DNA from: Saccharopolyspora shandongensis
GTDB lineage: Bacteria; Actinomycetota; Actinomycetes; Mycobacteriales; Pseudonocardiaceae
Assembly (NCBI RefSeq): GCF_900106995.1
Contig: NZ_FNOK01000014.1
Coordinates: 62,001-126,000 of the forward strand
Length of the DNA: 64,000 nucleotides
Direction of reading: 5' to 3'
Positions 1 through 64,000 of the stretch are shown here, piece by piece. How positions within the stretch are numbered: position 1 is the stretch's first letter; the number at the start of each line of letters is the position of its first letter. A program made the translations under genes and the position numbers. The notes under the pieces were generated by a model. That model saw nothing but the letters and a program-made list of their open reading frames with translations, was not told where the DNA came from and did not search any database.

Positions 1-53
1 CTGGTCGGACGGGTTGCTCGCCGGTTGATCCGGCCGGTGAGCTCCGCGCGGCG

Positions 54-74
54 TCTACTAAGGTTCGTAGTAGA
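54..74. promoter_or_regulatory. BlaI/MecI-type operator dyad upstream of methyltransferase gene
   Basis: Arms TCTACTA (54-60) and TAGTAGA (68-74) form a perfect 7-base dyad with a 7-base spacer. A further TAGTAG half-site lies at 99-104. The same arms recur at 4407-4435 before the multicopper oxidase gene, and TACTA/TAGTA dyads are typical of BlaI/MecI/CopY-family repressors. A BlaI homologue is encoded at 7008-7367, so control by that protein is the likely reading (inference). Confidence 0.6.
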
Positions 75-154
75 TGATGTTCGGGAGGGGCGAGTTCGTA
101 GTAGCTTGGCCGTGTCGGTGCAGTGCTCGCGTGTGACAGGGGACGGAGTCTGTG

Positions 155-784
155 ATGTCGGACAGGGCGAACCTCGACCGGCTGCGGCGCTATTGGGATC
201 GGCACTCCGGCGGATACGACCGCCAGATGGGTTTCATGGACCGGAAGTTCTTCGGTGACACGAGGCAGTGGCTGTGCGGGCAAGCCGAAGGCGAGGTCCT
301 CGAAGTCGCCATCGGTACCGGGCTGAACCTCGCCTCGTACTCCGACGACGTGCGCCTCACCGGGGTCGATCTGAGTCCGGGCATGCTCGACCACGCGCGC
401 CGTCGTGCGGAAGAGGCGGGCCGCCAGGTTGCGCTGAGCATCGGCGATGCCCAGCGGCTTGAGTTCCTGGACGCCTCGTTCGACACCGTGGTCTGCACCT
501 TTTCCCTGTGCGCGATTCCAGACGATCGGGTGGCGGTCGGCGAGATGAAGCGCGTTCTGCGGCCGGGTGGGCGGTTGCTCCTGGCCGACCACGTGGTGAG
601 CACGTCGTGGCCGGTTCGGGTCGTGCAGCGGCTGCTGGAAGTCGTCACGATCCCGTTGGGTGGCGAGAACTTCCGGCGTCGCCCCATCAAGCACGTGCGG
701 GCCGCCGGGTTCGGCATCGAGCAGCACGATCGTTTCAAGCTGGGGATCGTCGAGAGACTTGTCGCCCGCAAGCCGACGGTCTGA
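155..784 (+). CDS. Class I SAM-dependent methyltransferase
   Basis: A 209-residue protein of the UbiE/Methyltransf_11 type. The SAM-binding motif I reads VLEVAIGTGLN near residues 48-58, the acidic post-I loop GVDLSPGM near 69-76, and the motif after it (GEMKRVLRPGGRLLLADH) is the usual strand-5 signature. The ATG at 155 is preceded by GGGGACGGAG; a GTG one codon earlier is also possible. The acceptor substrate is not evident. It stands alone, 80 bases downstream of a BlaI-type dyad, so it probably belongs to the same regulon as the multicopper oxidase. Small methyltransferases of this kind often modify metals, lipids or quinones; none of these can be chosen from sequence. Confidence 0.85.
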   Translation: MSDRANLDRLRRYWDRHSGGYDRQMGFMDRKFFGDTRQWLCGQAEGEVLEVAIGTGLNLASYSDDVRLTGVDLSPGMLDHARRRAEEAGRQVALSIGDAQRLEFLDASFDTVVCTFSLCAIPDDRVAVGEMKRVLRPGGRLLLADHVVSTSWPVRVVQRLLEVVTIPLGGENFRRRPIKHVRAAGFGIEQHDRFKLGIVERLVARKPTV

Positions 785-829
785 CCAGTGCGCTCCCGCG
801 CTGGGGAGCACAGCGCGGGATCTTGAATA

Positions 830-849
830 TACGCTAGGGGGGTAGCGTA
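830..849. promoter_or_regulatory. Candidate CsoR/CstR-family operator
   Basis: Arms TACGCTA (830-836) and TAGCGTA (843-849) flank a run of six G. A G-tract between AT-containing inverted arms is the general layout of CsoR-family operators. It lies directly before a fragment of an FAD-dependent reductase (849-985), whose promoter it may once have controlled. Confidence 0.45.
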
Positions 850-985
850 AACAAAGCCGCGAGCCGGAAGCCGGGCGGCTCGACATCACCTACCACCGGC
901 AGGGCCACCTCATCGGCGCGCTGGTGGGCAACCGCATGAGTCGACTCGCGGCCTACCGAGCCCGGCTCGCCGGGGAACTCGCGGT
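849..985 (+). pseudogene. C-terminal remnant of FAD-dependent pyridine-nucleotide reductase
   Basis: One reading frame from 849 gives LDITYHRQGHLIGALVGN followed by RLAAYRARLAGEL. This is the pattern of the C-terminal dimerisation domain of ferredoxin-reductase-like flavoproteins, where a short strand pair (YHRDG..VGAL..NR) precedes a final helix. No start codon, FAD-binding or NAD-binding region precedes it; the frame is closed by a TAG at 843 inside the operator-like dyad. I read this as the 3-prime end of a deleted gene fused to an upstream promoter. The frame stays open past 985 but loses similarity. The identification rests on about 45 residues. Confidence 0.5.
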
Positions 986-1012
986 TTCGGGAAGAGTCCG
1001 GTGCAGCCACTC

Positions 1013-1051
1013 GGTGACTTGCCGTGCATTTGGAATGCTCGGCAAGTCACC
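1013..1051 (-). terminator. Long hairpin terminator after the sulfur-stress operon
   Basis: Arms GGTGACTTGCCG (1013-1024) and CGGCAAGTCACC (1040-1051) pair over 12 bases. Inside them GCATT (1026-1030) pairs with AATGC (1034-1038), leaving only one T-T mismatch and a 3-base loop. It lies about 70 bases beyond the stop of the TauE gene and would end leftward transcription. Confidence 0.7.
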
Positions 1052-1120
1052 ATTCGTGACTGGCGCGCGGAAATTGTTCCTCGCGTCGCCGCTCCATGGC
1101 GGCCCGGGCCTCCCCGCCAG

Positions 1121-1903
1121 TCAGCCCACAGTGGACAGACCGAGTGCGGACGAGATGCCCACGCCCAGTGCTACGGCCAGCACGACGCAGGCGAACGCGC
1201 GGCGGACGGCGATTGCCGGGAGGCGAGCCGCGAACCTGCCCGCGGCCACTGACACGAGCATCGCCGTACCGGCGAACGCGATCAGCACGCCCACATCGAG
1301 GCCGCCCGCAGTGCCGAGGTGCGCGAACAGCCCGCTGCTCGCGTTGATCAGCACCACCACCAGGGAGGTGGCCACGGCCTGCGGCGCGGCCAGGCCGAGC
1401 AGCATGGACAGCGCCGGGACGACGACGAAGCCGCCGCCGACCCCGAACAGCCCGGTGAGCACGCCGACGCCGGCTCCGGCCGCTGCCGACCTCGGCAGGC
1501 AGCGGCGATGATCGATACCGCCGTCCGGCATCCGGCATGCGCCGGTGTGCTCGTCGTTGCCGGTGAACATGCGCACGGCCACGACGACCATGAGCGCCGC
1601 GAAGGCCAGCAGCAGCCAGCGCTGCGGGAACTCCCGGCCGAGCGCAGTGCCGGCGAAGGTCCCCGGCAGGCCGGCGGCGCCGAACACCAGCGCCACCGGC
1701 CACTGCACCGCACGCAGCCGGGCCCGGGACGACAGCCCGCCGATGGACGACGCGGCCACCACCACCAACGCGGTCGGGATCGCGGTGCTCAGCGGCTGCC
1801 CGACGCCGTAGACGAGCGCCGGGACCGCCAGGATGGAACCACCGGCGCCGAGCATGCCTACCGAAAGGCCGATCACGGCGCCGAAAACCGCGGCCAGCAG
1901 CAT
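1121..1903 (-). CDS. TauE/SafE-family sulfite/sulfonate exporter
   Basis: A 260-residue membrane protein with about eight hydrophobic segments in two repeats. Each repeat carries the family glycine-rich signature: GMLGAGGSILAVPAL near residue 16-30 and GLFGVGGGFVVVPAL in the second half. The family exports sulfite, sulfoacetate or related anions. It is the last gene of a leftward operon, 4 bases after the rhodanese stop, with little Shine-Dalgarno sequence of its own, so translational coupling is likely. Together with the persulfide dioxygenase it would remove the sulfite or thiosulfate produced during persulfide detoxification, as TauE does in the staphylococcal cst operon (known); the exact anion here is inference. 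Confidence 0.87.
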   Translation of the reverse strand: MLLAAVFGAVIGLSVGMLGAGGSILAVPALVYGVGQPLSTAIPTALVVVAASSIGGLSSRARLRAVQWPVALVFGAAGLPGTFAGTALGREFPQRWLLLAFAALMVVVAVRMFTGNDEHTGACRMPDGGIDHRRCLPRSAAAGAGVGVLTGLFGVGGGFVVVPALSMLLGLAAPQAVATSLVVVLINASSGLFAHLGTAGGLDVGVLIAFAGTAMLVSVAAGRFAARLPAIAVRRAFACVVLAVALGVGISSALGLSTVG

Positions 1904-1907
1904 CGCT

Positions 1908-2498
1908 TCAGCGGGCCGGCGCGTCGTCCGCGGTCAGCGCCGCGAGCAGCGTCGGCGCGTCCTGCGCCGGAGTCCGGTTATACGGCAGCAGCGAGAGCGC
2001 CCGCGCCATCGCGCAGGTGTTGCTCAGCGCGGAGAACGTGAGTCCGCCACCAATCAATCCGGCCAGCCACTTCATCTTCGGTGCGACGACGCTGGCCAGG
2101 ACGCCGGTCAGCACCAGCGATCCGGCGACCAGCCGCACCTGGCGTTCCATCGCCCACTTGCCGGTTCCGCGCACGACCGGCGCGCCCTGCTGGTCCCACG
2201 CGTTGATGCCGCCCGCGAGGACGGTCAGCCGACCCAGTCCGGCGGCGGCGAGCAGGGTGCTGGCGTCCTCGGCCCGGACGCCGGAGCCGCACACCAGCAC
2301 CACCGGGTCGTCGTGCTTGGCGGCCAGCTCGGCCTTCCGCTCCCGCAGCAGGTCGAGCGGCACGTTGTAGGAGCCGGGGATGTGCGTGGCGGCGAACTCA
2401 CCGGGCGTGCGCACGTCGATCAGCCGGGTCCGGGGCTCGCTTTCGAGCAGCGCGCGAGTACGAGAAACGTCCACAGTGGACGATAATGGGCCGGTCAT
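1908..2498 (-). CDS. Membrane-anchored rhodanese (rhodanese-DUF2892)
   Basis: A 196-residue protein. Residues 8-105 form a rhodanese domain with LIDVRTPGEF and an active-site loop VCGSGVRA holding Cys70. Residues 128-175 contain two hydrophobic helices of the DUF2892 type, as in the inner-membrane sulfurtransferase YgaP. The start ATG at 2498 is fixed by GAAGGAGG seven bases before it; a longer open frame upstream has no such site. It lies 26 bases after the dioxygenase gene in a leftward operon. Its likely role is to accept persulfide sulfur at the membrane and pass it on, next to the exporter encoded downstream. Confidence 0.88.
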   Translation of the reverse strand: MTGPLSSTVDVSRTRALLESEPRTRLIDVRTPGEFAATHIPGSYNVPLDLLRERKAELAAKHDDPVVLVCGSGVRAEDASTLLAAAGLGRLTVLAGGINAWDQQGAPVVRGTGKWAMERQVRLVAGSLVLTGVLASVVAPKMKWLAGLIGGGLTFSALSNTCAMARALSLLPYNRTPAQDAPTLLAALTADDAPAR

Positions 2499-2524
2499 GG
2501 TCCTCCTTCTGCTGAGATGTGTAC

Positions 2525-3934
2525 TCATGCCGCGGTGGCCAGCGGAACCCCGGCCGGGCCCGCGGCGGCGAACGCGTCGTCGACGACGACGGCGGTGCGC
2601 CCGGCGGATTCCAGCAGCGACGCCGCGGCGGTTGCCCGGTACCCGCTGCCGCAATGCACCCACACCGATCCGGCCGGGATCTCCGGCAGCCGGTCCGCCA
2701 GCTCGTAGAGCGGGATGTGCACGGCGCCTTCGACGTGCGAAGCGCGCCATTCGTTGTTGGTCCGGACGTCCAGCACGACCTCGGCGCTCGGAAGCTCGCC
2801 GGGTGCGCCGGCCAACGCGGTGGCCAGTTCGGCGAACGTGGCGGTCGGGGTGCTCACCAGCTGGGACTCGTCGGCGGCCAGCTCCGCGGGCTGCCCGGTC
2901 GCGGCGGCGGCGAAGTGGTCGATGCCGATGCGGGCGAGCTCCCGCTGCGCGTCGGCGACCTGCTCGCTCGACTCGCCGACCAGCGTGATCGGTGCGCCCC
3001 AGTCGATCATCCAGCCCAGCCAGGTGGCCATCGGCCCGTCCAGGCCGAGGCTGATCGTGCCCGCCAGGTGCGTGTCGACGTAGGCCTTGCGGGACCGCAG
3101 GTCGATGACCCATTCACCGCGCCGCAAGCGTTCGGCGAGGTCCGCGGGCGTCGCCCTGGCGGGTGCGCGCAGGTCCAGCGGCTCGGGACCGGCGATGTTT
3201 CGGGCCCCCATGTGCGCGTAGTAGGCGGGGTAGGCGTCCAAGCCGGCCAAGGTGGTGTCGACGAAGTCCTGCTCGGCCAGCGACAACGCCGGGTTGGCCG
3301 AACGCTGCTCGCCGATCGTCGACGAGTCGCCGCTGGCCTGGGTCGCCGAGCAGAAGCTGCCGAAGCCGTGCGTGGGCCAGATCTGGGTGCCCTCCGGCAG
3401 CAGGTCGGCGAGCTTCCGGGCCGACCTGTGCTGGTGCCGCGCCAGTTCTTCGCTGTGCTGCTCGCCGAGCAGATCGGTGCGCCCGGTCGTGCCGTAGAGC
3501 AGGGATCCGCCGGTGAACACGCCGACCGGTGCGCCGTCGCCCTCCAGCACGTACGAGAGGTGGTGGAAGGTGTGCCCGGGCGTGGCCACGACGCCCACCC
3601 GGAAGCCGTCGGCGACGTCGAGCAGGTCGCCGTCGCGCAGCGGGCGGTGGGTGAACGGCGCGTCGTCGGCCGCGGCGATGCCGTACTCGGCTCCCGTCAG
3701 CCGGGCGAGCTCCAGGCCGCCGGAGACGTAGTCGTTGTGGACGTGGGTTTCCAGGACCAGCACGATCCGCGTGCCCAGCCGGCCGGCGAGGGCGATGATG
3801 CGGTCCACGTCGCGCTGGGGGTCGATCACCACCGCGCGCCGCCCGTCGGTGGCCAGGTAGCTGCGGTCTCCCAGCGACGAGGTCTCGACGACCTCGACGC
3901 GGAGTCCCGCGAGCCGTGAGGGCACTGCAGTCAC
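2525..3934 (-). CDS. cstB: CstB-like persulfide dioxygenase-sulfurtransferase fusion
   Basis: A 469-residue protein in three parts. The metallo-beta-lactamase part (1-240) has THVHND with His64, His66 and Asp68, PGHT with His121, and WPTHGFG, matching the mononuclear-iron site of ETHE1-type persulfide dioxygenases. The first rhodanese part (about 265-350) has VIDLRS but no active-site cysteine. The second (about 370-460) has LDVRTNNEW and HCGSGYRA with Cys428. This dioxygenase, dead rhodanese, live rhodanese order is that of staphylococcal CstB, which turns persulfides into thiosulfate. The GTG start has GGAGGTG 10 bases upstream. The promoter lies just beyond, overlapping a CstR-type dyad at 3950-3965. 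Confidence 0.88.
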   Translation of the reverse strand: MTAVPSRLAGLRVEVVETSSLGDRSYLATDGRRAVVIDPQRDVDRIIALAGRLGTRIVLVLETHVHNDYVSGGLELARLTGAEYGIAAADDAPFTHRPLRDGDLLDVADGFRVGVVATPGHTFHHLSYVLEGDGAPVGVFTGGSLLYGTTGRTDLLGEQHSEELARHQHRSARKLADLLPEGTQIWPTHGFGSFCSATQASGDSSTIGEQRSANPALSLAEQDFVDTTLAGLDAYPAYYAHMGARNIAGPEPLDLRAPARATPADLAERLRRGEWVIDLRSRKAYVDTHLAGTISLGLDGPMATWLGWMIDWGAPITLVGESSEQVADAQRELARIGIDHFAAAATGQPAELAADESQLVSTPTATFAELATALAGAPGELPSAEVVLDVRTNNEWRASHVEGAVHIPLYELADRLPEIPAGSVWVHCGSGYRATAAASLLESAGRTAVVVDDAFAAAGPAGVPLATAA

Positions 3935-3949
3935 TTCGATTCACCTCCG

Positions 3950-3965
3950 ATACCCCGGGGGGTAT
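3950..3965. promoter_or_regulatory. CstR-type operator before the dioxygenase operon
   Basis: ATACCCC (3950-3956) and GGGGTAT (3959-3965) form a perfect dyad separated by GG. It sits 16 bases before the dioxygenase start, between that gene and the repressor gene. The pattern agrees with CsoR/CstR operators of S. aureus type (known in outline). Confidence 0.75.
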
Positions 3966-4007
3966 TGTTCGGGTGCGCCTGTGCGCTGGGCGAGGTCGCG
4001 TCGGGGG

Positions 4008-4295
<288 letters not shown>

Positions 4296-4301
4296 TTACC
4301 A

Positions 4302-4315
4302 TACCCCTGGGGGTA
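4302..4315. promoter_or_regulatory. CstR-type operator before the repressor gene
   Basis: TACCCC (4302-4307) and GGGGTA (4310-4315) form a dyad with spacer TG, 25 bases before the repressor ATG. It matches the site at 3950-3965, so the repressor probably controls its own gene. Confidence 0.72.
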
Positions 4316-4406
4316 CCTGATTCAAGAGGGTGTGACGGGATGCACGGTCGCCGCCGGCTCCGGCCGCTCGGCGTCCGGATCTTGATCTGGCCGGCTCCTG
4401 CGAATC

Positions 4407-4435
4407 GGTATGTACTATCTAACTTAGTAGATACC
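4407..4435. promoter_or_regulatory. BlaI-type operator before multicopper oxidase gene
   Basis: Arms GGTATgTACTA (4407-4417) and TAGTAgATACC (4425-4435) match at 10 of 11 positions around a 7-base spacer. The inner TACTA-N7-TAGTA core is the same as at 54-74. It ends 24 bases before the chosen ATG at 4460, a position suited to repression. Confidence 0.68.
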
Positions 4436-4459
4436 TGCTCGTGGTTCCGGAAGGTCGCA

Positions 4460-6013
4460 ATGCGCATCGATGATGATGGTGGTGGTGTTGGTGGGGATTC
4501 GTCCGACGGCGTGCTTCGCCGCCGTGCCTTGAGCAGGCGGGGTTTTCTGGGGCTGGGGGCCGGGCTTGCCGCCGTCGGCGCGGCGCAGGCCTGCTCAAGC
4601 CCCGCTGCCCCGGCACCGGTCTCGCCGACGGGGCCGCAGGTGCTGGAATCCGAGCGCGCGCGTCGCGCCGCGAATGCGCGGATCGTGAACGTCGACCTGC
4701 GCGCGCGACCGACCACTGTGGATCTCGGCGGGCCCCAGGTGACCACCTGGGCCTTCGACGATCGGCTCCCCGGCCGGGAGATTCGGCTCCGCCGCGGCGA
4801 AGTGCTCCGGGCGAGCCTGGCCAACGAGCTCCCGCAGGACACCTCCGTCCACTGGCACGGCATTGCGATGCGCAACGACATGGACGGCGTGCCGGGCGTG
4901 ACCCAGGAGGCCGTGAAGTCCGGTGCGAAGTTCGACTACGAGTTCACCTTGCCGGATCCGGGCACCTACTTCTTCCACCCGCACGTCGGCGTGCAGCTCG
5001 ACCGCGGGCTCTACGCGCCGCTGATCGTCGAGGACCCCGACGAGCCCGGGCGGTACGACGCCGAGGCGGTCGTCGTCCTCGACGACTGGCTGGACGGCGT
5101 TGCCGGAGACCCCGACACGAAGCTCGCCGAGCTGAAGAGCGAGGGCATGCAGATGGGCGGCATGGACCACGGCGGGATGCCGGGCATGGGCGACGGAAGC
5201 GCGGGCCCGCTGGGGTCGGACACCGGCGATGTGGACTACCCGCACTACCTGATCAACGGGCGGGTGCCGACCGCGCCGAACACGATCGAGGCTTGGCCCG
5301 GTCAGCGGCTGCGGTTGCGCATCATCAACGCGGCGTCGGACACCGCGTTCCGCGTGGCGCTCGGCGGCCACCGGATGGTGATCACCCACACCGACGGGTT
5401 CCCGGTGCAGCCGGTGGAGACCGACTCCCTGCTGATCGGCATGGGCGAGCGCTACGACGCCGTGGTCACCGCGGGCGATGGTGTCTTTCCGCTCGTGGCG
5501 TCCGCGGAAGGCAAGCAGGGGCAGGGGTTAGCACTGGTCCGCACGGGATCCGGGGCGCCCCCGGCACCCGATGCGCGTCCGGCGGAGCTGGACGGTCGGC
5601 TCCTCACCGCAGGGGCTCTCGCCGCTGCGGAGCCGGTCCGGCTACCGGCGCGAGGACCGGACCGCACGCACACGCTGGAGCTCGGGATGGACATGTCGGT
5701 CCCGTACCGGTGGACCATCAACGGCAAGACCTTCGAAGAGCGCCGACCACTTCCGGTCGGGCAAGGCGAGCGGGTCCGGCTGCGCTTCGTGAACAGGACG
5801 ATGATGTTCCACCCGATGCACCTGCACGGGCACACCTTCCAAGTGGTGGCCGGGCGGGGTGCCGGGCCGCGGAAGGACACCTCGATCGTGCTCCCGATGG
5901 AGACGTTGGAGGTGGACTTCCAGGCGGACAACCCCGGCCAGTGGATGATCCACTGCCACAACGTCTACCACGGCGAAGCCGGCATGATGACGACGATTTC
6001 CTACCAGGCCTGA
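4460..6013 (+). CDS. Tat-exported multicopper oxidase
   Basis: A 517-residue three-domain laccase/CueO-type oxidase. Residues 25-33 (SRRGFLGLG) are a twin-arginine signal, followed by a hydrophobic stretch ending at Cys45, possibly lipidated. Copper motifs are HWHG (131-134), HPH (173-175), HPMHLHGH (451-458) and HCHNVYHGEAGM (498-509), which supply the type 1, 2 and 3 copper ligands with Met as axial ligand. A Met/His/Gly-rich insert at 230-243 resembles the copper-binding loops of CueO-like cuprous oxidases. The ATG at 4460 follows CCGGAAGG; upstream extension would bury the Tat signal and overlap the operator. The likely role is oxidation of Cu(I) or phenolics outside the membrane under BlaI-type control. 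Confidence 0.9.
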   Translation: MRIDDDGGGVGGDSSDGVLRRRALSRRGFLGLGAGLAAVGAAQACSSPAAPAPVSPTGPQVLESERARRAANARIVNVDLRARPTTVDLGGPQVTTWAFDDRLPGREIRLRRGEVLRASLANELPQDTSVHWHGIAMRNDMDGVPGVTQEAVKSGAKFDYEFTLPDPGTYFFHPHVGVQLDRGLYAPLIVEDPDEPGRYDAEAVVVLDDWLDGVAGDPDTKLAELKSEGMQMGGMDHGGMPGMGDGSAGPLGSDTGDVDYPHYLINGRVPTAPNTIEAWPGQRLRLRIINAASDTAFRVALGGHRMVITHTDGFPVQPVETDSLLIGMGERYDAVVTAGDGVFPLVASAEGKQGQGLALVRTGSGAPPAPDARPAELDGRLLTAGALAAAEPVRLPARGPDRTHTLELGMDMSVPYRWTINGKTFEERRPLPVGQGERVRLRFVNRTMMFHPMHLHGHTFQVVAGRGAGPRKDTSIVLPMETLEVDFQADNPGQWMIHCHNVYHGEAGMMTTISYQA

Positions 6014-6039
6014 GAAAACGCGGGCTCCGCCGAAGCGGC

Positions 6040-7011
6040 TCACATCTCGAACAGGATGGGGCAGGTGATCATCGCGAGGCTGGCGAGGATGCCCAGACCC
6101 GCGAGCGCCGGGAGGAGCGCAGCGGTCAGCCCCGCCACGCCGGAGGCCAGTGCGCGCCTGACTCGTGGTGCGCAGGGCCCCAGGAATTCGAGGTGGTGCA
6201 AGCGGAGGGCGACGGCGCTGTCGGCCATGCCCAGGGCGTGCTGGGGAGTGGCCGGACCGCCGTGGCAACCCGACATGATCAGCAGGGCCGAGTGCACGGA
6301 GCCGGCACCGTGCAGACGTGCCGCAGCGCGGTCGGCGGCCAGCTCGACGGCCGTGCGCACCAGAGCGGGGGAGTGGCGCAGCAGCGGAATCCACGGTGCC
6401 GAACGAGCGAGGGCTTCGGCCAGGCCGACCAGCATGTGGTGGCGCCCGTGGAGGTGGGCGCGCTCGTGTTCGATGACCGCGGCGGCGTCTCCCGCGCAGA
6501 GCTCTTCCCGGACGCCGTCGGTGGCGACTACGAACGCCGGCGTTCCAGCGACGCTGTAGGCCAGCGGTTTCGGGTGCGGCAGCCACATGGTGGGGAAGGG
6601 GCCGGCCTCGGGCCGCGCGGCGACTCGCAGCAGTTCGAGCTGCCGCCGGTGCGCCCGGCGTTGCCGCCGAACGTGGCGCATCAGCCGGACGCTGACGAGC
6701 AGCAGAAGACTGGTGAGACCGAACAGGAGCAGCAGCGCCGTCACCGCGTGGAACCGCGGGACCGCGCCGTGCTGCACGGCGGTCACGCAGTGGTGGACCA
6801 GCTGCATGAGCAGGGACGTGGGCCCGTGGGCGGGCAGCAGGACCACGACCAGGGCGGCCACGACCGTGAGGAACGTCGTCGCCACCAGCGCCACCCAGGT
6901 CGCCAGCACGACCTGCGGATCGATTCGCCGCGCCATCATCCGGTCCAGCAGGCCGGGGGAGTAGCCGGCGACGATGCCCACGCCCAGGAGCAGGGCGAAC
7001 GCGAGGATCAC
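6040..7011 (-). CDS. M56-family membrane metalloprotease (BlaR1/MecR1-like sensor)
   Basis: A 323-residue protein with hydrophobic helices near 1-15, 36-62, 88-108 and at the C-terminus. The zinc motif HERAH lies near residues 180-184, with a downstream ELAADRAA that would supply the third ligand. This is the antirepressor peptidase module of BlaR1/MecR1, but no penicillin-binding sensor domain follows. Such short M56 proteins are commonly paired with BlaI regulators in actinobacteria. Its ATG overlaps the stop of the blaI gene by four bases. It presumably cleaves or inactivates that repressor after a signal at the membrane; the signal is unknown, perhaps copper from the neighbours. Confidence 0.85.
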   Translation of the reverse strand: MILAFALLLGVGIVAGYSPGLLDRMMARRIDPQVVLATWVALVATTFLTVVAALVVVLLPAHGPTSLLMQLVHHCVTAVQHGAVPRFHAVTALLLLFGLTSLLLLVSVRLMRHVRRQRRAHRRQLELLRVAARPEAGPFPTMWLPHPKPLAYSVAGTPAFVVATDGVREELCAGDAAAVIEHERAHLHGRHHMLVGLAEALARSAPWIPLLRHSPALVRTAVELAADRAAARLHGAGSVHSALLIMSGCHGGPATPQHALGMADSAVALRLHHLEFLGPCAPRVRRALASGVAGLTAALLPALAGLGILASLAMITCPILFEM

Positions 7012-7367
7012 CGGCGGGACCGCCGCCGCAGGCCCCGCCGCAGAACGGCCGTCTCGTCTTCGGACGCGGACTGGGCGAAGTGCAGCAGGACGGCCTCCGG
7101 GTCACCGCTGGATTCGAGCAGCTCGCGCATCGCCCGGGCGGCTGCCGCTTCGCGGGCTTCGGCCGGGACGTAGAGGTATGCGCGGTTGTGCAGCTCCCGC
7201 TCGACCCATCCCTTCTTGTGGAGGTTGTCGAGCACGGTCATGACCGTCGTGTAGGCGAGATCGCGCGTGTTGTTGAGCTCCGCGAGGACTTCGCGAACGG
7301 TCATCGGCTCCGTGGACTGCCACAGCACGTCCATCACGGCGCCTTCGAGCTCTCCCAGACCCTGCAT
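7008..7367 (-). CDS. BlaI/MecI/CopY-family transcriptional repressor
   Basis: A 119-residue winged-helix protein. The sequence GELEGAVMDVLW, then TVREVLAELN, and AYTTVMTVLDNLHKKGWVER form the BlaI DNA-binding region (about residues 4-62), followed by a dimerisation helix region. The ATG at 7367 has GGGAGG at good spacing; an upstream start would add 17 residues without an obvious site. The gene is translationally coupled to the M56 protease gene. Dyads of TACTA/TAGTA type occur at 54-74 and 4407-4435, but I see none in front of this gene, so autoregulation is not evident. Confidence 0.88.
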   Translation of the reverse strand: MQGLGELEGAVMDVLWQSTEPMTVREVLAELNNTRDLAYTTVMTVLDNLHKKGWVERELHNRAYLYVPAEAREAAAARAMRELLESSGDPEAVLLHFAQSASEDETAVLRRGLRRRSRR

Positions 7368-7469
7368 GCCGAACCTCCCGCTCCTGCGGCCGAGGATACG
7401 GGCTCGCCCCGTGCGCACGGTGAACGCTCCCCGCGATCGGCCGGGTGTTCGTTCGACGTGCGTGCGCTG

Positions 7470-9842
7470 CTACTCCTCGCGGGGTTCGGCAGATCTGCGG
7501 ACCTGCAGGCGCAGTCCTTTGAGCGCAAGGGCGTTGACGGCGACGATGATGCTGGAGCCCGACATCGACAGGGCGGCGATCTCGGGGCGGAGCACGAGCC
7601 CGAACGCGGGTTCGAAGACTCCTGCGGCGATGGGCAGCGCGATCGCGTTGTAGCCGATCGCCCAGCCGAGGTTCTGGCGCATCTTCCGCAGGGTGCCCCG
7701 GCCGATGCGCAGCGCGGTCGGGACGTCGAGGGGATCGGACCGCATCAGGACGACTTCGGCGGTCTCGATGGCCACATCGGTCCCCGCGCCGATGGCGATC
7801 CCGAGGTCGGCCTGGGCCAGCGCGGGCGCGTCGTTCACCCCGTCGCCGACCATGGCCACCCTGCGGCCGGTGCGCTGCAGCTCGGCGATCTTGGCCGCTT
7901 TGTCGCTCGGGAGCACGTCGGCGATGACGGTGTCGATGCTCAACCGGCCCGCGATCCGCTGCGCGGTCGCCAGGTTGTCCCCGGTGAGCATGACGACTTC
8001 GGCTCCCAGGGCGTGGAGCTCGGCGACGGCGGCCGCCGAGGTTTCGCGAGGCGCGTCGGCGATGCCGATCAGCCCGGCGGCGCGCCCGTCGACGGCGGCG
8101 ATGACGACGGTGCGACCGGAACCGGCCAGTTCTTCGCGGCGTTCGGCCAGCATCCCCAGGTCGACGTCCTCGCGCCGGGCGAGGCGCTGGTTGCCGACCA
8201 CCACGCGCCGGTTCGCCACCCGGGCGATGGCGCCGTGGCCGGGGACGTTCTCGAAACCCTCGGCGTGCAAGCGATCCAGGCCCCGTTGTTCCGCGTGGCA
8301 GACGATGGCGTCGGCGAGCGGATGCTCGGATTCGCGTTCCACCGCGGCGACCAGGCGCAGCAGTTCGTCCTGGGCGATGCCGTCGGTGATCACGTCGGTG
8401 ACCTCGGGCTCGCCCCTGGTCAAGGTGCCGGTCTTGTCCAGCACCACGACCTCGATGCGGGCCGAGGTTTCGAGGGCGACCGCGTTCTTGAACAGGACGC
8501 CGCGCTCCGCGCCGAGGCCGGTGCCGACCATGATCGCGGTCGGGGTGGCCAGACCGAGCGCGTCGGGGCAGGTGATGACCACGACGGTGATGGCGAACAG
8601 GATCGCGACGCCGAACGCGCTTCCCACGAGCAGCCACGCGGCCAAGGTTGCAGCGCCGCCGAGCAGGGCGACGAACACCAGCCAGAACGCCGCCCGGTCG
8701 GCCAGTTTCTGCCCCGGCGCCTTGGAGTTCTGCGCCTCCTGGACCAGCTTCACGATCTGCGCCAGAGCGGTGTCGGCGCCGACCTTGGTGGCCCGCACCC
8801 GCAGGGTGCCGTTGATGTTGATCGTCGCCCCGATGACCTCGGCACCGGCGGACTTGTGCACGGGCAGGCTTTCTCCGGTGACCATCGACTCGTCGACCTC
8901 GCTGTCGCCGTCGACGACCACGCCGTCGACGGCGATCTTGGTGCCCGGGCGGACCAGCAGCAGGTCGTGCACCTCGATCTCGGCGGTCGGCACTTCAACG
9001 GGCGCCCCGTCCCGCAGGACCACGGCCCTGGGCGGGGCGAGGTCGAGCAGGGTCCGGATCGCGTCGTTTGCCCCGCCCCGGGCCCGCATCTCGAACCAGT
9101 GCCCGAGCAGCACGAACGCGGCGAGCACGGTGGCCGCCTCGTAGAAGACCTCGCCGCCGCCGGTGAGCGTGATCACCAGCGAGTACAGCCAGCCCGCCCC
9201 CACGGCGACCGCGACCAGCACCATCATGTCCAAGGTCCGGGCCCGCAGCGCCCGGACGGCGCCGTCGAAGAAGATCCAGCAGGAGTAGAAGATCACCGGC
9301 AGGCTCAGCAGCAACGCCCACACGTCCGGCCGCAGCCCGAACGGCGCGGGCAGGTGCAGCCCGAAGACCTCGGTCCCGATCGGCGACCAGATCACGATCG
9401 GGATCGAGAACAGCAGCGCCACCAGGAACCGGTTGCGCATGTCGGCGGCCATCTCCGCCATCGACATGCCCTCGTGTTCGATCGCTTCGTGCGGCGAGCG
9501 CGCCTCCGCGGGGGCTTCGGCGACCAGGACGGCGGTTCCCGCGGGTGCATCCTGACCGGGCGGGTCCGGTTCCTGCAGCGGGTCGCAGAGGTGCGACGGC
9601 ACGGATTGGCCGGCGCAGTGGTAGCCGCAGTCCTGCACCCAACGGCGCAGGTCGCGCACATTCGTGCGGGACGGGTCGAAGACGACCGTCGCCGTCTGGG
9701 CCACCGGGTTGACCTCGACGCTGCGGACCTCGGGCCGCCGCCCCAGCAGGGCGGCGACGACGTTCTGCTCAGAGGCCCACAACAGCCCGCGCACGTCCAG
9801 CACGGCGGTGCTGGACTCCTTGTGTCCCTGCAGATGTGTCAC
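7470..9842 (-). CDS. P1B-type heavy-metal ATPase with CPD membrane motif
   Basis: A 790-residue metal pump. Motifs are TGES (322-325, actuator), the ion-path motif CPD (425-427), DKTGT with phosphorylated Asp469, SEHPLA (507-508 is HP) and GDGVND near 640. Where P1B pumps usually have CPC, CPH or SPC, this one has CPD. The N-terminal ferredoxin-like domain (about 12-75) keeps the metal-binding fold pattern but has no CxxC in the loop (GLLWASEQN). A His/Met-containing stretch HEGMSMAEM (123-131) precedes helix 1. The GTG start at 9842 has GGGAGGGGG upstream. The neighbouring oxidase and BlaI system suggest copper, but metal specificity cannot be assigned from the altered motif. Confidence 0.88.
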
Positions 9843-10135
9843 CGCAATCCCCCTCCCGTGGGCCAGTGTCGGCCGCGTTCGCCGTCGTGTCCACGCGGGT
9901 GGAGAAGCCCGGCAGGGCTGGGAAGTTCTGCCCCGCGAAAACGCCTGAACGCCTGACGCGGCACTGCGCTGAAAAGACCGATCGGGTTCCGGGTTCGGGC
10001 CGGTTCCGCTGTTCGAGGGCGACGCTCTCGCGGCTTTCATGTCTCCGGGAGATCCCGTGCCGCGATTGGACAGTGCCGACTCGTCCGGCTGACAGAGTCC
10101 ACAATGGACGTTGTCGGCGTCGGTCGGGCATGCGC
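9843..10135. other. Intergenic region before metal ATPase gene
   Basis: About 290 bases between the acyltransferase stop and the ATPase start. It should contain the ATPase promoter. I found no TACTA/TAGTA dyad, no G-tract dyad and no convincing small gene here. Confidence 0.5.
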
Positions 10136-11425
10136 TCACGCGTTCCCGGTGACCAGCGAACGCCTCGAGGAGTGCTGCAGGCGTAGCGCCAGCAGGAGCA
10201 GGAGCGCAGCGATCGTCGCCGAAACGGTGGTGAATCCCGCGACCAGCACCGTGACGATGGCCGCGATGGCGATGACCACACCGGCCCCGGCGAGTCTGGG
10301 CGTGCGACGAGGCGGCCCGGTGGTCCCGCGCTCGAATCGGCCCAGCCGGCCGGCGAGCGGGATGAGGACCAGCGCGATCCCGGCCAGCCACGCGCCCCGG
10401 GTCAGCCACCACGCGACGCCGAGCGGCTCCGGCCAGGGGAATCCCAGGATCAGCAGCACGGCGGCGAGCAGCACCACGGCGGGCATGTGCCAGAGGTAGA
10501 TGGTCAGCGAATGCCTGCCGATCACGTCGACGGCGGCGCGCAGGCCCGGCCGGCCCATGAGGACCGCGAGGCGGGCGGTGACGAGCGACAACAGGCACAC
10601 CTGGACGACGCCGAGCAGCACCAGGTTGATGGTCGGCGGGTTGAGGTTGGCCAGCATGTCGGCCGGGTAGGGGCCGGCGGTCGTGTTGGCCAGCAGCAAC
10701 GCGAACGCGCCGAACGCCACGCCCAGCAGCTGGTTGTTGGACCGGAACCGGAACCAGCCGTCGGCGTACCAGAACCCGATCTGCTGGATGGCCAGCCAGA
10801 CGAACGCGAGGTTGACGAACCCGATCGCCGGCGAAGCGTTGGCGATCGACAGCACGTCGACGCCGAGCGCGAACGAGACGAGCAACGCCAGCGTCGCCCG
10901 CGGCGCTCGCTCGTGCAGCCGGCACATCAGCGGAACCAGTGCGGACGTTCCCAGGTAGACGCCGATGAACCACATCGGCTGGCTCATCCGGAACCCGACC
11001 TGCGCGAGCAGGTCCGGCGAGACCCCGGCCGCGCTCGCCACCGCCAGCGCGCCCGCGATCGCCGCGAAGGCGACCAGTGCGGGCCGGGCGAGCCGGGTGA
11101 GGCGGGCCCGGGCGAAATCGGCCGGCGTCGCACCGGCGTCGCGCATTCGGCGCCACTGCGTGATGCCCGCGAATCCGCCGACGACGAAGAACAAGGGCAT
11201 TACCTGGATGATCCAGGAGACCGGGGTGAACCACCGCTGGTTCTCCAGGGCATTCGTGATCTGAATGCCCGACGCGCCGACCTCGATGCCCGCCATCATG
11301 GCGTGCAGGACGACGACCACCACCAGGCAGGCGGATCTGACCAGGTCGAGAACTCGGTCGCGGGACGGTCCCGGACCGACGGGCGGTGCCGGTGCCGGTG
11401 CAATGGATGTGCGCGGAATGACCAC
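10136..11425 (-). CDS. Acyltransferase-3 family membrane protein
   Basis: A 429-residue protein with about ten hydrophobic helices. The N-terminus ([20 protein letters not shown]) matches the first helix and the conserved Arg/His of acyltransferase-3 proteins, and [12 protein letters not shown] is the usual second block. Members O-acetylate or O-acylate surface sugars, antibiotics or peptidoglycan; the substrate here is unknown. The GTG start is preceded by GGGAG. The gene stands alone between the two-component system and the ATPase gene. A GTCCGGA dyad lies 22 bases upstream. Confidence 0.82.
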
Positions 11426-11446
11426 TGTCGCTTCTCCCGTGAAAAA

Positions 11447-11465
11447 GTCCGGACGAATTCCGGAC
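11447..11465. promoter_or_regulatory. Dyad upstream of acyltransferase gene
   Basis: GTCCGGA (11447-11453) and TCCGGAC (11459-11465) form a perfect inverted repeat with a 5-base spacer, 22 bases before the GTG start. The binding protein is unknown. Confidence 0.4.
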
Positions 11466-11485
11466 CGGAAAAAGCGTATGAATTC

Positions 11486-11530
11486 AGGGGTCCCGATCGC
11501 GTCCGTCTCGGGAGCGCATTCGGGACCCCT
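11486..11530 (-). terminator. Hairpin after response regulator gene
   Basis: AGGGGTCCCGA (11486-11496) pairs with TCGGGACCCCT (11520-11530). It lies about 50 bases past the stop of the response regulator and would end leftward transcription. A second perfect palindrome with CCCCTACCG arms overlaps at 11526-11543. Confidence 0.55.
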
Positions 11531-11578
11531 ACCGCGGTAGGGGGTGGGGCGCCCGCTACCTCCCCGGTACGGGGCCGA

Positions 11579-12253
11579 TCAGGTGCCGGTGGCGGAGACC
11601 AGACCGCATTCGTAGGCGGCGATGACGGCCTGCACCCGGTCGCGGACCCCCAGCTTGCCGATGATGCGGCTGACGTGGCTCTTCACGGTCTGCTCGGTGA
11701 TGAACAGCGCGCCGGCGATCTCGTTGTTCGAAAGCCCTTGCGCGACGAGGAGCAGCACCTCGCGCTCCCGTTCGGTGAGCGCTGCCAGCCGCGGTGCGGT
11801 CTTCTGGCGCGGCGGGGCGGACCGGGCGAAGTGCTCGATCATCCGGCGCGTGACCGTCGGTGCCAGCAGCGCCTCGCCGCCGGCGACCACGCGCACCGCC
11901 GAAACCAGGTCGGCGGGCAGCGCGTCCTTGAGCAGGAAGCCGCTGGCCCCGGCCCGGATCGCCTCGTACACGTAGTCGTCGATGTCGAAGGTCGTCAGCA
12001 TCAGCACGCGGGGCACGTGCTCGACGCTCGCGGGCGGGTGCATCAGCTGCCGCGTCGTGTCGATCCCGTTGAGCACCGGCATCCGCACGTCCATCACGAC
12101 GACGTCCGGGTGGCGGGCGTGGCTGATCTCGATTGCGCGCGCGCCGTTCTCCGCCTCGCCGACCACCTCCATGTCGGGCTGGGCGTCGAGCAGGGCGGCG
12201 AACCCGGCGCGCACCATTGCCTGATCATCGACGACGATCACCTTGATGGTCAT
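11579..12253 (-). CDS. NarL/LuxR-family response regulator
   Basis: A 224-residue two-domain regulator. The receiver domain (1-120) has the acidic pair DD at 9-10, phospho-acceptor Asp55 in VVMDVRMPV and a conserved Lys near 104. The C-terminal LuxR-type helix-turn-helix (about 155-215) contains LTEREREVLLLVAQGLSNNEIA and TVKSHVSRIIGKLGVRDR. Its ATG overlaps the stop of the histidine kinase gene by four bases, so the two are one translational unit. Targets are unknown; the adjacent acyltransferase gene is a candidate. Confidence 0.92.
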   Translation of the reverse strand: MTIKVIVVDDQAMVRAGFAALLDAQPDMEVVGEAENGARAIEISHARHPDVVVMDVRMPVLNGIDTTRQLMHPPASVEHVPRVLMLTTFDIDDYVYEAIRAGASGFLLKDALPADLVSAVRVVAGGEALLAPTVTRRMIEHFARSAPPRQKTAPRLAALTEREREVLLLVAQGLSNNEIAGALFITEQTVKSHVSRIIGKLGVRDRVQAVIAAYECGLVSATGT

Positions 12254-13500
12254 GGGATTTCCCGCTCCTGCGCATCGTTTTCCGTTGGGTGCAGCGGGAG
12301 AACCGCTCGTACCTCGTAGCCGCCGTCATCCAGATGTCTGAAGTGGACGTTGCCGTCGACGATCGCGGCCCGCTCCTGCATGCCGACGAGACCGTGCCCA
12401 CCGCCCTGCACCGGGGTCACCGCCCGGTCCGGGGCGCTGTTGCGCACGGTGATCGTCAGCTCACCGCCGGAGCGGGCGAAACGCACCTCGGTGCGCGCGC
12501 CGGGAGCGTGCCTGGTCACGTTGCTCAACGCTTCCTGCACGATGCGGAACGCCGCGATGCCCGCGATCTCGCTGCCCGTTCCGTCTTCCAGCAACTCCGT
12601 GCCGTGCGCGGAAACGTCCACGCCCGCGCGGCCGGCGCTGTCGATCAGCTCCGGAATACGGGCCAAACCCGGCTGCGGAACCAGCTCGCCGCCGGTCTGG
12701 TCGTTGCGCAGCACGCCCAGCACGCTGCGCATCTCGCCCAGCGCCTGCCGGGACGCCGCCGCCATCTCATCGAACTCCGCGATGAGCCGCGGGTCGAGGT
12801 TCGGGTGCCGGTACTGCGCCGTGGTCGCTTGCACGTTGATCAGCGACATGCTGTGCGCGATCACGTCGTGCAGCTCGCGGGCGATCCGCGTCTTCTCCTC
12901 GGCGATCACGCGCTTGGCGTGTTCGTCGGCGCTGAGCCTGCGTTCCTGCACGAGCTGCGAGGAGATCTGCTGCCACTGCCGCACCACCAGCGCGCCGCCG
13001 AACACGCCACCGGTGACCGCGCCGAACACGATGAGGTTTGCCGCCACGGCATTCGCCGGGACGCTCTGCGGCGCGAGCACGGCAGCCGCGACAGCTGCCG
13101 CGACGCCACCGAACCAGCATCGCAGGCCGACCGGCCATGCTTGGTGCACGCCGAGCACGACGAGCAGCAGCCCGTGGCCGATCAGCGTCGTCACCGAGAC
13201 CGGCCAGATGGCCGCGGGATCGTCGCTGCGGGCCGCCATCGCGAGCAGGAACACGGCTGAACAGGAGATGATGGTCGCCGACCGCGGGTAGAAGAGCGCG
13301 AGGCCGATCGATCCGGCTTGGGCGATGCTGAGCAGGAACGCCAACGCCAACGGCATCCCGAGCGCCACGGTGTTGATGGGGATCGCCACGGCTGCCAGCG
13401 CCACCGCGAGAAGTGCGAGCACGGCCGAAACCAAGACAACGGGCTTCACCTGGGGGCGCGGCTGCTGATCCGGGTCGCGCCTGCGCTTGGACTTCGCCAT
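12250..13500 (-). CDS. NarL-type sensor histidine kinase (HisKA_3)
   Basis: A 416-residue kinase. Residues 20-175 contain about six hydrophobic helices with almost no extracellular loop, suggesting a membrane-embedded sensor of envelope state. The dimerisation motif RIARELHDVIAHSMS places the phospho-acceptor at His211. The ATP-binding domain ends with GHGLVGMQERA. The ATG at 13500 lacks a Shine-Dalgarno sequence and the sequence before it is C-rich, so the mRNA may be leaderless, or the start may lie a few codons away. It partners with the response regulator that overlaps its stop. Confidence 0.9.
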   Translation of the reverse strand: MAKSKRRRDPDQQPRPQVKPVVLVSAVLALLAVALAAVAIPINTVALGMPLALAFLLSIAQAGSIGLALFYPRSATIISCSAVFLLAMAARSDDPAAIWPVSVTTLIGHGLLLVVLGVHQAWPVGLRCWFGGVAAAVAAAVLAPQSVPANAVAANLIVFGAVTGGVFGGALVVRQWQQISSQLVQERRLSADEHAKRVIAEEKTRIARELHDVIAHSMSLINVQATTAQYRHPNLDPRLIAEFDEMAAASRQALGEMRSVLGVLRNDQTGGELVPQPGLARIPELIDSAGRAGVDVSAHGTELLEDGTGSEIAGIAAFRIVQEALSNVTRHAPGARTEVRFARSGGELTITVRNSAPDRAVTPVQGGGHGLVGMQERAAIVDGNVHFRHLDDGGYEVRAVLPLHPTENDAQEREIP

Positions 13501-13704
13501 CGGGGGAGGTTCAACTCCACAGCTCGTAGAGATCTTCGACGAGCGTACCCGCTGCGCAACGTCGCCTGGCCAGGCGGTTGCGGACGCACACGCCTGATCA
13601 GGGCTTTCTCCTCGCGCGTGCGCGGGGATGGTTCTGTTGCTGCGACGGGTTTCCCGTCGAAGGCGCAGGCCGCTGCGCATGTTGCGCAAGAGCGGCCTGT
13701 CGCC

Positions 13705-13734
13705 GGGGTCCGCGGCTCCGGAGCCGCGGACCCC
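13705..13734 (-). terminator. Perfect 30-base palindrome after FAD dehydrogenase gene
   Basis: Two 15-base arms (13705-13719 and 13720-13734) are exact inverted complements with no unpaired spacer, and start 6 bases beyond the flavoprotein stop codon. It is a likely terminator for the leftward gene. Confidence 0.6.
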
Positions 13735-13740
13735 GCCGGG

Positions 13741-15534
13741 TCAGGCCGTCGCCCCGGCTGCGGCCCGGCCCGCCTGGCGGCCGGAGAACAGGCAGCCGCC
13801 GAGGAAAGTCCCCTCCAGCGCGCGGTAGCCGTGGACTCCACCGCCGCCGAAGCCCGCTACCTCGCCCGCGGCGTACAGCCCGGGGATGGGGACGGCCCGC
13901 GCGTCCAGGACCCGGCCCGACAGGTCGGTCTGGAGGCCGCCGAGCGTCTTGCGCGTCAGGATGTTCATCCTGATCGCGATCAGCGGGCCGGCGGCCGGGT
14001 CCAGGATCTTGTGCAGGAGAGTGGTGCGCGCGAGGAGATCGCCGGAGTAGGCCAGCGAGTTGCGGATCCCCATGATCTGCTCGTCCTTGGTGAAGTTGTT
14101 GTCGACCTGGCGGTCCCGCATGACGATCTGGCGCTCCAGGTCGCCGGCGTCCACGAGGTCCGCGCCGGCCAGCCGGTTCATCCCGGTCACCAGCTCCGGC
14201 AGGGTGCGCGCGACGACGAAGTCCTCGCCCCGGTCCAGGAACGCCTTGACCGGCGGCGGAGTCGAGTTCAGCAGCCTGCTCGCCAAGTAGGCCGCCAGGT
14301 CCTTCCTGGTCAGTTCCGGGTTCTGCTCGGAACCGGAGAGGACGAACTCCTTGTCGATGATCCGCTGGTTCAGCACGAACCACGAGTAGTCGTAGCCGGT
14401 GTCCTTGATCAGCTTGAGCGTCCCGAGGGTGTCGTAGCTCGGGATGCCGGGATTCGGGAACCGGCGGCCGCGCGCGTCGAACCACAGCGAGGACGGCGCG
14501 GCGAGCACCCGGATGCCGTGATCGGGCCAGATCGGGCTGTGGTTGGCCAGTCCCTCCGTGTAGTGCCACATCCGGTCGCGGTTGACCAGCCGGGCGCCGG
14601 CCCGTTCGCTGATGGCCAGCATCCGGCCGTCCACGTGGGCCGGGACGCCGGTCACCATGCGCTTCGGCGGCGCGCCCAGCCGGTCCGGCCAGTTCTGCCG
14701 GACGAGGTCCTGGTTGCCGCCGATCCCGCCGGAGGTGACGATCACCACCGGCGCGTGCAGTTCGAAATCGCCGATTCTGGTGCGGGAACTCGGCGTGCCG
14801 CGCGGCGCGTCGCTGGGTTCCAGCACACCGCCGCGCACGCCGTCGACGGCGCCGTTGGTGATCGTGAGCTCGTCCACCTGGTGGCGGAACCGGAAGGAGA
14901 CCAGGCCCCGCGCGGCGGCCTCGCGCACCTTCTTCTCGAACGGCTCCATGACGCCGGGGCCGGTGCCGAGCGTGAGGTGGAAGCGGGGGACCGAGTTGCC
15001 CGGCCCGTCCGCGAGCTGGCCGCCCCGCTCGGCCCAGCCGACGATGGGCACCCACCGCACGCCCAGCCCGTGCAGCCAGGACCGCTTCTCCGTCGCGGCG
15101 AATTCCAGGTATGCCTCTGCCCAACGGGCCGCCCAGTAGTCCTCGCCCAGCGGATCCTCGGTGCCGCGGTCGAAACCGGCGTTGCCGAACCAGTCCGCGC
15201 GGGCCAGTTCCAGCGAGTCGCGGATCCCCGCCAGCCGCTGCTCCTCGGAGTCGACGAAGAACAGCCCGCCCAGCGACCAGAACGCCTGCCCGCCGAGACT
15301 GGCCTCGGGTTCCTGGTCCAGGAGCAGGACTTTGCGGCCCGCGGCCGTCAGCTCCGCAGTGGCGACCAGCCCCGCCAGACCGCCGCCCACGACGATCGCG
15401 TCGGCATCGGCGCCGGAGGCGGTGCGCGGTGCGGCGGCTGCGGCAGCTGTGGGCAAGGCCGCGCTCACTGCGGCCGCACCACCGGTGATGAGCACGGAGC
15501 GCCGGCTGATCCGGCCGTTCCCGCGAGAGTTCAT
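13741..15534 (-). CDS. Tat-exported FAD-binding dehydrogenase
   Basis: A 597-residue flavoprotein of the FAD_binding_2 (fumarate reductase/ketosteroid dehydrogenase) superfamily. Residues 8-35 are a Tat signal (ISRRSVLITGG followed by an alanine-rich stretch). The dinucleotide motif VVGGGLAGL lies near 48-56, and GLYAAGEVAGFGGGG near the C-terminus closes the FAD domain. This long family without haem-binding motifs is widespread in actinobacteria; its substrate is not established. The ATG at 15534 follows AGGGGA. It is divergent from a PucR-type regulator gene, with a TTACC/GGTAA dyad between them, so that regulator probably controls it. Confidence 0.85.
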   Translation of the reverse strand: MNSRGNGRISRRSVLITGGAAAVSAALPTAAAAAAPRTASGADADAIVVGGGLAGLVATAELTAAGRKVLLLDQEPEASLGGQAFWSLGGLFFVDSEEQRLAGIRDSLELARADWFGNAGFDRGTEDPLGEDYWAARWAEAYLEFAATEKRSWLHGLGVRWVPIVGWAERGGQLADGPGNSVPRFHLTLGTGPGVMEPFEKKVREAAARGLVSFRFRHQVDELTITNGAVDGVRGGVLEPSDAPRGTPSSRTRIGDFELHAPVVIVTSGGIGGNQDLVRQNWPDRLGAPPKRMVTGVPAHVDGRMLAISERAGARLVNRDRMWHYTEGLANHSPIWPDHGIRVLAAPSSLWFDARGRRFPNPGIPSYDTLGTLKLIKDTGYDYSWFVLNQRIIDKEFVLSGSEQNPELTRKDLAAYLASRLLNSTPPPVKAFLDRGEDFVVARTLPELVTGMNRLAGADLVDAGDLERQIVMRDRQVDNNFTKDEQIMGIRNSLAYSGDLLARTTLLHKILDPAAGPLIAIRMNILTRKTLGGLQTDLSGRVLDARAVPIPGLYAAGEVAGFGGGGVHGYRALEGTFLGGCLFSGRQAGRAAAGATA

Positions 15535-15587
15535 AGCGTCCCCTGTCGCCGTTCGATCTTCCCTGACGATGTGCGGCCGACCGCAAG

Positions 15588-15601
15588 TTACCTATGGGTA
15601 A
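15588..15601. promoter_or_regulatory. Operator-like dyad in the divergent promoter region
   Basis: TTACC (15588-15592) and GGTAA (15597-15601) form a dyad with a 4-base spacer between the divergent flavoprotein and PucR-type regulator genes. Confidence 0.4.
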
Positions 15602-15677
15602 GGTTCTGGTCACCATGCTGGACCCCGCACGAGGGGAGTGGTGGTGGTGAGTTCTCCAGTCTTGGGAGGTCATCGTT

Positions 15678-16904
15678 GTGATCGAATCCAACGCGGTCCC
15701 GCTCGAGCTCCGCTGGCGCGGCGAACCGCTCCACCAGGCGCTCGCCGCCGCCGCGCCAGCGCTGGTGCCCGCCGTGCTCGCGCGGCTGATCGCCGAGCTG
15801 CCCGCGTATGCCGAACTCCCGGAGGAGGAGCTGCGCGGGGACATCACCCGGATCATCGAGCGGGGCATGGCGATGGTCGGGAGGATGTTGCGCGACGGCG
15901 GCGCCCCCGACCCGAAGTCGCTGGCCGATCTGCGCGAGGACATCCTGCACCGGGCCGAGGAGGGCGTTCCGATCGAGGCGGTGCTCAACGCGCACAACGT
16001 GGGTGTCCGGGTGGCGTGGGAGCACTTCAGCGCGCAGGCCAGGCCCGAGGACGTGCGAGCCCTGGCCGGGGTGGTGGACCTCGTGCTCCGCTACCTGCGC
16101 GAGATCACCTCGGTGGCCTCGTCCGTGTACTTCCAGGAGCGGGACACCTTCCTGGCCGATGCGCATGCCGCGAAGCAGGATCTGCTGGCGGCGTTGCTGA
16201 CCGGAGGCGACTCGCTCGACGCGGCGGCCCGGCTGGGGATTCGGCTGGCCGACAGCTACGCGGTGCTCGACGTGGAGATCGCCGCGCATCCGGACGAGTC
16301 CGCTCCGGGCACCAACGCGGACGTAGCGCGGTGGCGGAAGCTCCGCCGGTTCTGCGCGGAACTGGAACGCCGGTCGCCGCACCCGCTGCTGTCCCGGCTC
16401 AACGGGCACGGCGGAGTGGTGCTGCTGGCCCGCGGCGACGCGGCGGATCCGGACCGGCGCGTCCACGATCTGGTCCTGGCCGCGGGCGCGGCGGCGGGCG
16501 CCGACGTGACGGTGGGGGCGGTATCGGCGTCCGTCCCCGGCATCCCCGAGGCCGCGCGGACCGCCCACGAGTTGCGCCGGCTCGCGGTGGCCGGGCGCCC
16601 ACCGGGTGTCTACACGCTCGACGAACTCGCGCTGGACTACCAGCTCACCCGCCCCGGCCCGGCCCGAGACGTGCTGGCGGGAAAGCTCCGCGCGATCGAG
16701 GACGAACCCGACCTGCTGGAGACGCTGTGCACCCACCTCGGCACCGGCCTGAACCGGCGCCGCACCGCCAGCCGACTGCACGTCCACCCGAACACCGTCG
16801 ACTACCGCATGCGCAAGGTCGCCGAACTCACGGGCCTCAACCCGGCGGACGCGACGGACGCGGCGCACCTGCGAGCCGCCCTCATCGCCCGCACCCTGCA
16901 CTGA
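15678..16904 (+). CDS. PucR-type helix-turn-helix transcriptional regulator
   Basis: A 408-residue regulator with no receiver domain. The N-terminal 150 residues resemble the RsbT co-antagonist/ligand domain often found in this group, the middle is GGDEF-like, and the C-terminus carries the PucR HTH_30 motif: LCTHLGTGLNRRRTASRLHVHPNTVDYRMRKVAELTGL written here only by its landmarks RRRTASRLHVH and NTVDYR. The GTG start has GGGAGG 8 bases upstream. It is divergent from the exported flavoprotein gene. Ligand and full target set are unknown. Confidence 0.88.
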   Translation: MIESNAVPLELRWRGEPLHQALAAAAPALVPAVLARLIAELPAYAELPEEELRGDITRIIERGMAMVGRMLRDGGAPDPKSLADLREDILHRAEEGVPIEAVLNAHNVGVRVAWEHFSAQARPEDVRALAGVVDLVLRYLREITSVASSVYFQERDTFLADAHAAKQDLLAALLTGGDSLDAAARLGIRLADSYAVLDVEIAAHPDESAPGTNADVARWRKLRRFCAELERRSPHPLLSRLNGHGGVVLLARGDAADPDRRVHDLVLAAGAAAGADVTVGAVSASVPGIPEAARTAHELRRLAVAGRPPGVYTLDELALDYQLTRPGPARDVLAGKLRAIEDEPDLLETLCTHLGTGLNRRRTASRLHVHPNTVDYRMRKVAELTGLNPADATDAAHLRAALIARTLH

Positions 16905-16951
16905 CTCCCGTTGGAGATCGGCGGGATGCGGGCGGCGTCCCGGACGGCGCG

Positions 16952-17219
16952 TGGATCTCTTGTTCTCCAGGTAGTTGTTGACGACCGCGTGGCCCATTTC
17001 GCGGCCCAGCCGCATTCCTCGTAGCCGCCGAAGGGGAGCGCGGGGTCGAAGACGTTCCAGGTGCGGGCGACCGAGGCCAAACTTCTCCTCGGTGGCCGGG
17101 TTGCAGCCGTCGAAGGTCCGGTTCGACACCGAGTCGGCCCATTCGCCGTTGATCAGCAGCTTGCGGTTCAGGTCGCCCACGGCCTGCTGGATGCGGGATT
17201 CTCCGGCGGCGATGGGCAT
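16952..17219 (-). pseudogene. Aldehyde dehydrogenase remnant with internal deletion
   Basis: On the minus strand, from an ATG at 17219, the start of an aldehyde dehydrogenase is readable (KLLINGEWADSV, TFDGCNPATEE). About 55 codons in, it jumps directly to the C-terminal end of the same family: WNVFDPALPFGGYEECGW in one frame and REMGHAVVNNYLENK in another. The central roughly 400 residues, with the catalytic Cys and Glu and the NAD site, are missing, and the C-terminal part carries a frameshift. It cannot encode a working enzyme. Confidence 0.85.
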
Positions 17220-17267
17220 CGTGGGCCGGTCGGCTCGCCGGGTGCATCGAGGCCCTACCCTGGCGCT

Positions 17268-17837
17268 GTGAGGTGGGCGTTGCCGGAGTGGACGGTGCTG
17301 GCGCTGCTGCGGGAGGAGCCGCGGCACGGCTTCGCCATCGCTGCGCTCACCGCGGTGGACGGTCCCCTGGGGCGGATCTGGCGGATCCCGCGTCCGGTGA
17401 TCTACCGCGCGCTGAGCCGGTTGGAGCCCGCCGGTCTGATCGAGCCGCTGGCGGTGGAGTCCGGCGCGGGTCCACAACGGACGGTCTACGCGCTGACCGG
17501 CAGCGGTCGCGCGGTGGTCGACGAGTGGTTGCGGCAGCCCAGCGAGCACGTCCGGCAGCTGCGTTCGGATCTGCTGGTGAAGCTGGCGTTGCTCGACCGC
17601 CGCGGCCTCGACCCGCGGGATCTGCTGCGCGACCAGCGGGCGGCGCTGGAGCCGATCGTGTCGGCGGTGGCGGCCGAACGCGAGCGGCAGGAGGGCTTCG
17701 ACGCGGTGCTGCTGGCCTGGCGGCACACCAGCGCCAGCGGGGCGTTGCGGTTCGTCGATGACCTCCTCGCCGAGGCGTCCGGCGGCCGGCGTCATGCGGA
17801 TCGTCCGGCGCGGCGCCGGAGCCAGGACGGTGGTTGA
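17268..17837 (+). CDS. PadR-family transcriptional regulator
   Basis: A 189-residue protein. Residues 5-75 form the PadR winged helix (LPEWTVLALLREEPRHGFAI, then VIYRALSRLEPAGLIEPL and RTVYALTGSGRAVVDEWL). The rest is a helical dimerisation part. I chose the GTG at 17268 because the domain starts immediately there; sequence upstream belongs to a gene remnant. No strong ribosome site is visible. Its 3-prime end overlaps the opposing zinc-finger gene by 46 bases. Neighbouring target genes are not obvious. Confidence 0.82.
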   Translation: MRWALPEWTVLALLREEPRHGFAIAALTAVDGPLGRIWRIPRPVIYRALSRLEPAGLIEPLAVESGAGPQRTVYALTGSGRAVVDEWLRQPSEHVRQLRSDLLVKLALLDRRGLDPRDLLRDQRAALEPIVSAVAAERERQEGFDAVLLAWRHTSASGALRFVDDLLAEASGGRRHADRPARRRSQDGG

Positions 17838-18775
17838 TCGCATTCGGCGGCGATCGTCCGCCAGCTCAGACCCGCTGCGCGTCGATCGGCCAGATATGCC
17901 TCGACATCGGGAAAGCCGAACCGATCCGCCACGGCCGCGGCGCGCGCGGCGCAGCGTTGCCGCGATGTCGCGTGGGGAGCTTTGGCCACGCCGTGGCGGG
18001 CCAGCGCGGTCTCCACGGCACTGCGGCTGAACCCGACTTCGGCGGCGATGGCCCGCACGGAGTGGTGCCGCGCCAGGTGGCGGTCGGCGAGGTAGCCGCG
18101 CACGTCCGCGAAGCCGAGCCCGCGGATCACGGGTAGCCAGCGCCTGTCGTGGCGCCGTTGCGCCATGCCGGCGGTGATCGCGCGCGCGGCGTCCGGATCG
18201 ACGGTGGCCAGGTGGCGGGACAGCCAGTCCTTGTGCAGTCCGGCTTCCCGGCTGATCCCGGCCAGGCTCATGCCGGTGGCGGTGCGATCCCGGACCAGCG
18301 CACCGATATCGCCGAACCCCAGCCGTGCCGCGGTTTCGGCAGCGGTCCGCCGCAGTTGTTCGAGGCGGTGGCGCCGGGTGCCCTCGGCGCGCGCCGCCGG
18401 CGAGATCGCGCTCAGCGCCCGCAGCGTCTTGAGCCGTCGCTGCGCGGGATGCTTGCGGCCGCGAGCGGCCTGCGCGGCGGCGCGGGTCAGGGCGCCGGAG
18501 CGCACCCACACCTGCCCCAGCCGGGAGCCGGCGCGGATGTTCGGGTCAAGGGCCCTGCGCGCTCGCATCGCGCGTGCTCGCCGCCGCCGAGTTTCGTTGC
18601 CTTCCAGCGATTCGCCGCGTTCCAGGCCGAACGCCTGCCGGTAGGACAGGTGGTCCCAGCCGTGCGAGCGCAGGTGCGCGACGACCGATCGGAACCAGCG
18701 CCCGCACAGGTGGCACTGCACCAGATCGCCTTCGCGGGCAACGGATCCGATCGGCGCGTGATGTGCGGGCGTCAC
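17792..18775 (-). CDS. Ros/MucR-like zinc-finger protein with repeated HTH-like segments
   Basis: A 327-residue protein that I do not recognise beyond its domains. Near residue 20 lies CHLCGRWFRSVVAHLRSHGWDH, a Cys2His2-type finger, followed by YRQAFGLERGESL as in the Ros/MucR bacterial zinc-finger family. The remainder holds at least four segments that look like HTH motifs with a shared pattern (for example LGFGDIGALVRDR, LGFADVRGYLADR and FGFPDVEAYLADRRAAG, each followed by an I-A/S-x-E turn). It is Arg-rich and likely DNA-binding. The GTG at 18775 has GGGAGG nine bases upstream; a GTG at 18820 would lie inside the dyad at 18812-18832. Confidence 0.75.
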   Translation of the reverse strand: MTPAHHAPIGSVAREGDLVQCHLCGRWFRSVVAHLRSHGWDHLSYRQAFGLERGESLEGNETRRRRARAMRARRALDPNIRAGSRLGQVWVRSGALTRAAAQAARGRKHPAQRRLKTLRALSAISPAARAEGTRRHRLEQLRRTAAETAARLGFGDIGALVRDRTATGMSLAGISREAGLHKDWLSRHLATVDPDAARAITAGMAQRRHDRRWLPVIRGLGFADVRGYLADRHLARHHSVRAIAAEVGFSRSAVETALARHGVAKAPHATSRQRCAARAAAVADRFGFPDVEAYLADRRAAGLSWRTIAAECDQPPSWLRRRAGRSA

Positions 18776-18811
18776 CCACCCCACCTCCCGCGCCGGGCAC
18801 CGGCCATCGGC

Positions 18812-18832
18812 TCTAGTCACACTGAGACTAGA
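18812..18832. promoter_or_regulatory. Dyad upstream of the zinc-finger gene
   Basis: TCTAGTC (18812-18818) and GACTAGA (18826-18832) form a perfect dyad with a 7-base spacer, 37 bases before the chosen start. It may bind the zinc-finger protein itself. Confidence 0.45.
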
Positions 18833-18903
18833 GCAGCATCAGATCACCGTAAAGCGCTGATCTCCGCAACCCGGGGCCGGGCGGTTGCGGCCGAAGACGT
18901 CCG

Positions 18904-19401
18904 TCAACCGACCCGGACGAGCTGGAGGCGGCAGACGCCGCGCACGTAGCGGTTGGCCTGGCCGTCGTGGGGCACGACCAGGGTGGGGCGGGTGAGCAGC
19001 CGCCCGTTGTAGCGGGTGGCCAGCAGTGCCGCGCAGGCGCCGAGGTCGGGGGCGATTTCCGCCCAGGACAGCACGACCTGGTAGTCGTCCTCCGAGCGGG
19101 CGAGGACGACGAAGCTGAGGTGATCCTTCTTGCGGCGGCCGTCCCTGCGCAGGGAAACCCGGGCCAGCAGCTGGTGCAGCGGGACGCCCTGGACGTGGTG
19201 CACCTCCTGGGCGTGCCGGGTCACGTACCGGACGTTGACGGGCTCGCGGGCGTGGGCGTGGAGGTCCGCGGTCACGATGACCCAGTCGTGGACGATGTCG
19301 CCGGTGACCAGCAGTTGATCGGATCGCAGCGGTCGTCCCGGTGGCGGGACCTGGACGAGGTGGAGATCCGACTGCTGCGGCAGGAACGGCGATTGCTCCA
19401 T
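18904..19401 (-). CDS. Small sulfite-oxidase-fold (molybdopterin-domain-like) protein
   Basis: A 165-residue protein. The central pattern (VQGVPLHQLLA, then DGRRKKDHLSFVVLARSEDDYQVVLSWAEI, LLATRYNG, TLVVPHDGQANRYVRGVCRLQL) matches the second half of the oxidoreductase molybdopterin-binding domain, where substrate proteins have G-PL-LL, DGY-ALSW-E and RLVVPGD-G-RYV. The first half, with the Mo-coordinating cysteine of sulfite oxidase, is not present, so catalysis is doubtful. Such short stand-alone copies occur in actinobacteria with unknown role. It stands alone; the ATG at 19401 is the only clear start. Confidence 0.6.
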   Translation of the reverse strand: MEQSPFLPQQSDLHLVQVPPPGRPLRSDQLLVTGDIVHDWVIVTADLHAHAREPVNVRYVTRHAQEVHHVQGVPLHQLLARVSLRRDGRRKKDHLSFVVLARSEDDYQVVLSWAEIAPDLGACAALLATRYNGRLLTRPTLVVPHDGQANRYVRGVCRLQLVRVG

Positions 19402-19543
19402 GGCCTCACGTTAGAGAGGCCGCGGGGTCCGCAAAATCGCCCATTGGAATCCATTTACGGCTACGCAGATGCGGTTCAGCAACCGCCATACCGCCGCTTC
19501 TGCGGGAAATCAAGGTTCATCGACCCGCAGGTGCGGACCGCGA

Positions 19544-21052
19544 TCACGGCAGCTGCGTGTTCGACTGCAGGTGCAGGATGAGGGCGGCCTGGAGGTCGAT
19601 CCGGTCGTGCAGATTCGCCACCCGGCGACCGGTGAGCGCTTCGACCCGTTCGATCCGGTAGTGGACGGTGTTGACGTGCAGGTGCATGGCGGTCGCGGTG
19701 CGGGTCCACGACGCACCGCTGTCCAGGAAGGTCTTCAGGGTCTCCAGCAGCCGGGTGCCCTTCGCCGCGTCGTACCTGGTGATCGGGCCGATCGTGGCCG
19801 ACCGGAAGGCTTGCGCCACGGGTGCGGGCAGCCCTTCCAGCACCGTGCTCAGGGTCGTCATCTCCGATGTCGCGCACACTCGCGGCTTCGTCGAGGCCGG
19901 CCGCGTTCCGGCGGCGCCCGCGGCATAGCGCGCGCTGGTCAGCGCGGGGATGAGCTCGCGAGGCTCAACGCTCGGGCCGAGGCCGACCGCGATCGTCCGG
20001 TCGTCGTCGACGAGTCCCTGCACGGTCGGCAGGTACGCGGAGATCTGTCGGGCGAGCTGCTCCGGGGGCGCGGCGGCGATGCCGACGGACTCCGCGGTTC
20101 CCGCCTCGCACACCACGAACTCCGCTGCGCACGTCGCGAGGAGTTCGTTCGCCGCGTCGACAGCCCAGATGCCCGGCGCCCCAGGCATTCTCACCACCAG
20201 CGGCGTCAGCTCGACGTCGGCCGGAAGCCCGCATTTCCGGATCAAGTCGGGCATCGCCGCGGTATCGCCCCTGTCGAGATCGGCGAGCAGGGCGGAGGCT
20301 GCTGCGGCGTGCGTGGCACGTCGCTTCTCGCGTTGCTCCACGCTCGCGGACAGCAGGTCGGCGAGTCGGCCGAGCGCCGGTCGCTGTGCGGCGTCGGCCG
20401 GTTGCCTCGTGCACAGCCACCACCCGTCGAACGGTGACCTCCCGCCGGGGCGGCCTACGGGTATCCGCACGCGTCGTGGCCGGTCCGCGATGTGGGGGTT
20501 GCTGCTCGCGATCGTTCGGTCGGCGGCGGACACGAGTTCGAGGTCGGGCAAGCCGAGGCGCTCGACCGCCGTGCTGAGGACGTCGCCGAGCGGGACTGCG
20601 GACGCGATGCGTTCGAGGAGTTCGTTCTCGACCGCCGAGGGGAGCGCCGCGGAGTCGGACGGCTCGCGCAAGTCGGTCCACAGCAAGGAGTAGATGCGGT
20701 CGACGATGGTGCGGAAGGTGGTGCTCCGCGGCACCGAGAACAGCGGGAGGTCGTGGGCCCGGCACGCCTCGACGAGTTCGTCGGGGACCTGGCCGTGCAA
20801 GCCTTCGCCGGCTATCAGGGCCACGGTGCCGGCCGCTCGGGCTTCGGAGACGAAGGCCTCCGCGGTCTCGGCGCGGTTCGGGTGCCACCAGATGAGGCCG
20901 GTGAGGACGATTTCCCCGGGGGACAGGTAGTTCGCCGGGTTCTCCATGTCCGCCGTGGTGACACCGGTGACGGTGCGCTCCAGGGCATGGGCCGGTCCCC
21001 ACAGCGGCGCCACTCCGAGGTCGGCGAACCCCAGCACCTGCTTCACCAACAT
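19544..21052 (-). CDS. PucR-family transcriptional regulator
   Basis: A 502-residue regulator with the full PucR layout: N-terminal PucR domain (about 1-125; [47 protein letters not shown]), a GGDEF-like middle, and a C-terminal HTH ([38 protein letters not shown] in pieces TFLDSG and [12 protein letters not shown]). PucR proteins typically activate purine or other nitrogen catabolic genes. It is divergent from the molybdenum hydroxylase operon 196 bases away, its likely target. The ATG at 21052 is a guess: there is no good ribosome site, and GTG codons just upstream are alternatives. Confidence 0.85.
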
Positions 21053-21248
21053 GAGCGCCACCACTACCAGATCGACGTCCCGGCCATCGCCGGTGGAGGG
21101 GGATCCTACCGACAGGTTCGGATGATCGTCCGAGTCGAGGTGGAGCAACTTCGTGTGCGACGACCGTGGTGGTCGAGCTCCGCGAATGGGTGTACTCGCA
21201 TCCCACGCCGCCGGTGCCGGCGGCGCGAGCAGGTGGGTGAGGTGAGCG

Positions 21249-22058
21249 ATGGACTTGAACACGATCGAGACGTTGCGTCGGGCGCGCACTCGCGAGGACC
21301 TCCTCCTGGCGCCGGGCGAGACGTTCCTCGCCGGCGGCACCTGGCTGTTCTCCGAGCCACAGGTGCAGAGGACCGGTCTGGTCGATTTGTCCACCATGGG
21401 CTGGAAGTCGATCGAGCACACTCCCGAGGGGCTGCGCATCGGAGCGACCTGCACGATCGCCGAGCTGTCCCGGATCTCCCCGCGCGCAGGTTGGGCGGCG
21501 CACCCGATCTTCTTCCAGGCCGCCGGCGCGCTGCTCGCTTCTTTCAAGATCTGGAACGTGGCGACGGTCGGGGGGAACATCTGCCGTTCCTACGCGGCGG
21601 CCGCGATGGTGTCGCTGGGTGCCGCCTTGGACGCCACCGCGTTGATCTGGACCGCAGACGGCGGCGAGTACGTGCTCCCGGTCGCCGAGATCAGCACCGG
21701 GAACGGCACCAACGTCCTCGCGGAGGGCGACGTGCTGCGCTGCGTCGACATCCCGGCGCACGCGCTCCGCGCCCGCACCGGGTTCCGCAAGATCGCCTTG
21801 GCCGAGCTCGGTCGCAGCGCCGCGGTGCTCACCGGTCGGCTCGACGAGTCCGGCGCGGCGGTGTTCACGGTGACGGCTTCCACCCTGCGCCCGCGAGTGC
21901 TGCGCTACGACGCGCTCCCCACCTCCGCCCGGCTGCGCGAGGACGTGCGGGCGGCGGACGACTACTACACCGATCCATTGGGCACCGCCGACTGGCGCCG
22001 AGCCGTCAGCGCCGTGCTGTGCGAAGAGATCCGACAGGAGTTGCTGCTGTGGACCTGA
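21249..22058 (+). CDS. FAD subunit of xanthine-oxidase-family hydroxylase
   Basis: A 269-residue protein of the CoxM/XdhB type. FAD-binding landmarks are FLAGGTW near residue 27-33 and ATVGGNICR near 104-112. It would carry electrons from the Fe-S/molybdenum partner encoded next to an acceptor. Its stop lies inside the start of the next gene (overlap 22049-22058), so the two are co-translated. It is short relative to FAD subunits of about 285 residues but the conserved parts are present. Confidence 0.88.
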
Positions 22059-24928
22059 CCATCAACGGCGAACCTCGCGACGCTGATCCGCGGGCCGGCC
22101 AGTGCCTGCGCACCTTCCTGCGCGACCAAGCGCACTTCGAGGTGAAGAAGGGCTGCGACGCGGGCGATTGCGGTGCGTGCGCCGTGCTGGTCGACGGAAC
22201 GCCCGTGCACTCCTGCATCTACCCGGCGCAACGGGCGGAAGGTCGCTCGGTCACCACGGTTTCCGGCCTGGGCACGGTGGATGACCTGCATCCGATGCAA
22301 CAGGCCTTCGTCGACAACTTCGGGTTCCAGTGCGGTTTCTGCACCGCGGGCATGATCGTGACCTCGTCCACCCTCGCCGCCGATCAGCTCGACGACCTGC
22401 CCCGGCTGATGAAGGGCAGCCTGTGCCGCTGCACCGGGTACCGCTCGATCCGGCAGGCCATCGCGCAGGGCGTTGCCGACGGCGACCAGCCGAGCTGCGC
22501 AGGCGCGCGGACCGCTTGCGGCCGGGCGAAGGCCGAAGGGGCGAAGGGGATTGTCGGGACCTCGGCGAATCCTCCCGCCGCGCGCCGGGTCGTTACCGGC
22601 ACCGAGCCGTACACCTTCGACGTGGAACTGCCCGGAGCGCTGCACATCCGCGTGCTCGGGTCGCCGCACGCGCATGCCCGGATCATCGGCATCGACACCT
22701 CGCGAGCTGAGCGGCTGCCCGGTGTCGAACTCGTCCTGGACCACCGCTCCGTGCCGAAGATGCGTTATTCGACGGCGCAGCACGAACATCGCACCGACGA
22801 CCCGCACGACACGCGCATCCTCGACGACGTCGTGCGCTTCAAGGGACAGCGGGTCGCGGTGGTCGCCGCGACGTCGGCAGCCATCGCCGAGGAGGCGTGC
22901 CGCCTGATCGAGGTGACCTACGAAGTCCTGCCGGCGGTCTTCGATCCCGAACTCGCCCGCTCGCCGGGTGCCCCGGTGCTGCACCCGGAGCTCGCCGACA
23001 GCGATCAGCCCGACGACGAGCTGCCCGGGGACGTGACCCGCAACCTGGTCGCCTCCCTGCACGACGGCGTCGGCGGCGACGTGGACCGGGCGCTCGCGGA
23101 ATCCGACGTCACGGTCCGCGGCGAATGGCGGACCCAACGGGTCTCGCACGCGCAGCTGGAGACCCACGGCAGCCTCGGCTGGCTCGACGACGACGGCCGG
23201 CTGGTGATCCGCACCAGCTCCCAGGTCCCGTTCCTGACCCGCCGCACCCTGTGCCGGCTGCTCGATCTGCCGGAGGAGGAGGTGCGGGTGTTCACCAAGC
23301 GGGTCGGCGGCGGTTTCGGCGGCAAGCAGGAGATGTTCGCCGAGGACCTCGTCGCGCTCGTGGTGCTGCGCACCGGCAGGCCCGCGATGTACGAGATGAG
23401 CCGGCCCGAGGAGTTCCTGCGCACCTCGGTTCGCCACCCGTTCCGGGTCGAGGTCACCCTCGGCGCCGAGCGCAGCGGCAGGCTCACCGCGATCAAGCTG
23501 GACGTGCTCGCCGACACGGGCGCCTACGGAAACCACGCGCCAGGCGTGCTCTTCCACGGCTGCGCCGAGTCGATCAGCCTGTACAACGCCCCGGTGAAGC
23601 GGGTCGACGCGGAGTCGGTGTACACCAACAACGTCCCGTCCGGAGCCTTCCGCGGATACGGCCTCGGCCAGGTGATCCTCGGGGTCGAGTCCGCAATGGA
23701 CGAACTCGCGCTGACCCTCGGCATCGATCCCTTCGAGTTGCGGCGCATCAACGCGGTCCGCAACGGTGATCCGCTCGTGGAAGCACATCCCGCCGACGAC
23801 GGGCTCGTCTACGGCAGCTACGGCCTCGACCAGTGCCTGGACATCGCCCAGAGCGCCCTCGCCCGCGGCAACGGCGTGCCCGCCCCGGAAGGCGAGCACT
23901 GGCGGACCGGTGAGGGCATGGCCGTGGCGATGATCGCGACGATGGCGCCTCGCGGCCACATCTCGAAGACGACGCTGTCGGTTCTCCCGGACGGCACCTA
24001 CACGGCCGGCGTCGGTACCAGCGAGTTCGGCAACGGGACCACCACCGTCCACACCCAGATCGTCGCGACGACCATGTCGACCGACCTGGACCGCGTGCGG
24101 CTGACCAACTCCGACACCGACGGAGCCGCCTACGACACCGGGGCGTTCGCGTCGGCGGGCACCACCGTGGCGGGAAAGGCGTTGCACGCGGCCGCGGTCG
24201 CACTGCGCACGCTCCTGCTCCGCGCCGCCGCGGAGATCACCGGCACCGATCCGGCGGACTGCTCGTTGTTCGCCGACGGCGTCCGGGCGCCGGGGCGGGT
24301 CGTCGGCTTCCCCGAAGTCATCCGCGCCTGCCCGGCGGCCAACCGGGACGGTGCCGGCGCGTTCGCGCGAGGGGAGGAGCTCGGCGAATTCCGGTCGCTG
24401 GCCTGGAACGTGCAGGCGTTCCGCGTCGCGGTCGACATCCGCACCGGCGCGGTGCGGATCCTGCAGTCCGTGCAGGCCGCGGACGCCGGCACCGTGATGA
24501 ATCCGGAGCAGTGCCGGGGCCAGGTGGAGGGCGGCGTCGCCCAGGCCATCGGCGCGTCGCTGTACGAAGAGGTCATGGTCGAGGAAGGGGACCTGCTGAC
24601 CCCGGTGCTGCGCACCTACCGGATCCCGCAGATGGCCGACGTCCCGGAGACCGAGGTGCACTTCGCCAAGACCTTCGACGACCTCGGGCCGTTCGGGGCG
24701 AAGTCGATGAGCGAAAGCCCGTTCAACCCCGTCCCGGCGGCCCTCGGCAACGCCATCCGCCGAGCGGTCGGCACCCGCCCCTACGAGACGCCGTTCTCGC
24801 GCGACCGCGTCTGGCGGATGCTGAACAACCCGGACGAGATGCCGAGCTGGTGCGCATCCGCCAGCGTGATCGACCGGCGGCGGCTCACGGGGCGCTCACG
24901 ACTCGGCGCCGGTGCGGATCTCCGATGA
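22049..24928 (+). CDS. Fused [2Fe-2S]-molybdenum hydroxylase subunit (xanthine oxidase family)
   Basis: A 959-residue fusion of two subunits usually encoded separately. Residues 1-150 hold both iron-sulfur clusters: Cys36, 41, 44 and 56 of the plant-ferredoxin type, and Cys95, 98, 126 and 128 of the helical cluster. From about 180 on comes the large molybdopterin part with GFGGKQ and, near the end, GAKSMSESP, where the Glu is the expected active-site base. The family hydroxylates purines, aldehydes or N-heterocycles; residues that would define the substrate cannot be judged here. The GTG start overlaps the FAD gene. Its end overlaps the opposing permease gene by 33 bases. A cyclic nitrogen compound is suggested by context only. 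Confidence 0.88.
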
Positions 24929-26362
24929 GAACGGAGCGGTGGGTTGATCGAGGTCGTGCCGGGTGGTGACGGGCGCGTTGGCGGTGCGCAAGCGCGGCGA
25001 CCGCTTGGCGAGCAGCGAGGCGGTGAGCAGGTAGCCGGCTCCGACGGTCACCAGGCAGGTCACCGAGGGCACCGCGGCGTCCGGCAGCACCAAGTACAGC
25101 AGGAACCCGGCGATCGTCCAGCCCACGGTCAGCCAGTTGAAGCCGGACCAGTACCAGTAGCGGCCGTTCTTCGCGAACAGCTCGGCGACTTCGATCCTCC
25201 TGCGCTTGCAGAACAGGTAGTCGGCGATCAGCACGCCGGCGACCGGGGCGAACAGGTTGCCCATCACCGTCATGAAACCGGTGAACCCGTTGACCAGTTC
25301 GGGCAGCAGCGACAGCGCGATGCCGATCAGCGAAAGGCCGACCGTCGCCCAGAACCGCCCGAGCCGCCGAACCATGTTCACCAGGGCGAGGCCGGCGGTG
25401 TAGAGGTTGAGGACGTTGATCGTCCAGTTGTCCAGCACGATGTAGAGCAGCACGAGGCCGAGCAGCAGCGGGTTGTCGGTGATGCGGGCGATGACGTCGA
25501 AGGCGTTGTCGTTGCCGCCGGACGCCACCGCGGCGTAGCAGCCGACGAACGCGGTGATCAGCGCTCCGAGCACGGCGGCGGCCATGGTGCCCATCCACAT
25601 GTCGCCCCGGCTGCGGGAGTAGCGGCAGAAGTCGCTGGCGTTGGTGATCATCGACAGCCAGGCGGACACGACGCTGTTGAGCCACAACGCGATGACCGAC
25701 CACTGCCAGGGGATGTGCAGGTCCAGGCCGAGCACCGCGCCCGGCGCGTAGTTCGGGTCGTTGTGCGTCATCAGCACGGTGATGAAGACGACCGTCAGGA
25801 TGATCTTGGTCGGGAAGGCGATCCGGGCCAGCACCTTCACCGAGTCGTAGCCGACGAGCGCGACGGCGGCCTGCACGATCGCGAAGATCACGCTGACGAG
25901 GGCGAAGTTCAGCGTGTGCCCGGTCAGCGCGCGGAGCACCGCGATGATCCCGAGGGCGCCGGCGACCGTCTGGAACGCGAACCAGTAGACGGAGCTGATC
26001 ACGTGCAGCGCGGACGGGATCCACTGCGCACCGCGCAGTCCGAAGGTGATCCGGGTGCCGACCTGGCCCGGCAGGCCGTAGTCGACGCCGACGGTGGCCA
26101 TGATCGAGTAGGCGCCGAAGGCGATGATGATCCCGGCGAGCACCGTGGCGACGGCGGCCCAGAAGGACAGGCCGGCGGCCACCGCGCCGCCGGCGACCAG
26201 GATCATGCCCGGGTTGATCAGGAAGTTGATGATCATGAACGACACGTCCCACCACCGGACGGTCTTCTTGTCGTCGGGGATCGCCTCGATGCCGTACTGC
26301 TCGACGCCCTTCGGCTGTCGGTAGCGCGGCGCCGGGGCGTCGTTGTCCTGCGGATTGCTCAT
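24896..26362 (-). CDS. NCS1-family nucleobase/hydantoin/allantoin-type permease
   Basis: A 488-residue transporter with about 12 hydrophobic helices. The N-terminus has the NCS1 pattern ([11 protein letters not shown], then [17 protein letters not shown] in pieces) and helix 3 region [10 protein letters not shown]. The family imports cytosine, uracil, hydantoins, allantoin or related rings with protons or sodium. It is convergent with the molybdenum hydroxylase gene and followed upstream by an M20 hydrolase gene on the same strand, which suggests import and then opening of one substrate. The ATG at 26362 overlaps a GAGTCGACTC palindrome and has only a weak ribosome site. Confidence 0.87.
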
Positions 26363-26534
26363 GAGTCGACTCGCATCTCGTTTCGGGGGCGCGCGGACGC
26401 CGTGGCTGTCGCGCGGCAGATCCCTTGGGGCGCTCCGGGCTTCCCGTCGGTGTGCGCCCGGGTTGACGAGGGCGTGACGGGTGCCCGTGACCTGATCTGT
26501 CCGAAGTGGATATTTGGTGGCTTGTCCCGAAGTG

Positions 26535-27863
26535 CTACCGGGGTGCCGCTCGCAGTCCGCAGTACTCGATGGCCGCGGCGGCGAAGACCTTTGCCGTGTC
26601 GACGATCGAGTTGACGTCGACCCATTCGTCGGGGCCATGCGCGTCGGCGCCCTGCGCGCCGTAGATCAGCGGCGTCGCGCCCGCCGGGCGGTAGAACGCG
26701 CCGTCGCACACCGCGACGAATCCGGTGATCTCGGTCGTCTTGCCCAGCGCGGCACGTTGCCGCCGGATGCTGTCGACGACGGGGAAGTCCGGCGACGTGT
26801 CGAACGCCGGGAAGTGGAGGTCGCCGAGTTCCCACTGCACGACCGGTGGGTGCTCGCGCAGCCACGAGTCCTGGGCCGCCCAGTGCGCGACGAAGTCCTC
26901 GAACTCGGCTCGGATCTGCGCCGACGTCTCGGTGGGCAGGTACTTCAGGTCGAAGTCGATCACCGCGACGTCCGGGGTGATGGCCGGATTCGTCATCGTG
27001 GCCGGCAGGCCGTCCGCGCCGAGGCCCGCGCCGACCTGGACGACGCTCGGGCTGATGGTGTTGACCCCGGGCGGGAGCAGGGGATGTGCCGGTTTGCGGC
27101 AGCCCCAGTCTCGCTCGAGCTGACCGACGGCCGTGATCAGGCGCGCCGCCAGCTCGGCGGCGTTGACACCGGGGCGGGTGCGGTCCGCGGAGTCGCGTTG
27201 CGGGTAGAGGTCGTTGTACCGCCACCCGGTGTGCGCGTTGCGGCCTCGGAGGGTGACCCGCACCCACTCCAGTCCGCCCTGGCACAGCATGACCTGTTCC
27301 TCGGTCGGCTCACCGACGATGACCGCGGATGGCGCGTCGGCGCGGGCGAGGAGCCCCTTGGTGCCGAAGCCGCCGGCCTCCTCGTCCACGACGCTGTGCA
27401 CCTCGAACCGGCCGGCCAGCTCGATCCCGCAATCGTGGATCGCCTTCGCCGCCGCGATCGCGGCCGCGATCCCGGCTTTCATGTCGTAGCCGCCTCGCCC
27501 GTAGAGCCGGCCGCCGTGGATCTCGGCCCCGAACGGATCGACGGACCAGGTGCCGCGGTCGCCGACGGGGACGACGTCGATGTGCCCGTTGAGGACGAGG
27601 CTGCGATCGCCGGAACCGTCGCGGTAGGCGCGCACGTTGGGGCGGTCGGGGAAGACCTCGTGCTGCTCGGTGGTCAGGCCGGCTGCCGCGAGGTGCGCGG
27701 CCACCAGTCGTTGGGCGTCCGTCTCGCGGTTGAGCCCTGCGGCGGACTCGAACTTCGGGTTCACGGTGGGGATCCGCACGAGCTCCCGGGTCAGCTCGAC
27801 GGGGAAGTCGCGGTCCCGTTCGATCTGCGCGGTCACCATCTGCACGGCGCTGGCTGTATCCAT
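26535..27863 (-). CDS. M20-family metallohydrolase (ArgE/DapE type)
   Basis: A 442-residue zinc hydrolase. Metal-binding landmarks are NGHIDVVP (about 92-99), GRGGYDMKAG (about 122-131) and DEEAGG (about 155-160). The family removes acyl or carbamoyl groups from amino acids. Placed 170 bases upstream of an NCS1 permease on the same strand, it may act on a ring-opened N-acyl or N-carbamoyl product, but the exact substrate is unknown. The ATG at 27863 is supported by AGAGGA; an upstream extension of 21 residues is not conserved in appearance. Confidence 0.85.
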   Translation of the reverse strand: MDTASAVQMVTAQIERDRDFPVELTRELVRIPTVNPKFESAAGLNRETDAQRLVAAHLAAAGLTTEQHEVFPDRPNVRAYRDGSGDRSLVLNGHIDVVPVGDRGTWSVDPFGAEIHGGRLYGRGGYDMKAGIAAAIAAAKAIHDCGIELAGRFEVHSVVDEEAGGFGTKGLLARADAPSAVIVGEPTEEQVMLCQGGLEWVRVTLRGRNAHTGWRYNDLYPQRDSADRTRPGVNAAELAARLITAVGQLERDWGCRKPAHPLLPPGVNTISPSVVQVGAGLGADGLPATMTNPAITPDVAVIDFDLKYLPTETSAQIRAEFEDFVAHWAAQDSWLREHPPVVQWELGDLHFPAFDTSPDFPVVDSIRRQRAALGKTTEITGFVAVCDGAFYRPAGATPLIYGAQGADAHGPDEWVDVNSIVDTAKVFAAAAIEYCGLRAAPR

Positions 27864-28243
27864 GTTCCTCTTCCGTCCATGCGGACAAAGTTCGGTGTGT
27901 TCCGGGCATGTCGGGGCGATCACCAACCCGCGTTCTTCCGCGCGGTGGTGGCATGCGCGACCGGTGCGACGGCGCGCTGGAGGCAGGTCTGGTCGGCTGG
28001 ATCCGTTGTGCTGAAACGGCTTCCGGGACGTGCTGGGAATCGGGCGACGGAACTGCCGGACTCGAGGAGAGGCGCGTCCCTGGTCGCCTGGTCTTGGATG
28101 CCGGAAAGTAACGCATATTACAAACTGGCTGTCAAGGGTAGAATATCTTATGGATTCAAGATTTCCGGTGTCTCGATCCCGGCCGCGCTGCGCGACGGGA
28201 CAATGATCGGCGGCGGGACGGTGTTCGAAGGGAAGGGTCGCGG
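27864..28243. other. Divergent promoter region between M20 hydrolase and RpiR regulator genes
   Basis: About 380 bases. The only clear motif is TATTACAAACT at 28116-28126, which repeats half of the RpiR-type dyad at 29158-29172. AT content rises around 28105-28160, fitting a promoter for the rightward regulator gene. Confidence 0.5.
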
Positions 28244-29146
28244 GTGGCTGGACAAGATGATCAAGCTGGGGCGAACGGCCGGGAGGGCGCGGATTTCGCG
28301 GCGACCGTGGCGGAACGCGTCCGCGCCGAGCTGGCCGGGCTGAGTCGCAGCGAGCTCAAAGTCGCGCGCGCGTTGCTCGCGGCGTATCCCGCGGCCGGTC
28401 TGGAAACCGTCGCGCAGTTCGCCAAGCGGGCGCACGTCAGCGCACCGACGGTGCTGCGCTTCATCGGACGGCTGGGCTTCGAAAGCTACCCGGCGTTCCA
28501 GAAGGCCCTGATCCACGAGGTCGACCAGCGGCTCAGCTCGCCGCTGCGGCAGATCGCCGAGGTCGAGGGTGCCGCGGAGCGCAGGCGGAACGCCCCGGCG
28601 GTGGCCCGGCACTACATCGACGTGCTGTCCTGGTCGTTCGACACGCTGCCGGAGGCGGAGTTCGAACGGGCCGCGGAGCTGCTCGGTGATCCGGGCAGGC
28701 CGATCCACCTGCGCGGCGGCCGGTTCAGCCGGGTGCTGGCGGAGTACCTGGCGAGCCACCTGGCGATGCTCCGTCCCGCGGTGCGGGTGATTCCGCCCGA
28801 CGAGCTCGCGCAGGCCACCACGCTGCTGGATTTCGGGCAGCGCGACGTGCTGGTCCTGTTCGACTACCGCAGGTACGACCCGGACCTGGTGGGTTTCGCG
28901 CGGGAGGCCGCCGCGCGCGGTGCGCACGTCGTCCTGTTCACCGATCCGTGGATGTCGCCGGCGGCGCAGGCGGCCGAGGTCGTGCTCCCGGCCAGGGTCG
29001 AGGCGCCGAGTCCGTTCGACTCCTTGGTCCCCGCGATGGCCGTGGTGGAGGCCGTGGTCGCCGCCGTGGCCGAGCGGCGCGGTGGCGCCGTCCGGGGTCG
29101 GTTGGGCGAGATCGAAGCGCTGTCCAGGCGGGACGATGCCGAGTAG
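28244..29146 (+). CDS. MurR/RpiR-family transcriptional regulator
   Basis: A 300-residue regulator. The N-terminal HTH_6 domain (about 20-90) contains LSRSELKVARALLAAYPAAGLETVAQFAKRAHVS in the usual layout (landmarks ARALLAAYP and APTVLRFIGRLGF). The C-terminal SIS domain (about 125-280) contains LVLFDYRRYDPDLV, where sugar-phosphate members would have a Ser-rich loop. GTG start with GAAGGGAAGG upstream. The next genes (ligase, amidohydrolases, aminotransferase) start after an AGTTTGT/ACAAACT dyad, so it likely controls them. A nitrogen or amino-acid effector rather than a sugar phosphate is suggested by this context. Confidence 0.88.
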   Translation: MAGQDDQAGANGREGADFAATVAERVRAELAGLSRSELKVARALLAAYPAAGLETVAQFAKRAHVSAPTVLRFIGRLGFESYPAFQKALIHEVDQRLSSPLRQIAEVEGAAERRRNAPAVARHYIDVLSWSFDTLPEAEFERAAELLGDPGRPIHLRGGRFSRVLAEYLASHLAMLRPAVRVIPPDELAQATTLLDFGQRDVLVLFDYRRYDPDLVGFAREAAARGAHVVLFTDPWMSPAAQAAEVVLPARVEAPSPFDSLVPAMAVVEAVVAAVAERRGGAVRGRLGEIEALSRRDDAE

Positions 29147-29157
29147 CGGCATTGGAT

Positions 29158-29172
29158 AGTTTGTTACAAACT
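29158..29172. promoter_or_regulatory. Operator dyad for the glutamine-synthetase-like operon
   Basis: AGTTTGT (29158-29164), T, ACAAACT (29166-29172) is a perfect dyad between the RpiR gene and the ligase gene. A matching half-site occurs at 28116-28126 upstream of the RpiR gene itself. Confidence 0.65.
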
Positions 29173-29246
29173 GAAGCACGTTGACTGAGTTTCTAATGCG
29201 CGTTACGTTCTCGGGAGTTGTTACCCGAGATCGGTGAGGCGCATCC

Positions 29247-30539
29247 ATGGATTCGACTGTCTTCGTCGCGACCTGCGATCTGGCGGGGTTGACCCGGGGC
29301 CGGGGTGTGCCGGCCGGTGAGCTCGACGCCGTCCTGCGCCGCGGTGTCGGCTGGGTGCCCGCCAACCTGGCCCTGACCTGCTTCGGTGGGATCGCGGAGG
29401 ACAACGCGTTCGGCTCGACCGGGGATCTGCGGCTGATGCCGGACGCCCGCACCGAGGTGGTGCTCCCGGAGCGCGACGGTCACCCGCAGGTCCGCATCCT
29501 CCTCGCCGACCAGACCCTGCCCGACGGGCAGCCGTGGGACTGCGATCCCCGCACCTTCGCCCGCGAAGCCCTCGCCGACCTGCGCGAGCGCTTCGGGCTG
29601 GAGGTCGTCGCCTCGTTCGAGCACGAGTTCATGCTGGACGGCACCGAGGGCACGGCGCCGTTCTCGTTCGCGCGCTACCGCAGCGCGGAGCCGTTCGGAT
29701 CCGGGCTCGTCCAGCTCCTCGCCCAAGCCGGTCTGGAGCCGGAGACCTGGCTGCCGGAGTACGGCGAGAACCAGTTCGAGATCACGCTCGCGCCCACCTC
29801 GGCGCTGGCGGCCGCGGATCGGGCCGTGCTGCTGAAGGAACTCGTCCGCGACCTGGCTCGCCGGCACGGCCGCCGCGTCACGTTCGCGCCGCTGCAGAAC
29901 CCGGACGGAAGCGGGAACGGCGTCCACGTTCATCTGTCCCTTGTGGACGCCGCTACCGGTCGGCCGGTGCTGTTCGACGAGCAGCGTCCCGGGCGGCTCG
30001 CCGAAGTCGGTGCGCGTTTCGCGGGCGGCATCCTCGCCCATGCCCGGGCGCTCACCGCGCTCACCGCGCCCAGCCCGTCGTCGTTCCTGCGGTTGCAGCC
30101 GCACCGCTGGAGCGTCGGCGGCATCTTCCTGGCCGAGCGCAACCGGGAAGCGCTGCTGCGGATCTGCCCCACCAGCACGGTCGGTGGCGGGAACCCCGCG
30201 CGGCAGCTGAATCTCGAATACCGGGCCGCCGACGCGACGGCGAACCCGTGGCTCGTGCTCGGCTCCCTGATCAGGGCGGGTCTGGCGGGCCTCGCCGGCG
30301 ACGACCAACCGCCGAAGGTGTGGCCGGAGGACATGGCGGAGCAGCAGTTCGACGAAATCCCCGGGCTGCCCGCCGATCTGTCCGAAGCGCTTGAGGAGCT
30401 GGAAAAGGACACCGCCGTGCGCGACTGGTTCGCGCCGGAGCTGCTGCGCACGCACCTCGACGTCAAGCGCGCCGAACTCGCCGCCGTCGAAGGACTCGAC
30501 CCCGCCGACGTCTGCCGGAGGGTCGCCGATGTGCACTGA
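29247..30539 (+). CDS. Glutamine-synthetase-family ligase
   Basis: A 430-residue GS-catalytic-domain protein. Landmarks are the metal-binding FEHEFML (near 132-138), the GENQFEITLAP glutamate block (about 174-184), GNGVHVHLS (about 227-235) with the ATP-site histidine, and RLQPHRWSVGG. The usual GS chain of about 450 residues is slightly shortened at the N-terminus. Non-housekeeping copies of this kind gamma-glutamylate amines such as putrescine, ethanolamine or anilines. The neighbours (RpiR regulator, amidohydrolase remnant, M20D hydrolase, ornithine aminotransferase) support a catabolic role. The ATG at 29247 follows GGTGAGG. Confidence 0.87.
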   Translation: MDSTVFVATCDLAGLTRGRGVPAGELDAVLRRGVGWVPANLALTCFGGIAEDNAFGSTGDLRLMPDARTEVVLPERDGHPQVRILLADQTLPDGQPWDCDPRTFAREALADLRERFGLEVVASFEHEFMLDGTEGTAPFSFARYRSAEPFGSGLVQLLAQAGLEPETWLPEYGENQFEITLAPTSALAAADRAVLLKELVRDLARRHGRRVTFAPLQNPDGSGNGVHVHLSLVDAATGRPVLFDEQRPGRLAEVGARFAGGILAHARALTALTAPSPSSFLRLQPHRWSVGGIFLAERNREALLRICPTSTVGGGNPARQLNLEYRAADATANPWLVLGSLIRAGLAGLAGDDQPPKVWPEDMAEQQFDEIPGLPADLSEALEELEKDTAVRDWFAPELLRTHLDVKRAELAAVEGLDPADVCRRVADVH

Positions 30540-30861
30540 GCTGCAGGCCCGCCTGGCCGGCATTCCCCTGATCGACCACCACGTCCACGGTCCGCTGCGG
30601 GGCCACGTGACCCGTGCCGAGTTCGAAGCGCTCATCACCGAGTCGGACCGGCCGGTGCCGCCGTGGATGACGCAGTTCGACTCGCAGATCGGCTTCGCGG
30701 TGCGCCGGCACTGCGCGTCCCTGCTCGGCCTGGCGGAACAGGCGAGCGCCGAGGGGTACTGGGCCGCCCGGGGCGAATGGTCGATGGAGGACGCCGCCCG
30801 GGAGGCCACCACGGTCGGCCGCGGCAACGCCGCGCGGGTCTACGGATTGAGCGATGACTGA
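30529..30861 (+). pseudogene. Metal-dependent amidohydrolase with internal deletion
   Basis: A 110-residue frame from the ATG at 30529, overlapping the ligase stop, begins like a TIM-barrel amidohydrolase: IDHHVHGPLRGHV carries the first metal-binding HxH. After about 85 residues it passes straight into the family C-terminus, EDAAREATTVGRGNAARVYGL, which normally lies some 250 residues later. Second-half metal ligands are absent. The same gene order, ligase followed by a full amidohydrolase of roughly 380 residues, is common in FluG-like pairs (known). This looks like an in-frame deletion; the reading frame and overlap with the next gene are preserved. Confidence 0.75.
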
Positions 30862-32011
30862 ACACGATCGACTTCGGGCCGCGCTCGCCGAGGAGCTCCA
30901 GGCCGCCGGTGAGTTGCGGCGCGGACTCCACCGGAACCCCGATCTCTCCGGCGCGGAGACCACCACCCGGGACGCGGTGCTGGCGGCGCTGCCGGGCGGC
31001 GACTCGGCCGTGTCGACCGCGCAGACCGGCGCGGTCCTGCGCATCGGAGGTGCCGGACCGGCCGTCGGCGTGCGCGGCGAACTGGACGCGCTCGCGACGG
31101 AGGAGACGACCGGCGTCGCGTGGGCCTCGGCGAAGCCGGGCGTGATGCACGCCTGCGGTCACGACGTCCACCTGGCCGCGGTGACGGCGCTCGCCCGTGC
31201 GGTGGATCGGGTCGGAGGACCCGCCCCGCTGCTGGTGGTGCTCCAGCCGCGGGAGGAGACCTATCCGTCCGGCGCGCTGGACATCGTCGACAGCGGCGTG
31301 CTGGTGGCGCAGGACTGCCGCGCCATGATCGGTGCCCACGTGCAGCCGGTGCTGGCGCCTGGCGTGGTGGCCTGCGTTCCGGGCGGGGTCAACGCTTCCT
31401 CCGACGAGTTCGAGATCGTGGTGACCGGCGAGTCCGGCCACGCGGCCTACCCGCACCTCACGCGCGACCCGGTGCTCGCGCTGTCGCAGATCGTGGTCGC
31501 GCTGCAGAGCGTGGTGAGCAGAGCTGTCGATCCGATGATCCCCGCGGTCGTCGGTGTTTCCTCGCTCCAGGCGGGCAACGCCGCCAACGTCGTCCCGGGC
31601 CTCGCCCGCGCTACCGGCACGATTCGCACGTTGTCGAAGCCGACGCGGGAATTGCTCCACAACCGGGTCGCCGACACAGCGGAGAGCGTCGCTCGTGCCC
31701 ACGGCTGCGAGGCGAAGGTCGTCTTCACCCGAGGCGAGCCGGTGCTGGAGAACGACCCGGAACTGGCGAGCCGGACAGCGCATCACCTTGCGTACCAAGG
31801 GGTTCAGATCTCCAGCACGCTGCGTTCCGTCGGCGCGGACGACTTCTCCTACTACGGCGAGCTGATCCCCTCCCTGATGTTGTTCGTCGGAACCGACACC
31901 GACAAACCTCTGCACAGCAGCGGCTTCCTGCCCGGCGACGAGGACCTCGCCCGCGTCGCGCGCGCGATGCTCGCCGGCTACCTCGGCGCCGTCGAGCGGC
32001 TCACCGACTGA
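30854..32011 (+). CDS. M20D-family amidohydrolase
   Basis: A 385-residue zinc amidohydrolase of the hippurate/IAA-amino-acid hydrolase type. The pattern LRRGLHRNPDLSGAE near 21-35, the HACGHDVH metal site near 98-105, and the later dimerisation-domain signature GHAAYPH agree with the family. Its ATG overlaps the stop of the amidohydrolase remnant by 8 bases, so translation is coupled. It would cleave an N-acyl amino acid or related amide. The next gene encodes ornithine aminotransferase, so an N-acyl-ornithine-like or gamma-glutamyl compound is conceivable, though unproven. Confidence 0.88.
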   Translation: MTEHDRLRAALAEELQAAGELRRGLHRNPDLSGAETTTRDAVLAALPGGDSAVSTAQTGAVLRIGGAGPAVGVRGELDALATEETTGVAWASAKPGVMHACGHDVHLAAVTALARAVDRVGGPAPLLVVLQPREETYPSGALDIVDSGVLVAQDCRAMIGAHVQPVLAPGVVACVPGGVNASSDEFEIVVTGESGHAAYPHLTRDPVLALSQIVVALQSVVSRAVDPMIPAVVGVSSLQAGNAANVVPGLARATGTIRTLSKPTRELLHNRVADTAESVARAHGCEAKVVFTRGEPVLENDPELASRTAHHLAYQGVQISSTLRSVGADDFSYYGELIPSLMLFVGTDTDKPLHSSGFLPGDEDLARVARAMLAGYLGAVERLTD

Positions 32012-32040
32012 CCGAAGACCCCCGAGAAAGGACTTTTCCC

Positions 32041-33249
32041 ATGGTTGCCCCGGAAACGACGGCCCCGGCCCACGACGAATCCGCCGTCGCACGCAACTAC
32101 AACCCGCTGCCGGTCGTCATCGCCGAGGCGAGCGGAGCGTGGATGACCGATGTCGAGGGCAACCGCTACCTCGACTGCCTGGCCGGGTACTCCGCGCTCA
32201 ACTTCGGCCACGGACACCCGGCGCTCCTCGGCGCCGCGCGCGAGCAGCTGGAGCGGCTGACCCTGACCAGCCGGGCGTTCAACAACGACCGGCTCGGCCC
32301 GTTCTGCCGGGATCTCGCCGCGCTGGCGGGCAAGGATCTCGTCCTCCCGATGAACACCGGGGCCGAAGCCGTGGAAACCGCGCTCAAGGTGGCCCGCAAG
32401 TGGGGGTACGCGGTCAAGGGCATTCCCGCGGACCAGGCCGGCATCGTCGTCGCCCAGGACAACTTCCACGGGCGGACCACCACGATCGTCGGCTTCTCCA
32501 ACGATTCGGGCGCGCGGGACGGTTTCGGCCCGTTCACCCCCGGCTTCCGCGCCGTCCCGCACGGTGACCTCGCGGCCCTCGAAGCCGCGATCGACGAGCA
32601 CACCGCCGCGGTGCTGATCGAGCCGATCCAGGGCGAGGCCGGCGTGAAGCTGCCGCCCGCCGGCTACCTGCGCCAGGTCAGGGAGCTGTGCACGAGGTCC
32701 AACGTCCTGTTCGTCGCCGACGAGATCCAGTCCGGGCTCGGTCGCACCGGTGCCACGTTCGCGTGCGACCACGAGGAGGTCGTGCCGGACATGTACGTGC
32801 TCGGCAAGGCGCTCGGCGGTGGCATCGTCCCGGTCTCCGCCGTGGTGGCCGACCACGACGTGCTCGACGTCATCCAGCCGGGCAACCACGGCTCGACGTT
32901 CGGTGGCAACCCGCTCGCGGCCGCCGTGGGCCACGCCGTCGTCGGCCTCCTCGAAACGGGGGAGTACCAGGACCGGGCCCGCGCCCTCGGCGAGCGCCTG
33001 AACGCGGAGCTCCAGGAACTGGTCGGCAGCGGTGTCAGCGAGGCGCGGGTCCGCGGACTCTGGGCGGGCGTCGACATCGATCCCGGCTTGATGACGGGTC
33101 GCGAAGCCTGCGAGAAGCTGGCGGCACGAGGCGTCCTGGCGAAGGACACCCACGGCTCCACGGTCCGCCTCTCGCCCCCGCTGACCATCGAGGAACGAGA
33201 CCTCGCCTGGATGCTCGACCAGTTCCGCGCCGTGGTGAACGGAGCCTAG
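32041..33249 (+). CDS. rocD: Ornithine aminotransferase
   Basis: A 402-residue class III PLP aminotransferase. NYNPLPVVIAEASGAW and DVEGNRYLDCLAGYSALNFGHGHP are closely typical of ornithine-delta-aminotransferase. NTGAEAVETALK binds the PLP phosphate, FVADEIQSGLGRTG supplies the PLP-binding Asp, and LGKALGGG holds the Schiff-base Lys. It makes glutamate-5-semialdehyde from ornithine. The ATG at 32041 has GAAAGGA 10 bases upstream. It is the last gene of the set starting at 29247 and is followed by a hairpin at 33272-33304. Confidence 0.92.
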   Translation: MVAPETTAPAHDESAVARNYNPLPVVIAEASGAWMTDVEGNRYLDCLAGYSALNFGHGHPALLGAAREQLERLTLTSRAFNNDRLGPFCRDLAALAGKDLVLPMNTGAEAVETALKVARKWGYAVKGIPADQAGIVVAQDNFHGRTTTIVGFSNDSGARDGFGPFTPGFRAVPHGDLAALEAAIDEHTAAVLIEPIQGEAGVKLPPAGYLRQVRELCTRSNVLFVADEIQSGLGRTGATFACDHEEVVPDMYVLGKALGGGIVPVSAVVADHDVLDVIQPGNHGSTFGGNPLAAAVGHAVVGLLETGEYQDRARALGERLNAELQELVGSGVSEARVRGLWAGVDIDPGLMTGREACEKLAARGVLAKDTHGSTVRLSPPLTIEERDLAWMLDQFRAVVNGA

Positions 33250-33271
33250 TACCGGCGCGGCGGCGTTGAAC

Positions 33272-33304
33272 CGCGAGGCCGAGGCGGACCGCCCCGGCCT
33301 CGCG
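33272..33304. terminator. Hairpin between convergent genes
   Basis: CGCGAGGCCG (33272-33281) pairs with CGGCCTCGCG (33295-33304) around a 13-base loop. It lies between the stops of two converging genes and can act on both strands. Confidence 0.65.
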
Positions 33305-33322
33305 CGAATGGCGCCGGAGCTC

Positions 33323-33892
33323 TCAGGAGCGCGTGGCCCGGTCGCTGGACGGGTGCACGAGATCGATGTACTCCTGCGGCAGCTCGTCGAACGACAGCTT
33401 GGTGACGCTGACCGGCCCGGAGCTGTAGGAGTCCTCGCCTTGGACGAGGCCGTTCTCGTCCACCGGCCACAAGATCAGCTGCCGGTGCACGACGAGGTAG
33501 TCGGCCGACTCGTCGTCCACCGGGATCCCGCTCCGGGCGGCGTACGAACCGGGGTAGATCTGCTTCAGGTACCCCTCGGTGACCACGCAGTGGTCGTCGA
33601 CGACCAGCCGGTCCAGGGTGAACTCGAGAACGTTGGTCCGGGTCTCGAGGAAGTTCACGTAGTACGTCCGCACCCCGTCGTAGCCTTCCGGGCCGACGTC
33701 CTCGCCGCCGTTCCAGAAGTGGTAGTTGGGCGTGGGGCTCAACGTCGCCATCAGGCGGTCGAGGTTCGGTTCGGCCTCCGCCTTCATGTGTTCGAGCACG
33801 ATGCCGAGGACGACGCGGTGCCGTTCGCCGGTCGTGACGGCAAGGCGGTTCTCGAGCATTTCCCAGGTGCGGTTGGGGTCGACGACGGCCAC
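33323..33892 (-). CDS. SnoaL/NTF2-like fold protein
   Basis: A 189-residue protein. The pattern HMKAEAEPNLDRLMATLSPTPNYHFWNGGEDV, seen here in pieces, and a following YYVNFLETRTN are typical of SnoaL-like proteins. It may be an isomerase, hydratase or binding protein for a ring intermediate. Two further NTF2-like proteins are encoded at 35316 and 38406 in the same leftward series. GTG start with AAGGAA upstream. Confidence 0.72.
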   Translation of the reverse strand: MAVVDPNRTWEMLENRLAVTTGERHRVVLGIVLEHMKAEAEPNLDRLMATLSPTPNYHFWNGGEDVGPEGYDGVRTYYVNFLETRTNVLEFTLDRLVVDDHCVVTEGYLKQIYPGSYAARSGIPVDDESADYLVVHRQLILWPVDENGLVQGEDSYSSGPVSVTKLSFDELPQEYIDLVHPSSDRATRS

Positions 33893-34015
33893 GGGGAGTT
33901 CCTTTCCGCGGGAACGGATGTCAAGCCAGATGGTGGCCCGAGACCCACCGGGGGATCATCCGATGCGCGTCGGCAGATTCCCCCGGCCCGCCCGACGCGT
34001 GTCGGGGGACGCGGC

Positions 34016-35182
34016 TCAGAACGTCTCGCCGAACACCTCCGACGCGGCCAGCTCCGTCGACGACAGCGTCACCCTGCGGACCATGAGCACCAGCGTCGCC
34101 TTGAACCGGTCCATCGGGTCCGCCAGGTCCCAGCCCATCTGCGCTTCGAGATGCGCGAGCCTGGCGGCGACGGTGCTGTGGTGCACATGCATTTCCTCGG
34201 CGGTGCGCCGGAGCGACCCGAACACGCAGTAGGCCTCCAGCGTGGCCACCTCCTGCTCGCCGGTCGGGGACGTGGCGATCGCGTTGATCCGCGCCGCATC
34301 CGGATCGTTGAGCAGACGTTTCAGGGGGAGCTCGGCCAGCAGTTCCAGCGAACCCAGCCGCCCGTAGGACACGGCCCGCCGCCCGTATCCAGTGGACGAT
34401 GCGAAGCGCAGCGCCCGGCGCGCCTGCTTCCACGACGCCGGCGCCGCGTACACGCTCATGCGCTCGCCGATCCCCACCCACGGGCCGCGGTCGCCATCGG
34501 CGCAGCCGAGCGCCATCGGATGCTCGGCGACGATCGCGGCGTGCAGATCATCGGCCAGCCGGCGGTCGTCGCAGTCGTCCTGCAGGAGCATCGCGGTCAA
34601 GTTCCCGACCGCGACCGAGTGGACGATGCGACCCGGGCAGCTGCGCGCGACCAGTTCCACCGCGGCCTTGCTCGATGCCGTGGAGACCGCCATCGCGCGC
34701 ACCTGCCGGGTCGCGTCCAAGCCGAGCAATCCCACCGCTCGAACGCGGTCCTCGCGCCGTTCCTTGTCGGAAAGCACCACTTCCAGCAGCGCCGGATGAC
34801 CCAACCGCGGACCGGCCGGCACCGCCGATCGCTGCGCCGCCACGCGCAAGGCGTGCCGAAGCCGGTCGAGGAGGAGCGAGTCGAGCGGGTGCTCGGCAGC
34901 GGCGGTGCGTTCGAGCCAGACAGCCGGATCCGCAGCGGTCGGCGTCGCGAGGCGGCTCTCGTCGAGCAGGTCGCCCAACGCCCCGTACCTGATGACCGGG
35001 CCCGACGCCCACTGCGCGCCGACCGGGCACTCCGCGAGCAGCGCCGCGGACCGCACGATGGCGTCGGCGTTGGCAGCGGACTCGCTGAGGGCGTCGAAGT
35101 ACGAGATGACCCGGAACACCGACAGCGCATCGGACGCCAGCTCCGACATGCGCAACTGCTCATCCTTCACGGCGCCCGCCAT
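34016..35182 (-). CDS. PucR-like C-terminal HTH transcriptional regulator
   Basis: A 388-residue regulator. The C-terminus has the PucR-type HTH (EAYCVFGSLRRTAEEMHVHHSTVAARLAHLE, landmarks FGSLRRTAEEMHVH and STVAARL). The first 280 residues have no recognisable receiver or PucR domain but resemble the middle part of such regulators. The ATG at 35182 has a weak site; Met12 is an alternative. It lies downstream of the SDR genes on the same strand, so it may respond to their substrate. Confidence 0.78.
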   Translation of the reverse strand: MAGAVKDEQLRMSELASDALSVFRVISYFDALSESAANADAIVRSAALLAECPVGAQWASGPVIRYGALGDLLDESRLATPTAADPAVWLERTAAAEHPLDSLLLDRLRHALRVAAQRSAVPAGPRLGHPALLEVVLSDKERREDRVRAVGLLGLDATRQVRAMAVSTASSKAAVELVARSCPGRIVHSVAVGNLTAMLLQDDCDDRRLADDLHAAIVAEHPMALGCADGDRGPWVGIGERMSVYAAPASWKQARRALRFASSTGYGRRAVSYGRLGSLELLAELPLKRLLNDPDAARINAIATSPTGEQEVATLEAYCVFGSLRRTAEEMHVHHSTVAARLAHLEAQMGWDLADPMDRFKATLVLMVRRVTLSSTELAASEVFGETF

Positions 35183-35315
35183 CCACCAGTCGTCACGTCG
35201 GGTACCGGTGCCTCCCCAATCCGGGCCATCGCCTGGGCATGACGGTGATGGTAGCGGCGCGGAAATGACACCAGGGCTTGCCGAAGCCGCAGTGGCCGTC
35301 GATCAGGACGGGATG

Positions 35316-35831
35316 TCAGCGCTCCTGGATGCGCCGGGCCAGCACGTAGTACGGATCGTCCGCGTCCCGGCTCCCGCGCGGCCCGGTGCCTTCCGGGGCG
35401 AGTTGCGCGCCCACCGTCGAGTGCGTCCACTCGCGCACCGCGAACCGTTCGACGATCGCCCATCGCCCGTCGCGCTCGGCCATGTGATCGACGTAGCGGA
35501 AGCCGCTGATGAAGTTTCGCCGCGGATCGGATTCCGGCGATCCCCAGTGGACGGCGGTCCCGTAGGTCTCGGCGACCGCCTGGTCGCCGCGCAGCTCGCA
35601 GAGGTGGTTGCCGACGATGTGCATGGTGCCGGTGAAGCCGCTGAGCAGGGGACGCACCCACTCGACGTATTCGTCGACCGTGCCGTCGAAGCCGGTGTGG
35701 TGGTCGATGCCGCCGGGGTGGTAGGCCGAGCGCACCAGGTCGAAGTCGAGCCGGTCGACCCCGCGGCAGTAGCGCAGCACGACCTCGCGGATCCGCCGCT
35801 CGTCCAGCAGCTCGGCCAGCGGATCGGTCAC
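35316..35831 (-). CDS. SnoaL-like polyketide-cyclase/ring-hydroxylating-beta fold protein
   Basis: A 171-residue NTF2-fold protein. ERRIREVVLRYCRGVDRLDFDLVRSAYHPGGIDHH is the usual opening of the SnoaL_4 group, whose members act as hydratases, isomerases or dehydratases; landmarks here are YCRGVDR and AYHPGGIDHH. The GTG at 35831 overlaps the stop of the SDR gene upstream by four bases, indicating coupling. Function is not assignable. Confidence 0.78.
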   Translation of the reverse strand: MTDPLAELLDERRIREVVLRYCRGVDRLDFDLVRSAYHPGGIDHHTGFDGTVDEYVEWVRPLLSGFTGTMHIVGNHLCELRGDQAVAETYGTAVHWGSPESDPRRNFISGFRYVDHMAERDGRWAIVERFAVREWTHSTVGAQLAPEGTGPRGSRDADDPYYVLARRIQER

Positions 35832-36583
35832 TGGGTCACCGTCCAGCCGCCGTCCACCGGCAGCAGGACGCCGTTGATGTAGGAGGCGAGCGGGCAGAGC
35901 AGGAACAACGTGGCCCACGCGATGTCGTCACCGGTCGCCATCCGCTTCAACGGGTTCTTCTCCAACGACCGCTGCCCGACCTCGCTCTGCACGAAGCCCT
36001 GCAGGCGCGGGGTGTCGGTCATGCCCGGGGCGACCGCGTTGCTGCGCACCTCGGTGTTCCGGTAGGTGGCGAGATGCCTGGTGTAGCCGGCGATCCCGGC
36101 CTTGGCGGCGCAGTACCAGGGCGAGTCCGTGCCGATGAGGTTGCCGGCCAGCGACGAGACGTTCACCAGTGCGGCTCCCGTGGGAACCCCGCCGGCGAGC
36201 CAGGTCTCGGTCATCAGCCGGACGCTGCCGACCGCGATCCGGACGCCCTCGTCGAAGTCGAGGTTCCCGGCGGAGGACGGCCCGGCGTTGTTCACCAGGT
36301 AGCGGATCTCGCCGAGGCGACGGCTCTCGGCGAAGCCCCGCTCGACCTCGGCCGGTGCCGAGACGTCGGCGGTGACCGCGATGGCCTTGCCGCCGGTCGC
36401 GGTGATCCGGTCGACGGTGTCGGCGACGGCGCTCTCGTTGAGGTCCCAGGCGGCGACGGCGAGCCCCAGCTCCGCGGCGTGCAGGGCGATGGCCTCGCCG
36501 ATCCCGCTCCCGGCGCCGCTGACCAGCAGGACGTCTCCATGGGTGAAACCGAGGTCGATGGTGGGCTGAGCGGTATTCGGCAC
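35828..36583 (-). CDS. SDR-family oxidoreductase with canonical active site
   Basis: A 251-residue short-chain dehydrogenase. SGAGSGIGEA (about 22-31) binds NAD(P); NNAG (about 98-101), NVSSLAG and YCAAK (Tyr and Lys of the active site) are present. The C-terminus ends VLLPVDGGW. GTG start with CGAGGAG. Its stop overlaps the NTF2-like gene; the next SDR gene lies 29 bases upstream. Of the three SDRs in this cluster it is the only one with both catalytic Tyr and Lys intact. Confidence 0.88.
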   Translation of the reverse strand: MPNTAQPTIDLGFTHGDVLLVSGAGSGIGEAIALHAAELGLAVAAWDLNESAVADTVDRITATGGKAIAVTADVSAPAEVERGFAESRRLGEIRYLVNNAGPSSAGNLDFDEGVRIAVGSVRLMTETWLAGGVPTGAALVNVSSLAGNLIGTDSPWYCAAKAGIAGYTRHLATYRNTEVRSNAVAPGMTDTPRLQGFVQSEVGQRSLEKNPLKRMATGDDIAWATLFLLCPLASYINGVLLPVDGGWTVTQ

Positions 36584-36611
36584 GGATGCTCCTCGAAGGG
36601 GTAGTCGGTGG

Positions 36612-37382
36612 TCAGACGCCGTATCCGCCGTCCACGTCGAGCTTCTGCCCGGTGATGAACTTCGCGCGGTCCGACGCGAGGAAGCACGCGGCTTCCGCGA
36701 TGTCCTGTGCGCTGCCGAAGGCGCGCAGCGGGATGTTCCGCTTGGTGACCTCCAGCGCCCGCTCGTCGAGGTCGCCGCTGGCCATCAGGTCGGCGGCCAT
36801 GCCGTCGGTCAGCATGCCGGGGCCGACGCAGTTCACGCGGATCCCGAACCGGCCCTCCTCGGCGGCGAGCGCCCGGGCCGTCGCCTCGACGGCGCCCTTG
36901 GGGCCCGCGGACAGCCCGTCGCGGACCGGGTAGCGGTGGGTGGCCGCGGTGGTGATCGCGACGATCGAGCCCTTGCTGGCGCGCAGCGCGGGCAGCGCGG
37001 CGTGCACGACGTTGAAGAACGCCTCGGCCTCGGCGGCGAGGTGCTTGGCGAAGTCGGCCGGTTCGACCTTGGAGAGGTGGACCTGCGGGATCAGCGGGCC
37101 TGCCGCGTGGACGAGCGTGTGGATCGCGCCGAAGCGTTCGACGACGCTGTCCAGGTAGAGCTTGCTCTGCGAGGCGTCGGTGAGGTCGAGCCGGTCCGCT
37201 GCGGCCACTCCGCCGCCCTCGACGAGCTCCGCGACCAGGCTCTCGGCGGCCCGCTGGTCGCTGCGGTAGGTCAGGGCGACGCCGGCGCCGCGCTCGGCGA
37301 GCATCCGGCAGATCGCGGAACCGAGCCCCCCGGTCCCGCCGGTCACCACCGCGACGCCGCGCCTGTCCTGGAAATCCGTCAC
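36612..37382 (-). CDS. SDR-family protein lacking the catalytic tyrosine
   Basis: A 256-residue SDR. TGGTGGLGSAI (about 15-25) is the cofactor motif and HAAGPL replaces the usual NNAG. At the active site the sequence is LSAGPKGA: Lys is kept, but the position four before it, normally Tyr, is Ser, and the upstream Ser position is Thr. Enzymatic SDR chemistry is therefore doubtful unless another residue substitutes, as in some divergent enoyl-reductase-like SDRs. GTG start with GGAAAGG. It is followed by the canonical SDR 29 bases on and preceded by 212 bases containing a palindromic repeat. Confidence 0.85.
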   Translation of the reverse strand: MTDFQDRRGVAVVTGGTGGLGSAICRMLAERGAGVALTYRSDQRAAESLVAELVEGGGVAAADRLDLTDASQSKLYLDSVVERFGAIHTLVHAAGPLIPQVHLSKVEPADFAKHLAAEAEAFFNVVHAALPALRASKGSIVAITTAATHRYPVRDGLSAGPKGAVEATARALAAEEGRFGIRVNCVGPGMLTDGMAADLMASGDLDERALEVTKRNIPLRAFGSAQDIAEAACFLASDRAKFITGQKLDVDGGYGV

Positions 37383-37469
37383 GATCGACCTTTCCGATGT
37401 CGTGCCTAGGGGTTGTTTCAGATTGATGCGCGGGCATGTGCGGGACGTGGTCGTCTGGGGGCAGGGCGC

Positions 37470-37530
37470 CGGTTTCGCGCGAAAGCGGCGTTCCCCGTGA
37501 GGCGTGTTGGCGGTTTCGCGCGAAACCGCC
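37470..37530. repeat. Paired palindromic intergenic repeat (copy A)
   Basis: Two palindromes with the core TTTCGCGCGAAA: a slightly imperfect one at 37470-37487 and a perfect 22-base one at 37509-37530 (arms GGCGGTTTCGC and complement). The spacer contains CCGTGAGG. The same composite occurs at 50913-50975, and a degenerate relative at 39952-40035. Confidence 0.8.
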
Positions 37531-37594
37531 GCCGCCTGTCGGGCGCCGGGTGCCTCCGGGACGAGCCGGGCGGAGCCATTCGGGAATGTCCTCT

Positions 37595-38413
37595 CTAGGG
37601 ATTGTTCGGGAAGTTGGTCCAGCCCTTGCCGTCGGCGCGGCCGTACCAGCCCGAGGCGGCGAGCGTGCCGCCGTCGACCGGCAGGGTGTGGCCGGTGATG
37701 TAGCAGGCCGCGTCCGAGGCGAGGAACTGCACCGCCGCGGCGTAGTCGTCCGCGGCGCCGAAGCGGCCGAGCGGGACCCAGGTCCGGATCAGCTCGGGGT
37801 CGCGGCCGCGGAGCATCGCGTCGGCGGGGGTCTGCGGGGTGTCCGCGAGATCGGGCGCGATGGCGTTCACCCGGACGCCGTGCTGCCCGACCTCCACCGC
37901 CAGGCTCTTCGTGAACGCCGAGACCCCGGCGTTGAACGCCGAGTAGGCGGCCTTGCCCGGAATGCCGCGGAAGGCCTCGACGGTCGAGTTGTTCACGATG
38001 GCACCGCGACGCTGCTCGATCATCGCCGGCAGCAGCGCGTGGGTCATGGTGAACACGTGGTGCAGGTTCAGCTCGTAGAGCCGGCGCCACTGCTCCGGCG
38101 TCGACCGCGCGAACGTCCACGACGTCGGGCGGAAGTCCCCGACGTTGTTGACCAGCACGTCGACCCGGCCGTCTCCCGCGGACAGCGCCGCCCCGGCGGT
38201 CTCGGCCACCACGTCGTCGTCGGTGATGTCGCCGACGACGACCGCGCAGCGCCCGCCGGCGGCCTCGATCTCCAGTTGTGCGGCGCGGGCGGCGTCGCCG
38301 TCCACGTCGTTGAGCACGACGAGATCCCCGGCGCGGGCGAACCGGCGGCTGATGGCGCCGCCGATGCCCAGCGCACCTCCGGTCACAACGCAGATCCGTG
38401 GTCGGTCAGTCAT
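37595..38413 (-). CDS. SDR-family protein lacking the catalytic lysine
   Basis: A 272-residue SDR. TGGALGIGGAI near 11-21 and NDVDGD give the NAD pattern; NNVGD replaces NNAG. At the active site Tyr is present in AAYSAFNAG, but the residue four after it, normally Lys, is Asn. Lys normally binds the nicotinamide ribose and lowers the Tyr pKa, so activity may be weak or altered. The C-terminal GWYGRADGKGW extension is longer than usual. The ATG at 38413 overlaps the NTF2-like gene by eight bases. Confidence 0.85.
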   Translation of the reverse strand: MTDRPRICVVTGGALGIGGAISRRFARAGDLVVLNDVDGDAARAAQLEIEAAGGRCAVVVGDITDDDVVAETAGAALSAGDGRVDVLVNNVGDFRPTSWTFARSTPEQWRRLYELNLHHVFTMTHALLPAMIEQRRGAIVNNSTVEAFRGIPGKAAYSAFNAGVSAFTKSLAVEVGQHGVRVNAIAPDLADTPQTPADAMLRGRDPELIRTWVPLGRFGAADDYAAAVQFLASDAACYITGHTLPVDGGTLAASGWYGRADGKGWTNFPNNP

Positions 38414-38882
38414 CTTCGCTCCAGGAGGGGACGCGCGAGCGGCGTGGTGTGCGGGTCTCGATCCAGTCGATGGACAGCTCCCGGCGGGCGAACAGCCACG
38501 CGCCGTCCTGCTTGCGGTAGCCGTCGGCATAGCGCAGGTGCCACACGAGGTTGATCGGCTCGCCCGACGACCGCCTGCCCAGGTGGTGGGCGATGCACGC
38601 GATGCGACCGGTCGCGGACCGCCCGTCGCCGTCGAAGACCTGGCCGACGATCGCGTGCTGGGTGAGTTCGAAGGCCTCGACGGCGCGCAGTGCGCCGGCG
38701 ATCGCCGATCGGCCGCTGTGGACGTCGACAGGACCGAGTTCGGCGGGCGGGGACGGCATCGCCAGCACGGCGTCTTCGGCGAACAGGACCGCCGCGGTGG
38801 CGAACGCGCGGTCGTCCACGGCGGCCGCGTAGCGGGCGACCAGGTCGGCGAGCTCGACCCGGTCGGCCGCGGCGAGCGTCAT
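38406..38882 (-). CDS. NTF2/SnoaL-like fold protein
   Basis: A 158-residue protein with the SnoaL_4 layout: RVELADLVARYAAAVDDRAFATAAVLFAEDAVL in pieces (ARYAAAVDDR, LFAEDA), then HHLGRRS and LWHLRYADGYRKQDGAWLFARREL landmarks. It overlaps the LLM oxidoreductase gene by four bases and the next SDR gene by eight. Probably a small isomerase or dehydratase in the same pathway. Confidence 0.78.
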   Translation of the reverse strand: MTLAAADRVELADLVARYAAAVDDRAFATAAVLFAEDAVLAMPSPPAELGPVDVHSGRSAIAGALRAVEAFELTQHAIVGQVFDGDGRSATGRIACIAHHLGRRSSGEPINLVWHLRYADGYRKQDGAWLFARRELSIDWIETRTPRRSRVPSWSEDD

Positions 38883-39766
38883 CGCCCGGCCAGGCCGAGC
38901 CGCTGCGCGCACGCGGAGAGCTCGTCCTTGACCGCGGCCAGGTCGGTGGTCGGCGTGGTCTGCAGCACGATCCGGTTCGCGCCCCGCGCGGCCAGCGACT
39001 CGGCCTTCTCGGTGGTGATCGCCGAGACGAGGTGCCCGAGCGTGACCTCCAGCGCGTCGGGATCGCGGTCCGCCGCTTCGGCCTCCTGCCGCATCAGGTC
39101 GATGAGCCCCTGCAGTTCGGCGCCGCCGACGCCGAGCGGCTGCAGGCCGTCACCGCGGCGTCCCGCGCGCCGTGCGGCAGCGCGGCTGTGCCCGCCGATG
39201 TGGATGGGGATCCCGCCCGGCCGGGCCGGCTTCGGGTACGTCATCGCCCCGGCGAAGGAGAAGAACCGGCCGTCGTGGTCGACACCGGTCGGCGACCGGT
39301 CGTCCCACAGCTTGCGCAGCACGTCGATCTGCTCGTCGGCCCGCCGCCCGCGGGTCTCGAACTCGGCGCCGCACGCCTCGATCTCCTCCCGCATCCAGCC
39401 CATGCCGACGCACAGGCGCAACCGGCCGCCGGAGAGCGCGTCGATGGTGGCCGCCCGCTTGGCCAGCACCACCGGATGGTGGTTGGGCAGCACGAGCACG
39501 CCCGTGGCCAGCTCGATGCGGGTCGTGTGCGCGGCGAGGAACATCAGCAGGTCCAGCGGATCCGGGATGTCGCAGTCGTCGGCGAGCTCCATCTTCCCGG
39601 AACTCGCGTAGGGGTAGACGCTGGAGTACCGGCTGACGACGACGGCGTGCTCGACCGCGACGATCGATTCGAACCCGCATGCCTCGGCGTGCCGGGCGAA
39701 CTCGCCCATCCAATCCGGCCGGGCGGTGACGCCGGCCGCTACCGGAGCCATTACGGCATATCTCAT
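38879..39766 (-). CDS. LLM-class (F420-dependent-type) flavin oxidoreductase
   Basis: A 295-residue luciferase-like TIM-barrel protein. Landmarks are YPYASSGK, IPDPLDLLMFLAAHT, RIELATGVLVLPNHHPVVLAK and RLCVGMGWMREE near 118-129, all usual for the actinobacterial F420-linked group. Cofactor (F420 or FMN) is inferred. It is the first gene of a leftward operon with two 4- to 8-base overlaps following. Possible roles are reduction of a ring double bond or ketone. Confidence 0.87.
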   Translation of the reverse strand: MRYAVMAPVAAGVTARPDWMGEFARHAEACGFESIVAVEHAVVVSRYSSVYPYASSGKMELADDCDIPDPLDLLMFLAAHTTRIELATGVLVLPNHHPVVLAKRAATIDALSGGRLRLCVGMGWMREEIEACGAEFETRGRRADEQIDVLRKLWDDRSPTGVDHDGRFFSFAGAMTYPKPARPGGIPIHIGGHSRAAARRAGRRGDGLQPLGVGGAELQGLIDLMRQEAEAADRDPDALEVTLGHLVSAITTEKAESLAARGANRIVLQTTPTTDLAAVKDELSACAQRLGLAGR

Positions 39767-39797
39767 AACGGAATCCTACGAGAGCGAGACGAGAATA

Positions 39798-39812
39798 CAA
39801 ACCTAGCGTTTG
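39798..39812. promoter_or_regulatory. Dyad upstream of LLM-SDR operon
   Basis: CAAAC (39798-39802) and GTTTG (39808-39812) flank CTAGC. Read on the minus strand the surrounding CAAGCAAACGCTAGG resembles a degenerate KstR2 half-site, but it does not fit the full palindrome. Confidence 0.35.
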
Positions 39813-39951
39813 CTTGTTTCTCTGGTTACGATGGCGCGCGCTCCGGCGCAGTCACGCCCATCGCGGGCGCGATGCCCAATGTGGACGGTGGGGAGAATCG
39901 GCCCGTTCTGCCGCGGCGCTCACCCAGCGCGCAGCGAGCGCACGGGTGGCG

Positions 39952-40035
39952 CGATTTCGCGCGAAGTCGGGCGCCAGCTGTGGGAGCGGCGTGGTGGAGA
40001 CACGGATCGCGCGGCGCGATCCCTCGTGAAATCGC
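39952..40035. repeat. Degenerate copy of the palindromic intergenic repeat (copy C)
   Basis: An imperfect TTTCGCGCGAA palindrome at 39952-39969 is followed by a perfect GATCGCGC/GCGCGATC dyad at 40005-40021 and by CTCGTGAAATCGCG. It sits in the 321-base gap (39767-40087) between the LLM gene and the fadD3 stop, which holds no gene. Confidence 0.5.
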
Positions 40036-40087
40036 GTTCGTGGCGGGAGCCGGGTCGGCGGCGGGTGACGGCTGCCGACCCGGGGCG

Positions 40088-41695
40088 TCACGCTTCCTTC
40101 GCCGCGGGGCGCAGCTTGGTCTTGAGGATCTTGCCGCTCGCGTTCTTCGGCAGCTCGTCCTGGACGACGATCTGCCTCGGCACCTTGAAGTTCGCGAGCC
40201 GCGCCCGGCAGTACTCGATCAGCTCGTCCTCCGTCGGCCTGCTCCCGCCGCGCGGCACCACGAACGCGAGGGCGACCGAGCCCATCCGCTGGTCGGGCTT
40301 CGCCACGACGGCCGACTCCGACACCTGCGGGTGCGTGGCGAGGACGTTCTCCACCTCGGCCGGGTAGACGTTGAACCCGCCGACGGTGAACATGTCCTTG
40401 ATCCGGTCGGTGACCTGCAGGCATCCGTGCTCGTCGAGGCGGCCCACGTCGCCGGTGCGGAGCCACCCTTCGGCGTCGATGGCCTCGGCGGTGGACTTCT
40501 CGTCCTCGAAGTAGCCGAGCATGACGTTGCGGCCGCGGATCAGGATCTCGCCCTCTTCGCCGGCGGGCACGTCGTCGCCAGCGGGGTCCGTGATGCGGAT
40601 CTCCATCCCGTCGACGGGCGGGCCGGTCGTCTCCGCGATGTGCGCCGGGTCGTCGTCCGGGAGGGACTGGGTCACCACGACCGCCTCGGTCAGGCCGTAG
40701 GCCTGGCTCGCGGACGTGAAGCCCAGCTCGTCGCGCATCCGCTGGAACAGCGACTTCGGCACCGTCGCGGCCCCGGCGACGGAGAACCGCAGCGACGAGA
40801 GGTCGTACTCCGCCAGCCGGGGGTGGTTGAGCAGGGACGTGAACAGGGTCGGCGCGCCGGGCAGCACCGAGATCCGCTCCGCCTGGATGAGTTCGAGCAG
40901 CTCGTCGGCCTGGAAGGTGGCGACCGGGTAGATCGTGCTCCCCGCGGTGATCGCGGTGATCATGCCGGCCTTGTAGCCGAAGCCGTGGAAGAACGGGTTG
41001 ACGATGGCGTAGCGGTCGGCCGGGCTCAGCTCAGCCCGCTCGGCCCAGACCCGCGCGACGTCGATCGTCTGCCGGTGCGCCGTGAGCACGCCCTTGGGGA
41101 TGCCCGTGGTGCCCGAGGTGAACATGATGTCGCAGATGTCGTCGGGCGTCACCGCCGCGACCATCGCCTCGAACCGGTCGTCGTCCACCGAGCGGCCGCC
41201 GGAGATGAAGTCCGGCCAGCTGAGCGCGCCGTCGGTGGGCTGCCCGCCCAGGTCCACCACGGTGTGCAGGTGGGGCAGCCCGGGAACGGGGCCGTCACCG
41301 GCCTGACCAGGGGATTCCGCGGCGGCGGTGCGGAGCATCTCGAGGTAGTCGATGTCGAGGAAGCCGTTGGCGAGGACGAGCGTCGAGGCGCGGGAGCGGG
41401 CCAGGACGGTCACCGCTTCGTGGCCCCGGTAGCGGGTGTTGAGCGGGACTGCGATGGCTCCGATGGACTCCGCGCCCAGGAGCGCGAGGATGAACTCCAG
41501 CCGGTTCGGCGCCCAGATGGCCGCGCGGTCGCCCCGGCGCAGGCCGCGCGCCACGTACGCGCGCGCCGTCTCGGCCACGAGTTCGGCCAGCTGTTCGTAG
41601 GTGACCCGGATGTCCCCGTCGACGACGGCCAGTTGGTCGGGGTTCCGCCGCGCGGCCTCCGCGACGAGGAGCGGGATCGTCATCGGGGTGTTCAC
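40088..41695 (-). CDS. fadD3: FadD3-like HIP-CoA ligase (acyl-CoA synthetase)
   Basis: A 535-residue ANL-superfamily ligase. FTSGTTGIPKGVLTAHRQ is the ATP-binding P-loop, followed by NPFFHGFGYKAGM, RFSVAGAATVPKSLFQRM, AYGLTEA and NVYPAEVE, then the C-terminal lysine block GKILKTKLR. Several of these stretches (SGTTG.KGVL.AHRQ, INPFFHNFGYKAG-like, AYGLTEA) match mycobacterial FadD3, which activates the steroid C/D-ring remnant HIP with CoA (known). Its neighbour is a KstR2 homologue whose palindrome lies 24 bases before the start. Assignment rests on this pairing and on motif resemblance. Confidence 0.85.
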   Translation of the reverse strand: MNTPMTIPLLVAEAARRNPDQLAVVDGDIRVTYEQLAELVAETARAYVARGLRRGDRAAIWAPNRLEFILALLGAESIGAIAVPLNTRYRGHEAVTVLARSRASTLVLANGFLDIDYLEMLRTAAAESPGQAGDGPVPGLPHLHTVVDLGGQPTDGALSWPDFISGGRSVDDDRFEAMVAAVTPDDICDIMFTSGTTGIPKGVLTAHRQTIDVARVWAERAELSPADRYAIVNPFFHGFGYKAGMITAITAGSTIYPVATFQADELLELIQAERISVLPGAPTLFTSLLNHPRLAEYDLSSLRFSVAGAATVPKSLFQRMRDELGFTSASQAYGLTEAVVVTQSLPDDDPAHIAETTGPPVDGMEIRITDPAGDDVPAGEEGEILIRGRNVMLGYFEDEKSTAEAIDAEGWLRTGDVGRLDEHGCLQVTDRIKDMFTVGGFNVYPAEVENVLATHPQVSESAVVAKPDQRMGSVALAFVVPRGGSRPTEDELIEYCRARLANFKVPRQIVVQDELPKNASGKILKTKLRPAAKEA

Positions 41696-41718
41696 CGTGC
41701 ACGCTCTCCTTTGAGTCG

Positions 41719-41732
41719 ACCAAATGCTTGCT
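41719..41732. promoter_or_regulatory. KstR2-type box before fadD3
   Basis: ACCAAATGCTTGCT matches AnCAAGnnCTTGnT at all but one position (A for G at position 6). It is 24 bases from the fadD3 start. Confidence 0.75.
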
Positions 41733-41832
41733 AGGTGATCCTAGCGGCGGGTGCGCCCGCAGACCAGGCCTTGCGCGGCGCGGGACCGGCGTGCCGCGGC
41801 GGATGCGCGGGTGCGGCTGTGGCAGACTGTTG

Positions 41833-41846
41833 GCCAAACGCTTGTT
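41833..41846. promoter_or_regulatory. KstR2-type box before kstR2
   Basis: GCCAAACGCTTGTT matches the KstR2 palindrome with two departures, 39 bases before the regulator start. It fits autoregulation. Confidence 0.65.
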
Positions 41847-41884
41847 GTTGTGGGGGATTCGCGGTCTGCGGGAAGGAAGGCGAG

Positions 41885-42523
41885 ATGGCGACGAGGACCC
41901 GGCCGGGGTCGGCCAAGCGCGGTGCGGCCTCGGCAGGAGGCGGCAGCGGCTCCGATCGGCGGAGCCAGCTGCTGAGCATCGCCGCGACGCTGTTCGCCAC
42001 TAGAGGGTACGCCGAGACCACTGTCCGGGACATCGCGGACGAGGCGGGCATCCTCTCGGGCAGCCTCTACCACCACTTCAGCTCGAAGGAGGCGATGCTC
42101 GACGAGATCCTGCGGGACTTCCTGTCCGCCCTGCGTGAGCGGTTCCGCAAGATCGAGGAGGACAGCGACGACCCCCGCGCGGCGCTCGACGAGCTGATCG
42201 TCGCGTCCTTCGAGGCCATCTCCGCGACCCCGCACGCGGTCGCGCTCTACCAGACCCAGGTGGTGGCGCTCGCCCGCCAGCCCGGCTTCGAGTACGTCGG
42301 CGAGTACAGCCGGGAGATCGAGAAGATCTGGCTGCGGCTGCTGGTCGCCGGGCAGAAGGCCGGGATCTTCCGCGCCGACGTCGACATGAACATCACCTAC
42401 CGGTTCATCCGCGACACCGTGTGGTCGTCCGTGCGCTGGTACCGCCCTCGCGGCAAGTACAAGCCGGAGGCCATCGCCAAGCAGTACCTCCACGTCCTCT
42501 ACGGCGGCCTCCTCTCTAGCTAG
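41885..42523 (+). CDS. kstR2: KstR2-like TetR-family repressor
   Basis: A 212-residue TetR regulator. The HTH (about 28-72) reads LLSIAATLFATRGYAETTVRDIADEAGILSGSLYHHF in the usual layout, with the phrase AGILSGSLYHHFSSKE strongly matching mycobacterial KstR2. The C-terminal YRFIRDTVWSSVRWYRPRGK likewise mirrors KstR2 (YRFIRDTTW.SVRWYRP). KstR2 senses HIP-CoA and represses the C/D-ring catabolic genes (known). ATG 41885 follows GGAAGGAAGG. It is divergent from fadD3; boxes fitting AnCAAGnnCTTGnT sit before both genes and before five further transcription units. Confidence 0.9.
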   Translation: MATRTRPGSAKRGAASAGGGSGSDRRSQLLSIAATLFATRGYAETTVRDIADEAGILSGSLYHHFSSKEAMLDEILRDFLSALRERFRKIEEDSDDPRAALDELIVASFEAISATPHAVALYQTQVVALARQPGFEYVGEYSREIEKIWLRLLVAGQKAGIFRADVDMNITYRFIRDTVWSSVRWYRPRGKYKPEAIAKQYLHVLYGGLLSS

Positions 42524-42547
42524 GCCCGCACTCGTAGCTGCAGTTGC

Positions 42548-42582
42548 CCGCGGGGCTGACGGTCTCCCAGTCAGCCCCGCGG
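42548..42582 (+). terminator. Hairpin after kstR2
   Basis: CCGCGGGGCTGAC (42548-42560) pairs with GTCAGCCCCGCGG (42570-42582) around a 9-base loop, 25 bases after the regulator stop. Confidence 0.75.
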
Positions 42583-42738
42583 TTCTGCGTTGGTGGACGG
42601 CCCGGTGTCGGTGGCACCGGCGCCTGGGCTGAAGTAAGTGTTCTCGCCGACCTGATCTGGTCGTGCCCGGCGCGGGGATTCCACGCGCTCGTCGAGCAGG
42701 AACTCCTCCCTCGTCCGCCTTGGACGCCTGCCTAATCA

Positions 42739-42752
42739 AGCAAGCAATTGCT
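42739..42752. promoter_or_regulatory. KstR2-type box before SDR remnant
   Basis: AGCAAGCAATTGCT departs from AnCAAGnnCTTGnT at one position. It lies before a truncated SDR frame, so it now appears to drive no intact gene directly. Confidence 0.6.
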
Positions 42753-42812
42753 AGGTTGATTGATCCAGGAGGTGGTCGACCACGGCTACGGCACGGGGCG
42801 ACCCGGGCCGGC

Positions 42813-42941
42813 ACTCCGCTGGGTCGGCTGGCCGACCCGGACGAGCAGGCCGGCGCCATCGAGTTCCTGCTCCTGGACTCTCCCTTCGTCACCGGCGTCT
42901 GCCTGCCGGTCGACGGCGGTCGGACGGCAGTGGGGAAGTGA
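42813..42941 (+). pseudogene. SDR C-terminal remnant
   Basis: An open frame ending at 42941 gives TPLGRLADPDEQAGAIEFLL then DSPFVTGVCLPVDGGRTA, the last 40 residues of a typical short-chain dehydrogenase. No cofactor motif or active site precedes it. A KstR2-type box 60 bases upstream suggests the promoter and the 3-prime end survive from a deleted regulon member. Confidence 0.75.
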
Positions 42942-43076
42942 GGCGGAGCCGGTTGCCGGGTCTGCGGCTTCCGGGCGATTCGCGCCGCGCTGGATCGAGT
43001 CCGCTCCGGGTCGTCGATGTCGTGGATTGGTCGCACAGCCTCGCTCCGCTTTCCGGAAAGGTGTATGGTCCACCGC

Positions 43077-43090
43077 ACCAAGCGCTTGCT
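43077..43090. promoter_or_regulatory. KstR2-type box before SDR-esterase-BVMO operon
   Basis: ACCAAGCGCTTGCT fits AnCAAGnnCTTGnT at every fixed position, 29 bases before the SDR start. Confidence 0.82.
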
Positions 43091-43118
43091 CGGTGATCTG
43101 GCACGAGGGATGTGGGAT

Positions 43119-43859
43119 GTGACGGAGCAGCTGGTGGACTTGCGGGACAAGGTCGTCTTCATCACCGGTGCCGCTCAAGGACAGGGCGCCGTGCACGCCA
43201 GGACGCTCGCGAGGCTCGGGGCCGACGTGGTGCTCGCCGACCTGGACCAGGGCGCGGTCGCTGCGGTCGCTGCGGAGCTCGACGTGAAGACCCTCGCCCT
43301 GGAACTGGACGTGCGGAGCAAGAGCGCGTGGGCCGAGGCGATGCGGCGCGCTCGGGCCGAGTTCGGCCGGGTCGACGTGCTCGTCAACAACGCGGGGTTC
43401 TACGGCTTGGCCCCGCTGGCGGCGCTCGAGGAGGACCACCTCGCGCGGGCGCTGGACGTCAACCTGGTCGGCCCGATCCTCGGGATGCAGGCCGTGCTCC
43501 CGCTGATGCGCGACCGGGGCGGCTCGATCATCAACGTCGCCTCGACCGCGGGGCTCACGGGGTTCGCCGGTGGGATCGGGTACGGCGCCTCGAAGTGGGG
43601 CCTGCGCGGGGCGAGCAAGTCGGCGGCCAAGGAGCTCGGCGAGTTCGGGATCCGGGTCAACTGCATCTGCCCCGGCGCGATCGACACCGCGATGATCTCG
43701 GAGGAGACCAGGGCGGGCGGCGGCGCGGTGGCGAACCAGCCGATCCCGCGGGCCGGTGCGCCCGCGGAGGTGTCCGCGCTCGTGGCGTTCCTCGCCGGTG
43801 ACGCGAGCAGCTACTGCACCGGGCAGGACTTCGTGATCGACGGCGGCCAGACGATCTGA
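43119..43859 (+). CDS. SDR-family hydroxysteroid-dehydrogenase-like enzyme
   Basis: A 246-residue SDR of the 3-alpha/20-beta-hydroxysteroid dehydrogenase type. TGAAQGQGAVHAR (about 16-28), NNAGFYG, NVASTAGLTG and YGASKWGLRGASK (Tyr and Lys) are present; IDTAM and the C-terminal FVIDGGQT are usual. The GTG at 43119 follows GAGGGAT; an ATG at 43110 is closer to the site than normal. It is first of three genes (SDR, esterase, monooxygenase) behind a KstR2-type box, suggesting oxidation of a hydroxyl to the ketone used by the monooxygenase. Confidence 0.87.
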   Translation: MTEQLVDLRDKVVFITGAAQGQGAVHARTLARLGADVVLADLDQGAVAAVAAELDVKTLALELDVRSKSAWAEAMRRARAEFGRVDVLVNNAGFYGLAPLAALEEDHLARALDVNLVGPILGMQAVLPLMRDRGGSIINVASTAGLTGFAGGIGYGASKWGLRGASKSAAKELGEFGIRVNCICPGAIDTAMISEETRAGGGAVANQPIPRAGAPAEVSALVAFLAGDASSYCTGQDFVIDGGQTI

Positions 43860-43869
43860 GGAGGAGAAC

Positions 43870-44814
43870 GTGTTCGACGCAGAGGTCGCGGCGGTCATCC
43901 GGTCGCTCGACGCGGGATTCCCGAAGGTCGAGGAGATGACGGGACCGGAGGCGCGGGCGGCGATCGCGGCGCGGCGGCAACCGGTGGGCAATCGGGATGA
44001 TGTGGCGCGCACCGAGGACCGCGAGATCCCCGGGCCCGGCGGTGGCGTGCCCGTCCGCCTGTACTTCCCGCACCAGCGAGGTGACAGACCGTTGCCGGTC
44101 GTCGTCTTCTGCCACGGCGGCGGGTTCGTGTTCTGCGACATCGAGTCGCACGACGCGTTCTGCCGCGAGCTGTCGGGGCGGACGTCGTCGGTGGTGGTCT
44201 CGGTGGACTACCGGCTCGCGCCCGAGCACAAGGCGCCCGCCGCCGCCCTCGACGCCTACGCCGCGCTGACCTGGGCCGCCGAGAACGCCAGTGCGCTCGG
44301 CGGAGACCCGGGCCGGCTGCTGATCGCCGGCGACAGCGCGGGCGGGAACCTCGCCGCCGCCGCCTGCCTGATGGCCAGGGACAACGGCGGGCCCGCGGTG
44401 GCCGGGCAAGTGCTGATCTACCCCGTGCTCGACCCGTCGTGCGACACCGGCAGCTACCGCGAGTACGGCACCGGTTACGGGAACACCAGGGCCGCCATGG
44501 AGTGGTACTGGCGCCAGTACCTGCCGGCGGACGGCGTGGCCGGGCCCCGGCACCAGGTCGTCCCGCCCGCCGCGGACACCTTGCGCGGCCTGCCGCCCGC
44601 CGTCGTCGTCACCGCGGGCCTGGACCCGCTGTCCGACGAGGGAGGGGCGTATGCGGCCGCGCTCGCCCGGGACGGAGTTCCGGTGACGCACCGGCACTAT
44701 CCGGGCCTGTTCCACGGGTTCCTGACCATCATGTCCCTGCAGGCCGGCCGGTCGGCCCGCGATCTGCTGTGGCACGACCTGTGCGCAGCCACGAAGCAAG
44801 GAGCAACGTCTTGA
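43870..44814 (+). CDS. Hormone-sensitive-lipase-family alpha/beta hydrolase
   Basis: A 314-residue esterase. FCHGGGFVFCD near 84-94 gives the HGGG oxyanion motif; GDSAGGNLAAA near 157-167 holds the nucleophile Ser; the acid Asp and His lie in GLDPLSDEG and HGFL. It starts 10 bases after the SDR stop, and its stop overlaps the next gene start. In this operon it would hydrolyse the ester or lactone that the Baeyer-Villiger enzyme makes. The substrate is inferred from gene order only. Confidence 0.88.
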   Translation: MFDAEVAAVIRSLDAGFPKVEEMTGPEARAAIAARRQPVGNRDDVARTEDREIPGPGGGVPVRLYFPHQRGDRPLPVVVFCHGGGFVFCDIESHDAFCRELSGRTSSVVVSVDYRLAPEHKAPAAALDAYAALTWAAENASALGGDPGRLLIAGDSAGGNLAAAACLMARDNGGPAVAGQVLIYPVLDPSCDTGSYREYGTGYGNTRAAMEWYWRQYLPADGVAGPRHQVVPPAADTLRGLPPAVVVTAGLDPLSDEGGAYAAALARDGVPVTHRHYPGLFHGFLTIMSLQAGRSARDLLWHDLCAATKQGATS

Positions 44815-46424
44815 CCATCGGAGCTCACAGCGCGGTGCGCGACGTCCTGGTCGTCGGCGCCGGATTCGCCGGTCTGTACGCCGTGCACGCGTTCCGGCGA
44901 GCCGGACTCGACGTGATCTGCCTCGAAGCAGGCGAGGACGTCGGCGGCACGTGGTTCTTCAACCGCTATCCCGGCGCCCGCTGCGACGTGGAGAGCATCG
45001 ACTACTCGTACTCGTTCGACGAGGACCTGCAGCGCGACTGGGTGTGGAGCGAGCGCTACGCGACCCAGCCGGAGATCCTCTCCTACATCCACCACGTCGC
45101 GGACCGGTTCGACCTGCGCCGGCACATCGAGCTGGACAAGCGGGTCGTGGCCGCGAACTTCGACGAGCACGCGTCGCGGTGGGAGGTGCGCACCGAGGAC
45201 GGCGACGAGTACGCCGCGCGGTACGTCCTGTTCGCCACCGGTTCGCTGTCGGCCCTGAACAAGCCGGACATCCCCGGCGCCGACACCTTCGCCGGCGAGA
45301 CCTACTTCACCGCGCGCTGGCCGGAGCCCGGCCCGTCGCTGCGGGGCAAGCGCGTCGGCATCATCGGCACGGGCTCGTCGTCGGTCCAGTCGGTGCCGAT
45401 CCTCGCCGGCGAGGCCGACTCGCTCACCGTGTTCCAGCGCACGCCGAACTACAGCGTGCCCGCGCTGAATCGGCAGCTCACCGACGCCGACCAGCGCCGC
45501 ATCCGCGAGGAATACCCGGCGCGGCGGACGAAGGCCCGCATGAGCGGCGGCGGTTCGCCGCACCAGGCGCACCCGAAGCGCGCGGCGGAATGCACCCCGG
45601 AAGAGCGCGAGGCCGCGCTGGAGGCCGGGTGGCGCAACGGCGGTGTGCTGTACGGCAAGACCTTCCCCGACCAGTTCACCGACATCGAGGCGAACGACTT
45701 CGCGCGCGAGTTCGCGGAGCGGAAGATCCGGCAGATCGTCGCGGACCCGCGCACCGCCGAGGACCTGATCCCGACCGACCACCCCATCGGGACCAAGCGG
45801 ATCTGCACCGACTCCGGGTACTTCGAGACGTTCAACCTGGACAAGGTCGAGCTGGTCAACCTGCGCCGGGAACCGATCACGCGGATCACCGCCGCCGGCA
45901 TCGAGACCAGCGCCGGGCTCCGCGAACTGGACGTGCTGGTCTACGCCACCGGTTTCGATGCGATGACCGGTGCGCTCACCCGGATCGACATCACCGGCCC
46001 GCGTGGCGACCGGATCAAGGACGCGTGGGCCGAGGGGCCGGTCACCTACCTCGGCGTGCAGATCCCCGGCTTCCCCAACCTGTTCACCGTCAACGGCCCC
46101 GGCGCGCCGTCGGTGCTGTCCAACATGGTGCTGACCGCGGAGCAGCAGGTCGACTGGCTGGCCGAGCTGGTCCGGCACGCCGACGAGACCGGCGCCGCCC
46201 AGGTGGAAGTGCGCGACGATGCCGCGGTGAAGTGGACCGATCACGTCCAGCAAGCCGCGGACGCCACGCTGTTCCCGCGGGCCAACTCCTGGTACCTCGG
46301 GGCGAACATCGAGGGCAAGCCGCGCCGGTTCATGCCCTACGTGGCAGGGCTGGGCGCCTACCGCGAGCGCTGCGAGGCGATCAAGGCCGACGGCTACGAG
46401 GGATTCGTGTTCACGGCTCGCTGA
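44811..46424 (+). CDS. Baeyer-Villiger-type flavin monooxygenase
   Basis: A 537-residue class B flavoprotein. GAGFAGLYAV near 17-26 binds FAD, GGTWFFNRYPGARCDVES follows, and GTGSSSVQ near 184-191 binds NADPH. The BVMO fingerprint FxGxxxHxxxW appears as FAGETYFTARW, with Phe in place of His; the last Trp is kept. The TTG start overlaps the esterase stop (TTGA) and has AAGGAG upstream, a rare start codon. Steroid-oxidising monooxygenases of this class insert oxygen next to a ring or side-chain ketone. Order SDR, esterase, monooxygenase suggests alcohol to ketone to ester to acid plus alcohol. Confidence 0.87.
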   Translation: MTIGAHSAVRDVLVVGAGFAGLYAVHAFRRAGLDVICLEAGEDVGGTWFFNRYPGARCDVESIDYSYSFDEDLQRDWVWSERYATQPEILSYIHHVADRFDLRRHIELDKRVVAANFDEHASRWEVRTEDGDEYAARYVLFATGSLSALNKPDIPGADTFAGETYFTARWPEPGPSLRGKRVGIIGTGSSSVQSVPILAGEADSLTVFQRTPNYSVPALNRQLTDADQRRIREEYPARRTKARMSGGGSPHQAHPKRAAECTPEEREAALEAGWRNGGVLYGKTFPDQFTDIEANDFAREFAERKIRQIVADPRTAEDLIPTDHPIGTKRICTDSGYFETFNLDKVELVNLRREPITRITAAGIETSAGLRELDVLVYATGFDAMTGALTRIDITGPRGDRIKDAWAEGPVTYLGVQIPGFPNLFTVNGPGAPSVLSNMVLTAEQQVDWLAELVRHADETGAAQVEVRDDAAVKWTDHVQQAADATLFPRANSWYLGANIEGKPRRFMPYVAGLGAYRERCEAIKADGYEGFVFTAR

Positions 46425-46426
46425 TG

Positions 46427-46458
46427 GTGGTGCGGCGGGGTACGCCCCGCCGCACCAC
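46427..46458 (+). terminator. Hairpin after monooxygenase gene
   Basis: GTGGTGCGGCGGGG (46427-46440) pairs with its complement at 46445-46458 around a TACG loop, three bases after the stop codon. Confidence 0.8.
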
Positions 46459-46814
46459 TAGCATCCAGTCGAGGTATTGCGTTGCGCTGAAAGGCTTTTC
46501 AACGCGCTTCTGGTCGGTCGCATCTCAGATGTTGACGAACGTTCGATGGCCGTGCTGGAAGATCGGCACGTGGAAGTGATGGAGACCGTCGGTTCAATCG
46601 AAACTGCGGACGTTGTCGACAGTCTTCGGCGTGTCGTGGCCCGGCACACCGACCGACCGCGATTTCCATTGAAATTGCGGGTCTGGAAGGCCGGCAGGGC
46701 CCGTCTTCCTGGTGGTTCCAGCCTGCACGGTCTGTGGGGGCTCGCAACCCGGCTGCGGATGCCGTCTCAGTGGACGATTTCGTCTTGCTGAACGGGTTTT
46801 CGCGCCGCAATGCG
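46459..46814. other. Gene-free intergenic segment
   Basis: About 355 bases between two terminators of converging operons. It contains an imperfect hairpin with CCGCnATTTC/GAAATnGCGG arms at 46658-46681 and copies of a short ATTGAAACTGCGG-like motif near 46595 and 46668. Open frames here lack ribosome sites and protein-like composition, so I call no gene. Confidence 0.5.
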
Positions 46815-46856
46815 AATCGGTGCTCGCCGCTGCTGTCGCGGCGAGCACCGATTTTT
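46815..46856. terminator. Bidirectional terminator between converging operons
   Basis: A 16-base stem (46815-46830 with 46838-46853; core CGGTGCTCGCCGC) with a 7-base loop is followed on the plus strand by TTTTT at 46852-46856. It is a few bases beyond the stop of the leftward acyl-CoA dehydrogenase gene. Confidence 0.82.
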
Positions 46857-46860
46857 CGCG

Positions 46861-47832
46861 TCAGGACGCCGTGATCGCCGCGAGGACGCGGGCGCGGTGG
46901 GTCGACGTGGTGCCCCAGGCCGCGATCAGAGCGCGCACCTTCGTGATCCACAGGCCGAGATCGTGCTCCAGCGTGTAGCCGATCGCGCCGTGCACCTGCA
47001 GCGCCGTGCGGGAAGCGAGGTAGGCCGCGTCGGAGGCGGCGATCTTGGCCGCCGACACGTCCCGCGCGGCATCCGCCGACCCCACCGACAGCGCCGCGCC
47101 GTGCAGCAACGGCCGGGCGAAGTCGAGCGCCACGCGGACATCGGCGAGCGCGTGCTTGAGGGCCTGGAACTCGCCGATCGCCCGGCCGAACTGACGCCGG
47201 TTCTTGGCGTACTCCACGGCCTCCTCGAGCAGGCGCTCACCGGCGCCGAGCAGCTGGGCGGAGCAGGCGAGCGCGGCCGCGTCGAGCGCGGCGGCGGCCA
47301 CGCCGGTCGGCAGCGTGGCGAGCCGGTCCTTCGCGGTCACCTCGAAGAGCCTGCGGGTGTTGTCCACGGAACGCCGCAGCGATCCCGCCTCCGCGAGGTG
47401 CAGCTCGTCGCCCTCGACCAGCAGGACGCGGTCGGCGACATCGGCGTCGAGCGCGAACGGCGTGGTGGGCGGCGCGGCGAGCGTCACCACCCGGCTTCCG
47501 GCGGCCAGCTCCGCGAGCGATTCCGGGTCGGCCGCCTGCAGCAGTGCGGGCGCGACGACGACGGACTCGACGTACGGCCCGGGCACGAGGTGGCGGCCGA
47601 GCTGCTCGAACGCGACGACCACGTCGATCGGCGCCGCCCCGAGCCCGCCTGCGTCCTCCGGCACGCACAGGGCGTGCACGCCGAGATCGGCCAGGCGCTG
47701 CCAGATCTTCCGCCCGGCCGCCGCATCGCCCTCGCCCCACGCGCGGGCCGCGTCCGGCGCCCCCGCGGTGCCGAGGAAGTCGTCCAGCGACCGGGAGAAG
47801 GCGAGCTGTTCGTCGTTCAACTCGAACCTCAT
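46861..47832 (-). CDS. Acyl-CoA dehydrogenase, shorter partner of a heteromeric pair
   Basis: A 323-residue acyl-CoA dehydrogenase. GVHALCVPEDAGGLG in the N-terminal part and YAKNRRQFGRAIGEFQALKHALADV in the C-terminal part are family landmarks, followed by HGAIGYTLEHDLGLW. It is shorter than the roughly 390 residues typical of homotetrameric enzymes. Adjacent long and short dehydrogenase genes form alpha2beta2 enzymes in mycobacterial steroid pathways (known). Its ATG overlaps the stop of the long partner by four bases. Confidence 0.87.
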   Translation of the reverse strand: MRFELNDEQLAFSRSLDDFLGTAGAPDAARAWGEGDAAAGRKIWQRLADLGVHALCVPEDAGGLGAAPIDVVVAFEQLGRHLVPGPYVESVVVAPALLQAADPESLAELAAGSRVVTLAAPPTTPFALDADVADRVLLVEGDELHLAEAGSLRRSVDNTRRLFEVTAKDRLATLPTGVAAAALDAAALACSAQLLGAGERLLEEAVEYAKNRRQFGRAIGEFQALKHALADVRVALDFARPLLHGAALSVGSADAARDVSAAKIAASDAAYLASRTALQVHGAIGYTLEHDLGLWITKVRALIAAWGTTSTHRARVLAAITAS

Positions 47833-48998
47833 CGGGCTCGGCCTCCCTTCGGCAGGCCGAGCAAGCGCTCGGCCACGATGTTGCGCTGGATCTCGTTCGT
47901 CCCCGCGTAGATCGGCCCCGACAGCGAGAACAGATAGCCGTCCAGCCACGCGCCGTCGGCCGCCGCGTCCGGGCCGCGCAGCTCGGACTCCGGCCCGAGG
48001 AGATCCAGCGCGGTCTCGTGCAGCGCGACGTCGAGCTGGGACCAGAACAGCTTGTTCACGCTGCCGTGCGCGCCGATGTCGCCACCGCCGGATAGCCGCG
48101 TGACCGTGCCCCACGTGTAGAGCCGGTAGGCCTGCGCCGCGATCCACGAGTCGACCACGCGGTCGCGCAGGTGCGGCTGGTCCGCGCCGCGTTCGCGCCA
48201 CAGCGCCACCAGCCGGTCGGCCGCCGCGCAGAACCGGCCCGGCGAGCGCAGCGACAGGCCGCGCTCGTTGCCTGCGGTGCTCATGGCCACCCGCCAGCCG
48301 TCGCCCGGCGCGCCGAGCACGTCGGCGTCGGGCACGAACACGTCGTCGAAGAAGATCTCCGCGAAGCCGGGGTGCCCGTCGAGCTGGGGGATCGGCCGGA
48401 TCGTGATGCCGTCGGCGTTCAGCGGGAACAGGAAGTAGGTCAGCCCGCGGTGCCGCTCGGCGTCCGGGTCCGAGCGGAACAGGCCGAACCCGCGGTCGGC
48501 GTAGGGCGCCCGCGAGCTCCACGTCTTCTGCCCGTTGAGCACCCAGCCGCCGCGTGCCTCGTCGCGCGCGGCCGTGCTGCGGATCGACGCTAGGTCGCTG
48601 CCGGCCTCGGGCTCCGACCATGCCTGGGCCCAGATCTCGGTGCCGTTGGCCATCGACGGCAGGTACCGGTCCCGCTGTTCCTGCGTGCCGTGCCCGAAGA
48701 TGATCGGGGCGAGCAGCGAGATCCCGTTCTGCGCGACGCGCACCGGCGCGCCGCTGCGGTAGTACTCCTCCTCGAACAGGACCCACTCGATCATCGAGGC
48801 ATCCCGGCCGAAGTACTCCGCCGGCCACGAGACGACCGACCAGCGGGCCTCGGCGAGGGTGGCCTCCCATTCGCGCCGGGCCGCGAACCCCTCGGCGGAA
48901 TCCAGTGGCGGCAGCGGCTTCGCCGGGACGTTGTCGTGCAGCCAGGCCCGGGCTTCGTCGCGGAAGGCCAGCTCCTGCTCGGTGAAGTCGATGTTCAT
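47829..48998 (-). CDS. Acyl-CoA dehydrogenase, longer partner of a heteromeric pair
   Basis: A 389-residue acyl-CoA dehydrogenase. WAQAWSEPEAGSDLASIRS near 124-142 binds FAD and substrate, LNGQKTWSS follows, and the end GPIYAGTNEIQRNIVAERLLGLPKG is the usual FAD-binding tail. It is coupled by four-base overlaps both to its short partner and to the crotonase gene upstream. Resemblance is to FadE enzymes of the KstR2 regulon; the individual orthologue is not clear. Confidence 0.88.
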   Translation of the reverse strand: MNIDFTEQELAFRDEARAWLHDNVPAKPLPPLDSAEGFAARREWEATLAEARWSVVSWPAEYFGRDASMIEWVLFEEEYYRSGAPVRVAQNGISLLAPIIFGHGTQEQRDRYLPSMANGTEIWAQAWSEPEAGSDLASIRSTAARDEARGGWVLNGQKTWSSRAPYADRGFGLFRSDPDAERHRGLTYFLFPLNADGITIRPIPQLDGHPGFAEIFFDDVFVPDADVLGAPGDGWRVAMSTAGNERGLSLRSPGRFCAAADRLVALWRERGADQPHLRDRVVDSWIAAQAYRLYTWGTVTRLSGGGDIGAHGSVNKLFWSQLDVALHETALDLLGPESELRGPDAAADGAWLDGYLFSLSGPIYAGTNEIQRNIVAERLLGLPKGGRAR

Positions 48999-49864
48999 GC
49001 GTCCTTGTCTTTCCGCTCGGCCGCGTCGCGCATCTTGCGCGCGTCCATCCCGGCCAGGGAGTCGCCGCCGACCTCCGCGTTATGTGCGTGCGCGGCGTGG
49101 TGCAGGCCGAACACCGAGTCCATGCCGGCCCGCATGCCCTGCAGGTCCTCCGCCTGGTTGATCGCCTTCTTGGTCAGGGCGAGCCCGAAGCCCGGCATCG
49201 CGCCGATGCGCCCGGCGAGGTCGAGGGTGAAGGATTCCAGCTCGGCCCGCTCCACGACGTGGTTGACCATGCCCAGCTCGTGCGCGCGCTGCGCGGGCAT
49301 GCGGTCGCCGGTGTAGAGGAACTCCTTGGCGGCACGCGGGTTCATGACCCACGGGTGGGCGAAGTACTCGACGCCCGGGATGCCCATCTTCACCACCGGG
49401 TCGGCGAAGAACGCGTCGTCGGAGGCGACGATGAAGTCGCACGACCAGGCGAGCATCAGCCCGCCGGCCACGCACGCGCCGTGCACCATCGCGATCATCG
49501 GCTTCGGGATCTCCCGCCACCGGCGGCACATGCCGAGGTAGACCTCCGACTCGCGTGCGAAGCGGCGGTCCACGCCTTCCCGGCCGGTGTGGTCCCACCA
49601 GATCACGGCCTTGCGGTCGAAGCTCTGGTCGGCGTCGCGCTCCGGCGTGCCGATGTCGTGCCCTGCGCAGAAGTGCTTGCCGTTGCCAGCCAGCACGATC
49701 ACCTTGACCTCGTCGTCGTCCACGGCACGGCTGAACGCGGCGTCGAGCGCGTAGGTCATCTTCGAGTTCTGCGCGTTGCGGTACTCGGGCCGGTTCAGGG
49801 TCACGAGGGCGACCGCGCCTCGGCGTTCGTAGGTGACCACCGAGTCGTCGCTGGTACTGGGCAT
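48995..49864 (-). CDS. Enoyl-CoA hydratase/isomerase (crotonase) family protein
   Basis: A 289-residue crotonase. KHFCAGHDIG near 63-72 and GACVAGGLMLAWSCDFIVAS near 129-148 form the two oxyanion-hole segments; DPVVKMGIPGVEYFAHPW follows. The usual catalytic Glu of hydratases in the GACVAGG helix segment is not obvious, so hydration, isomerisation or ring cleavage are all possible. It is first in a leftward operon with an acyl-CoA dehydrogenase pair, behind a perfect KstR2-type box. Confidence 0.86.
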   Translation of the reverse strand: MPSTSDDSVVTYERRGAVALVTLNRPEYRNAQNSKMTYALDAAFSRAVDDDEVKVIVLAGNGKHFCAGHDIGTPERDADQSFDRKAVIWWDHTGREGVDRRFARESEVYLGMCRRWREIPKPMIAMVHGACVAGGLMLAWSCDFIVASDDAFFADPVVKMGIPGVEYFAHPWVMNPRAAKEFLYTGDRMPAQRAHELGMVNHVVERAELESFTLDLAGRIGAMPGFGLALTKKAINQAEDLQGMRAGMDSVFGLHHAAHAHNAEVGGDSLAGMDARKMRDAAERKDKDA

Positions 49865-49885
49865 GCTCCTTCACGTCCTTTCCCA

Positions 49886-49899
49886 AACAAGTGCTTGGT
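49886..49899. promoter_or_regulatory. KstR2-type box between crotonase and ipdF
   Basis: AACAAGTGCTTGGT fits AnCAAGnnCTTGnT exactly. It lies 22 bases before the leftward crotonase gene and 80 bases before the rightward ipdF. Confidence 0.85.
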
Positions 49900-49978
49900 T
49901 TGCTACCCTACGGGAAATCGCCGGTCCTTGGCCAGGACCCGTGGTCATCCGCTCACAGCGATCGGTTTGGGAGCCGCA

Positions 49979-50782
49979 GTGACGTCGTCGAAGAAGGAAC
50001 AGCCCACGCCGGACTGCCCGCCGGCCCACCGCCTCCTCGAAGGCAGGACCGTCGTGGTCACCGCCGCCGCGGGGGCCGGGATCGGGGCCGCCGCCGCCCA
50101 CCGGTGCCTCGAAGAGGGCGCCAAGGCCGTCGTCATCGGCGACACGCACGAGCGGCGCCTCGCCGAGGCGGAGAAGGCGCTGGGCGAGGAGTTCGGTGGT
50201 GACCGGGTCGCCTCGGTCGTGTGCGACGTGACCGCCGAGGCGCAGATCGACGCGCTGTTCGACGCGACCGAGGCGTTCGGCGGCGCGGACGTGGTGATCA
50301 ACAATGCCGGCCTCGGCGGCACGGCGTCCGTGCTGGAGATGACCGACGAGCAGTGGCACAAGGTCCTCGACGTGACGCTGACCGGTACCTTCCGCTGCGT
50401 GCGGGCGGCCGGCAAGCGCATGGTCGAAGCGGGCAAGAAGGGCGTCATCGTCAACAACGCCTCGGTGGTGGGCTGGCGCGCGCAGGAGGGCCAGGCCCAC
50501 TACGCGGCGGCGAAGGCCGGCGTGATGGCGCTGACCCGATGCGCCGCGATGGATCTGGCGCCGCACGGCATCCGGGTCAACGCGGTCTCGCCCAGCCTGG
50601 CGATGCACCCGTTCCTGGCGAAGGTCACCAGCGACGAGCTGCTCGCCGAGCTCAAGGGCCGGGAGGCGTTCGGCCGTGCGGCCGAGCCGTGGGAGATCGC
50701 CAACGTGATGGTCTTCCTCGCCAGCGACTACGCCTCGTACCTCACCGGCGAGGTCCTGTCCGCCAGCAGCCAGCACGCGTGA
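49979..50782 (+). CDS. ipdF: IpdF-like SDR of C/D-ring catabolism
   Basis: A 267-residue SDR with an N-terminal extension before the Rossmann fold. TAAAGAGIGAAAAHR near 33-47, VVCDVT, NNAGLGG, NNASVVGWRAQEGQAHYAAAKAGVMALTRC in pieces (SVVGWRAQ, HYAAAKAG) and the C-terminal YLTGEVLSASSQH all closely follow the mycobacterial Rv3559c/IpdF sequence, which reduces or oxidises the 5-hydroxy group of HIP-CoA intermediates (known). Tyr and Lys of the active site are present. GTG start with GGGAG, behind the shared KstR2-type box. Confidence 0.87.
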   Translation: MTSSKKEQPTPDCPPAHRLLEGRTVVVTAAAGAGIGAAAAHRCLEEGAKAVVIGDTHERRLAEAEKALGEEFGGDRVASVVCDVTAEAQIDALFDATEAFGGADVVINNAGLGGTASVLEMTDEQWHKVLDVTLTGTFRCVRAAGKRMVEAGKKGVIVNNASVVGWRAQEGQAHYAAAKAGVMALTRCAAMDLAPHGIRVNAVSPSLAMHPFLAKVTSDELLAELKGREAFGRAAEPWEIANVMVFLASDYASYLTGEVLSASSQHA

Positions 50783-50912
50783 GCGCCCGCCGCGGAACGC
50801 CCTTCCGGCATCGGTAGCGGGCGTTGAGCGGCATCGCCGCGTCGAGGACCAAGGGGTCGTTTCGGCGGGGGACATGGGCACGTGCGCGGCCTGGCCGCCA
50901 GGAACGCGGGGC

Positions 50913-50975
50913 GCCGGTTTCGCGCGAAACCGGCATTTCACGTGAGGGCGCGTGGCGGTTTCGCGCGAAACCGCC
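50913..50975. repeat. Paired palindromic intergenic repeat (copy B)
   Basis: Two perfect 22-base palindromes with the TTTCGCGCGAAA core, at 50913-50934 (outer arms GCCGG) and 50954-50975 (outer arms GGCGG), separated by 19 bases containing CACGTGAGG. It matches copy A at 37470-37530 in spacing and spacer. It lies between ipdF and the thiolase gene. Confidence 0.85.
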
Positions 50976-51068
50976 GTCCGGGCCCTTCGGGGCGAGCCTG
51001 AAGCGACCGCCAAGACCAGGCCGGGTTCGAAACCCGGCGTCAAGACACTTCGATCCGAGGAGAACTCC

Positions 51069-52220
51069 GTGACCGAGGCCTACATCGTCGACGCCGTCCG
51101 CACTCCCGTCGGGCGGCGCGGGGGAGCGCTCGCCGGGATGCACTCGGCGGACCTCGGCGCGCACGCCATCCGCGCGCTCGTGGATCGCACCGGGGTGGAT
51201 CCCGGCGCGGTCGACGACGTCATCTTCGGCTGCTGCGACACGATCGGTTCCCAGGCCGGGGACCTCGCGCGGACCGCGTGGCTGGTGGCGGGCCTGCCCG
51301 ACCACGTGCCGGGCGTGACCGTCGACCGGCAGTGCGGGTCGAGCCAGCAGGCGGTCCACTTCGCGGCGCAGGGCGTGCTCTCCGGCACCGCCGACCTCAT
51401 CGTGGCGGGTGGGGTGCAGAACATGTCCGCCATCCCGATCTCGGCCGCGATGCTCGTCGGCCAGCAGTACGGCTTCAGCACGCCCTTTGCCGAGTCGCCC
51501 GGCTGGCTCAAGCGCTACGGCGACCAGGAGGTGTCGCAGTTCCGCTCGGCCGAGATGATCGCCGAGCACTGGAACATCTCGCGGGCCGACATGGAGGCCT
51601 ACGCCTACGAGAGCCACCAGCGGGCCATCGCCGCGATCGACGGGGGCCGGTTCGCCGCGGAGATCGCACCGGTCGATGGCTTCGACACCGACGAGGGGCC
51701 CCGGCGCGACACCAGCCTGGAGAAGATGGCGGGCCTGCAGCCCGTCGCGGGCGGTGAGCGGATCACGGCGGCCGTCGCGTCGCAGATCAGCGACGCCTCG
51801 GCGGCGGTCCTGATCGCCTCGCCGCGCGCCGTCGAAGAGCACGGCCTGACCCCGCGTGCGCGCATCCACCACATCTCGGTGCGTGGCGCCGATCCGGTCT
51901 GGATGCTGACCGGCCCCATCCCGGCGACCAGGCACGCGCTGGAGCGGACCGGGATGACGATCGACGACTTCGACCTGTTCGAGGTCAACGAGGCGTTCGC
52001 GTCCGTGGTGCTGGCGTGGGCGAAGGAGACCGGCGCGGACCTGGCCAGGACGAACGTCAACGGCGGCGGGATCGCGCTCGGCCATCCGATCGGGGCGACG
52101 GGCGCCCGGTTGATGACGACGATGCTGCACGAGCTGGAGCGCCGCGGCGGGCGGTTCGCGTTGCAGACGATGTGCGAGGGCGGCGGCCAGGCCAACGTCA
52201 CGATCATCGAACGCCTGTAG
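51069..52220 (+). CDS. fadA6: FadA6-like thiolase
   Basis: A 383-residue thiolase. VDRQCGSSQQAV near 86-97 holds the acylated Cys; NEAFA and NVNGGGIALGHPIGATG (landmark GGGIALGHP) hold the active-site His; the second Cys lies in MCEGGGQANV. Start and spacing fit: GTG 51069 with CGAGGAG upstream. It is downstream of ipdF on the same strand with a palindromic repeat between. In KstR2 regulons FadA6 cleaves the ring-opened C/D product (known); this gene is the likely equivalent. Confidence 0.85.
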   Translation: MTEAYIVDAVRTPVGRRGGALAGMHSADLGAHAIRALVDRTGVDPGAVDDVIFGCCDTIGSQAGDLARTAWLVAGLPDHVPGVTVDRQCGSSQQAVHFAAQGVLSGTADLIVAGGVQNMSAIPISAAMLVGQQYGFSTPFAESPGWLKRYGDQEVSQFRSAEMIAEHWNISRADMEAYAYESHQRAIAAIDGGRFAAEIAPVDGFDTDEGPRRDTSLEKMAGLQPVAGGERITAAVASQISDASAAVLIASPRAVEEHGLTPRARIHHISVRGADPVWMLTGPIPATRHALERTGMTIDDFDLFEVNEAFASVVLAWAKETGADLARTNVNGGGIALGHPIGATGARLMTTMLHELERRGGRFALQTMCEGGGQANVTIIERL

Positions 52221-52278
52221 CACCTGTTCGAGGGCTCATTCTCCGCATCGGCGCATGTCTCCCGTGGGGATCGCCTGA

Positions 52279-52310
52279 GCCGCGGGCTCCCGCTCCCGGC
52301 GGCCCGCGGC
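52279..52310 (+). terminator. Hairpin after thiolase gene
   Basis: GCCGCGGGC (52279-52287) pairs with GCCCGCGGC (52302-52310) around a 14-base loop, about 60 bases past the stop. Confidence 0.55.
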
Positions 52311-52796
52311 CTTGTGCCGCCCGCGCTCGCTGGTTCGGCGACCGGTGGCCAGTCCTCCGCAGTTTCAATGAGGTTTTTCCGACCTCAGTTTGCGTGGCGG
52401 TGCGGGTGGCGGAACCTCAGAGGCTTCCTGGTCTGTGGGTGCCCCTCCTGATGTATGTCCAATACACGGCGGAGGGGCCGTCCTCGCCGAGGGAACCCCG
52501 AAGGGGTGGGCACCGTGAACCCGCGGCGGTGCAAGTGTCGTAGGTGGGCTATGCGCCTGCGGCGCATGCGACACCCCATCGACGTGCACCTTTGCGACCC
52601 GCGACTGCGGGCCGACCAGGATGAAAAACGCTCAATGGAAACTGCGGACCACTGGTGTGGCTGCCGGCTCGAACGGGACCGCCTGGAGCCGTAGCTGCGG
52701 TCGGTTTAGATCGAATCGATACCGGTGGGCGCCTTCTCGGTCGCCCGGCATCGCCGTGCGCGGGCCGTGGTGGGGCCTCGCCGGGAGCGTGATTGA
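52311..52796. other. Gene-free intergenic region carrying repeats
   Basis: No gene is called. It contains a short AGTTTCAATGAGG/CAATGGAAACTGCGG motif pair near 52363 and 52629, and the roughly 110-base dispersed repeat listed separately. Rightward transcription of the next operon starts at its right end. Confidence 0.5.
52455..52575 (+). repeat. Dispersed ~110-base intergenic repeat, copy 1
   Basis: This stretch is closely similar to the reverse complement of 57725-57846. Shared blocks include GTCCTCGC, AACCCGC, GCGGTGCAAG, GGTGGGCTA and CTGCG. Both copies also give a similar Arg-rich frame (NPRRCKCRRWAMRLRR here), but the frame has no ribosome site. It ends in a CGCCTGCGGCGC stem. Confidence 0.65.
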
Positions 52797-52810
52797 ACCA
52801 AGCGCTTGCT
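52797..52810. promoter_or_regulatory. KstR2-type box before SDR-acyl-CoA dehydrogenase operon
   Basis: ACCAAGCGCTTGCT, identical to the box at 43077, fits the KstR2 palindrome exactly. It is 32 bases before the SDR start. Confidence 0.85.
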
Positions 52811-52841
52811 TGTTATCGGGATCGTGTGGTTATCTGGGCGC

Positions 52842-53735
52842 ATGACGGAGCACGACGGGCCGACGGCCGGCATCTGCGCGGGACGGGTCGCCATCATCAC
52901 CGGTGCGGGGCAGGGCCTCGGCCGGGCGCACGCCCTCGAATTCGCGCGCCACGGCGCCAAGGTCGTCCTCAACGACATGTCACCGTCCGTCGAGGACGTC
53001 GCCGCGGAGGTGCGGGCCGCGGGAGGCGAGGCGGTCGCGGTCGTGGCCGACATCGCCGACTGGACGGCCAGCAAGGGCGTGATCGACCTCGCCGTGAGCA
53101 CGTTCGGCGGGCTCGACACCCTCGTCAACAACGCGGGCATCAACCGGGACCGGATGCTGGTCAACATGAGCGAGTCCGAGTGGGACCAGGTCATGACCGT
53201 CAACCTCAAGGGGCACTTCGCCCCGCTGCGCCACGCGGTCGCGTGGTGGCGGGACCAGGCCAAGGCGGGCAACCGGATCGCCGCCCGGGTGGTCAACACG
53301 TCGTCCGGGGCCGGGCTGATGGGCAGCGTCGGCCAGGGGAACTACGGCGCGAGCAAGGCCGGCATCGCCGCGCTGACCCAGGTCGCCGCGGTCGAGTTCG
53401 CCCGCTACGGCGTGGTCGTCAACGCCATCGCCCCGTCGGCGCGGACCCCGATGACGGAGGCGGTCTTCGCGGAGCGGATGGCCAAGCCCGCCGACGGCTT
53501 CGACGCGATGGATCCGGCGAACGTTTCCAGCCTCGTGGTGTGGTTGGGCAGCGACGAGGCCACCACGACCGGCCGGGTCTTCGAGATCGAAGGCGGCGAG
53601 GTCTCCCTCGCCGACGGGTGGCGGCACGGCCCGCCCGCGGTGAAGAACGGCCGGTGGGAGCCGCAGGAGCTGACGGCGGTCATCGCCGACCTGGTCGCGA
53701 AGGCCGAACCGCCGACACCCGTGTACGGGGCCTGA
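52842..53735 (+). CDS. SDR-family oxidoreductase (Rv3548c-like)
   Basis: A 297-residue SDR of the multifunctional-beta-oxidation type. ITGAGQGLGRAHALEFARHGAKVVLND in pieces (TGAGQGLGRAHA, VVLND), VADIADWTASKG, NNAGINRDRML, LKGHFAPLRHA and YGASKAG are present. The RDRM and LKGHF phrases are typical of 17-beta-HSD4-like 3-hydroxyacyl-CoA dehydrogenases and of Rv3548c in the KstR2 regulon (known). ATG 52842; the next gene starts two bases after its stop. Confidence 0.86.
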   Translation: MTEHDGPTAGICAGRVAIITGAGQGLGRAHALEFARHGAKVVLNDMSPSVEDVAAEVRAAGGEAVAVVADIADWTASKGVIDLAVSTFGGLDTLVNNAGINRDRMLVNMSESEWDQVMTVNLKGHFAPLRHAVAWWRDQAKAGNRIAARVVNTSSGAGLMGSVGQGNYGASKAGIAALTQVAAVEFARYGVVVNAIAPSARTPMTEAVFAERMAKPADGFDAMDPANVSSLVVWLGSDEATTTGRVFEIEGGEVSLADGWRHGPPAVKNGRWEPQELTAVIADLVAKAEPPTPVYGA

Positions 53736-53737
53736 CG

Positions 53738-54895
53738 ATGAGCACCGGTGATGAGGAATTCCGCGCCGAAGTGCGTGAATGGCTGGCCGAAGAGCTGACC
53801 GGCGAGTTCGCCGACGTCGTCGGCCTCGGCGGTTCGGGCCGGGAGGACGAGGCGCTCGACCGCAGGCTGGCGTGGGAGCGCCGGCTCGGTTCGGGCGGCT
53901 GGATCGGCCTCGGCTGGCCCGTCGAGCACGGCGGCCGCGGTGCTTCCCTGGCGCAGCAGGTGATCTTCCACGAGGAGTACGCGAAGGCAGGCGGGCCGGG
54001 GCGGTTGCTGCACATGAGCGAGCAGCTCGTCGGTCCGACGATCCTCGCGTTCGGCTCCGACGAGCAGAAGCGGCGCTTCCTGCCCGGAATCCTGTCGGGA
54101 GAGGCGCTCTGGTGCCAGGGCTACTCCGAGCCTGGTGCGGGATCCGACCTCGCAGGCGTCCGCACGCGCGCGGTGCGCGAAGGGGACGAGTACGTCCTGA
54201 ACGGGCAGAAGGTGTGGACCTCGCTCGCGCACGTTGCCGACTGGTGCTTTGTGCTCGCGCGCACCGACCCGGGGTCGAGCCGGCACGCGGGCCTCTCCTA
54301 CCTGCTGGTCCCGATGGACCAGCCGGGCGTCGAGGTCCGGCCGATCCGGCAGATCACCGGCACCAGCGAGTTCAACGAGGTGTTCTTCGACAACGCCCGC
54401 ACGCCGGTGGCCAACCGGGTCGGCGACGAGGGCGACGGCTGGCGGGTCGCGATGGGCACGCTCGGCTTCGAGCGCGGCGTCGCCACGCTCGGCCAGCAGA
54501 TCGGCTTCCAGCGCGAACTCGACCACGTCGTCGAACTCGCCAGGGAAGGCGGCGCGCTGGCCGATCAGGAGCTGCGCGGGCGCATCGTGCAGTCGTGGAT
54601 CGACCTGCGGGTGATGCGCTACACCGCGGTGTCGACGCTGCGATCGGCAGGCAGTTCGGTGTCCGGGTTCGAGGCGTCGCTGTCCAAGCTGCAGTGGGCG
54701 ACCTGGCACCGGGACCTGGGCGAGCTGGCCGTCGACGTCGTCGGGCCGGCGGCGCTCACCGTCGACGAACCCTACGACCTCTCGCCCGAGCAGACGTCGT
54801 TCCTGTTCAGCCGGTCGGACACGATCTACGGCGGCTCGAACGAGATCCAGCGCAACATCATCGCCGAGCGCGTTCTCGGGCTGCCTCGCGGATGA
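53738..54895 (+). CDS. Acyl-CoA dehydrogenase (FadE30-like long partner)
   Basis: A 385-residue acyl-CoA dehydrogenase. GWPVEHGGRGAS, WCQGYSEPGAGSDLAGVRTR near 121-140, LNGQKVWTS and the tail DTIYGGSNEIQRNIIAERVLGLPRG are clear family features. It follows the SDR gene by two bases and is followed by a second, shorter dehydrogenase gene 13 bases on. Similarity is strongest to the FadE30 type, which oxidises HIP-CoA in mycobacteria (known); the equivalence is likely but not proven. Confidence 0.87.
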   Translation: MSTGDEEFRAEVREWLAEELTGEFADVVGLGGSGREDEALDRRLAWERRLGSGGWIGLGWPVEHGGRGASLAQQVIFHEEYAKAGGPGRLLHMSEQLVGPTILAFGSDEQKRRFLPGILSGEALWCQGYSEPGAGSDLAGVRTRAVREGDEYVLNGQKVWTSLAHVADWCFVLARTDPGSSRHAGLSYLLVPMDQPGVEVRPIRQITGTSEFNEVFFDNARTPVANRVGDEGDGWRVAMGTLGFERGVATLGQQIGFQRELDHVVELAREGGALADQELRGRIVQSWIDLRVMRYTAVSTLRSAGSSVSGFEASLSKLQWATWHRDLGELAVDVVGPAALTVDEPYDLSPEQTSFLFSRSDTIYGGSNEIQRNIIAERVLGLPRG

Positions 54896-54908
54896 AACGG
54901 AGTACGCG

Positions 54909-56009
54909 GTGAGCGAGAACGAAGACCTGCGCGACGAGATGCGCAAGGCGGTCGCCGACTTCCTCCGCGCCGAGTCGGACCGGCGGGCGGCGATGGACGG
55001 CGACCACGGCTACGACCGGGCGCTCTTCAGGCGCGGCGTAGCGGATCTGGGGCTCGGCGGGCTCCCGGTGCCGGAGCGGTTCGGCGGGCTGGGGCTCGGG
55101 TTCGCCGAGGCCGCTGTGGTGATCGAGGAATTCGGGCGCGCCGTCGCGCCGTCACCGGTGCCGGACACGCTGATCGCCGGGACCCTGCTGAGCGAGTCGG
55201 CCGACGCGGGAACGCCCGGCGAGCCCGGCGAGGCCTTGCTCGCGAGGCTCGCCGAGGAGCCGGTCGCGATCGCCGTGGCCGGCCTCACCGAGACCCCCGG
55301 TCGCGGCCCGGTCGTGGCCGACGGCGGAGGGCTGTCGGGCGTGGTCGGTGCGGTCCCGCACGGGGCGACGGCGGACGTGTTGCTGGTGATCAGCGGCGAA
55401 GGGGACGACGCCGCAGTCCATCTCGTGGACCCCGAGCAGCCGGGCGTGACCCGCACGCCGCGCCGGGCGCTGGACCACACGCGCCGGCTCGCGGACGTCG
55501 AGCTCACCGGTGCTCGCGCGGATCGACTGTCGCCCGAGGGCGATGACGGGGCCCTCGCACGCCGGCTGGTCGCCCTCGCCCGGATCGCGTTGGCCGCCGA
55601 GTCCGCCGCCGCAGCGCAGGCGTGCCTCGACGAGACCGTGGGCTACCTCAAGGTGCGGGAGCAGTTCGGGCGGGCGATCGGCTCGTTCCAGGCGCTCAAG
55701 CACCGGTGCGCCGATCTCGCGGTCGCGGTCCACGGCGCCGTCGCCACGGCGCAGTACGCGGTGCGGTTCGCCATCACCGGCGAGGCGACCGACGAGCTGG
55801 GCGACGACCTGCCGACCGTCGCCGCGGTGGCGAAGGTGGTCGGCGCGGACACCCTGATGCGGGTGGCCGCGGATTGCCTGCAACTGCACGGCGGCGTCGG
55901 GTTCACCTTCGAGCACGACCTGCACCTGTACTTCAAGCGGGGCAAGGCCAATCAGCTGCTCGCCGGGTCCGGCCCGGCGCTGCGGCGGCAGCTGGCGGCA
56001 CGTCTGTGA
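54909..56009 (+). CDS. Acyl-CoA dehydrogenase (shorter partner)
   Basis: A 366-residue acyl-CoA dehydrogenase with a variable middle. GLGGLPVPERFGGLGLG, YLKVREQFGRAIGSFQALKHRCADLAV in pieces (REQFGRAIGSFQ) and HGGVGFTFEHDLHLYFKRGK are family features. Together with the upstream gene it resembles an alpha2beta2 pair. GTG start 54909 lies 13 bases after the previous stop with GGAGTACGCG upstream. Confidence 0.86.
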   Translation: MSENEDLRDEMRKAVADFLRAESDRRAAMDGDHGYDRALFRRGVADLGLGGLPVPERFGGLGLGFAEAAVVIEEFGRAVAPSPVPDTLIAGTLLSESADAGTPGEPGEALLARLAEEPVAIAVAGLTETPGRGPVVADGGGLSGVVGAVPHGATADVLLVISGEGDDAAVHLVDPEQPGVTRTPRRALDHTRRLADVELTGARADRLSPEGDDGALARRLVALARIALAAESAAAAQACLDETVGYLKVREQFGRAIGSFQALKHRCADLAVAVHGAVATAQYAVRFAITGEATDELGDDLPTVAAVAKVVGADTLMRVAADCLQLHGGVGFTFEHDLHLYFKRGKANQLLAGSGPALRRQLAARL

Positions 56010-56083
56010 ACGGATCCCGGACAGCGGGACCGGCGCTGGGCCTGCGCGGCGAATCGCGCAAACGTAGCGGTGTGCTTGCATCG

Positions 56084-56896
56084 ATGGCCGATTCCGGGAA
56101 TTCCAACGATCTTTCGATCGCCGCTGCGGTCGACCGCCTCAGCAGGGCCGAGCGGACGGGAATCCCCACCGAGCCGGTGCGGGACGTTCTCGGCGACACC
56201 GACATCGCTCTCGCCTACGCGGTGCAGCGGGAGCTCGCACGGCGGCGTGAAGCCAGGGGAGCGGTGGCGGTGGGCAGGAAGATCGGGCTGACCTCGCCCG
56301 CCGTCCAGCGGCAGATGGGCGTCGAACAGCCCGACTTCGGAGTGCTCTTCGCCGACATGGACGTTTCGGGCCGGGCCGTGATCCCGTTCCACCGGCTGCT
56401 GCAGTCGAGGGTCGAGGCGGAGATCGCCTTCGTGCTGAAGGCGGACCTGGCCGACGGCGAGCTCGACGAGGCGCAGGTCCGCGCCGCGGTCGACTACGCC
56501 GTGCCGGCGCTGGAGATCGTCGACAGCCGGATCGCCGGCTGGGACATCGCGATCACCGACACGGTCGCGGACAACGCCTCCAGCGGGCTGTTCGTGCTGG
56601 CCGACCACCGGCTCACGCTCGACGAGTTCGAGCCGCGGGAGGCGGTGATGCGGCTGTACGCCGACGACGAGCTGGTCTCGGAGGGCGACGGGGCCGCGTG
56701 CCTCGGCGATCCGCTCGCCGCGCTCGCCTGGCTGGCCCGCACGGCGCTGTCCTTCGGCGATCCGTTGCGAGCCGGGCAGATCGTGCTCTCGGGCGCACTG
56801 GGCCCGCTGGTCCCGGTCGCACCGGGCACGCGGTTCCGCGCCGTCATCGATCCGCTCGGCGAGGTCGCCACCACGTTCTCCGGGGAAGAAGCATGA
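56084..56896 (+). CDS. 2-hydroxypenta-2,4-dienoate hydratase-like (MhpD/HsaE family)
   Basis: A 270-residue fumarylacetoacetase-fold hydratase. GRKIGLTSPAVQRQMGVEQPDFG near 67-89 is characteristic of MhpD/HsaE enzymes; EAEIAFVL supplies acidic metal ligands. In cholesterol catabolism HsaE hydrates the five-carbon dienoate (known), usually with an aldolase and dehydrogenase that are absent here. The ATG at 56084 has no ribosome site; a GTG at 56006 overlapping the previous stop (GTGA) is an alternative giving 26 extra residues. Confidence 0.83.
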   Translation: MADSGNSNDLSIAAAVDRLSRAERTGIPTEPVRDVLGDTDIALAYAVQRELARRREARGAVAVGRKIGLTSPAVQRQMGVEQPDFGVLFADMDVSGRAVIPFHRLLQSRVEAEIAFVLKADLADGELDEAQVRAAVDYAVPALEIVDSRIAGWDIAITDTVADNASSGLFVLADHRLTLDEFEPREAVMRLYADDELVSEGDGAACLGDPLAALAWLARTALSFGDPLRAGQIVLSGALGPLVPVAPGTRFRAVIDPLGEVATTFSGEEA

Positions 56897-56997
56897 CGGC
56901 TCCCTCGTTGCGGAAACCCGTTGCGGTTCCAGCGGTTCCGCCCGTGCTCGGCCGGTTCGCCCTCGTCGTGAGCGAACGGCCGAGCGCTGCCGATCGG

Positions 56998-57600
56998 CTA
57001 CGCCAGGTATCGAGCGAGGAGCAGCCGGGCCGCCAGCCGCATGTCGGCCTCCGCCTGCTCGGCCGTCGTCTTGCGGCTGAGGCTGGAGACGAGCACTCCC
57101 CACCAGCTGAACACGAGCAGGCGGACGGTGCTCCGGTCTTCCTCGCTGGGCGCGGACTTCCCGAGCGTGCGGAGGATGGCGCGGGAGAGCGCCGAGTCGT
57201 TGTCCGGATACCCGCTCGGATCCGTGGTGTAGCTGGCGGCGGTGCTCTGCATCATCGCCGAGCACAGCCGGGGCCGGCTGAGCAGCTCACGGCTCAACAC
57301 CACCAGGACCTCGCCGATGTCGGTGACGACGTCGGCGCCGCCGGTCGGCCACAGCTGCTCGACGAACTTGCCGAGCTGCGCCTCGAACACCGCGGTGAAC
57401 AGGTGCGTCTTGGACGGGAAGTAGCGGTAGACCGTCCCGATCGCGACACCGGCGTCCTTGGCGACCTCGTGCATCTGCACGCGGTCGAAGTCCGCCGTGG
57501 CGCCGAGTTCCGCGGCGGCGTCGAGGATGCGATCGCGGCGCGCGACCTGGCCTTTCGACACCGGCGATGCGGGCGGCCGCACATCGGCGATTCTGGCCAC
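56998..57600 (-). CDS. TetR-family regulator (KstR-like)
   Basis: A 200-residue TetR protein. RRDRILDAAAELGATADFDRVQMHEVAKDAGVAIGTVYRYFPSK, read as landmarks FDRVQMHEVA and GVAIGTVYRYFPSK, resembles KstR more than KstR2. The C-terminal half (SAMMQSTAAS, VRLLVFSWWGVLVSS) also has the KstR arrangement. GTG start with AGGGGGAAC. It converges on the hydratase gene. A TCCGGA-TGT-TCCGGA dyad lies at 57625-57639 upstream. Its targets are unknown. Confidence 0.8.
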   Translation of the reverse strand: MARIADVRPPASPVSKGQVARRDRILDAAAELGATADFDRVQMHEVAKDAGVAIGTVYRYFPSKTHLFTAVFEAQLGKFVEQLWPTGGADVVTDIGEVLVVLSRELLSRPRLCSAMMQSTAASYTTDPSGYPDNDSALSRAILRTLGKSAPSEEDRSTVRLLVFSWWGVLVSSLSRKTTAEQAEADMRLAARLLLARYLA

Positions 57601-57724
57601 TGTTCCCCCTGTTCTAGCCGCACGTCCGGATGTTCCGGATTCAGGATAGAGGCGCGTGGTTCGCGCGCCGGACGTCGGATCTGGTGGCTGGAGGCTGTGT
57701 TGAGTGTTGTGGTGTGAGGTGTGG

Positions 57725-57846
57725 TATCGCGGGGTTTTGTCTTTGAAGCGGCGCAGCCGCTTAGCCCACCCTCGCAGCTTGCACCGCTGCGGGTTCGCAG
57801 GGGGCTTCTCGCGAGGACAGCCCCGACGTGGTGAATTGGCATTCAT
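57725..57846 (-). repeat. Dispersed ~110-base intergenic repeat, copy 2
   Basis: The reverse complement is closely similar to 52455-52575, including the AACCCGC, GCGGTGCAAG, GGTGGGCTA and CTGCGCCGC blocks. It occupies the 337-base gap (57601-57937) between the TetR and IclR genes, which otherwise shows no gene. Confidence 0.65.
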
Positions 57847-57937
57847 GAGTCGGGGATCCCACAGCGAGAAGGCGACAGCAACTCCCGCAGGGGGCCGCTG
57901 CCCGCACCGCCACGCAGAGCGAGTTCGGAAACAGGTT

Positions 57938-58813
57938 CTAGAGCCAGTCGCCGCCGTCTCCGACCGTGAGGAAGCGGGTCATCGCCTCGCTCGACCACGT
58001 CTGCTGGGGAGCCGAAAGGTCGGGCCGCGACAGGACGGGCCCGGCGAAGAACTCGTTCGACACGGCGTGCGCAGCCTGCATGAGGAGGGGCGCGACCCGC
58101 TCCATGGGCGTGTGCACGTCGCCCACCAGGGAGATCGCCGCCGCGGGACCTTCCTGGCCGCGCAGCGCGATGCCGACGCAGCTGACGTGGGCGAAGCACT
58201 CTCCGCGTTCGAAGGCCAGGCCGCGACGGCGCCTGATGCGATCCAGTTCCTGGTGCAGGATGCCCAGATCGCCGATGCTGCGCGGGGTCCGGCGGACCGC
58301 GTCGGCGTACTCGGTGTCGATCCGTTCCGGGGGCAGCCAGGCGAGCATCGCCTTGCCCAGCGCCGTGCAGTGCGCCGGAGCCCGGCCGCCGACGCGCGAG
58401 GGCACGTCGACCGCGGACCGCCCGCCCACCTTGTCGAGGTAGTACACCTCGGTGCCGGAGAGGACCGCCAAGTGCACGACCAGCTTGGTGCGGATCGCCA
58501 GGTCGTGGAGCACTGGTGCCGCCGCGCTGCGGAGGGCGTTCTGCCCGATTTCGCGGCCGCCGAGCCCGAGCGCTCGTTTGCCGAGCCGGTATCCGGACGT
58601 CGTGTGGTCGAGCCATCGCAACCGCACCAGCTGGTCGAGGATGCGGTGGGCCGTCGAGCGGGGGAGCCGGGTCCGCCGGGTCACCTCCTCCAGGTTCCGA
58701 CGGGTGTGCGGGTGCTCGAACAGGTCCAGGATCAGCGTCATCCGCTCCACCATGGACGGCGGTACGGGCTCCTCGACTGCCGACTCGGCATTCATCCTCA
58801 ACGTTGAGGTCAT
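57938..58813 (-). CDS. IclR-family transcriptional regulator
   Basis: A 291-residue regulator. Residues 20-85 form the IclR winged helix (RMTLILDLFEHPHTRRNLEEVTRRTRLPRSTAHRILDQL, landmarks RNLEEVTRRTRLPRSTAHRI). The C-terminal effector domain has APAHCTALGKAMLAWLP and a cysteine-containing AHVSCVGIALRG. The ATG at 58813 follows GGGAGG. The DegT-like stub upstream on the same strand ends 36 bases before it. It may govern the adjoining SDR and KstD-like genes. Confidence 0.87.
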   Translation of the reverse strand: MTSTLRMNAESAVEEPVPPSMVERMTLILDLFEHPHTRRNLEEVTRRTRLPRSTAHRILDQLVRLRWLDHTTSGYRLGKRALGLGGREIGQNALRSAAAPVLHDLAIRTKLVVHLAVLSGTEVYYLDKVGGRSAVDVPSRVGGRAPAHCTALGKAMLAWLPPERIDTEYADAVRRTPRSIGDLGILHQELDRIRRRRGLAFERGECFAHVSCVGIALRGQEGPAAAISLVGDVHTPMERVAPLLMQAAHAVSNEFFAGPVLSRPDLSAPQQTWSSEAMTRFLTVGDGGDWL

Positions 58814-58849
58814 GCCACACCTCCCGCGACCGGCAAAATGGAATTGATT

Positions 58850-59116
58850 CTAAAACAAGCTAGCAGCGACTCGGGTCGGCGAAAAGTGCCTGACCGATGA
58901 CGGCGGCCATCCCGCCCGAATGATCCCGTCCGGGCGGGATGGCTGCCCGATCGACGTGTCAGCGCGCGGCTCGGGTGCCGGCCGGTACAGGTCGGCGAAC
59001 CGGCTTTCCATCTCGTCGATCTTCAGCGCGAGCGGGCCGCCGCGCAGCACCTCCAGCACGGCGTTGATCTCCGCCTTGTCGTGCACGCTCCGTGTGTAGG
59101 TGACACGTGTGACCAT
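58850..59116 (-). pseudogene. Short frame resembling N-terminus of a DegT-type aminotransferase
   Basis: An 88-codon frame with a good GGAGG site before its ATG at 59116. The first 45 residues (YTRSVHDKAEINAVLEVLRGG, ALKIDEMESRFADLY) resemble the start of DegT/DnrJ/EryC1 aminotransferases, which run about 380 residues. The rest is unlike any protein I know and Arg/Ser/Pro-rich. I read it as a truncated gene, though a real small protein is possible. A KstR2-type box lies 134 bases upstream. Confidence 0.45.
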
Positions 59117-59249
59117 GGAAACCTCCGGTTGTCGTGATGGGGCCGGGATCGGGCGGATCGCCGGACGTCGGCCGCGGCCCGTCGGCGCCGGTCGTCGTGG
59201 CGACCGCCCGCGAACTCTTCGGCCGCGATGGGCGGAGCGCAATGCTTGC

Positions 59250-59263
59250 ACCAAGCGCTTGAT
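59250..59263. promoter_or_regulatory. KstR2-type box between divergent units
   Basis: ACCAAGCGCTTGAT fits AnCAAGnnCTTGnT exactly. It lies 218 bases before the SDR at 59481 and upstream of the leftward stub. The 364-base gap 59117-59480 holds no other feature. Confidence 0.8.
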
Positions 59264-59480
59264 TGGGATGTGCCGGGGTCGCATACTGGTGCGGAACCAC
59301 GGGGTTGTCCACCGTCGCGAGGTGGTCCGGCGGTGAGTCGTCCTGGCGCCGCGGGGCCGTGATCGCGGCCCCGCGTCCATCGTGGACGAAGCGGCGCGGC
59401 GGATGCTGTTCCGGCGACCGCAGCCGGGGACGCGCCCGGTCTGCCGCGGTGCCCCGAACGATGCCGTTGGAGGGAGTTCC

Positions 59481-60338
59481 GTGCCCACTCAGCAGGAGGT
59501 GTTCGGCGGGGGTCTCGCCGTGGTGACCGGTGCCGGATCCGGGCTCGGTGCCGGATTGGCCCGGCACCTCGCCGGGAACCTCGGCATGACGGTGATCGCG
59601 GCGGACGTCGACGAGTCGGCCGTGCGCGCCATCGCCGCCGAAGAGCACGGCCGCGGTGGCCGCGTGGTCGCGCACGTCGTCGACGTACGGGATCCCGACG
59701 CGATGGTGCGGCTCGCCCGCCAGGTGCGGGACGAGTTCGGCCCGGTCCGGCTGCTGATCAACAACGCCGGGGTCGAGCAGGTCGGCTACCTGTGGGACGT
59801 CCCGCCGGAGCGCTGGAGGCGGGTCGTGGACATCAACATCAGCGGAGTCTTCCACGGGATCCGGGCATTCCTGCCCGCCATGATCGAAGACGAACAGCGC
59901 AGCCACGTGCTCGCGATCGCGTCGGTCGGTGCCGTCACGACGTTGCCCCTGCAAGCCCCGTACGTCATGAGCAAGCACGCCGTGCTGGGCATGGTCGAGT
60001 GCCTGCACCAGGAGATCGCCCAAGTCGGCGCCGATGTCTCCGTCGCGGCCGTGCTGCCGGGGCCGGTGGCGTCCAACATCTTCAGCGCCGCGGGCGGCGT
60101 CGAATCCGGTGACGTCGCGGCCGCCGAGGAACACCGGCAGGCCATGCTGGCCATGCTCGAACAGGCCATCAGCGCCGACGAAGCGGCGGCGACGATCGTG
60201 GAGCAGGCGGCGCAAGGCGAGTTCTACATCGTCACCCACCCCGAGACCGTGCACGCGGCCATGGCGGCGCGTGCCGATCAGCTCACCCACCGTCGCGCTC
60301 CAGCGCCTCACCGGAGCCGGTTCGGCCGGCGCGATTGA
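59481..60338 (+). CDS. SDR-family oxidoreductase
   Basis: A 285-residue SDR. VTGAGSGLGAGLAR near 15-28, ADVDESA, NNAGVEQ, AIASVGAVTTLPLQAPYVMSKHA (Tyr and Lys) and PGPVASNIF are present. GTG 59481 with GGAGGGAG. The C-terminal extension after 250 residues is Arg-rich. It precedes a KstD-like gene by about 110 bases on the same strand, which suggests a joint steroid oxidation role. Confidence 0.86.
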   Translation: MPTQQEVFGGGLAVVTGAGSGLGAGLARHLAGNLGMTVIAADVDESAVRAIAAEEHGRGGRVVAHVVDVRDPDAMVRLARQVRDEFGPVRLLINNAGVEQVGYLWDVPPERWRRVVDINISGVFHGIRAFLPAMIEDEQRSHVLAIASVGAVTTLPLQAPYVMSKHAVLGMVECLHQEIAQVGADVSVAAVLPGPVASNIFSAAGGVESGDVAAAEEHRQAMLAMLEQAISADEAAATIVEQAAQGEFYIVTHPETVHAAMAARADQLTHRRAPAPHRSRFGRRD

Positions 60339-60446
60339 TCGGTGGATCGAGCGCATCCTGTTGAGCGGGAGCAGCTCTTCACCGGCGGGGCGCAGCGGTG
60401 ATGGGCTGCGGCATCGCAGTACCGGCACCAGAACTAGGAGACGCCG

Positions 60447-62168
60447 ATGCCCACGAGCACACCGCCCGCTCCCGCACCTGCCCACGACACGACCGTCGAT
60501 CTCGTCGTGGCCGGCTCCGGCACCGGGATGGCCGCGGCGCTCGCGGCGCGAGAAATGGGGCTCGACGTGCTCATCGTCGAGAAGACCGACTACGTCGGCG
60601 GGTCGACGGCCCTGTCCGGCGGTGCGTTCTGGATCCCGGCGAGCTCGCTGCTGGCGGCGGAGGGGGCGGTCGACTCGCTCGAGCGCGCCGAGCTCTACCT
60701 GCGCTCCGTCGTCCACGGCACCTCGCCGGACCAGCGCTGGGAGAACTTCCTGCGCCACGGCGACGAGACCGTCCGGATGCTGCAGCGAACCACGCCGATG
60801 CGCTTCATGTGGAGCAAGGGCTACTCCGACTACCACCCGGAGCTGCCCGGCGGCACCGCGGCCGGCCGCAGCTGCGAGTGCAAGCCGTTCGACCTCTCGG
60901 TCCTGGGCGCCGAGCGGGCCCGGCTGCGCCCCACGGGCCTGAAGTCCCCGGTGCCCATGCCGATCACCGGCTTCGACTACAAGTGGATGAACCTCATGAC
61001 CCGGGTTCCGGGCCGCGCGGTGCCGCGCGTGGCGCAGCGGGTTTCCCAGGGCATCGGCGGAAAGCTGCTCGGCCGGGAGTACGTCGCGGGCGGTCAGGCG
61101 CTCGCGGCCGGCTTGTACGCCGGTGTCCTGCGGGCCGGGATTCCGGTGTGGACGCGGACCTCGGTGCAGCGGTTGACCACGGACGGCGACCGGGTGACCG
61201 GCGTGGTGCTGGAGCAGGACGGGCGTGAGGTGACGGTGCGGGCCCGGCGCGGTGTCGTGCTCGCGGCCGGCGGTTTCGACCACAACATCGCGCTGCGCCA
61301 CGAGTTCCAGTCGGAGGCGCTCGAACCCGGCTGGAGCCTGGGGAACGAGGGGAACACCGGAGACGCCATCCGGATCGGGCAGGAGGCGGGAGCCGACCTC
61401 GACCTGATGGACCAGGCGTGGTGGTTCCCGGCTGTCGCGCCGTTGCCCGGCGCGGCGCCCCTGGTCCTGCTCGCCGAGCGGTCGTTGCCGGGGTCGCTGA
61501 TCGTCGATCGGCACGGTCGCCGGTTCGTCAACGAGGCGACCGACTACATGAGCTTCGGCCAGCGGATCCTGGAGCGGGAGCGGGCCGGCGATGCCGTCGG
61601 ATCCATGTGGATGGTGTTCGACCAGCGCTACCGCAACAGCTACGTGTACGCGGCCGGGCTGTTCCCGCGGATGGCGCTGCCGGAGAGCTGGTACGCCGCC
61701 GGTATCGCGCACCGGGCGGACGATCCCGCCGATCTGGCCCGCCGGACCGGGCTGCCGGTCGAAGGGCTCGTCGCATCCCTGCGCCGGTTCAACGAACTCG
61801 CGGCCGCCGGCGTCGACGACGACTTCGGCCGCGGCGCCAGCGCCTACGACCGCTACTACGGCGATCCGACCGTCGCGCCGAACCCGAACCTGCGCCCCCT
61901 GCAGGGGCAGCTGTACGCGGTGCGGATCGTCCTCGGCGACCTCGGCACCTGCGGCGGGCTGCGAGCCGACGGGCACGGACGGGTGCTGCGGTCGGACCGT
62001 TCCCCGATCGACGGGCTCTACGCGATCGGCAACACCGCCGCGAACGCGTTCGGCGCCACGTATCCGGGAGCCGGGGCGACCATCGGCCAGGGCCTCGTCT
62101 ACGGCAACGTGGTGGCGCGGCACGCCGCCGGCAAGGAAGCTCCGGTTGCGCCTGCTTCCTCCAGCTGA
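60447..62168 (+). CDS. KstD-like 3-ketosteroid dehydrogenase family flavoprotein
   Basis: A 573-residue flavoprotein. VVAGSGTGMAAALAAREMGLDVLIVEK near 20-46 is the FAD motif, YVGGSTALSGGAFWIP follows, and the C-terminal YDRYYGDPTVAPNPNLRPL, GDLGTCGGLRAD and AIGNTAANAFG are strong landmarks of 3-ketosteroid delta-1-dehydrogenases. It introduces a ring double bond into 3-ketosteroids (known for the family); position specificity (delta-1 or delta-4) is not assigned. ATG with AGGAG upstream. Confidence 0.86.
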   Translation: MPTSTPPAPAPAHDTTVDLVVAGSGTGMAAALAAREMGLDVLIVEKTDYVGGSTALSGGAFWIPASSLLAAEGAVDSLERAELYLRSVVHGTSPDQRWENFLRHGDETVRMLQRTTPMRFMWSKGYSDYHPELPGGTAAGRSCECKPFDLSVLGAERARLRPTGLKSPVPMPITGFDYKWMNLMTRVPGRAVPRVAQRVSQGIGGKLLGREYVAGGQALAAGLYAGVLRAGIPVWTRTSVQRLTTDGDRVTGVVLEQDGREVTVRARRGVVLAAGGFDHNIALRHEFQSEALEPGWSLGNEGNTGDAIRIGQEAGADLDLMDQAWWFPAVAPLPGAAPLVLLAERSLPGSLIVDRHGRRFVNEATDYMSFGQRILERERAGDAVGSMWMVFDQRYRNSYVYAAGLFPRMALPESWYAAGIAHRADDPADLARRTGLPVEGLVASLRRFNELAAAGVDDDFGRGASAYDRYYGDPTVAPNPNLRPLQGQLYAVRIVLGDLGTCGGLRADGHGRVLRSDRSPIDGLYAIGNTAANAFGATYPGAGATIGQGLVYGNVVARHAAGKEAPVAPASSS

Positions 62169-62259
62169 CGACGATGCCGACTTCGCGGGGCGGGGTTCTT
62201 CCGTGCTCGGCGAAGCATCCGCCAGCCCAGGGGAGCGGCGGACTCCTTCGAAAGCGGTG

Positions 62260-62310
62260 GAGTGAACGGCCTGTTCGCCTCGTCTATCGAGGCGAGCAGG
62301 CCGTTCACTC
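62260..62310. terminator. Strong hairpin between converging genes
   Basis: A 23-base stem pairs 62260-62282 with 62288-62310 around a TCTAT loop, with one T-G wobble. It lies between the KstD-like stop (62168) and the stop of the leftward SDR (62312). Confidence 0.85.
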
Positions 62311-62311
62311 C

Positions 62312-63148
62312 TCACCGGCTAGCGAGGATGCACCGCTGCGCGAAACGAGGTCCCGATCGTCGTCTCGCTCGCACTCCGTCCGGCGCGCCGGGCAGCGTCG
62401 GGTAGTACGTTCCGGCCGACCAGCCGCCGTCGACCGCGAGCTCCACCCCGGACAGGTAGCTCGCCGCGTCGCTGGCCACGAACAGCGCCACCTGGGCGAT
62501 CTCGTCCGGCTCGTCGATGCGCTGCAGCGGCACGTCGACGTAGTGCCGCTGCAGCTCCTCGTCGGACTCGTCGGCGGGATTTCCCATCGCGGTGTCCACC
62601 CCGCCGGGATGGATGGTGCACACGCGGATTCCGGACGGCCCCAGCTCGTACGCCAGCGACCGGGACAACCCGCGCACCGCCCACTTGCTGGCCGAATACG
62701 CGGCCAGGCCGCTGACGTCCCGGAGCCCGTCCACCGACGAGATGTTGACGACGACGCCCCGCCCCACCGCCTTCATCGTCGGCACCACCGCCTTGACGCC
62801 GAGCAGGACGCCGAGCACGTTGATGTCGAGCACCTGCTGGGCGTCCGCGACCGACAGCTCTTCGATCTCCGCCCAATGCAGGATTCCCGCGTTGTTGACG
62901 AGGATGTCGATGCCGCCGAACCGGTCGGCGGCCGCGGCGACCAACGCGCGCCAGTCCGCCTCGTCCCGGACGTCGATCTGCTGGAACATCGCCTGCGGAC
63001 CGATCTCGTCCGCGACCTGCCTCCCCGCGTCGACGAGCACGTCACCGAGCACCACGGCCGCGCCTTCGGCGGCGAACAGCCGCGCGGTGGCGGCTCCCAA
63101 GCCCTGCGCGGCGCCGGTGATGGCGACCTTGCCATCGAGTCGTCCCAT
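62312..63148 (-). CDS. SDR-family oxidoreductase (hydroxysteroid-dehydrogenase-like)
   Basis: A 278-residue SDR. ITGAAQGLGAATAR near 10-23, DVLVDAG, NNAGILHW, NISSVDGLRD and YSASKWAVRGLSR (Tyr, Lys) are present, with HPGGVDTAM and DGGWSAG at the C-terminus. The layout is that of 3-alpha/20-beta-hydroxysteroid and cyclohexanol-type dehydrogenases. ATG 63148 follows AAAGGGAAG. It is divergent from the partial KstD-like gene. Confidence 0.86.
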   Translation of the reverse strand: MGRLDGKVAITGAAQGLGAATARLFAAEGAAVVLGDVLVDAGRQVADEIGPQAMFQQIDVRDEADWRALVAAAADRFGGIDILVNNAGILHWAEIEELSVADAQQVLDINVLGVLLGVKAVVPTMKAVGRGVVVNISSVDGLRDVSGLAAYSASKWAVRGLSRSLAYELGPSGIRVCTIHPGGVDTAMGNPADESDEELQRHYVDVPLQRIDEPDEIAQVALFVASDAASYLSGVELAVDGGWSAGTYYPTLPGAPDGVRARRRSGPRFAQRCILASR

Positions 63149-63316
63149 CGGCTTCCCTTTCACTGGCGGAATGGCCCGAATTGGGCGGGATCGCCGGTTC
63201 CTGCGCCACCCGAAACCACCAGGCTTCCAGCCTAGGCCGCCGAATGCGCGCCGATCTCCCGCTCATCGGGAATCCGCGCGCCGCGCCGGGCCCCGCGGTG
63301 CACCCGGACGCTCCCG

Positions 63317-63330
63317 CCCGAGCGCTTGCT
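63317..63330. promoter_or_regulatory. Degenerate KstR2-type site
   Basis: CCCGAGCGCTTGCT departs from AnCAAGnnCTTGnT at positions 1 and 4. It lies between the divergent SDR and KstD-like genes. Binding is uncertain. Confidence 0.35.
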
Positions 63331-63412
63331 CAGCCGCGCGAGCGGGAAAAGTCCGTCTTGGTCAGTGGGATCGAATCGGCGTGGCGGAGCCGCCCGGGAG
63401 CATCGTGATCCC

Positions 63413-64000
63413 ATGGCGACGGACGAGACTGCGAACCGCTGGGACGACGAGTGCGACGTGCTGGTGATCGGATCCGGCGGCGGAGCGCTGACCGGGGCCT
63501 ACACCGCGGCCCGGGAGGGGCTCTCGGTGATCGTGGCCGAGGCGACCGACAAGTTCGGCGGCACCACGGCGTATTCCGGCGGCGGCTTGTGGTTCCCGGG
63601 CAACGCGGCGCTCCGGCGGGCCGGTGACCAGGACACCCCGGCGGACGCCAAGACCTACTTCCACGCAGTGGTGGGGGATCGTACGCCCCGGGAGCTGCAG
63701 GACGCGTTCCTGGACAACGGCCGCCGGCTGGTCGACTACCTGGAAGCCGACGACGACTTCGAGTTCATGGTCTACCCGTGGCCGGACTACTTCGGGTCCG
63801 CCCCGAAGGCGAGCGCGACCGGCCGGCACATCATGCCGTCGCCGCTGGAGCCCGAGCGGCTCGGCGCGTTGCGGGACTCCCTCCGGCCGCCGCTGGACGT
63901 CGACCGGGCGGGCAATCCGCTGCCGGAGCTGCTCATCGGCGGGCAGGCGTTGATCGGCAGGCTGCTCCTCGCGCTGTCCAAGCAGGACGCCGTTCGGATG
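63413..64000 (+). CDS. KstD-like FAD-binding dehydrogenase, cut by window end
   Basis: The frame opens at ATG 63413 and has no stop before 64000, so only the first 196 residues are visible. DVLVIGSGGGALTGAYTAAREGL near 15-37 is the FAD-binding motif, EATDKFGGTTAYSGGGLWFPGN (landmarks FGGTTAYSGGGLW) the ketosteroid-dehydrogenase block. PWPDYF and GGQALIGRLL follow the family. With the copy at 60447 it is a second KstD-type enzyme in this region; many actinobacterial steroid degraders carry several (known). Confidence 0.83.
   Translation, partial: MATDETANRWDDECDVLVIGSGGGALTGAYTAAREGLSVIVAEATDKFGGTTAYSGGGLWFPGNAALRRAGDQDTPADAKTYFHAVVGDRTPRELQDAFLDNGRRLVDYLEADDDFEFMVYPWPDYFGSAPKASATGRHIMPSPLEPERLGALRDSLRPPLDVDRAGNPLPELLIGGQALIGRLLLALSKQDAVRM

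Follow-up and report, generated by a model that had tools for sequence, protein, structure and literature searches.

Gene content and candidate operators of the cluster

The window, meaning the whole stretch of 64,000 nucleotides of Saccharopolyspora shandongensis that was analysed (a soil actinomycete; the contig is here called C88), contains genes for breakdown of the steroid C/D rings next to a KstR2-type regulator, together with A/B-ring genes and a steroid monooxygenase unit, as follows:

38879..39766, minus strand: F420-dependent LLM oxidoreductase (TIGR03619; NCBIfam 270.6 bits, above the cut-off of 166.9)
40088..41695, minus: FadD3-type acyl-CoA ligase (HIP-CoA synthetase), 46% identical to M. 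triplex FadD3
41885..42523, plus: KstR2-type TetR repressor, grouped by the trees with Streptomyces, Actinomadura and Microbacteriaceae
42663..42941, plus: ORF with a C-terminal SDR stump, its last 41-48 codons matching an SDR
43119..43859, plus: SDR, first gene of the SDR-esterase-BVMO unit (NCBIfam SDR models, below cut-off)
43870..44814, plus: LipP1-type esterase of the hormone-sensitive-lipase family (NF058653, 358.6 bits, above 350)
44811..46424, plus: Baeyer-Villiger monooxygenase (BVMO), closest to steroid monooxygenase; start uncertain
46861..47832, minus: FadE32-like acyl-CoA dehydrogenase, 55% to M. triplex FadE32; start by eye
47829..48998, minus: FadE31-like acyl-CoA dehydrogenase, 62% to M. 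triplex FadE31
48995..49864, minus: enoyl-CoA hydratase (NF006140, 457 bits, above 280), 30% to EchA20
49979..50782, plus: IpdF-like SDR, 61% to M. triplex IpdF
51069..52220, plus: FadA6-like thiolase, 67% to M. triplex FadA6
52842..53735, plus: Rv3548c-like SDR, 60% to the M. triplex protein
53738..54895, plus: FadE30-like acyl-CoA dehydrogenase, 61% to M. triplex FadE30, also Pfam; start by eye
54909..56009, plus: IpdE2/FadE33-like acyl-CoA dehydrogenase (NF050027, 187 bits, below 450), 35% to M. triplex FadE33
56084..56896, plus: HsaE-like 2-keto-4-pentenoate hydratase (NF008461, 284 bits, below 350); start by eye
56998..57657, minus: KstR-like TetR regulator (KstR model, 94 bits, cut-off 280); start uncertain
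57938..58813, minus: IclR-type regulator, named from sequence reading
59481..60338, plus: SDR before kstD (NCBIfam SDR models, below cut-off); start uncertain
60447..62168, plus: KstD, 3-ketosteroid delta-1-dehydrogenase (NF009479, 976.7 bits, above 793)

FadD3, FadE30, FadE31, FadE32, IpdF, FadA6 and the Rv3548c-type SDR share 46-67% identity with the KstR2 locus of Mycobacterium triplex. The HsaA, HsaC, HsaE, FadD3 and IpdE2 models were all matched below their NCBIfam cut-offs, in the case of the FadD3-type ligase only slightly (NF005801, 643 bits against 657). The BVMO aligns to PDB 4aos with 649 bits over 525 residues, and this match to a steroid monooxygenase suggests that the BVMO-esterase-SDR unit could admit C21 steroids, such as progesterone, as entry substrate. 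In 10 Microbacteriaceae/Arthrobacter loci an SDR at about 12.9-13.1 kb is 54-73% identical to the SDR stump, and several relatives have proteins similar to the IclR-type regulator in the vicinity of sites or of KstR2.

Palindromes related to the 14-mer AnCAAGnnCTTGnT are distributed along the cluster (scores refer to the matrix described below):

39801..39814: candidate operator, 35 bp before the LLM oxidoreductase gene; score 23.0
41719..41732: candidate operator, fadD3/kstR2 intergenic region; one mismatch, score 21.8, 14/14 letters in S. elongata
41833..41846: weak second site, fadD3/kstR2 intergenic region; two mismatches, score 3.4, 13/14 in S. elongata
42739..42752: strong candidate operator, before the truncated SDR gene; one mismatch, score 32.4
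43077..43090: candidate operator, SDR-esterase-BVMO unit; exact, score 21.7, 14/14 in S. elongata
49886..49899: candidate operator, between the echA-fadE31-fadE32 and ipdF-fadA6 units; exact, score 35.5
52797..52810: candidate operator, SDR-fadE30-ACAD-hsaE unit; exact, score 26.9, 14/14 in S. elongata
59250..59263: candidate operator, before the SDR-kstD unit; exact, score 15.7 (22.2 in S. elongata)

Past the window the candidate operators extend for about 8 kb, with further sites at 65191 (18.1), 69195 (26.1) and 71921 (23.1). Altogether, predicted KstR2-type operators precede the SDR-kstD, kshA and hsaA-hsaC genes as well as the SDR-esterase-steroid-monooxygenase unit, and hsaE lies inside the fadE30 unit. 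The initial annotation had proposed seven sites around a KstR2 homologue, and the coordinates and mismatch classes it gave (exact at 43077, 49886, 52797 and 59250, one-off at 41719 and 42739, two-off at 41833) were all reproduced. Six of those seven score 15.7-35.5, while 41833 is weak and 39801 had been overlooked. The 41885 protein is indeed a KstR2 homologue, matching the PDB KstR2 chains 2ibd, 4w1u and 4w97 over about 190 residues (E 8.9e-61, 3.8e-56 and 4.4e-56), with the next other regulator at 4.3e-20; likewise, fadD3, kstR2, ipdF and the FadA6-like thiolase gene do belong to site-bearing units, and fadD3, ipdF and the thiolase match the M. triplex locus. That each site stands before a distinct transcription unit did not hold, as a single intergenic region holds both 41719 and 41833, and the gene behind 42739 is not intact. 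Finally, the label of a C/D-ring regulon was right in that C/D genes lie behind the sites but too narrow, since A/B-ring and steroid-monooxygenase units are also included.

The palindromes against background

Exact AnCAAGnnCTTGnT occurs in eight copies in the 10.15 Mb genome, against six for the reversed-pattern control, and five of the eight fall within C88:105077-131208 (window 43077 to 69208), that is, within 26 kb of the cluster. The symmetric form ANCAARYRYTTGNT is also found eight times (control, three), with six copies in the cluster, one before the fadA6-like gene of another contig, C64, and one at C125:19905, about 106 bp downstream of which an SDR-like ORF (by eye) begins. Whether the pattern stays at background frequency, a check proposed in the initial annotation, turned out to depend on stringency. 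One-mismatch matches over the whole genome number 252 versus 280 for the control, so one-off matches are generally background and other evidence is required for them, whereas the exact and matrix-scored sites rise above it. Within the window, matches with up to two mismatches amount to 35 versus 6.4 expected; many of these 35 are intragenic and resemble background.

Further evidence came from a 26-bp matrix, for which the exact 14-mers at 79 relatives' loci, none of them from Saccharopolyspora, supplied 47 distinct contexts; only its flanks carry independent information because the training set consisted of exact 14-mers. Over the 115 kb of C88 that were scored, ten cluster sites reach 15.7-35.5 and the best other match is 5.3 (shifted overlaps of the listed sites set aside); a synthetic background of 10.15 Mb gave a single score of at least 16. 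Rare background could thus reach the level of 59250, which taken alone would not exclude chance, and 41833, which scores as background, may be a chance match. In 80 KstR2 loci of relatives (1,563,542 bases) the exact 14-mer appears 136 times and its reversed control never, with 82 versus 29 for one-mismatch forms. In other genera the same operator recurs at fadD3/kstR2, echA/ipdF or fadE30, SDR_a-esterase-BVMO and LLM genes, and of 30 stretches examined, our genome and S. elongata counted, 16 have a site adjoining an echA of this type. Moreover, operator columns are identical to S. elongata in 125 of 135 cases compared with 2029 of 2755 other intergenic columns in eight regions (Fisher p 7.6e-8), with gaps counted as differences and 42739, which S. 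elongata does not conserve, entered as lost. The 39801 site has identical letters in S. elongata, and S. xiaopingdaonensis has a site at the same place (score 20.9). The palindromes are therefore real and far beyond chance; the idea that they are accidental matches to a short pattern, to which the one-mismatch counts would lend some colour, is ruled out for the set as a whole by the clustering of exact 14-mers and the matrix scores, and with the recurrence at the same genes in other genera its probability is next to nil.

Two KstR2 paralogues and the native module

The genome encodes two KstR2s, the window copy and a genus-type copy on C64, the former being the rarer type in the genus: it is present in two of 22 Saccharopolyspora genomes (this one and S. 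elongata), and 17 of the 22 have a KstR2 at E 1e-40. In a midpoint-rooted tree the genus clade (support 100/99) and the C64 copy group with mycobacteria on a short branch, and the window copy falls in a sister clade (98/95); in a first tree the branch of the C64 copy was long. The nearest relatives of the window KstR2 are in Streptomyces, and the divergent fadD3/kstR2 layout is kept in 21 of 27 rows of its clade. The helix ILSGSLYHHF, which we take to be the recognition helix, is identical in the window KstR2, the C64 copy and M. triplex KstR2. Arg162 and Trp166 are said to have been described by Crowe and colleagues in 2015 as the ligand residues of KstR2, and they presumably correspond to the RDTVW of the window protein and the RDxxW found in 80 of 82 relatives' rows.

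As to the native module, the layout ipdC-like/kstR2/ipdF/fadE30 was found in all 15 other genus loci examined; neither the C64 kstR2 nor its counterpart in S. elongata has it alongside. The apparent loss of native ipdF and fadE30 applies to the stretches searched, 95 kb on C64 and 80 kb on contig C56. At E 1e-105, the only FadD3 among the 66 of 108 candidates scored in our genome is the window copy, and S. elongata also has a single match, of the window type, while 14 other Saccharopolyspora genomes carry a FadD3 type at 47-53% (at most 66 candidates scored per genome). An IpdA orthologue lies on C56, with echA20 and an ipdC-like gene, and with degenerate sites scoring 10.5 and 14.7; a genome-wide profile search for CoA_trans (PF01144) gave no matches on C88 or C64. 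Neither echA20 nor the ipdC-like gene was among the ORF calls of C88, where a miss is possible as the same calling overlooked echA20 on C56.

A proposed KstR2 regulon reaching the A/B rings

In the accepted division of labour, established in mycobacteria and rhodococci and extended to Nocardioides, KstR governs the side chain and the A/B rings and KstR2 the C/D rings, and a KstR2 operator before A/B-ring genes would alter the induction logic of this split. The best explanation of our data, to which we give a probability of about 0.8, is that the palindromes serve a KstR2-type TetR repressor as operators, that a KstR2/HIP module was acquired and displaced a large part of the one native to the genus, and that the operator spread in this lineage to A/B-ring genes and to the SDR-esterase-steroid-monooxygenase genes. 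By analogy with characterised KstR2, we infer that the repressor would occupy its operators until HIP-CoA, the product of the FadD3 from the neighbouring gene, frees them. The window KstR2 and C/D-ring genes would constitute an extra module probably acquired by transfer, with displacement suggested by the single detected FadD3, the C64 kstR2 lacking its usual neighbours, and the location of ipdA, the ipdC-like gene and echA20 on C56. If functional, this arrangement would have a product of A/B-ring breakdown induce that same breakdown, from the end of the stage and not from its start. A bolder version, held tentatively and at somewhat below even odds, is that the transferred module supplanted most of the native one and brought the A/B-ring genes under its control as well, with late HIP-CoA, not the entering steroid, inducing the nucleus pathway (kstD, kshA, hsaA, hsaC, hsaE, BVMO/esterase and C/D ring), and with one operator class common to two KstR2 paralogues of different ancestry. 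The cluster also has the look of a regulator imported together with the genes it controls, the native regulator staying behind with a shared operator.

The sites could instead be repressed mainly, or jointly, by the genus-type KstR2 of C64, leaving the window copy redundant or only self-regulating. The shared helix makes binding by either copy possible, and sites of the same class occur near the C64 gene (C64:26357, scoring 25.4, before fadA6, and the weak C64:28775, 3.8), but it is the window copy that retains the divergent layout with fadD3 and a site in its own promoter, so we regard this arrangement as rather unlikely. Less probable still, KstR2 may govern only the C/D-ring, LLM and SDR-esterase-BVMO units, the A/B palindromes being weak or inherited through rearrangement; the KstR-like TetR and the IclR-type regulator may indeed control kstD, kshA and hsaA-hsaC. 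The sites at kstD, kshA, hsaA and SnoaL-MFS were seen in two genomes alone, ours and that of S. elongata. Their proteins are about 95% identical and the sites are thus not independent, so the A/B-ring part of the proposed regulon depends on a single pair of closely related genomes. No such site accompanies kshA in S. antnestii or the kshA-hsaA pair in S. triticisoli; S. antnestii has an SDR_d site, with no kstD labelled beside it. In addition, the TetR gene is immediately preceded, near 57929, by a KstR-type sequence with one mismatch, and in the available text no ksh promoter of R. ruber has the KstR2 motif (PMC8228715), which agrees with N. simplex (see below). Against this, the site of kshA scores 26.1 and that of hsaA 23.1, neither of them differing in S. 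elongata, and the KstR-type motif TnnAACnnGTTnnA is absent, with up to one mismatch, from the eight A/B-side regions tested (two overlapping). Exact TnnAACnnGTTnnA has seven matches within 95 kb of the sterol contig C64 and a single one, well away from the cluster, in the 115 kb of C88, and the other candidate repeat of the TetR, TCCGGANNNTCCGGA, is found at a single place in the same 115 kb.

Among the closest known systems, and as far as the available parts of the reports go, the mycobacterial and rhodococcal KstR2 regulon (Kendall et al. 2010, PMC3068626) shares with ours the TetR repressor, the 14-bp AnCAAGnnCTTGnT with similar flanks and the C/D genes fadD3, fadE30-32, ipdF, fadA6 and the Rv3548c-type SDR. 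It comprises three motifs per genome and 15 genes, with ipdAB, ipdC and echA20 inside, in contrast to the about ten sites, A/B-ring genes, BVMO unit and two KstR2 copies found here, where ipdA, ipdC-like and echA20 are on another contig. In the same genus, S. hirsuta has kstR and kstR2, three steroid clusters, ipdAB, ipdC, ipdF and fadE30, with ipdF-fadE30 in the sterol cluster and fadD3 outside the clusters, and the available text mentions neither KstR2 sites nor a second KstR2 (PMC8708139, PMC9782250). The cholate cluster, likewise a separate one for steroids, carries kstD, kshA and hsa genes of its own and is linked to its own regulator, KstR3 (PMC8708139, PMC7593942), and the bile-acid cluster genes of N. 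simplex lack KstR and KstR2 sites, whereas the operator of the present cluster is KstR2-type. Nocardioides simplex, like our strain a non-mycolata actinobacterium with kstR2 beside fadD3 (adjacent locus tags), has KstR2 sites predicted for 29 operons, but its Table 3 places kstD, kshA and hsa under KstR, another motif (Acin) or no regulon, and none under KstR2 (PMC7807495), unlike the KstR2-type operators predicted here before kstD, kshA and hsaA-hsaC. What is new in S. shandongensis is thus the presence of putative KstR2 operators before genes for all four steroid rings, compared with the last two in the species studied so far.

Predicted palindromic operators of the cluster

The seven palindromes from which the initial annotation had proposed a KstR2 regulon for steroid C/D-ring degradation were all located in the window sequence, at the positions and with the mismatch counts claimed. 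In the genome of S. shandongensis (10.15 Mb in 134 contigs, 98.55% complete), exact matches to AnCAAGnnCTTGnT numbered 8 vs 6 for the reversed pattern, and five of the eight fall within 26 kb of the cluster, where simple arithmetic predicts 0.02. Matches with one mismatch amounted to 252 against 280 in the control, so they carry no weight by themselves, and the genome-wide one-mismatch scan was discarded as a site finder. For the symmetric form ANCAARYRYTTGNT there are 8 matches (3 for the control), six in the cluster, one on contig C64 before a FadA6-like gene and one on C125 before an SDR-like ORF. Exact sites on C43 and C52 were set aside, since by eye they lie within ORFs. Also by eye, the palindrome C125:19905 sits ~106 bp upstream of its SDR-like ORF and C61:258027 lies between ORFs, before a CoA-transferase-like one; both are possible distant regulon members or further targets.

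A position matrix was trained on 47 distinct 26-bp contexts of exact sites from the 79 non-Saccharopolyspora loci among 80 relatives, a set in which possible chance matches were left. Its consensus, TTACCAAGCAAGCGCTTGCTTGGTAA, extends the 14-mer and, given the training on exact 14-mers, the independent information resides in the flanks, which agree with those of the probes, and with the motif table, in the accessible part of the article by Kendall et al. (PMC3068626). Over 115 kb of C88, the contig holding the window (at 62001-126000), the matrix returned ten sites scoring 15.7 to 35.5, the next best (shifted overlaps aside) reaching 5.3, and a synthetic 10.15 Mb with the same dinucleotide statistics gave no score of at least 18, one of at least 16 and two of at least 14. 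Four sites were thus added, 39801 in the window and 65191, 69195 and 71921 past its end. The lowest of the ten is 59250, with a counterpart at 22.2 in S. elongata, while 41833 scores 3.4 here and 13.1 in that species. Dismissing 42739 as noise, because it is lost in S. elongata, was abandoned in view of its score of 32.4.

Predicted KstR2-type operators (window numbering, continued past its end) and their units, as deduced from gene order and spacing
39801: LLM gene
41719 (with 41833): fadD3/kstR2
42739: SDR stump
43077: SDR-LipP-BVMO
49886: echA-fadE31-fadE32 and ipdF-fadA6
52797: SDR-fadE30-ACAD-hsaE
59250: SDR-kstD
65191: SnoaL-MFS-SDR
69195: mycofactocin-type SDR and kshA
71921: maoC and hsaA-hsaC

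The sites at 69195 and 71921 fall within over-long ORF calls, whose start codons therefore need correction. Behind the 65191 operator there is a shikimate-transporter-like MFS protein (65979-67355; L009:6979-8355), possibly the steroid importer of the cluster.

As to conservation, the loci of the 80 relatives contain 136 exact sites vs 0 for the reversed pattern and 82 vs 29 with one mismatch. Across eight regions aligned with S. elongata, 125 of 135 site columns were identical vs 2029 of 2755 other intergenic columns (Fisher p 7.6e-8), counting gaps as differences and entering 42739 as lost. The 52797 site, in the region that has diverged most (272/607 identical), keeps 14/14 letters, and 39801 and 71921 are unchanged. 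In other genera, sites recur at fadD3/kstR2, echA/ipdF or echA/fadE30, LLM genes, SDR_3548 and SDR_a (the SDR heading the 43077 unit), each in at least one of Streptomyces, Actinomadura, Microbacterium and Arthrobacter. Of 30 stretches examined, 16 (our genome and S. elongata counted) have a site adjoining this type of echA; in the Actinomadura group it differs from the 14-mer at two positions. Behind the operator in S. xiaopingdaonensis come SDR, LipP, BVMO and ipdC-like genes (the alignment gaps being 21-48 bp), and the BVMO unit is thereby linked to KstR2 beyond Saccharopolyspora as well. No site was found at the kshA of S. antnestii or the kshA-hsaA of S. triticisoli, and kshA/hsaA sites in Streptomyces were dropped as candidates, with none in the two genomes having these genes in the stretches examined. 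The predicted operator link to kstD, kshA and hsaA comes from two close genomes.

Other regulators were also observed. A KstR-like TetR protein (56998-57657; 94 bits, KstR model) is encoded between hsaE and an IclR-type gene, with an inverted repeat, TCCGGATGTTCCGGA, at 57625 and a KstR-type sequence with one mismatch near 57929. The A/B-ring promoters were searched for a shared motif, KstR-type or other, and none appeared in the regions tested. KstR2-type sites directly precede IclR-type genes in S. triticisoli (L200:3221, score 20.2; protein 50% identical to that of the window) and in Microtetraspora (31842 of the joined stretch L156, score 26.4; 41%).

Gene content of the proposed regulon

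As compared with the KstR2 locus of M. triplex, identities were 46% for FadD3, 62% for FadE31, 55% for FadE32, 61% for both FadE30 and IpdF, 67% for FadA6, 60% for the Rv3548c-type SDR and 35% for a FadE33-like protein. The gene names in that locus were assigned by the order in M. tuberculosis, which we take to apply, and the "ipdC-like" label follows from the position of a 470-residue M. triplex ORF only. Part of this order was confirmed against Table 1 of PMC5380842, as far as that source was available.

The core of the initial annotation, a KstR2 homologue with its sites and C/D-ring genes, thus holds; its scope was too narrow, as A/B-ring and BVMO units carry predicted operators too. Among the former, KstD reaches 976.7 bits (cut-off 793), a second KstD-like protein 830 bits (cut-off 675; 468 bits to a PDB 3-ketosteroid dehydrogenase), and KshA matches PF19298, with HsaA (392.7 bits) and HsaC (342.7) both under the cut-off of 450 and HsaE (284) under that of 350 of a general hydratase model. 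The 43077 unit (43119-46424) encodes an SDR, a LipP1-type esterase (358.6 bits, cut-off 350) and a BVMO for which the steroid monooxygenase 4aos is the nearest match (649 bits), plausibly a route for progesterone side-chain removal.

EchA20, IpdA and ipdC-like genes were located on contig C56, at 60-71% identity, with degenerate sites (10.5 and 14.7) between a Rv3549c-like gene and echA20 and a weak CoA_trans match adjoining ipdA. Since the C56 protein is 60% identical to M. triplex IpdA, the CoA-transferase pairs on C127, C61 and C45, whose best PDB match is glutaconate CoA-transferase, were rejected as IpdAB. This third steroid locus (C56:101735-142589) also encodes a KstR-like TetR protein (119 bits) and another KshA.

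Two KstR2 copies and a proposed displacement of the native module

The best PDB matches of the window regulator (41885-42523) are 2ibd and the mycobacterial KstR2 structures 4w1u and 4w97 (E 8.9e-61 to 4.4e-56), the next regulator following at 4.3e-20; 2ibd, labelled 'possible transcriptional regulator', is presumably the Rhodococcus KstR2. No NCBIfam model matched the protein above its cut-off. Its closest named relative is from Saccharopolyspora elongata (97%). A second KstR2 (51%) is encoded at C64:28790, with a true KstR (332.9 bits against a cut-off of 280) ~2 kb away. At E 1e-40 or better, KstR2 is found in 17 of 22 Saccharopolyspora genomes, the window type being present in two, our own and S. 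elongata. In a 41-row tree a single clade (100/99) unites 17 Saccharopolyspora copies, among them that on C64; the window copy is found in another (98/95), together with those of Streptomyces, Actinomadura, Microbacteriaceae and Arthrobacter. The same arrangement is seen in an 82-row tree, from which two of the 84 sequences had been excluded as too short or carrying a stop; there the C64 copy is placed next to mycobacteria (94/83), on a long branch. A C41 TetR protein (34%) was ruled out as a third KstR2, being far outside the clade; C41:98180 and L014:19564 of S. xiaopingdaonensis encode distant KstR2-like TetR proteins, 34-38% identical to the window regulator.

With the window FadD3 as query (E 1e-105), matches appeared in 16 of 22 Saccharopolyspora genomes; among the best candidates scored per genome (up to 66), our genome and S. 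elongata each yield a single match, of the window type, and the 14 others a FadD3 of a 47-53% type, with an operator scoring at least 10 at nine of the ten such loci examined. Other kstR2 loci of the genus have ipdC-like, ipdF and fadE30 genes as neighbours (15/15); these are missing beside the copy on C64 and its counterpart in S. elongata, where FadA6 is present instead. Moreover, 42663-42941 is a C-terminal SDR stump behind a strong operator, matching the C-terminus of an SDR at ~12.9-13.1 kb in ten Microbacteriaceae/Arthrobacter loci, where that SDR lies near ipdA and before SDR_a. The stump is probably the scar of a deletion that took ipdAB out of the module. Following arrival, then, the module would have lost ipdAB and most of this SDR, and the C56 copies may serve in their place. 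We infer the direction of this transfer, as we do operator binding and ligand response.

Comparison with known KstR2 regulons

The effector of KstR2 is HIP-CoA, and steroid-degrading actinobacteria with several pathways appear to finish via a single HIP pathway, according to the available part of PMC5380842, with which the one FadD3 detected here is consistent. In the accessible parts of the respective articles, Kendall et al. (2010) described three motifs and a 15-gene KstR2 regulon (PMC3068626), Table 3 for N. simplex places none of kstD, kshA and the hsa genes under KstR2 (PMC7807495), and the ksh promoters of R. ruber are given without a KstR2 motif (PMC8228715). KstR2-type operators before kshA, kstD or hsa genes were not found in the literature searched, which lay outside subscription papers such as that with the N. 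simplex site list. The regulator and its operator are of a known kind, and what is new is the make-up of the predicted regulon and its probable history.
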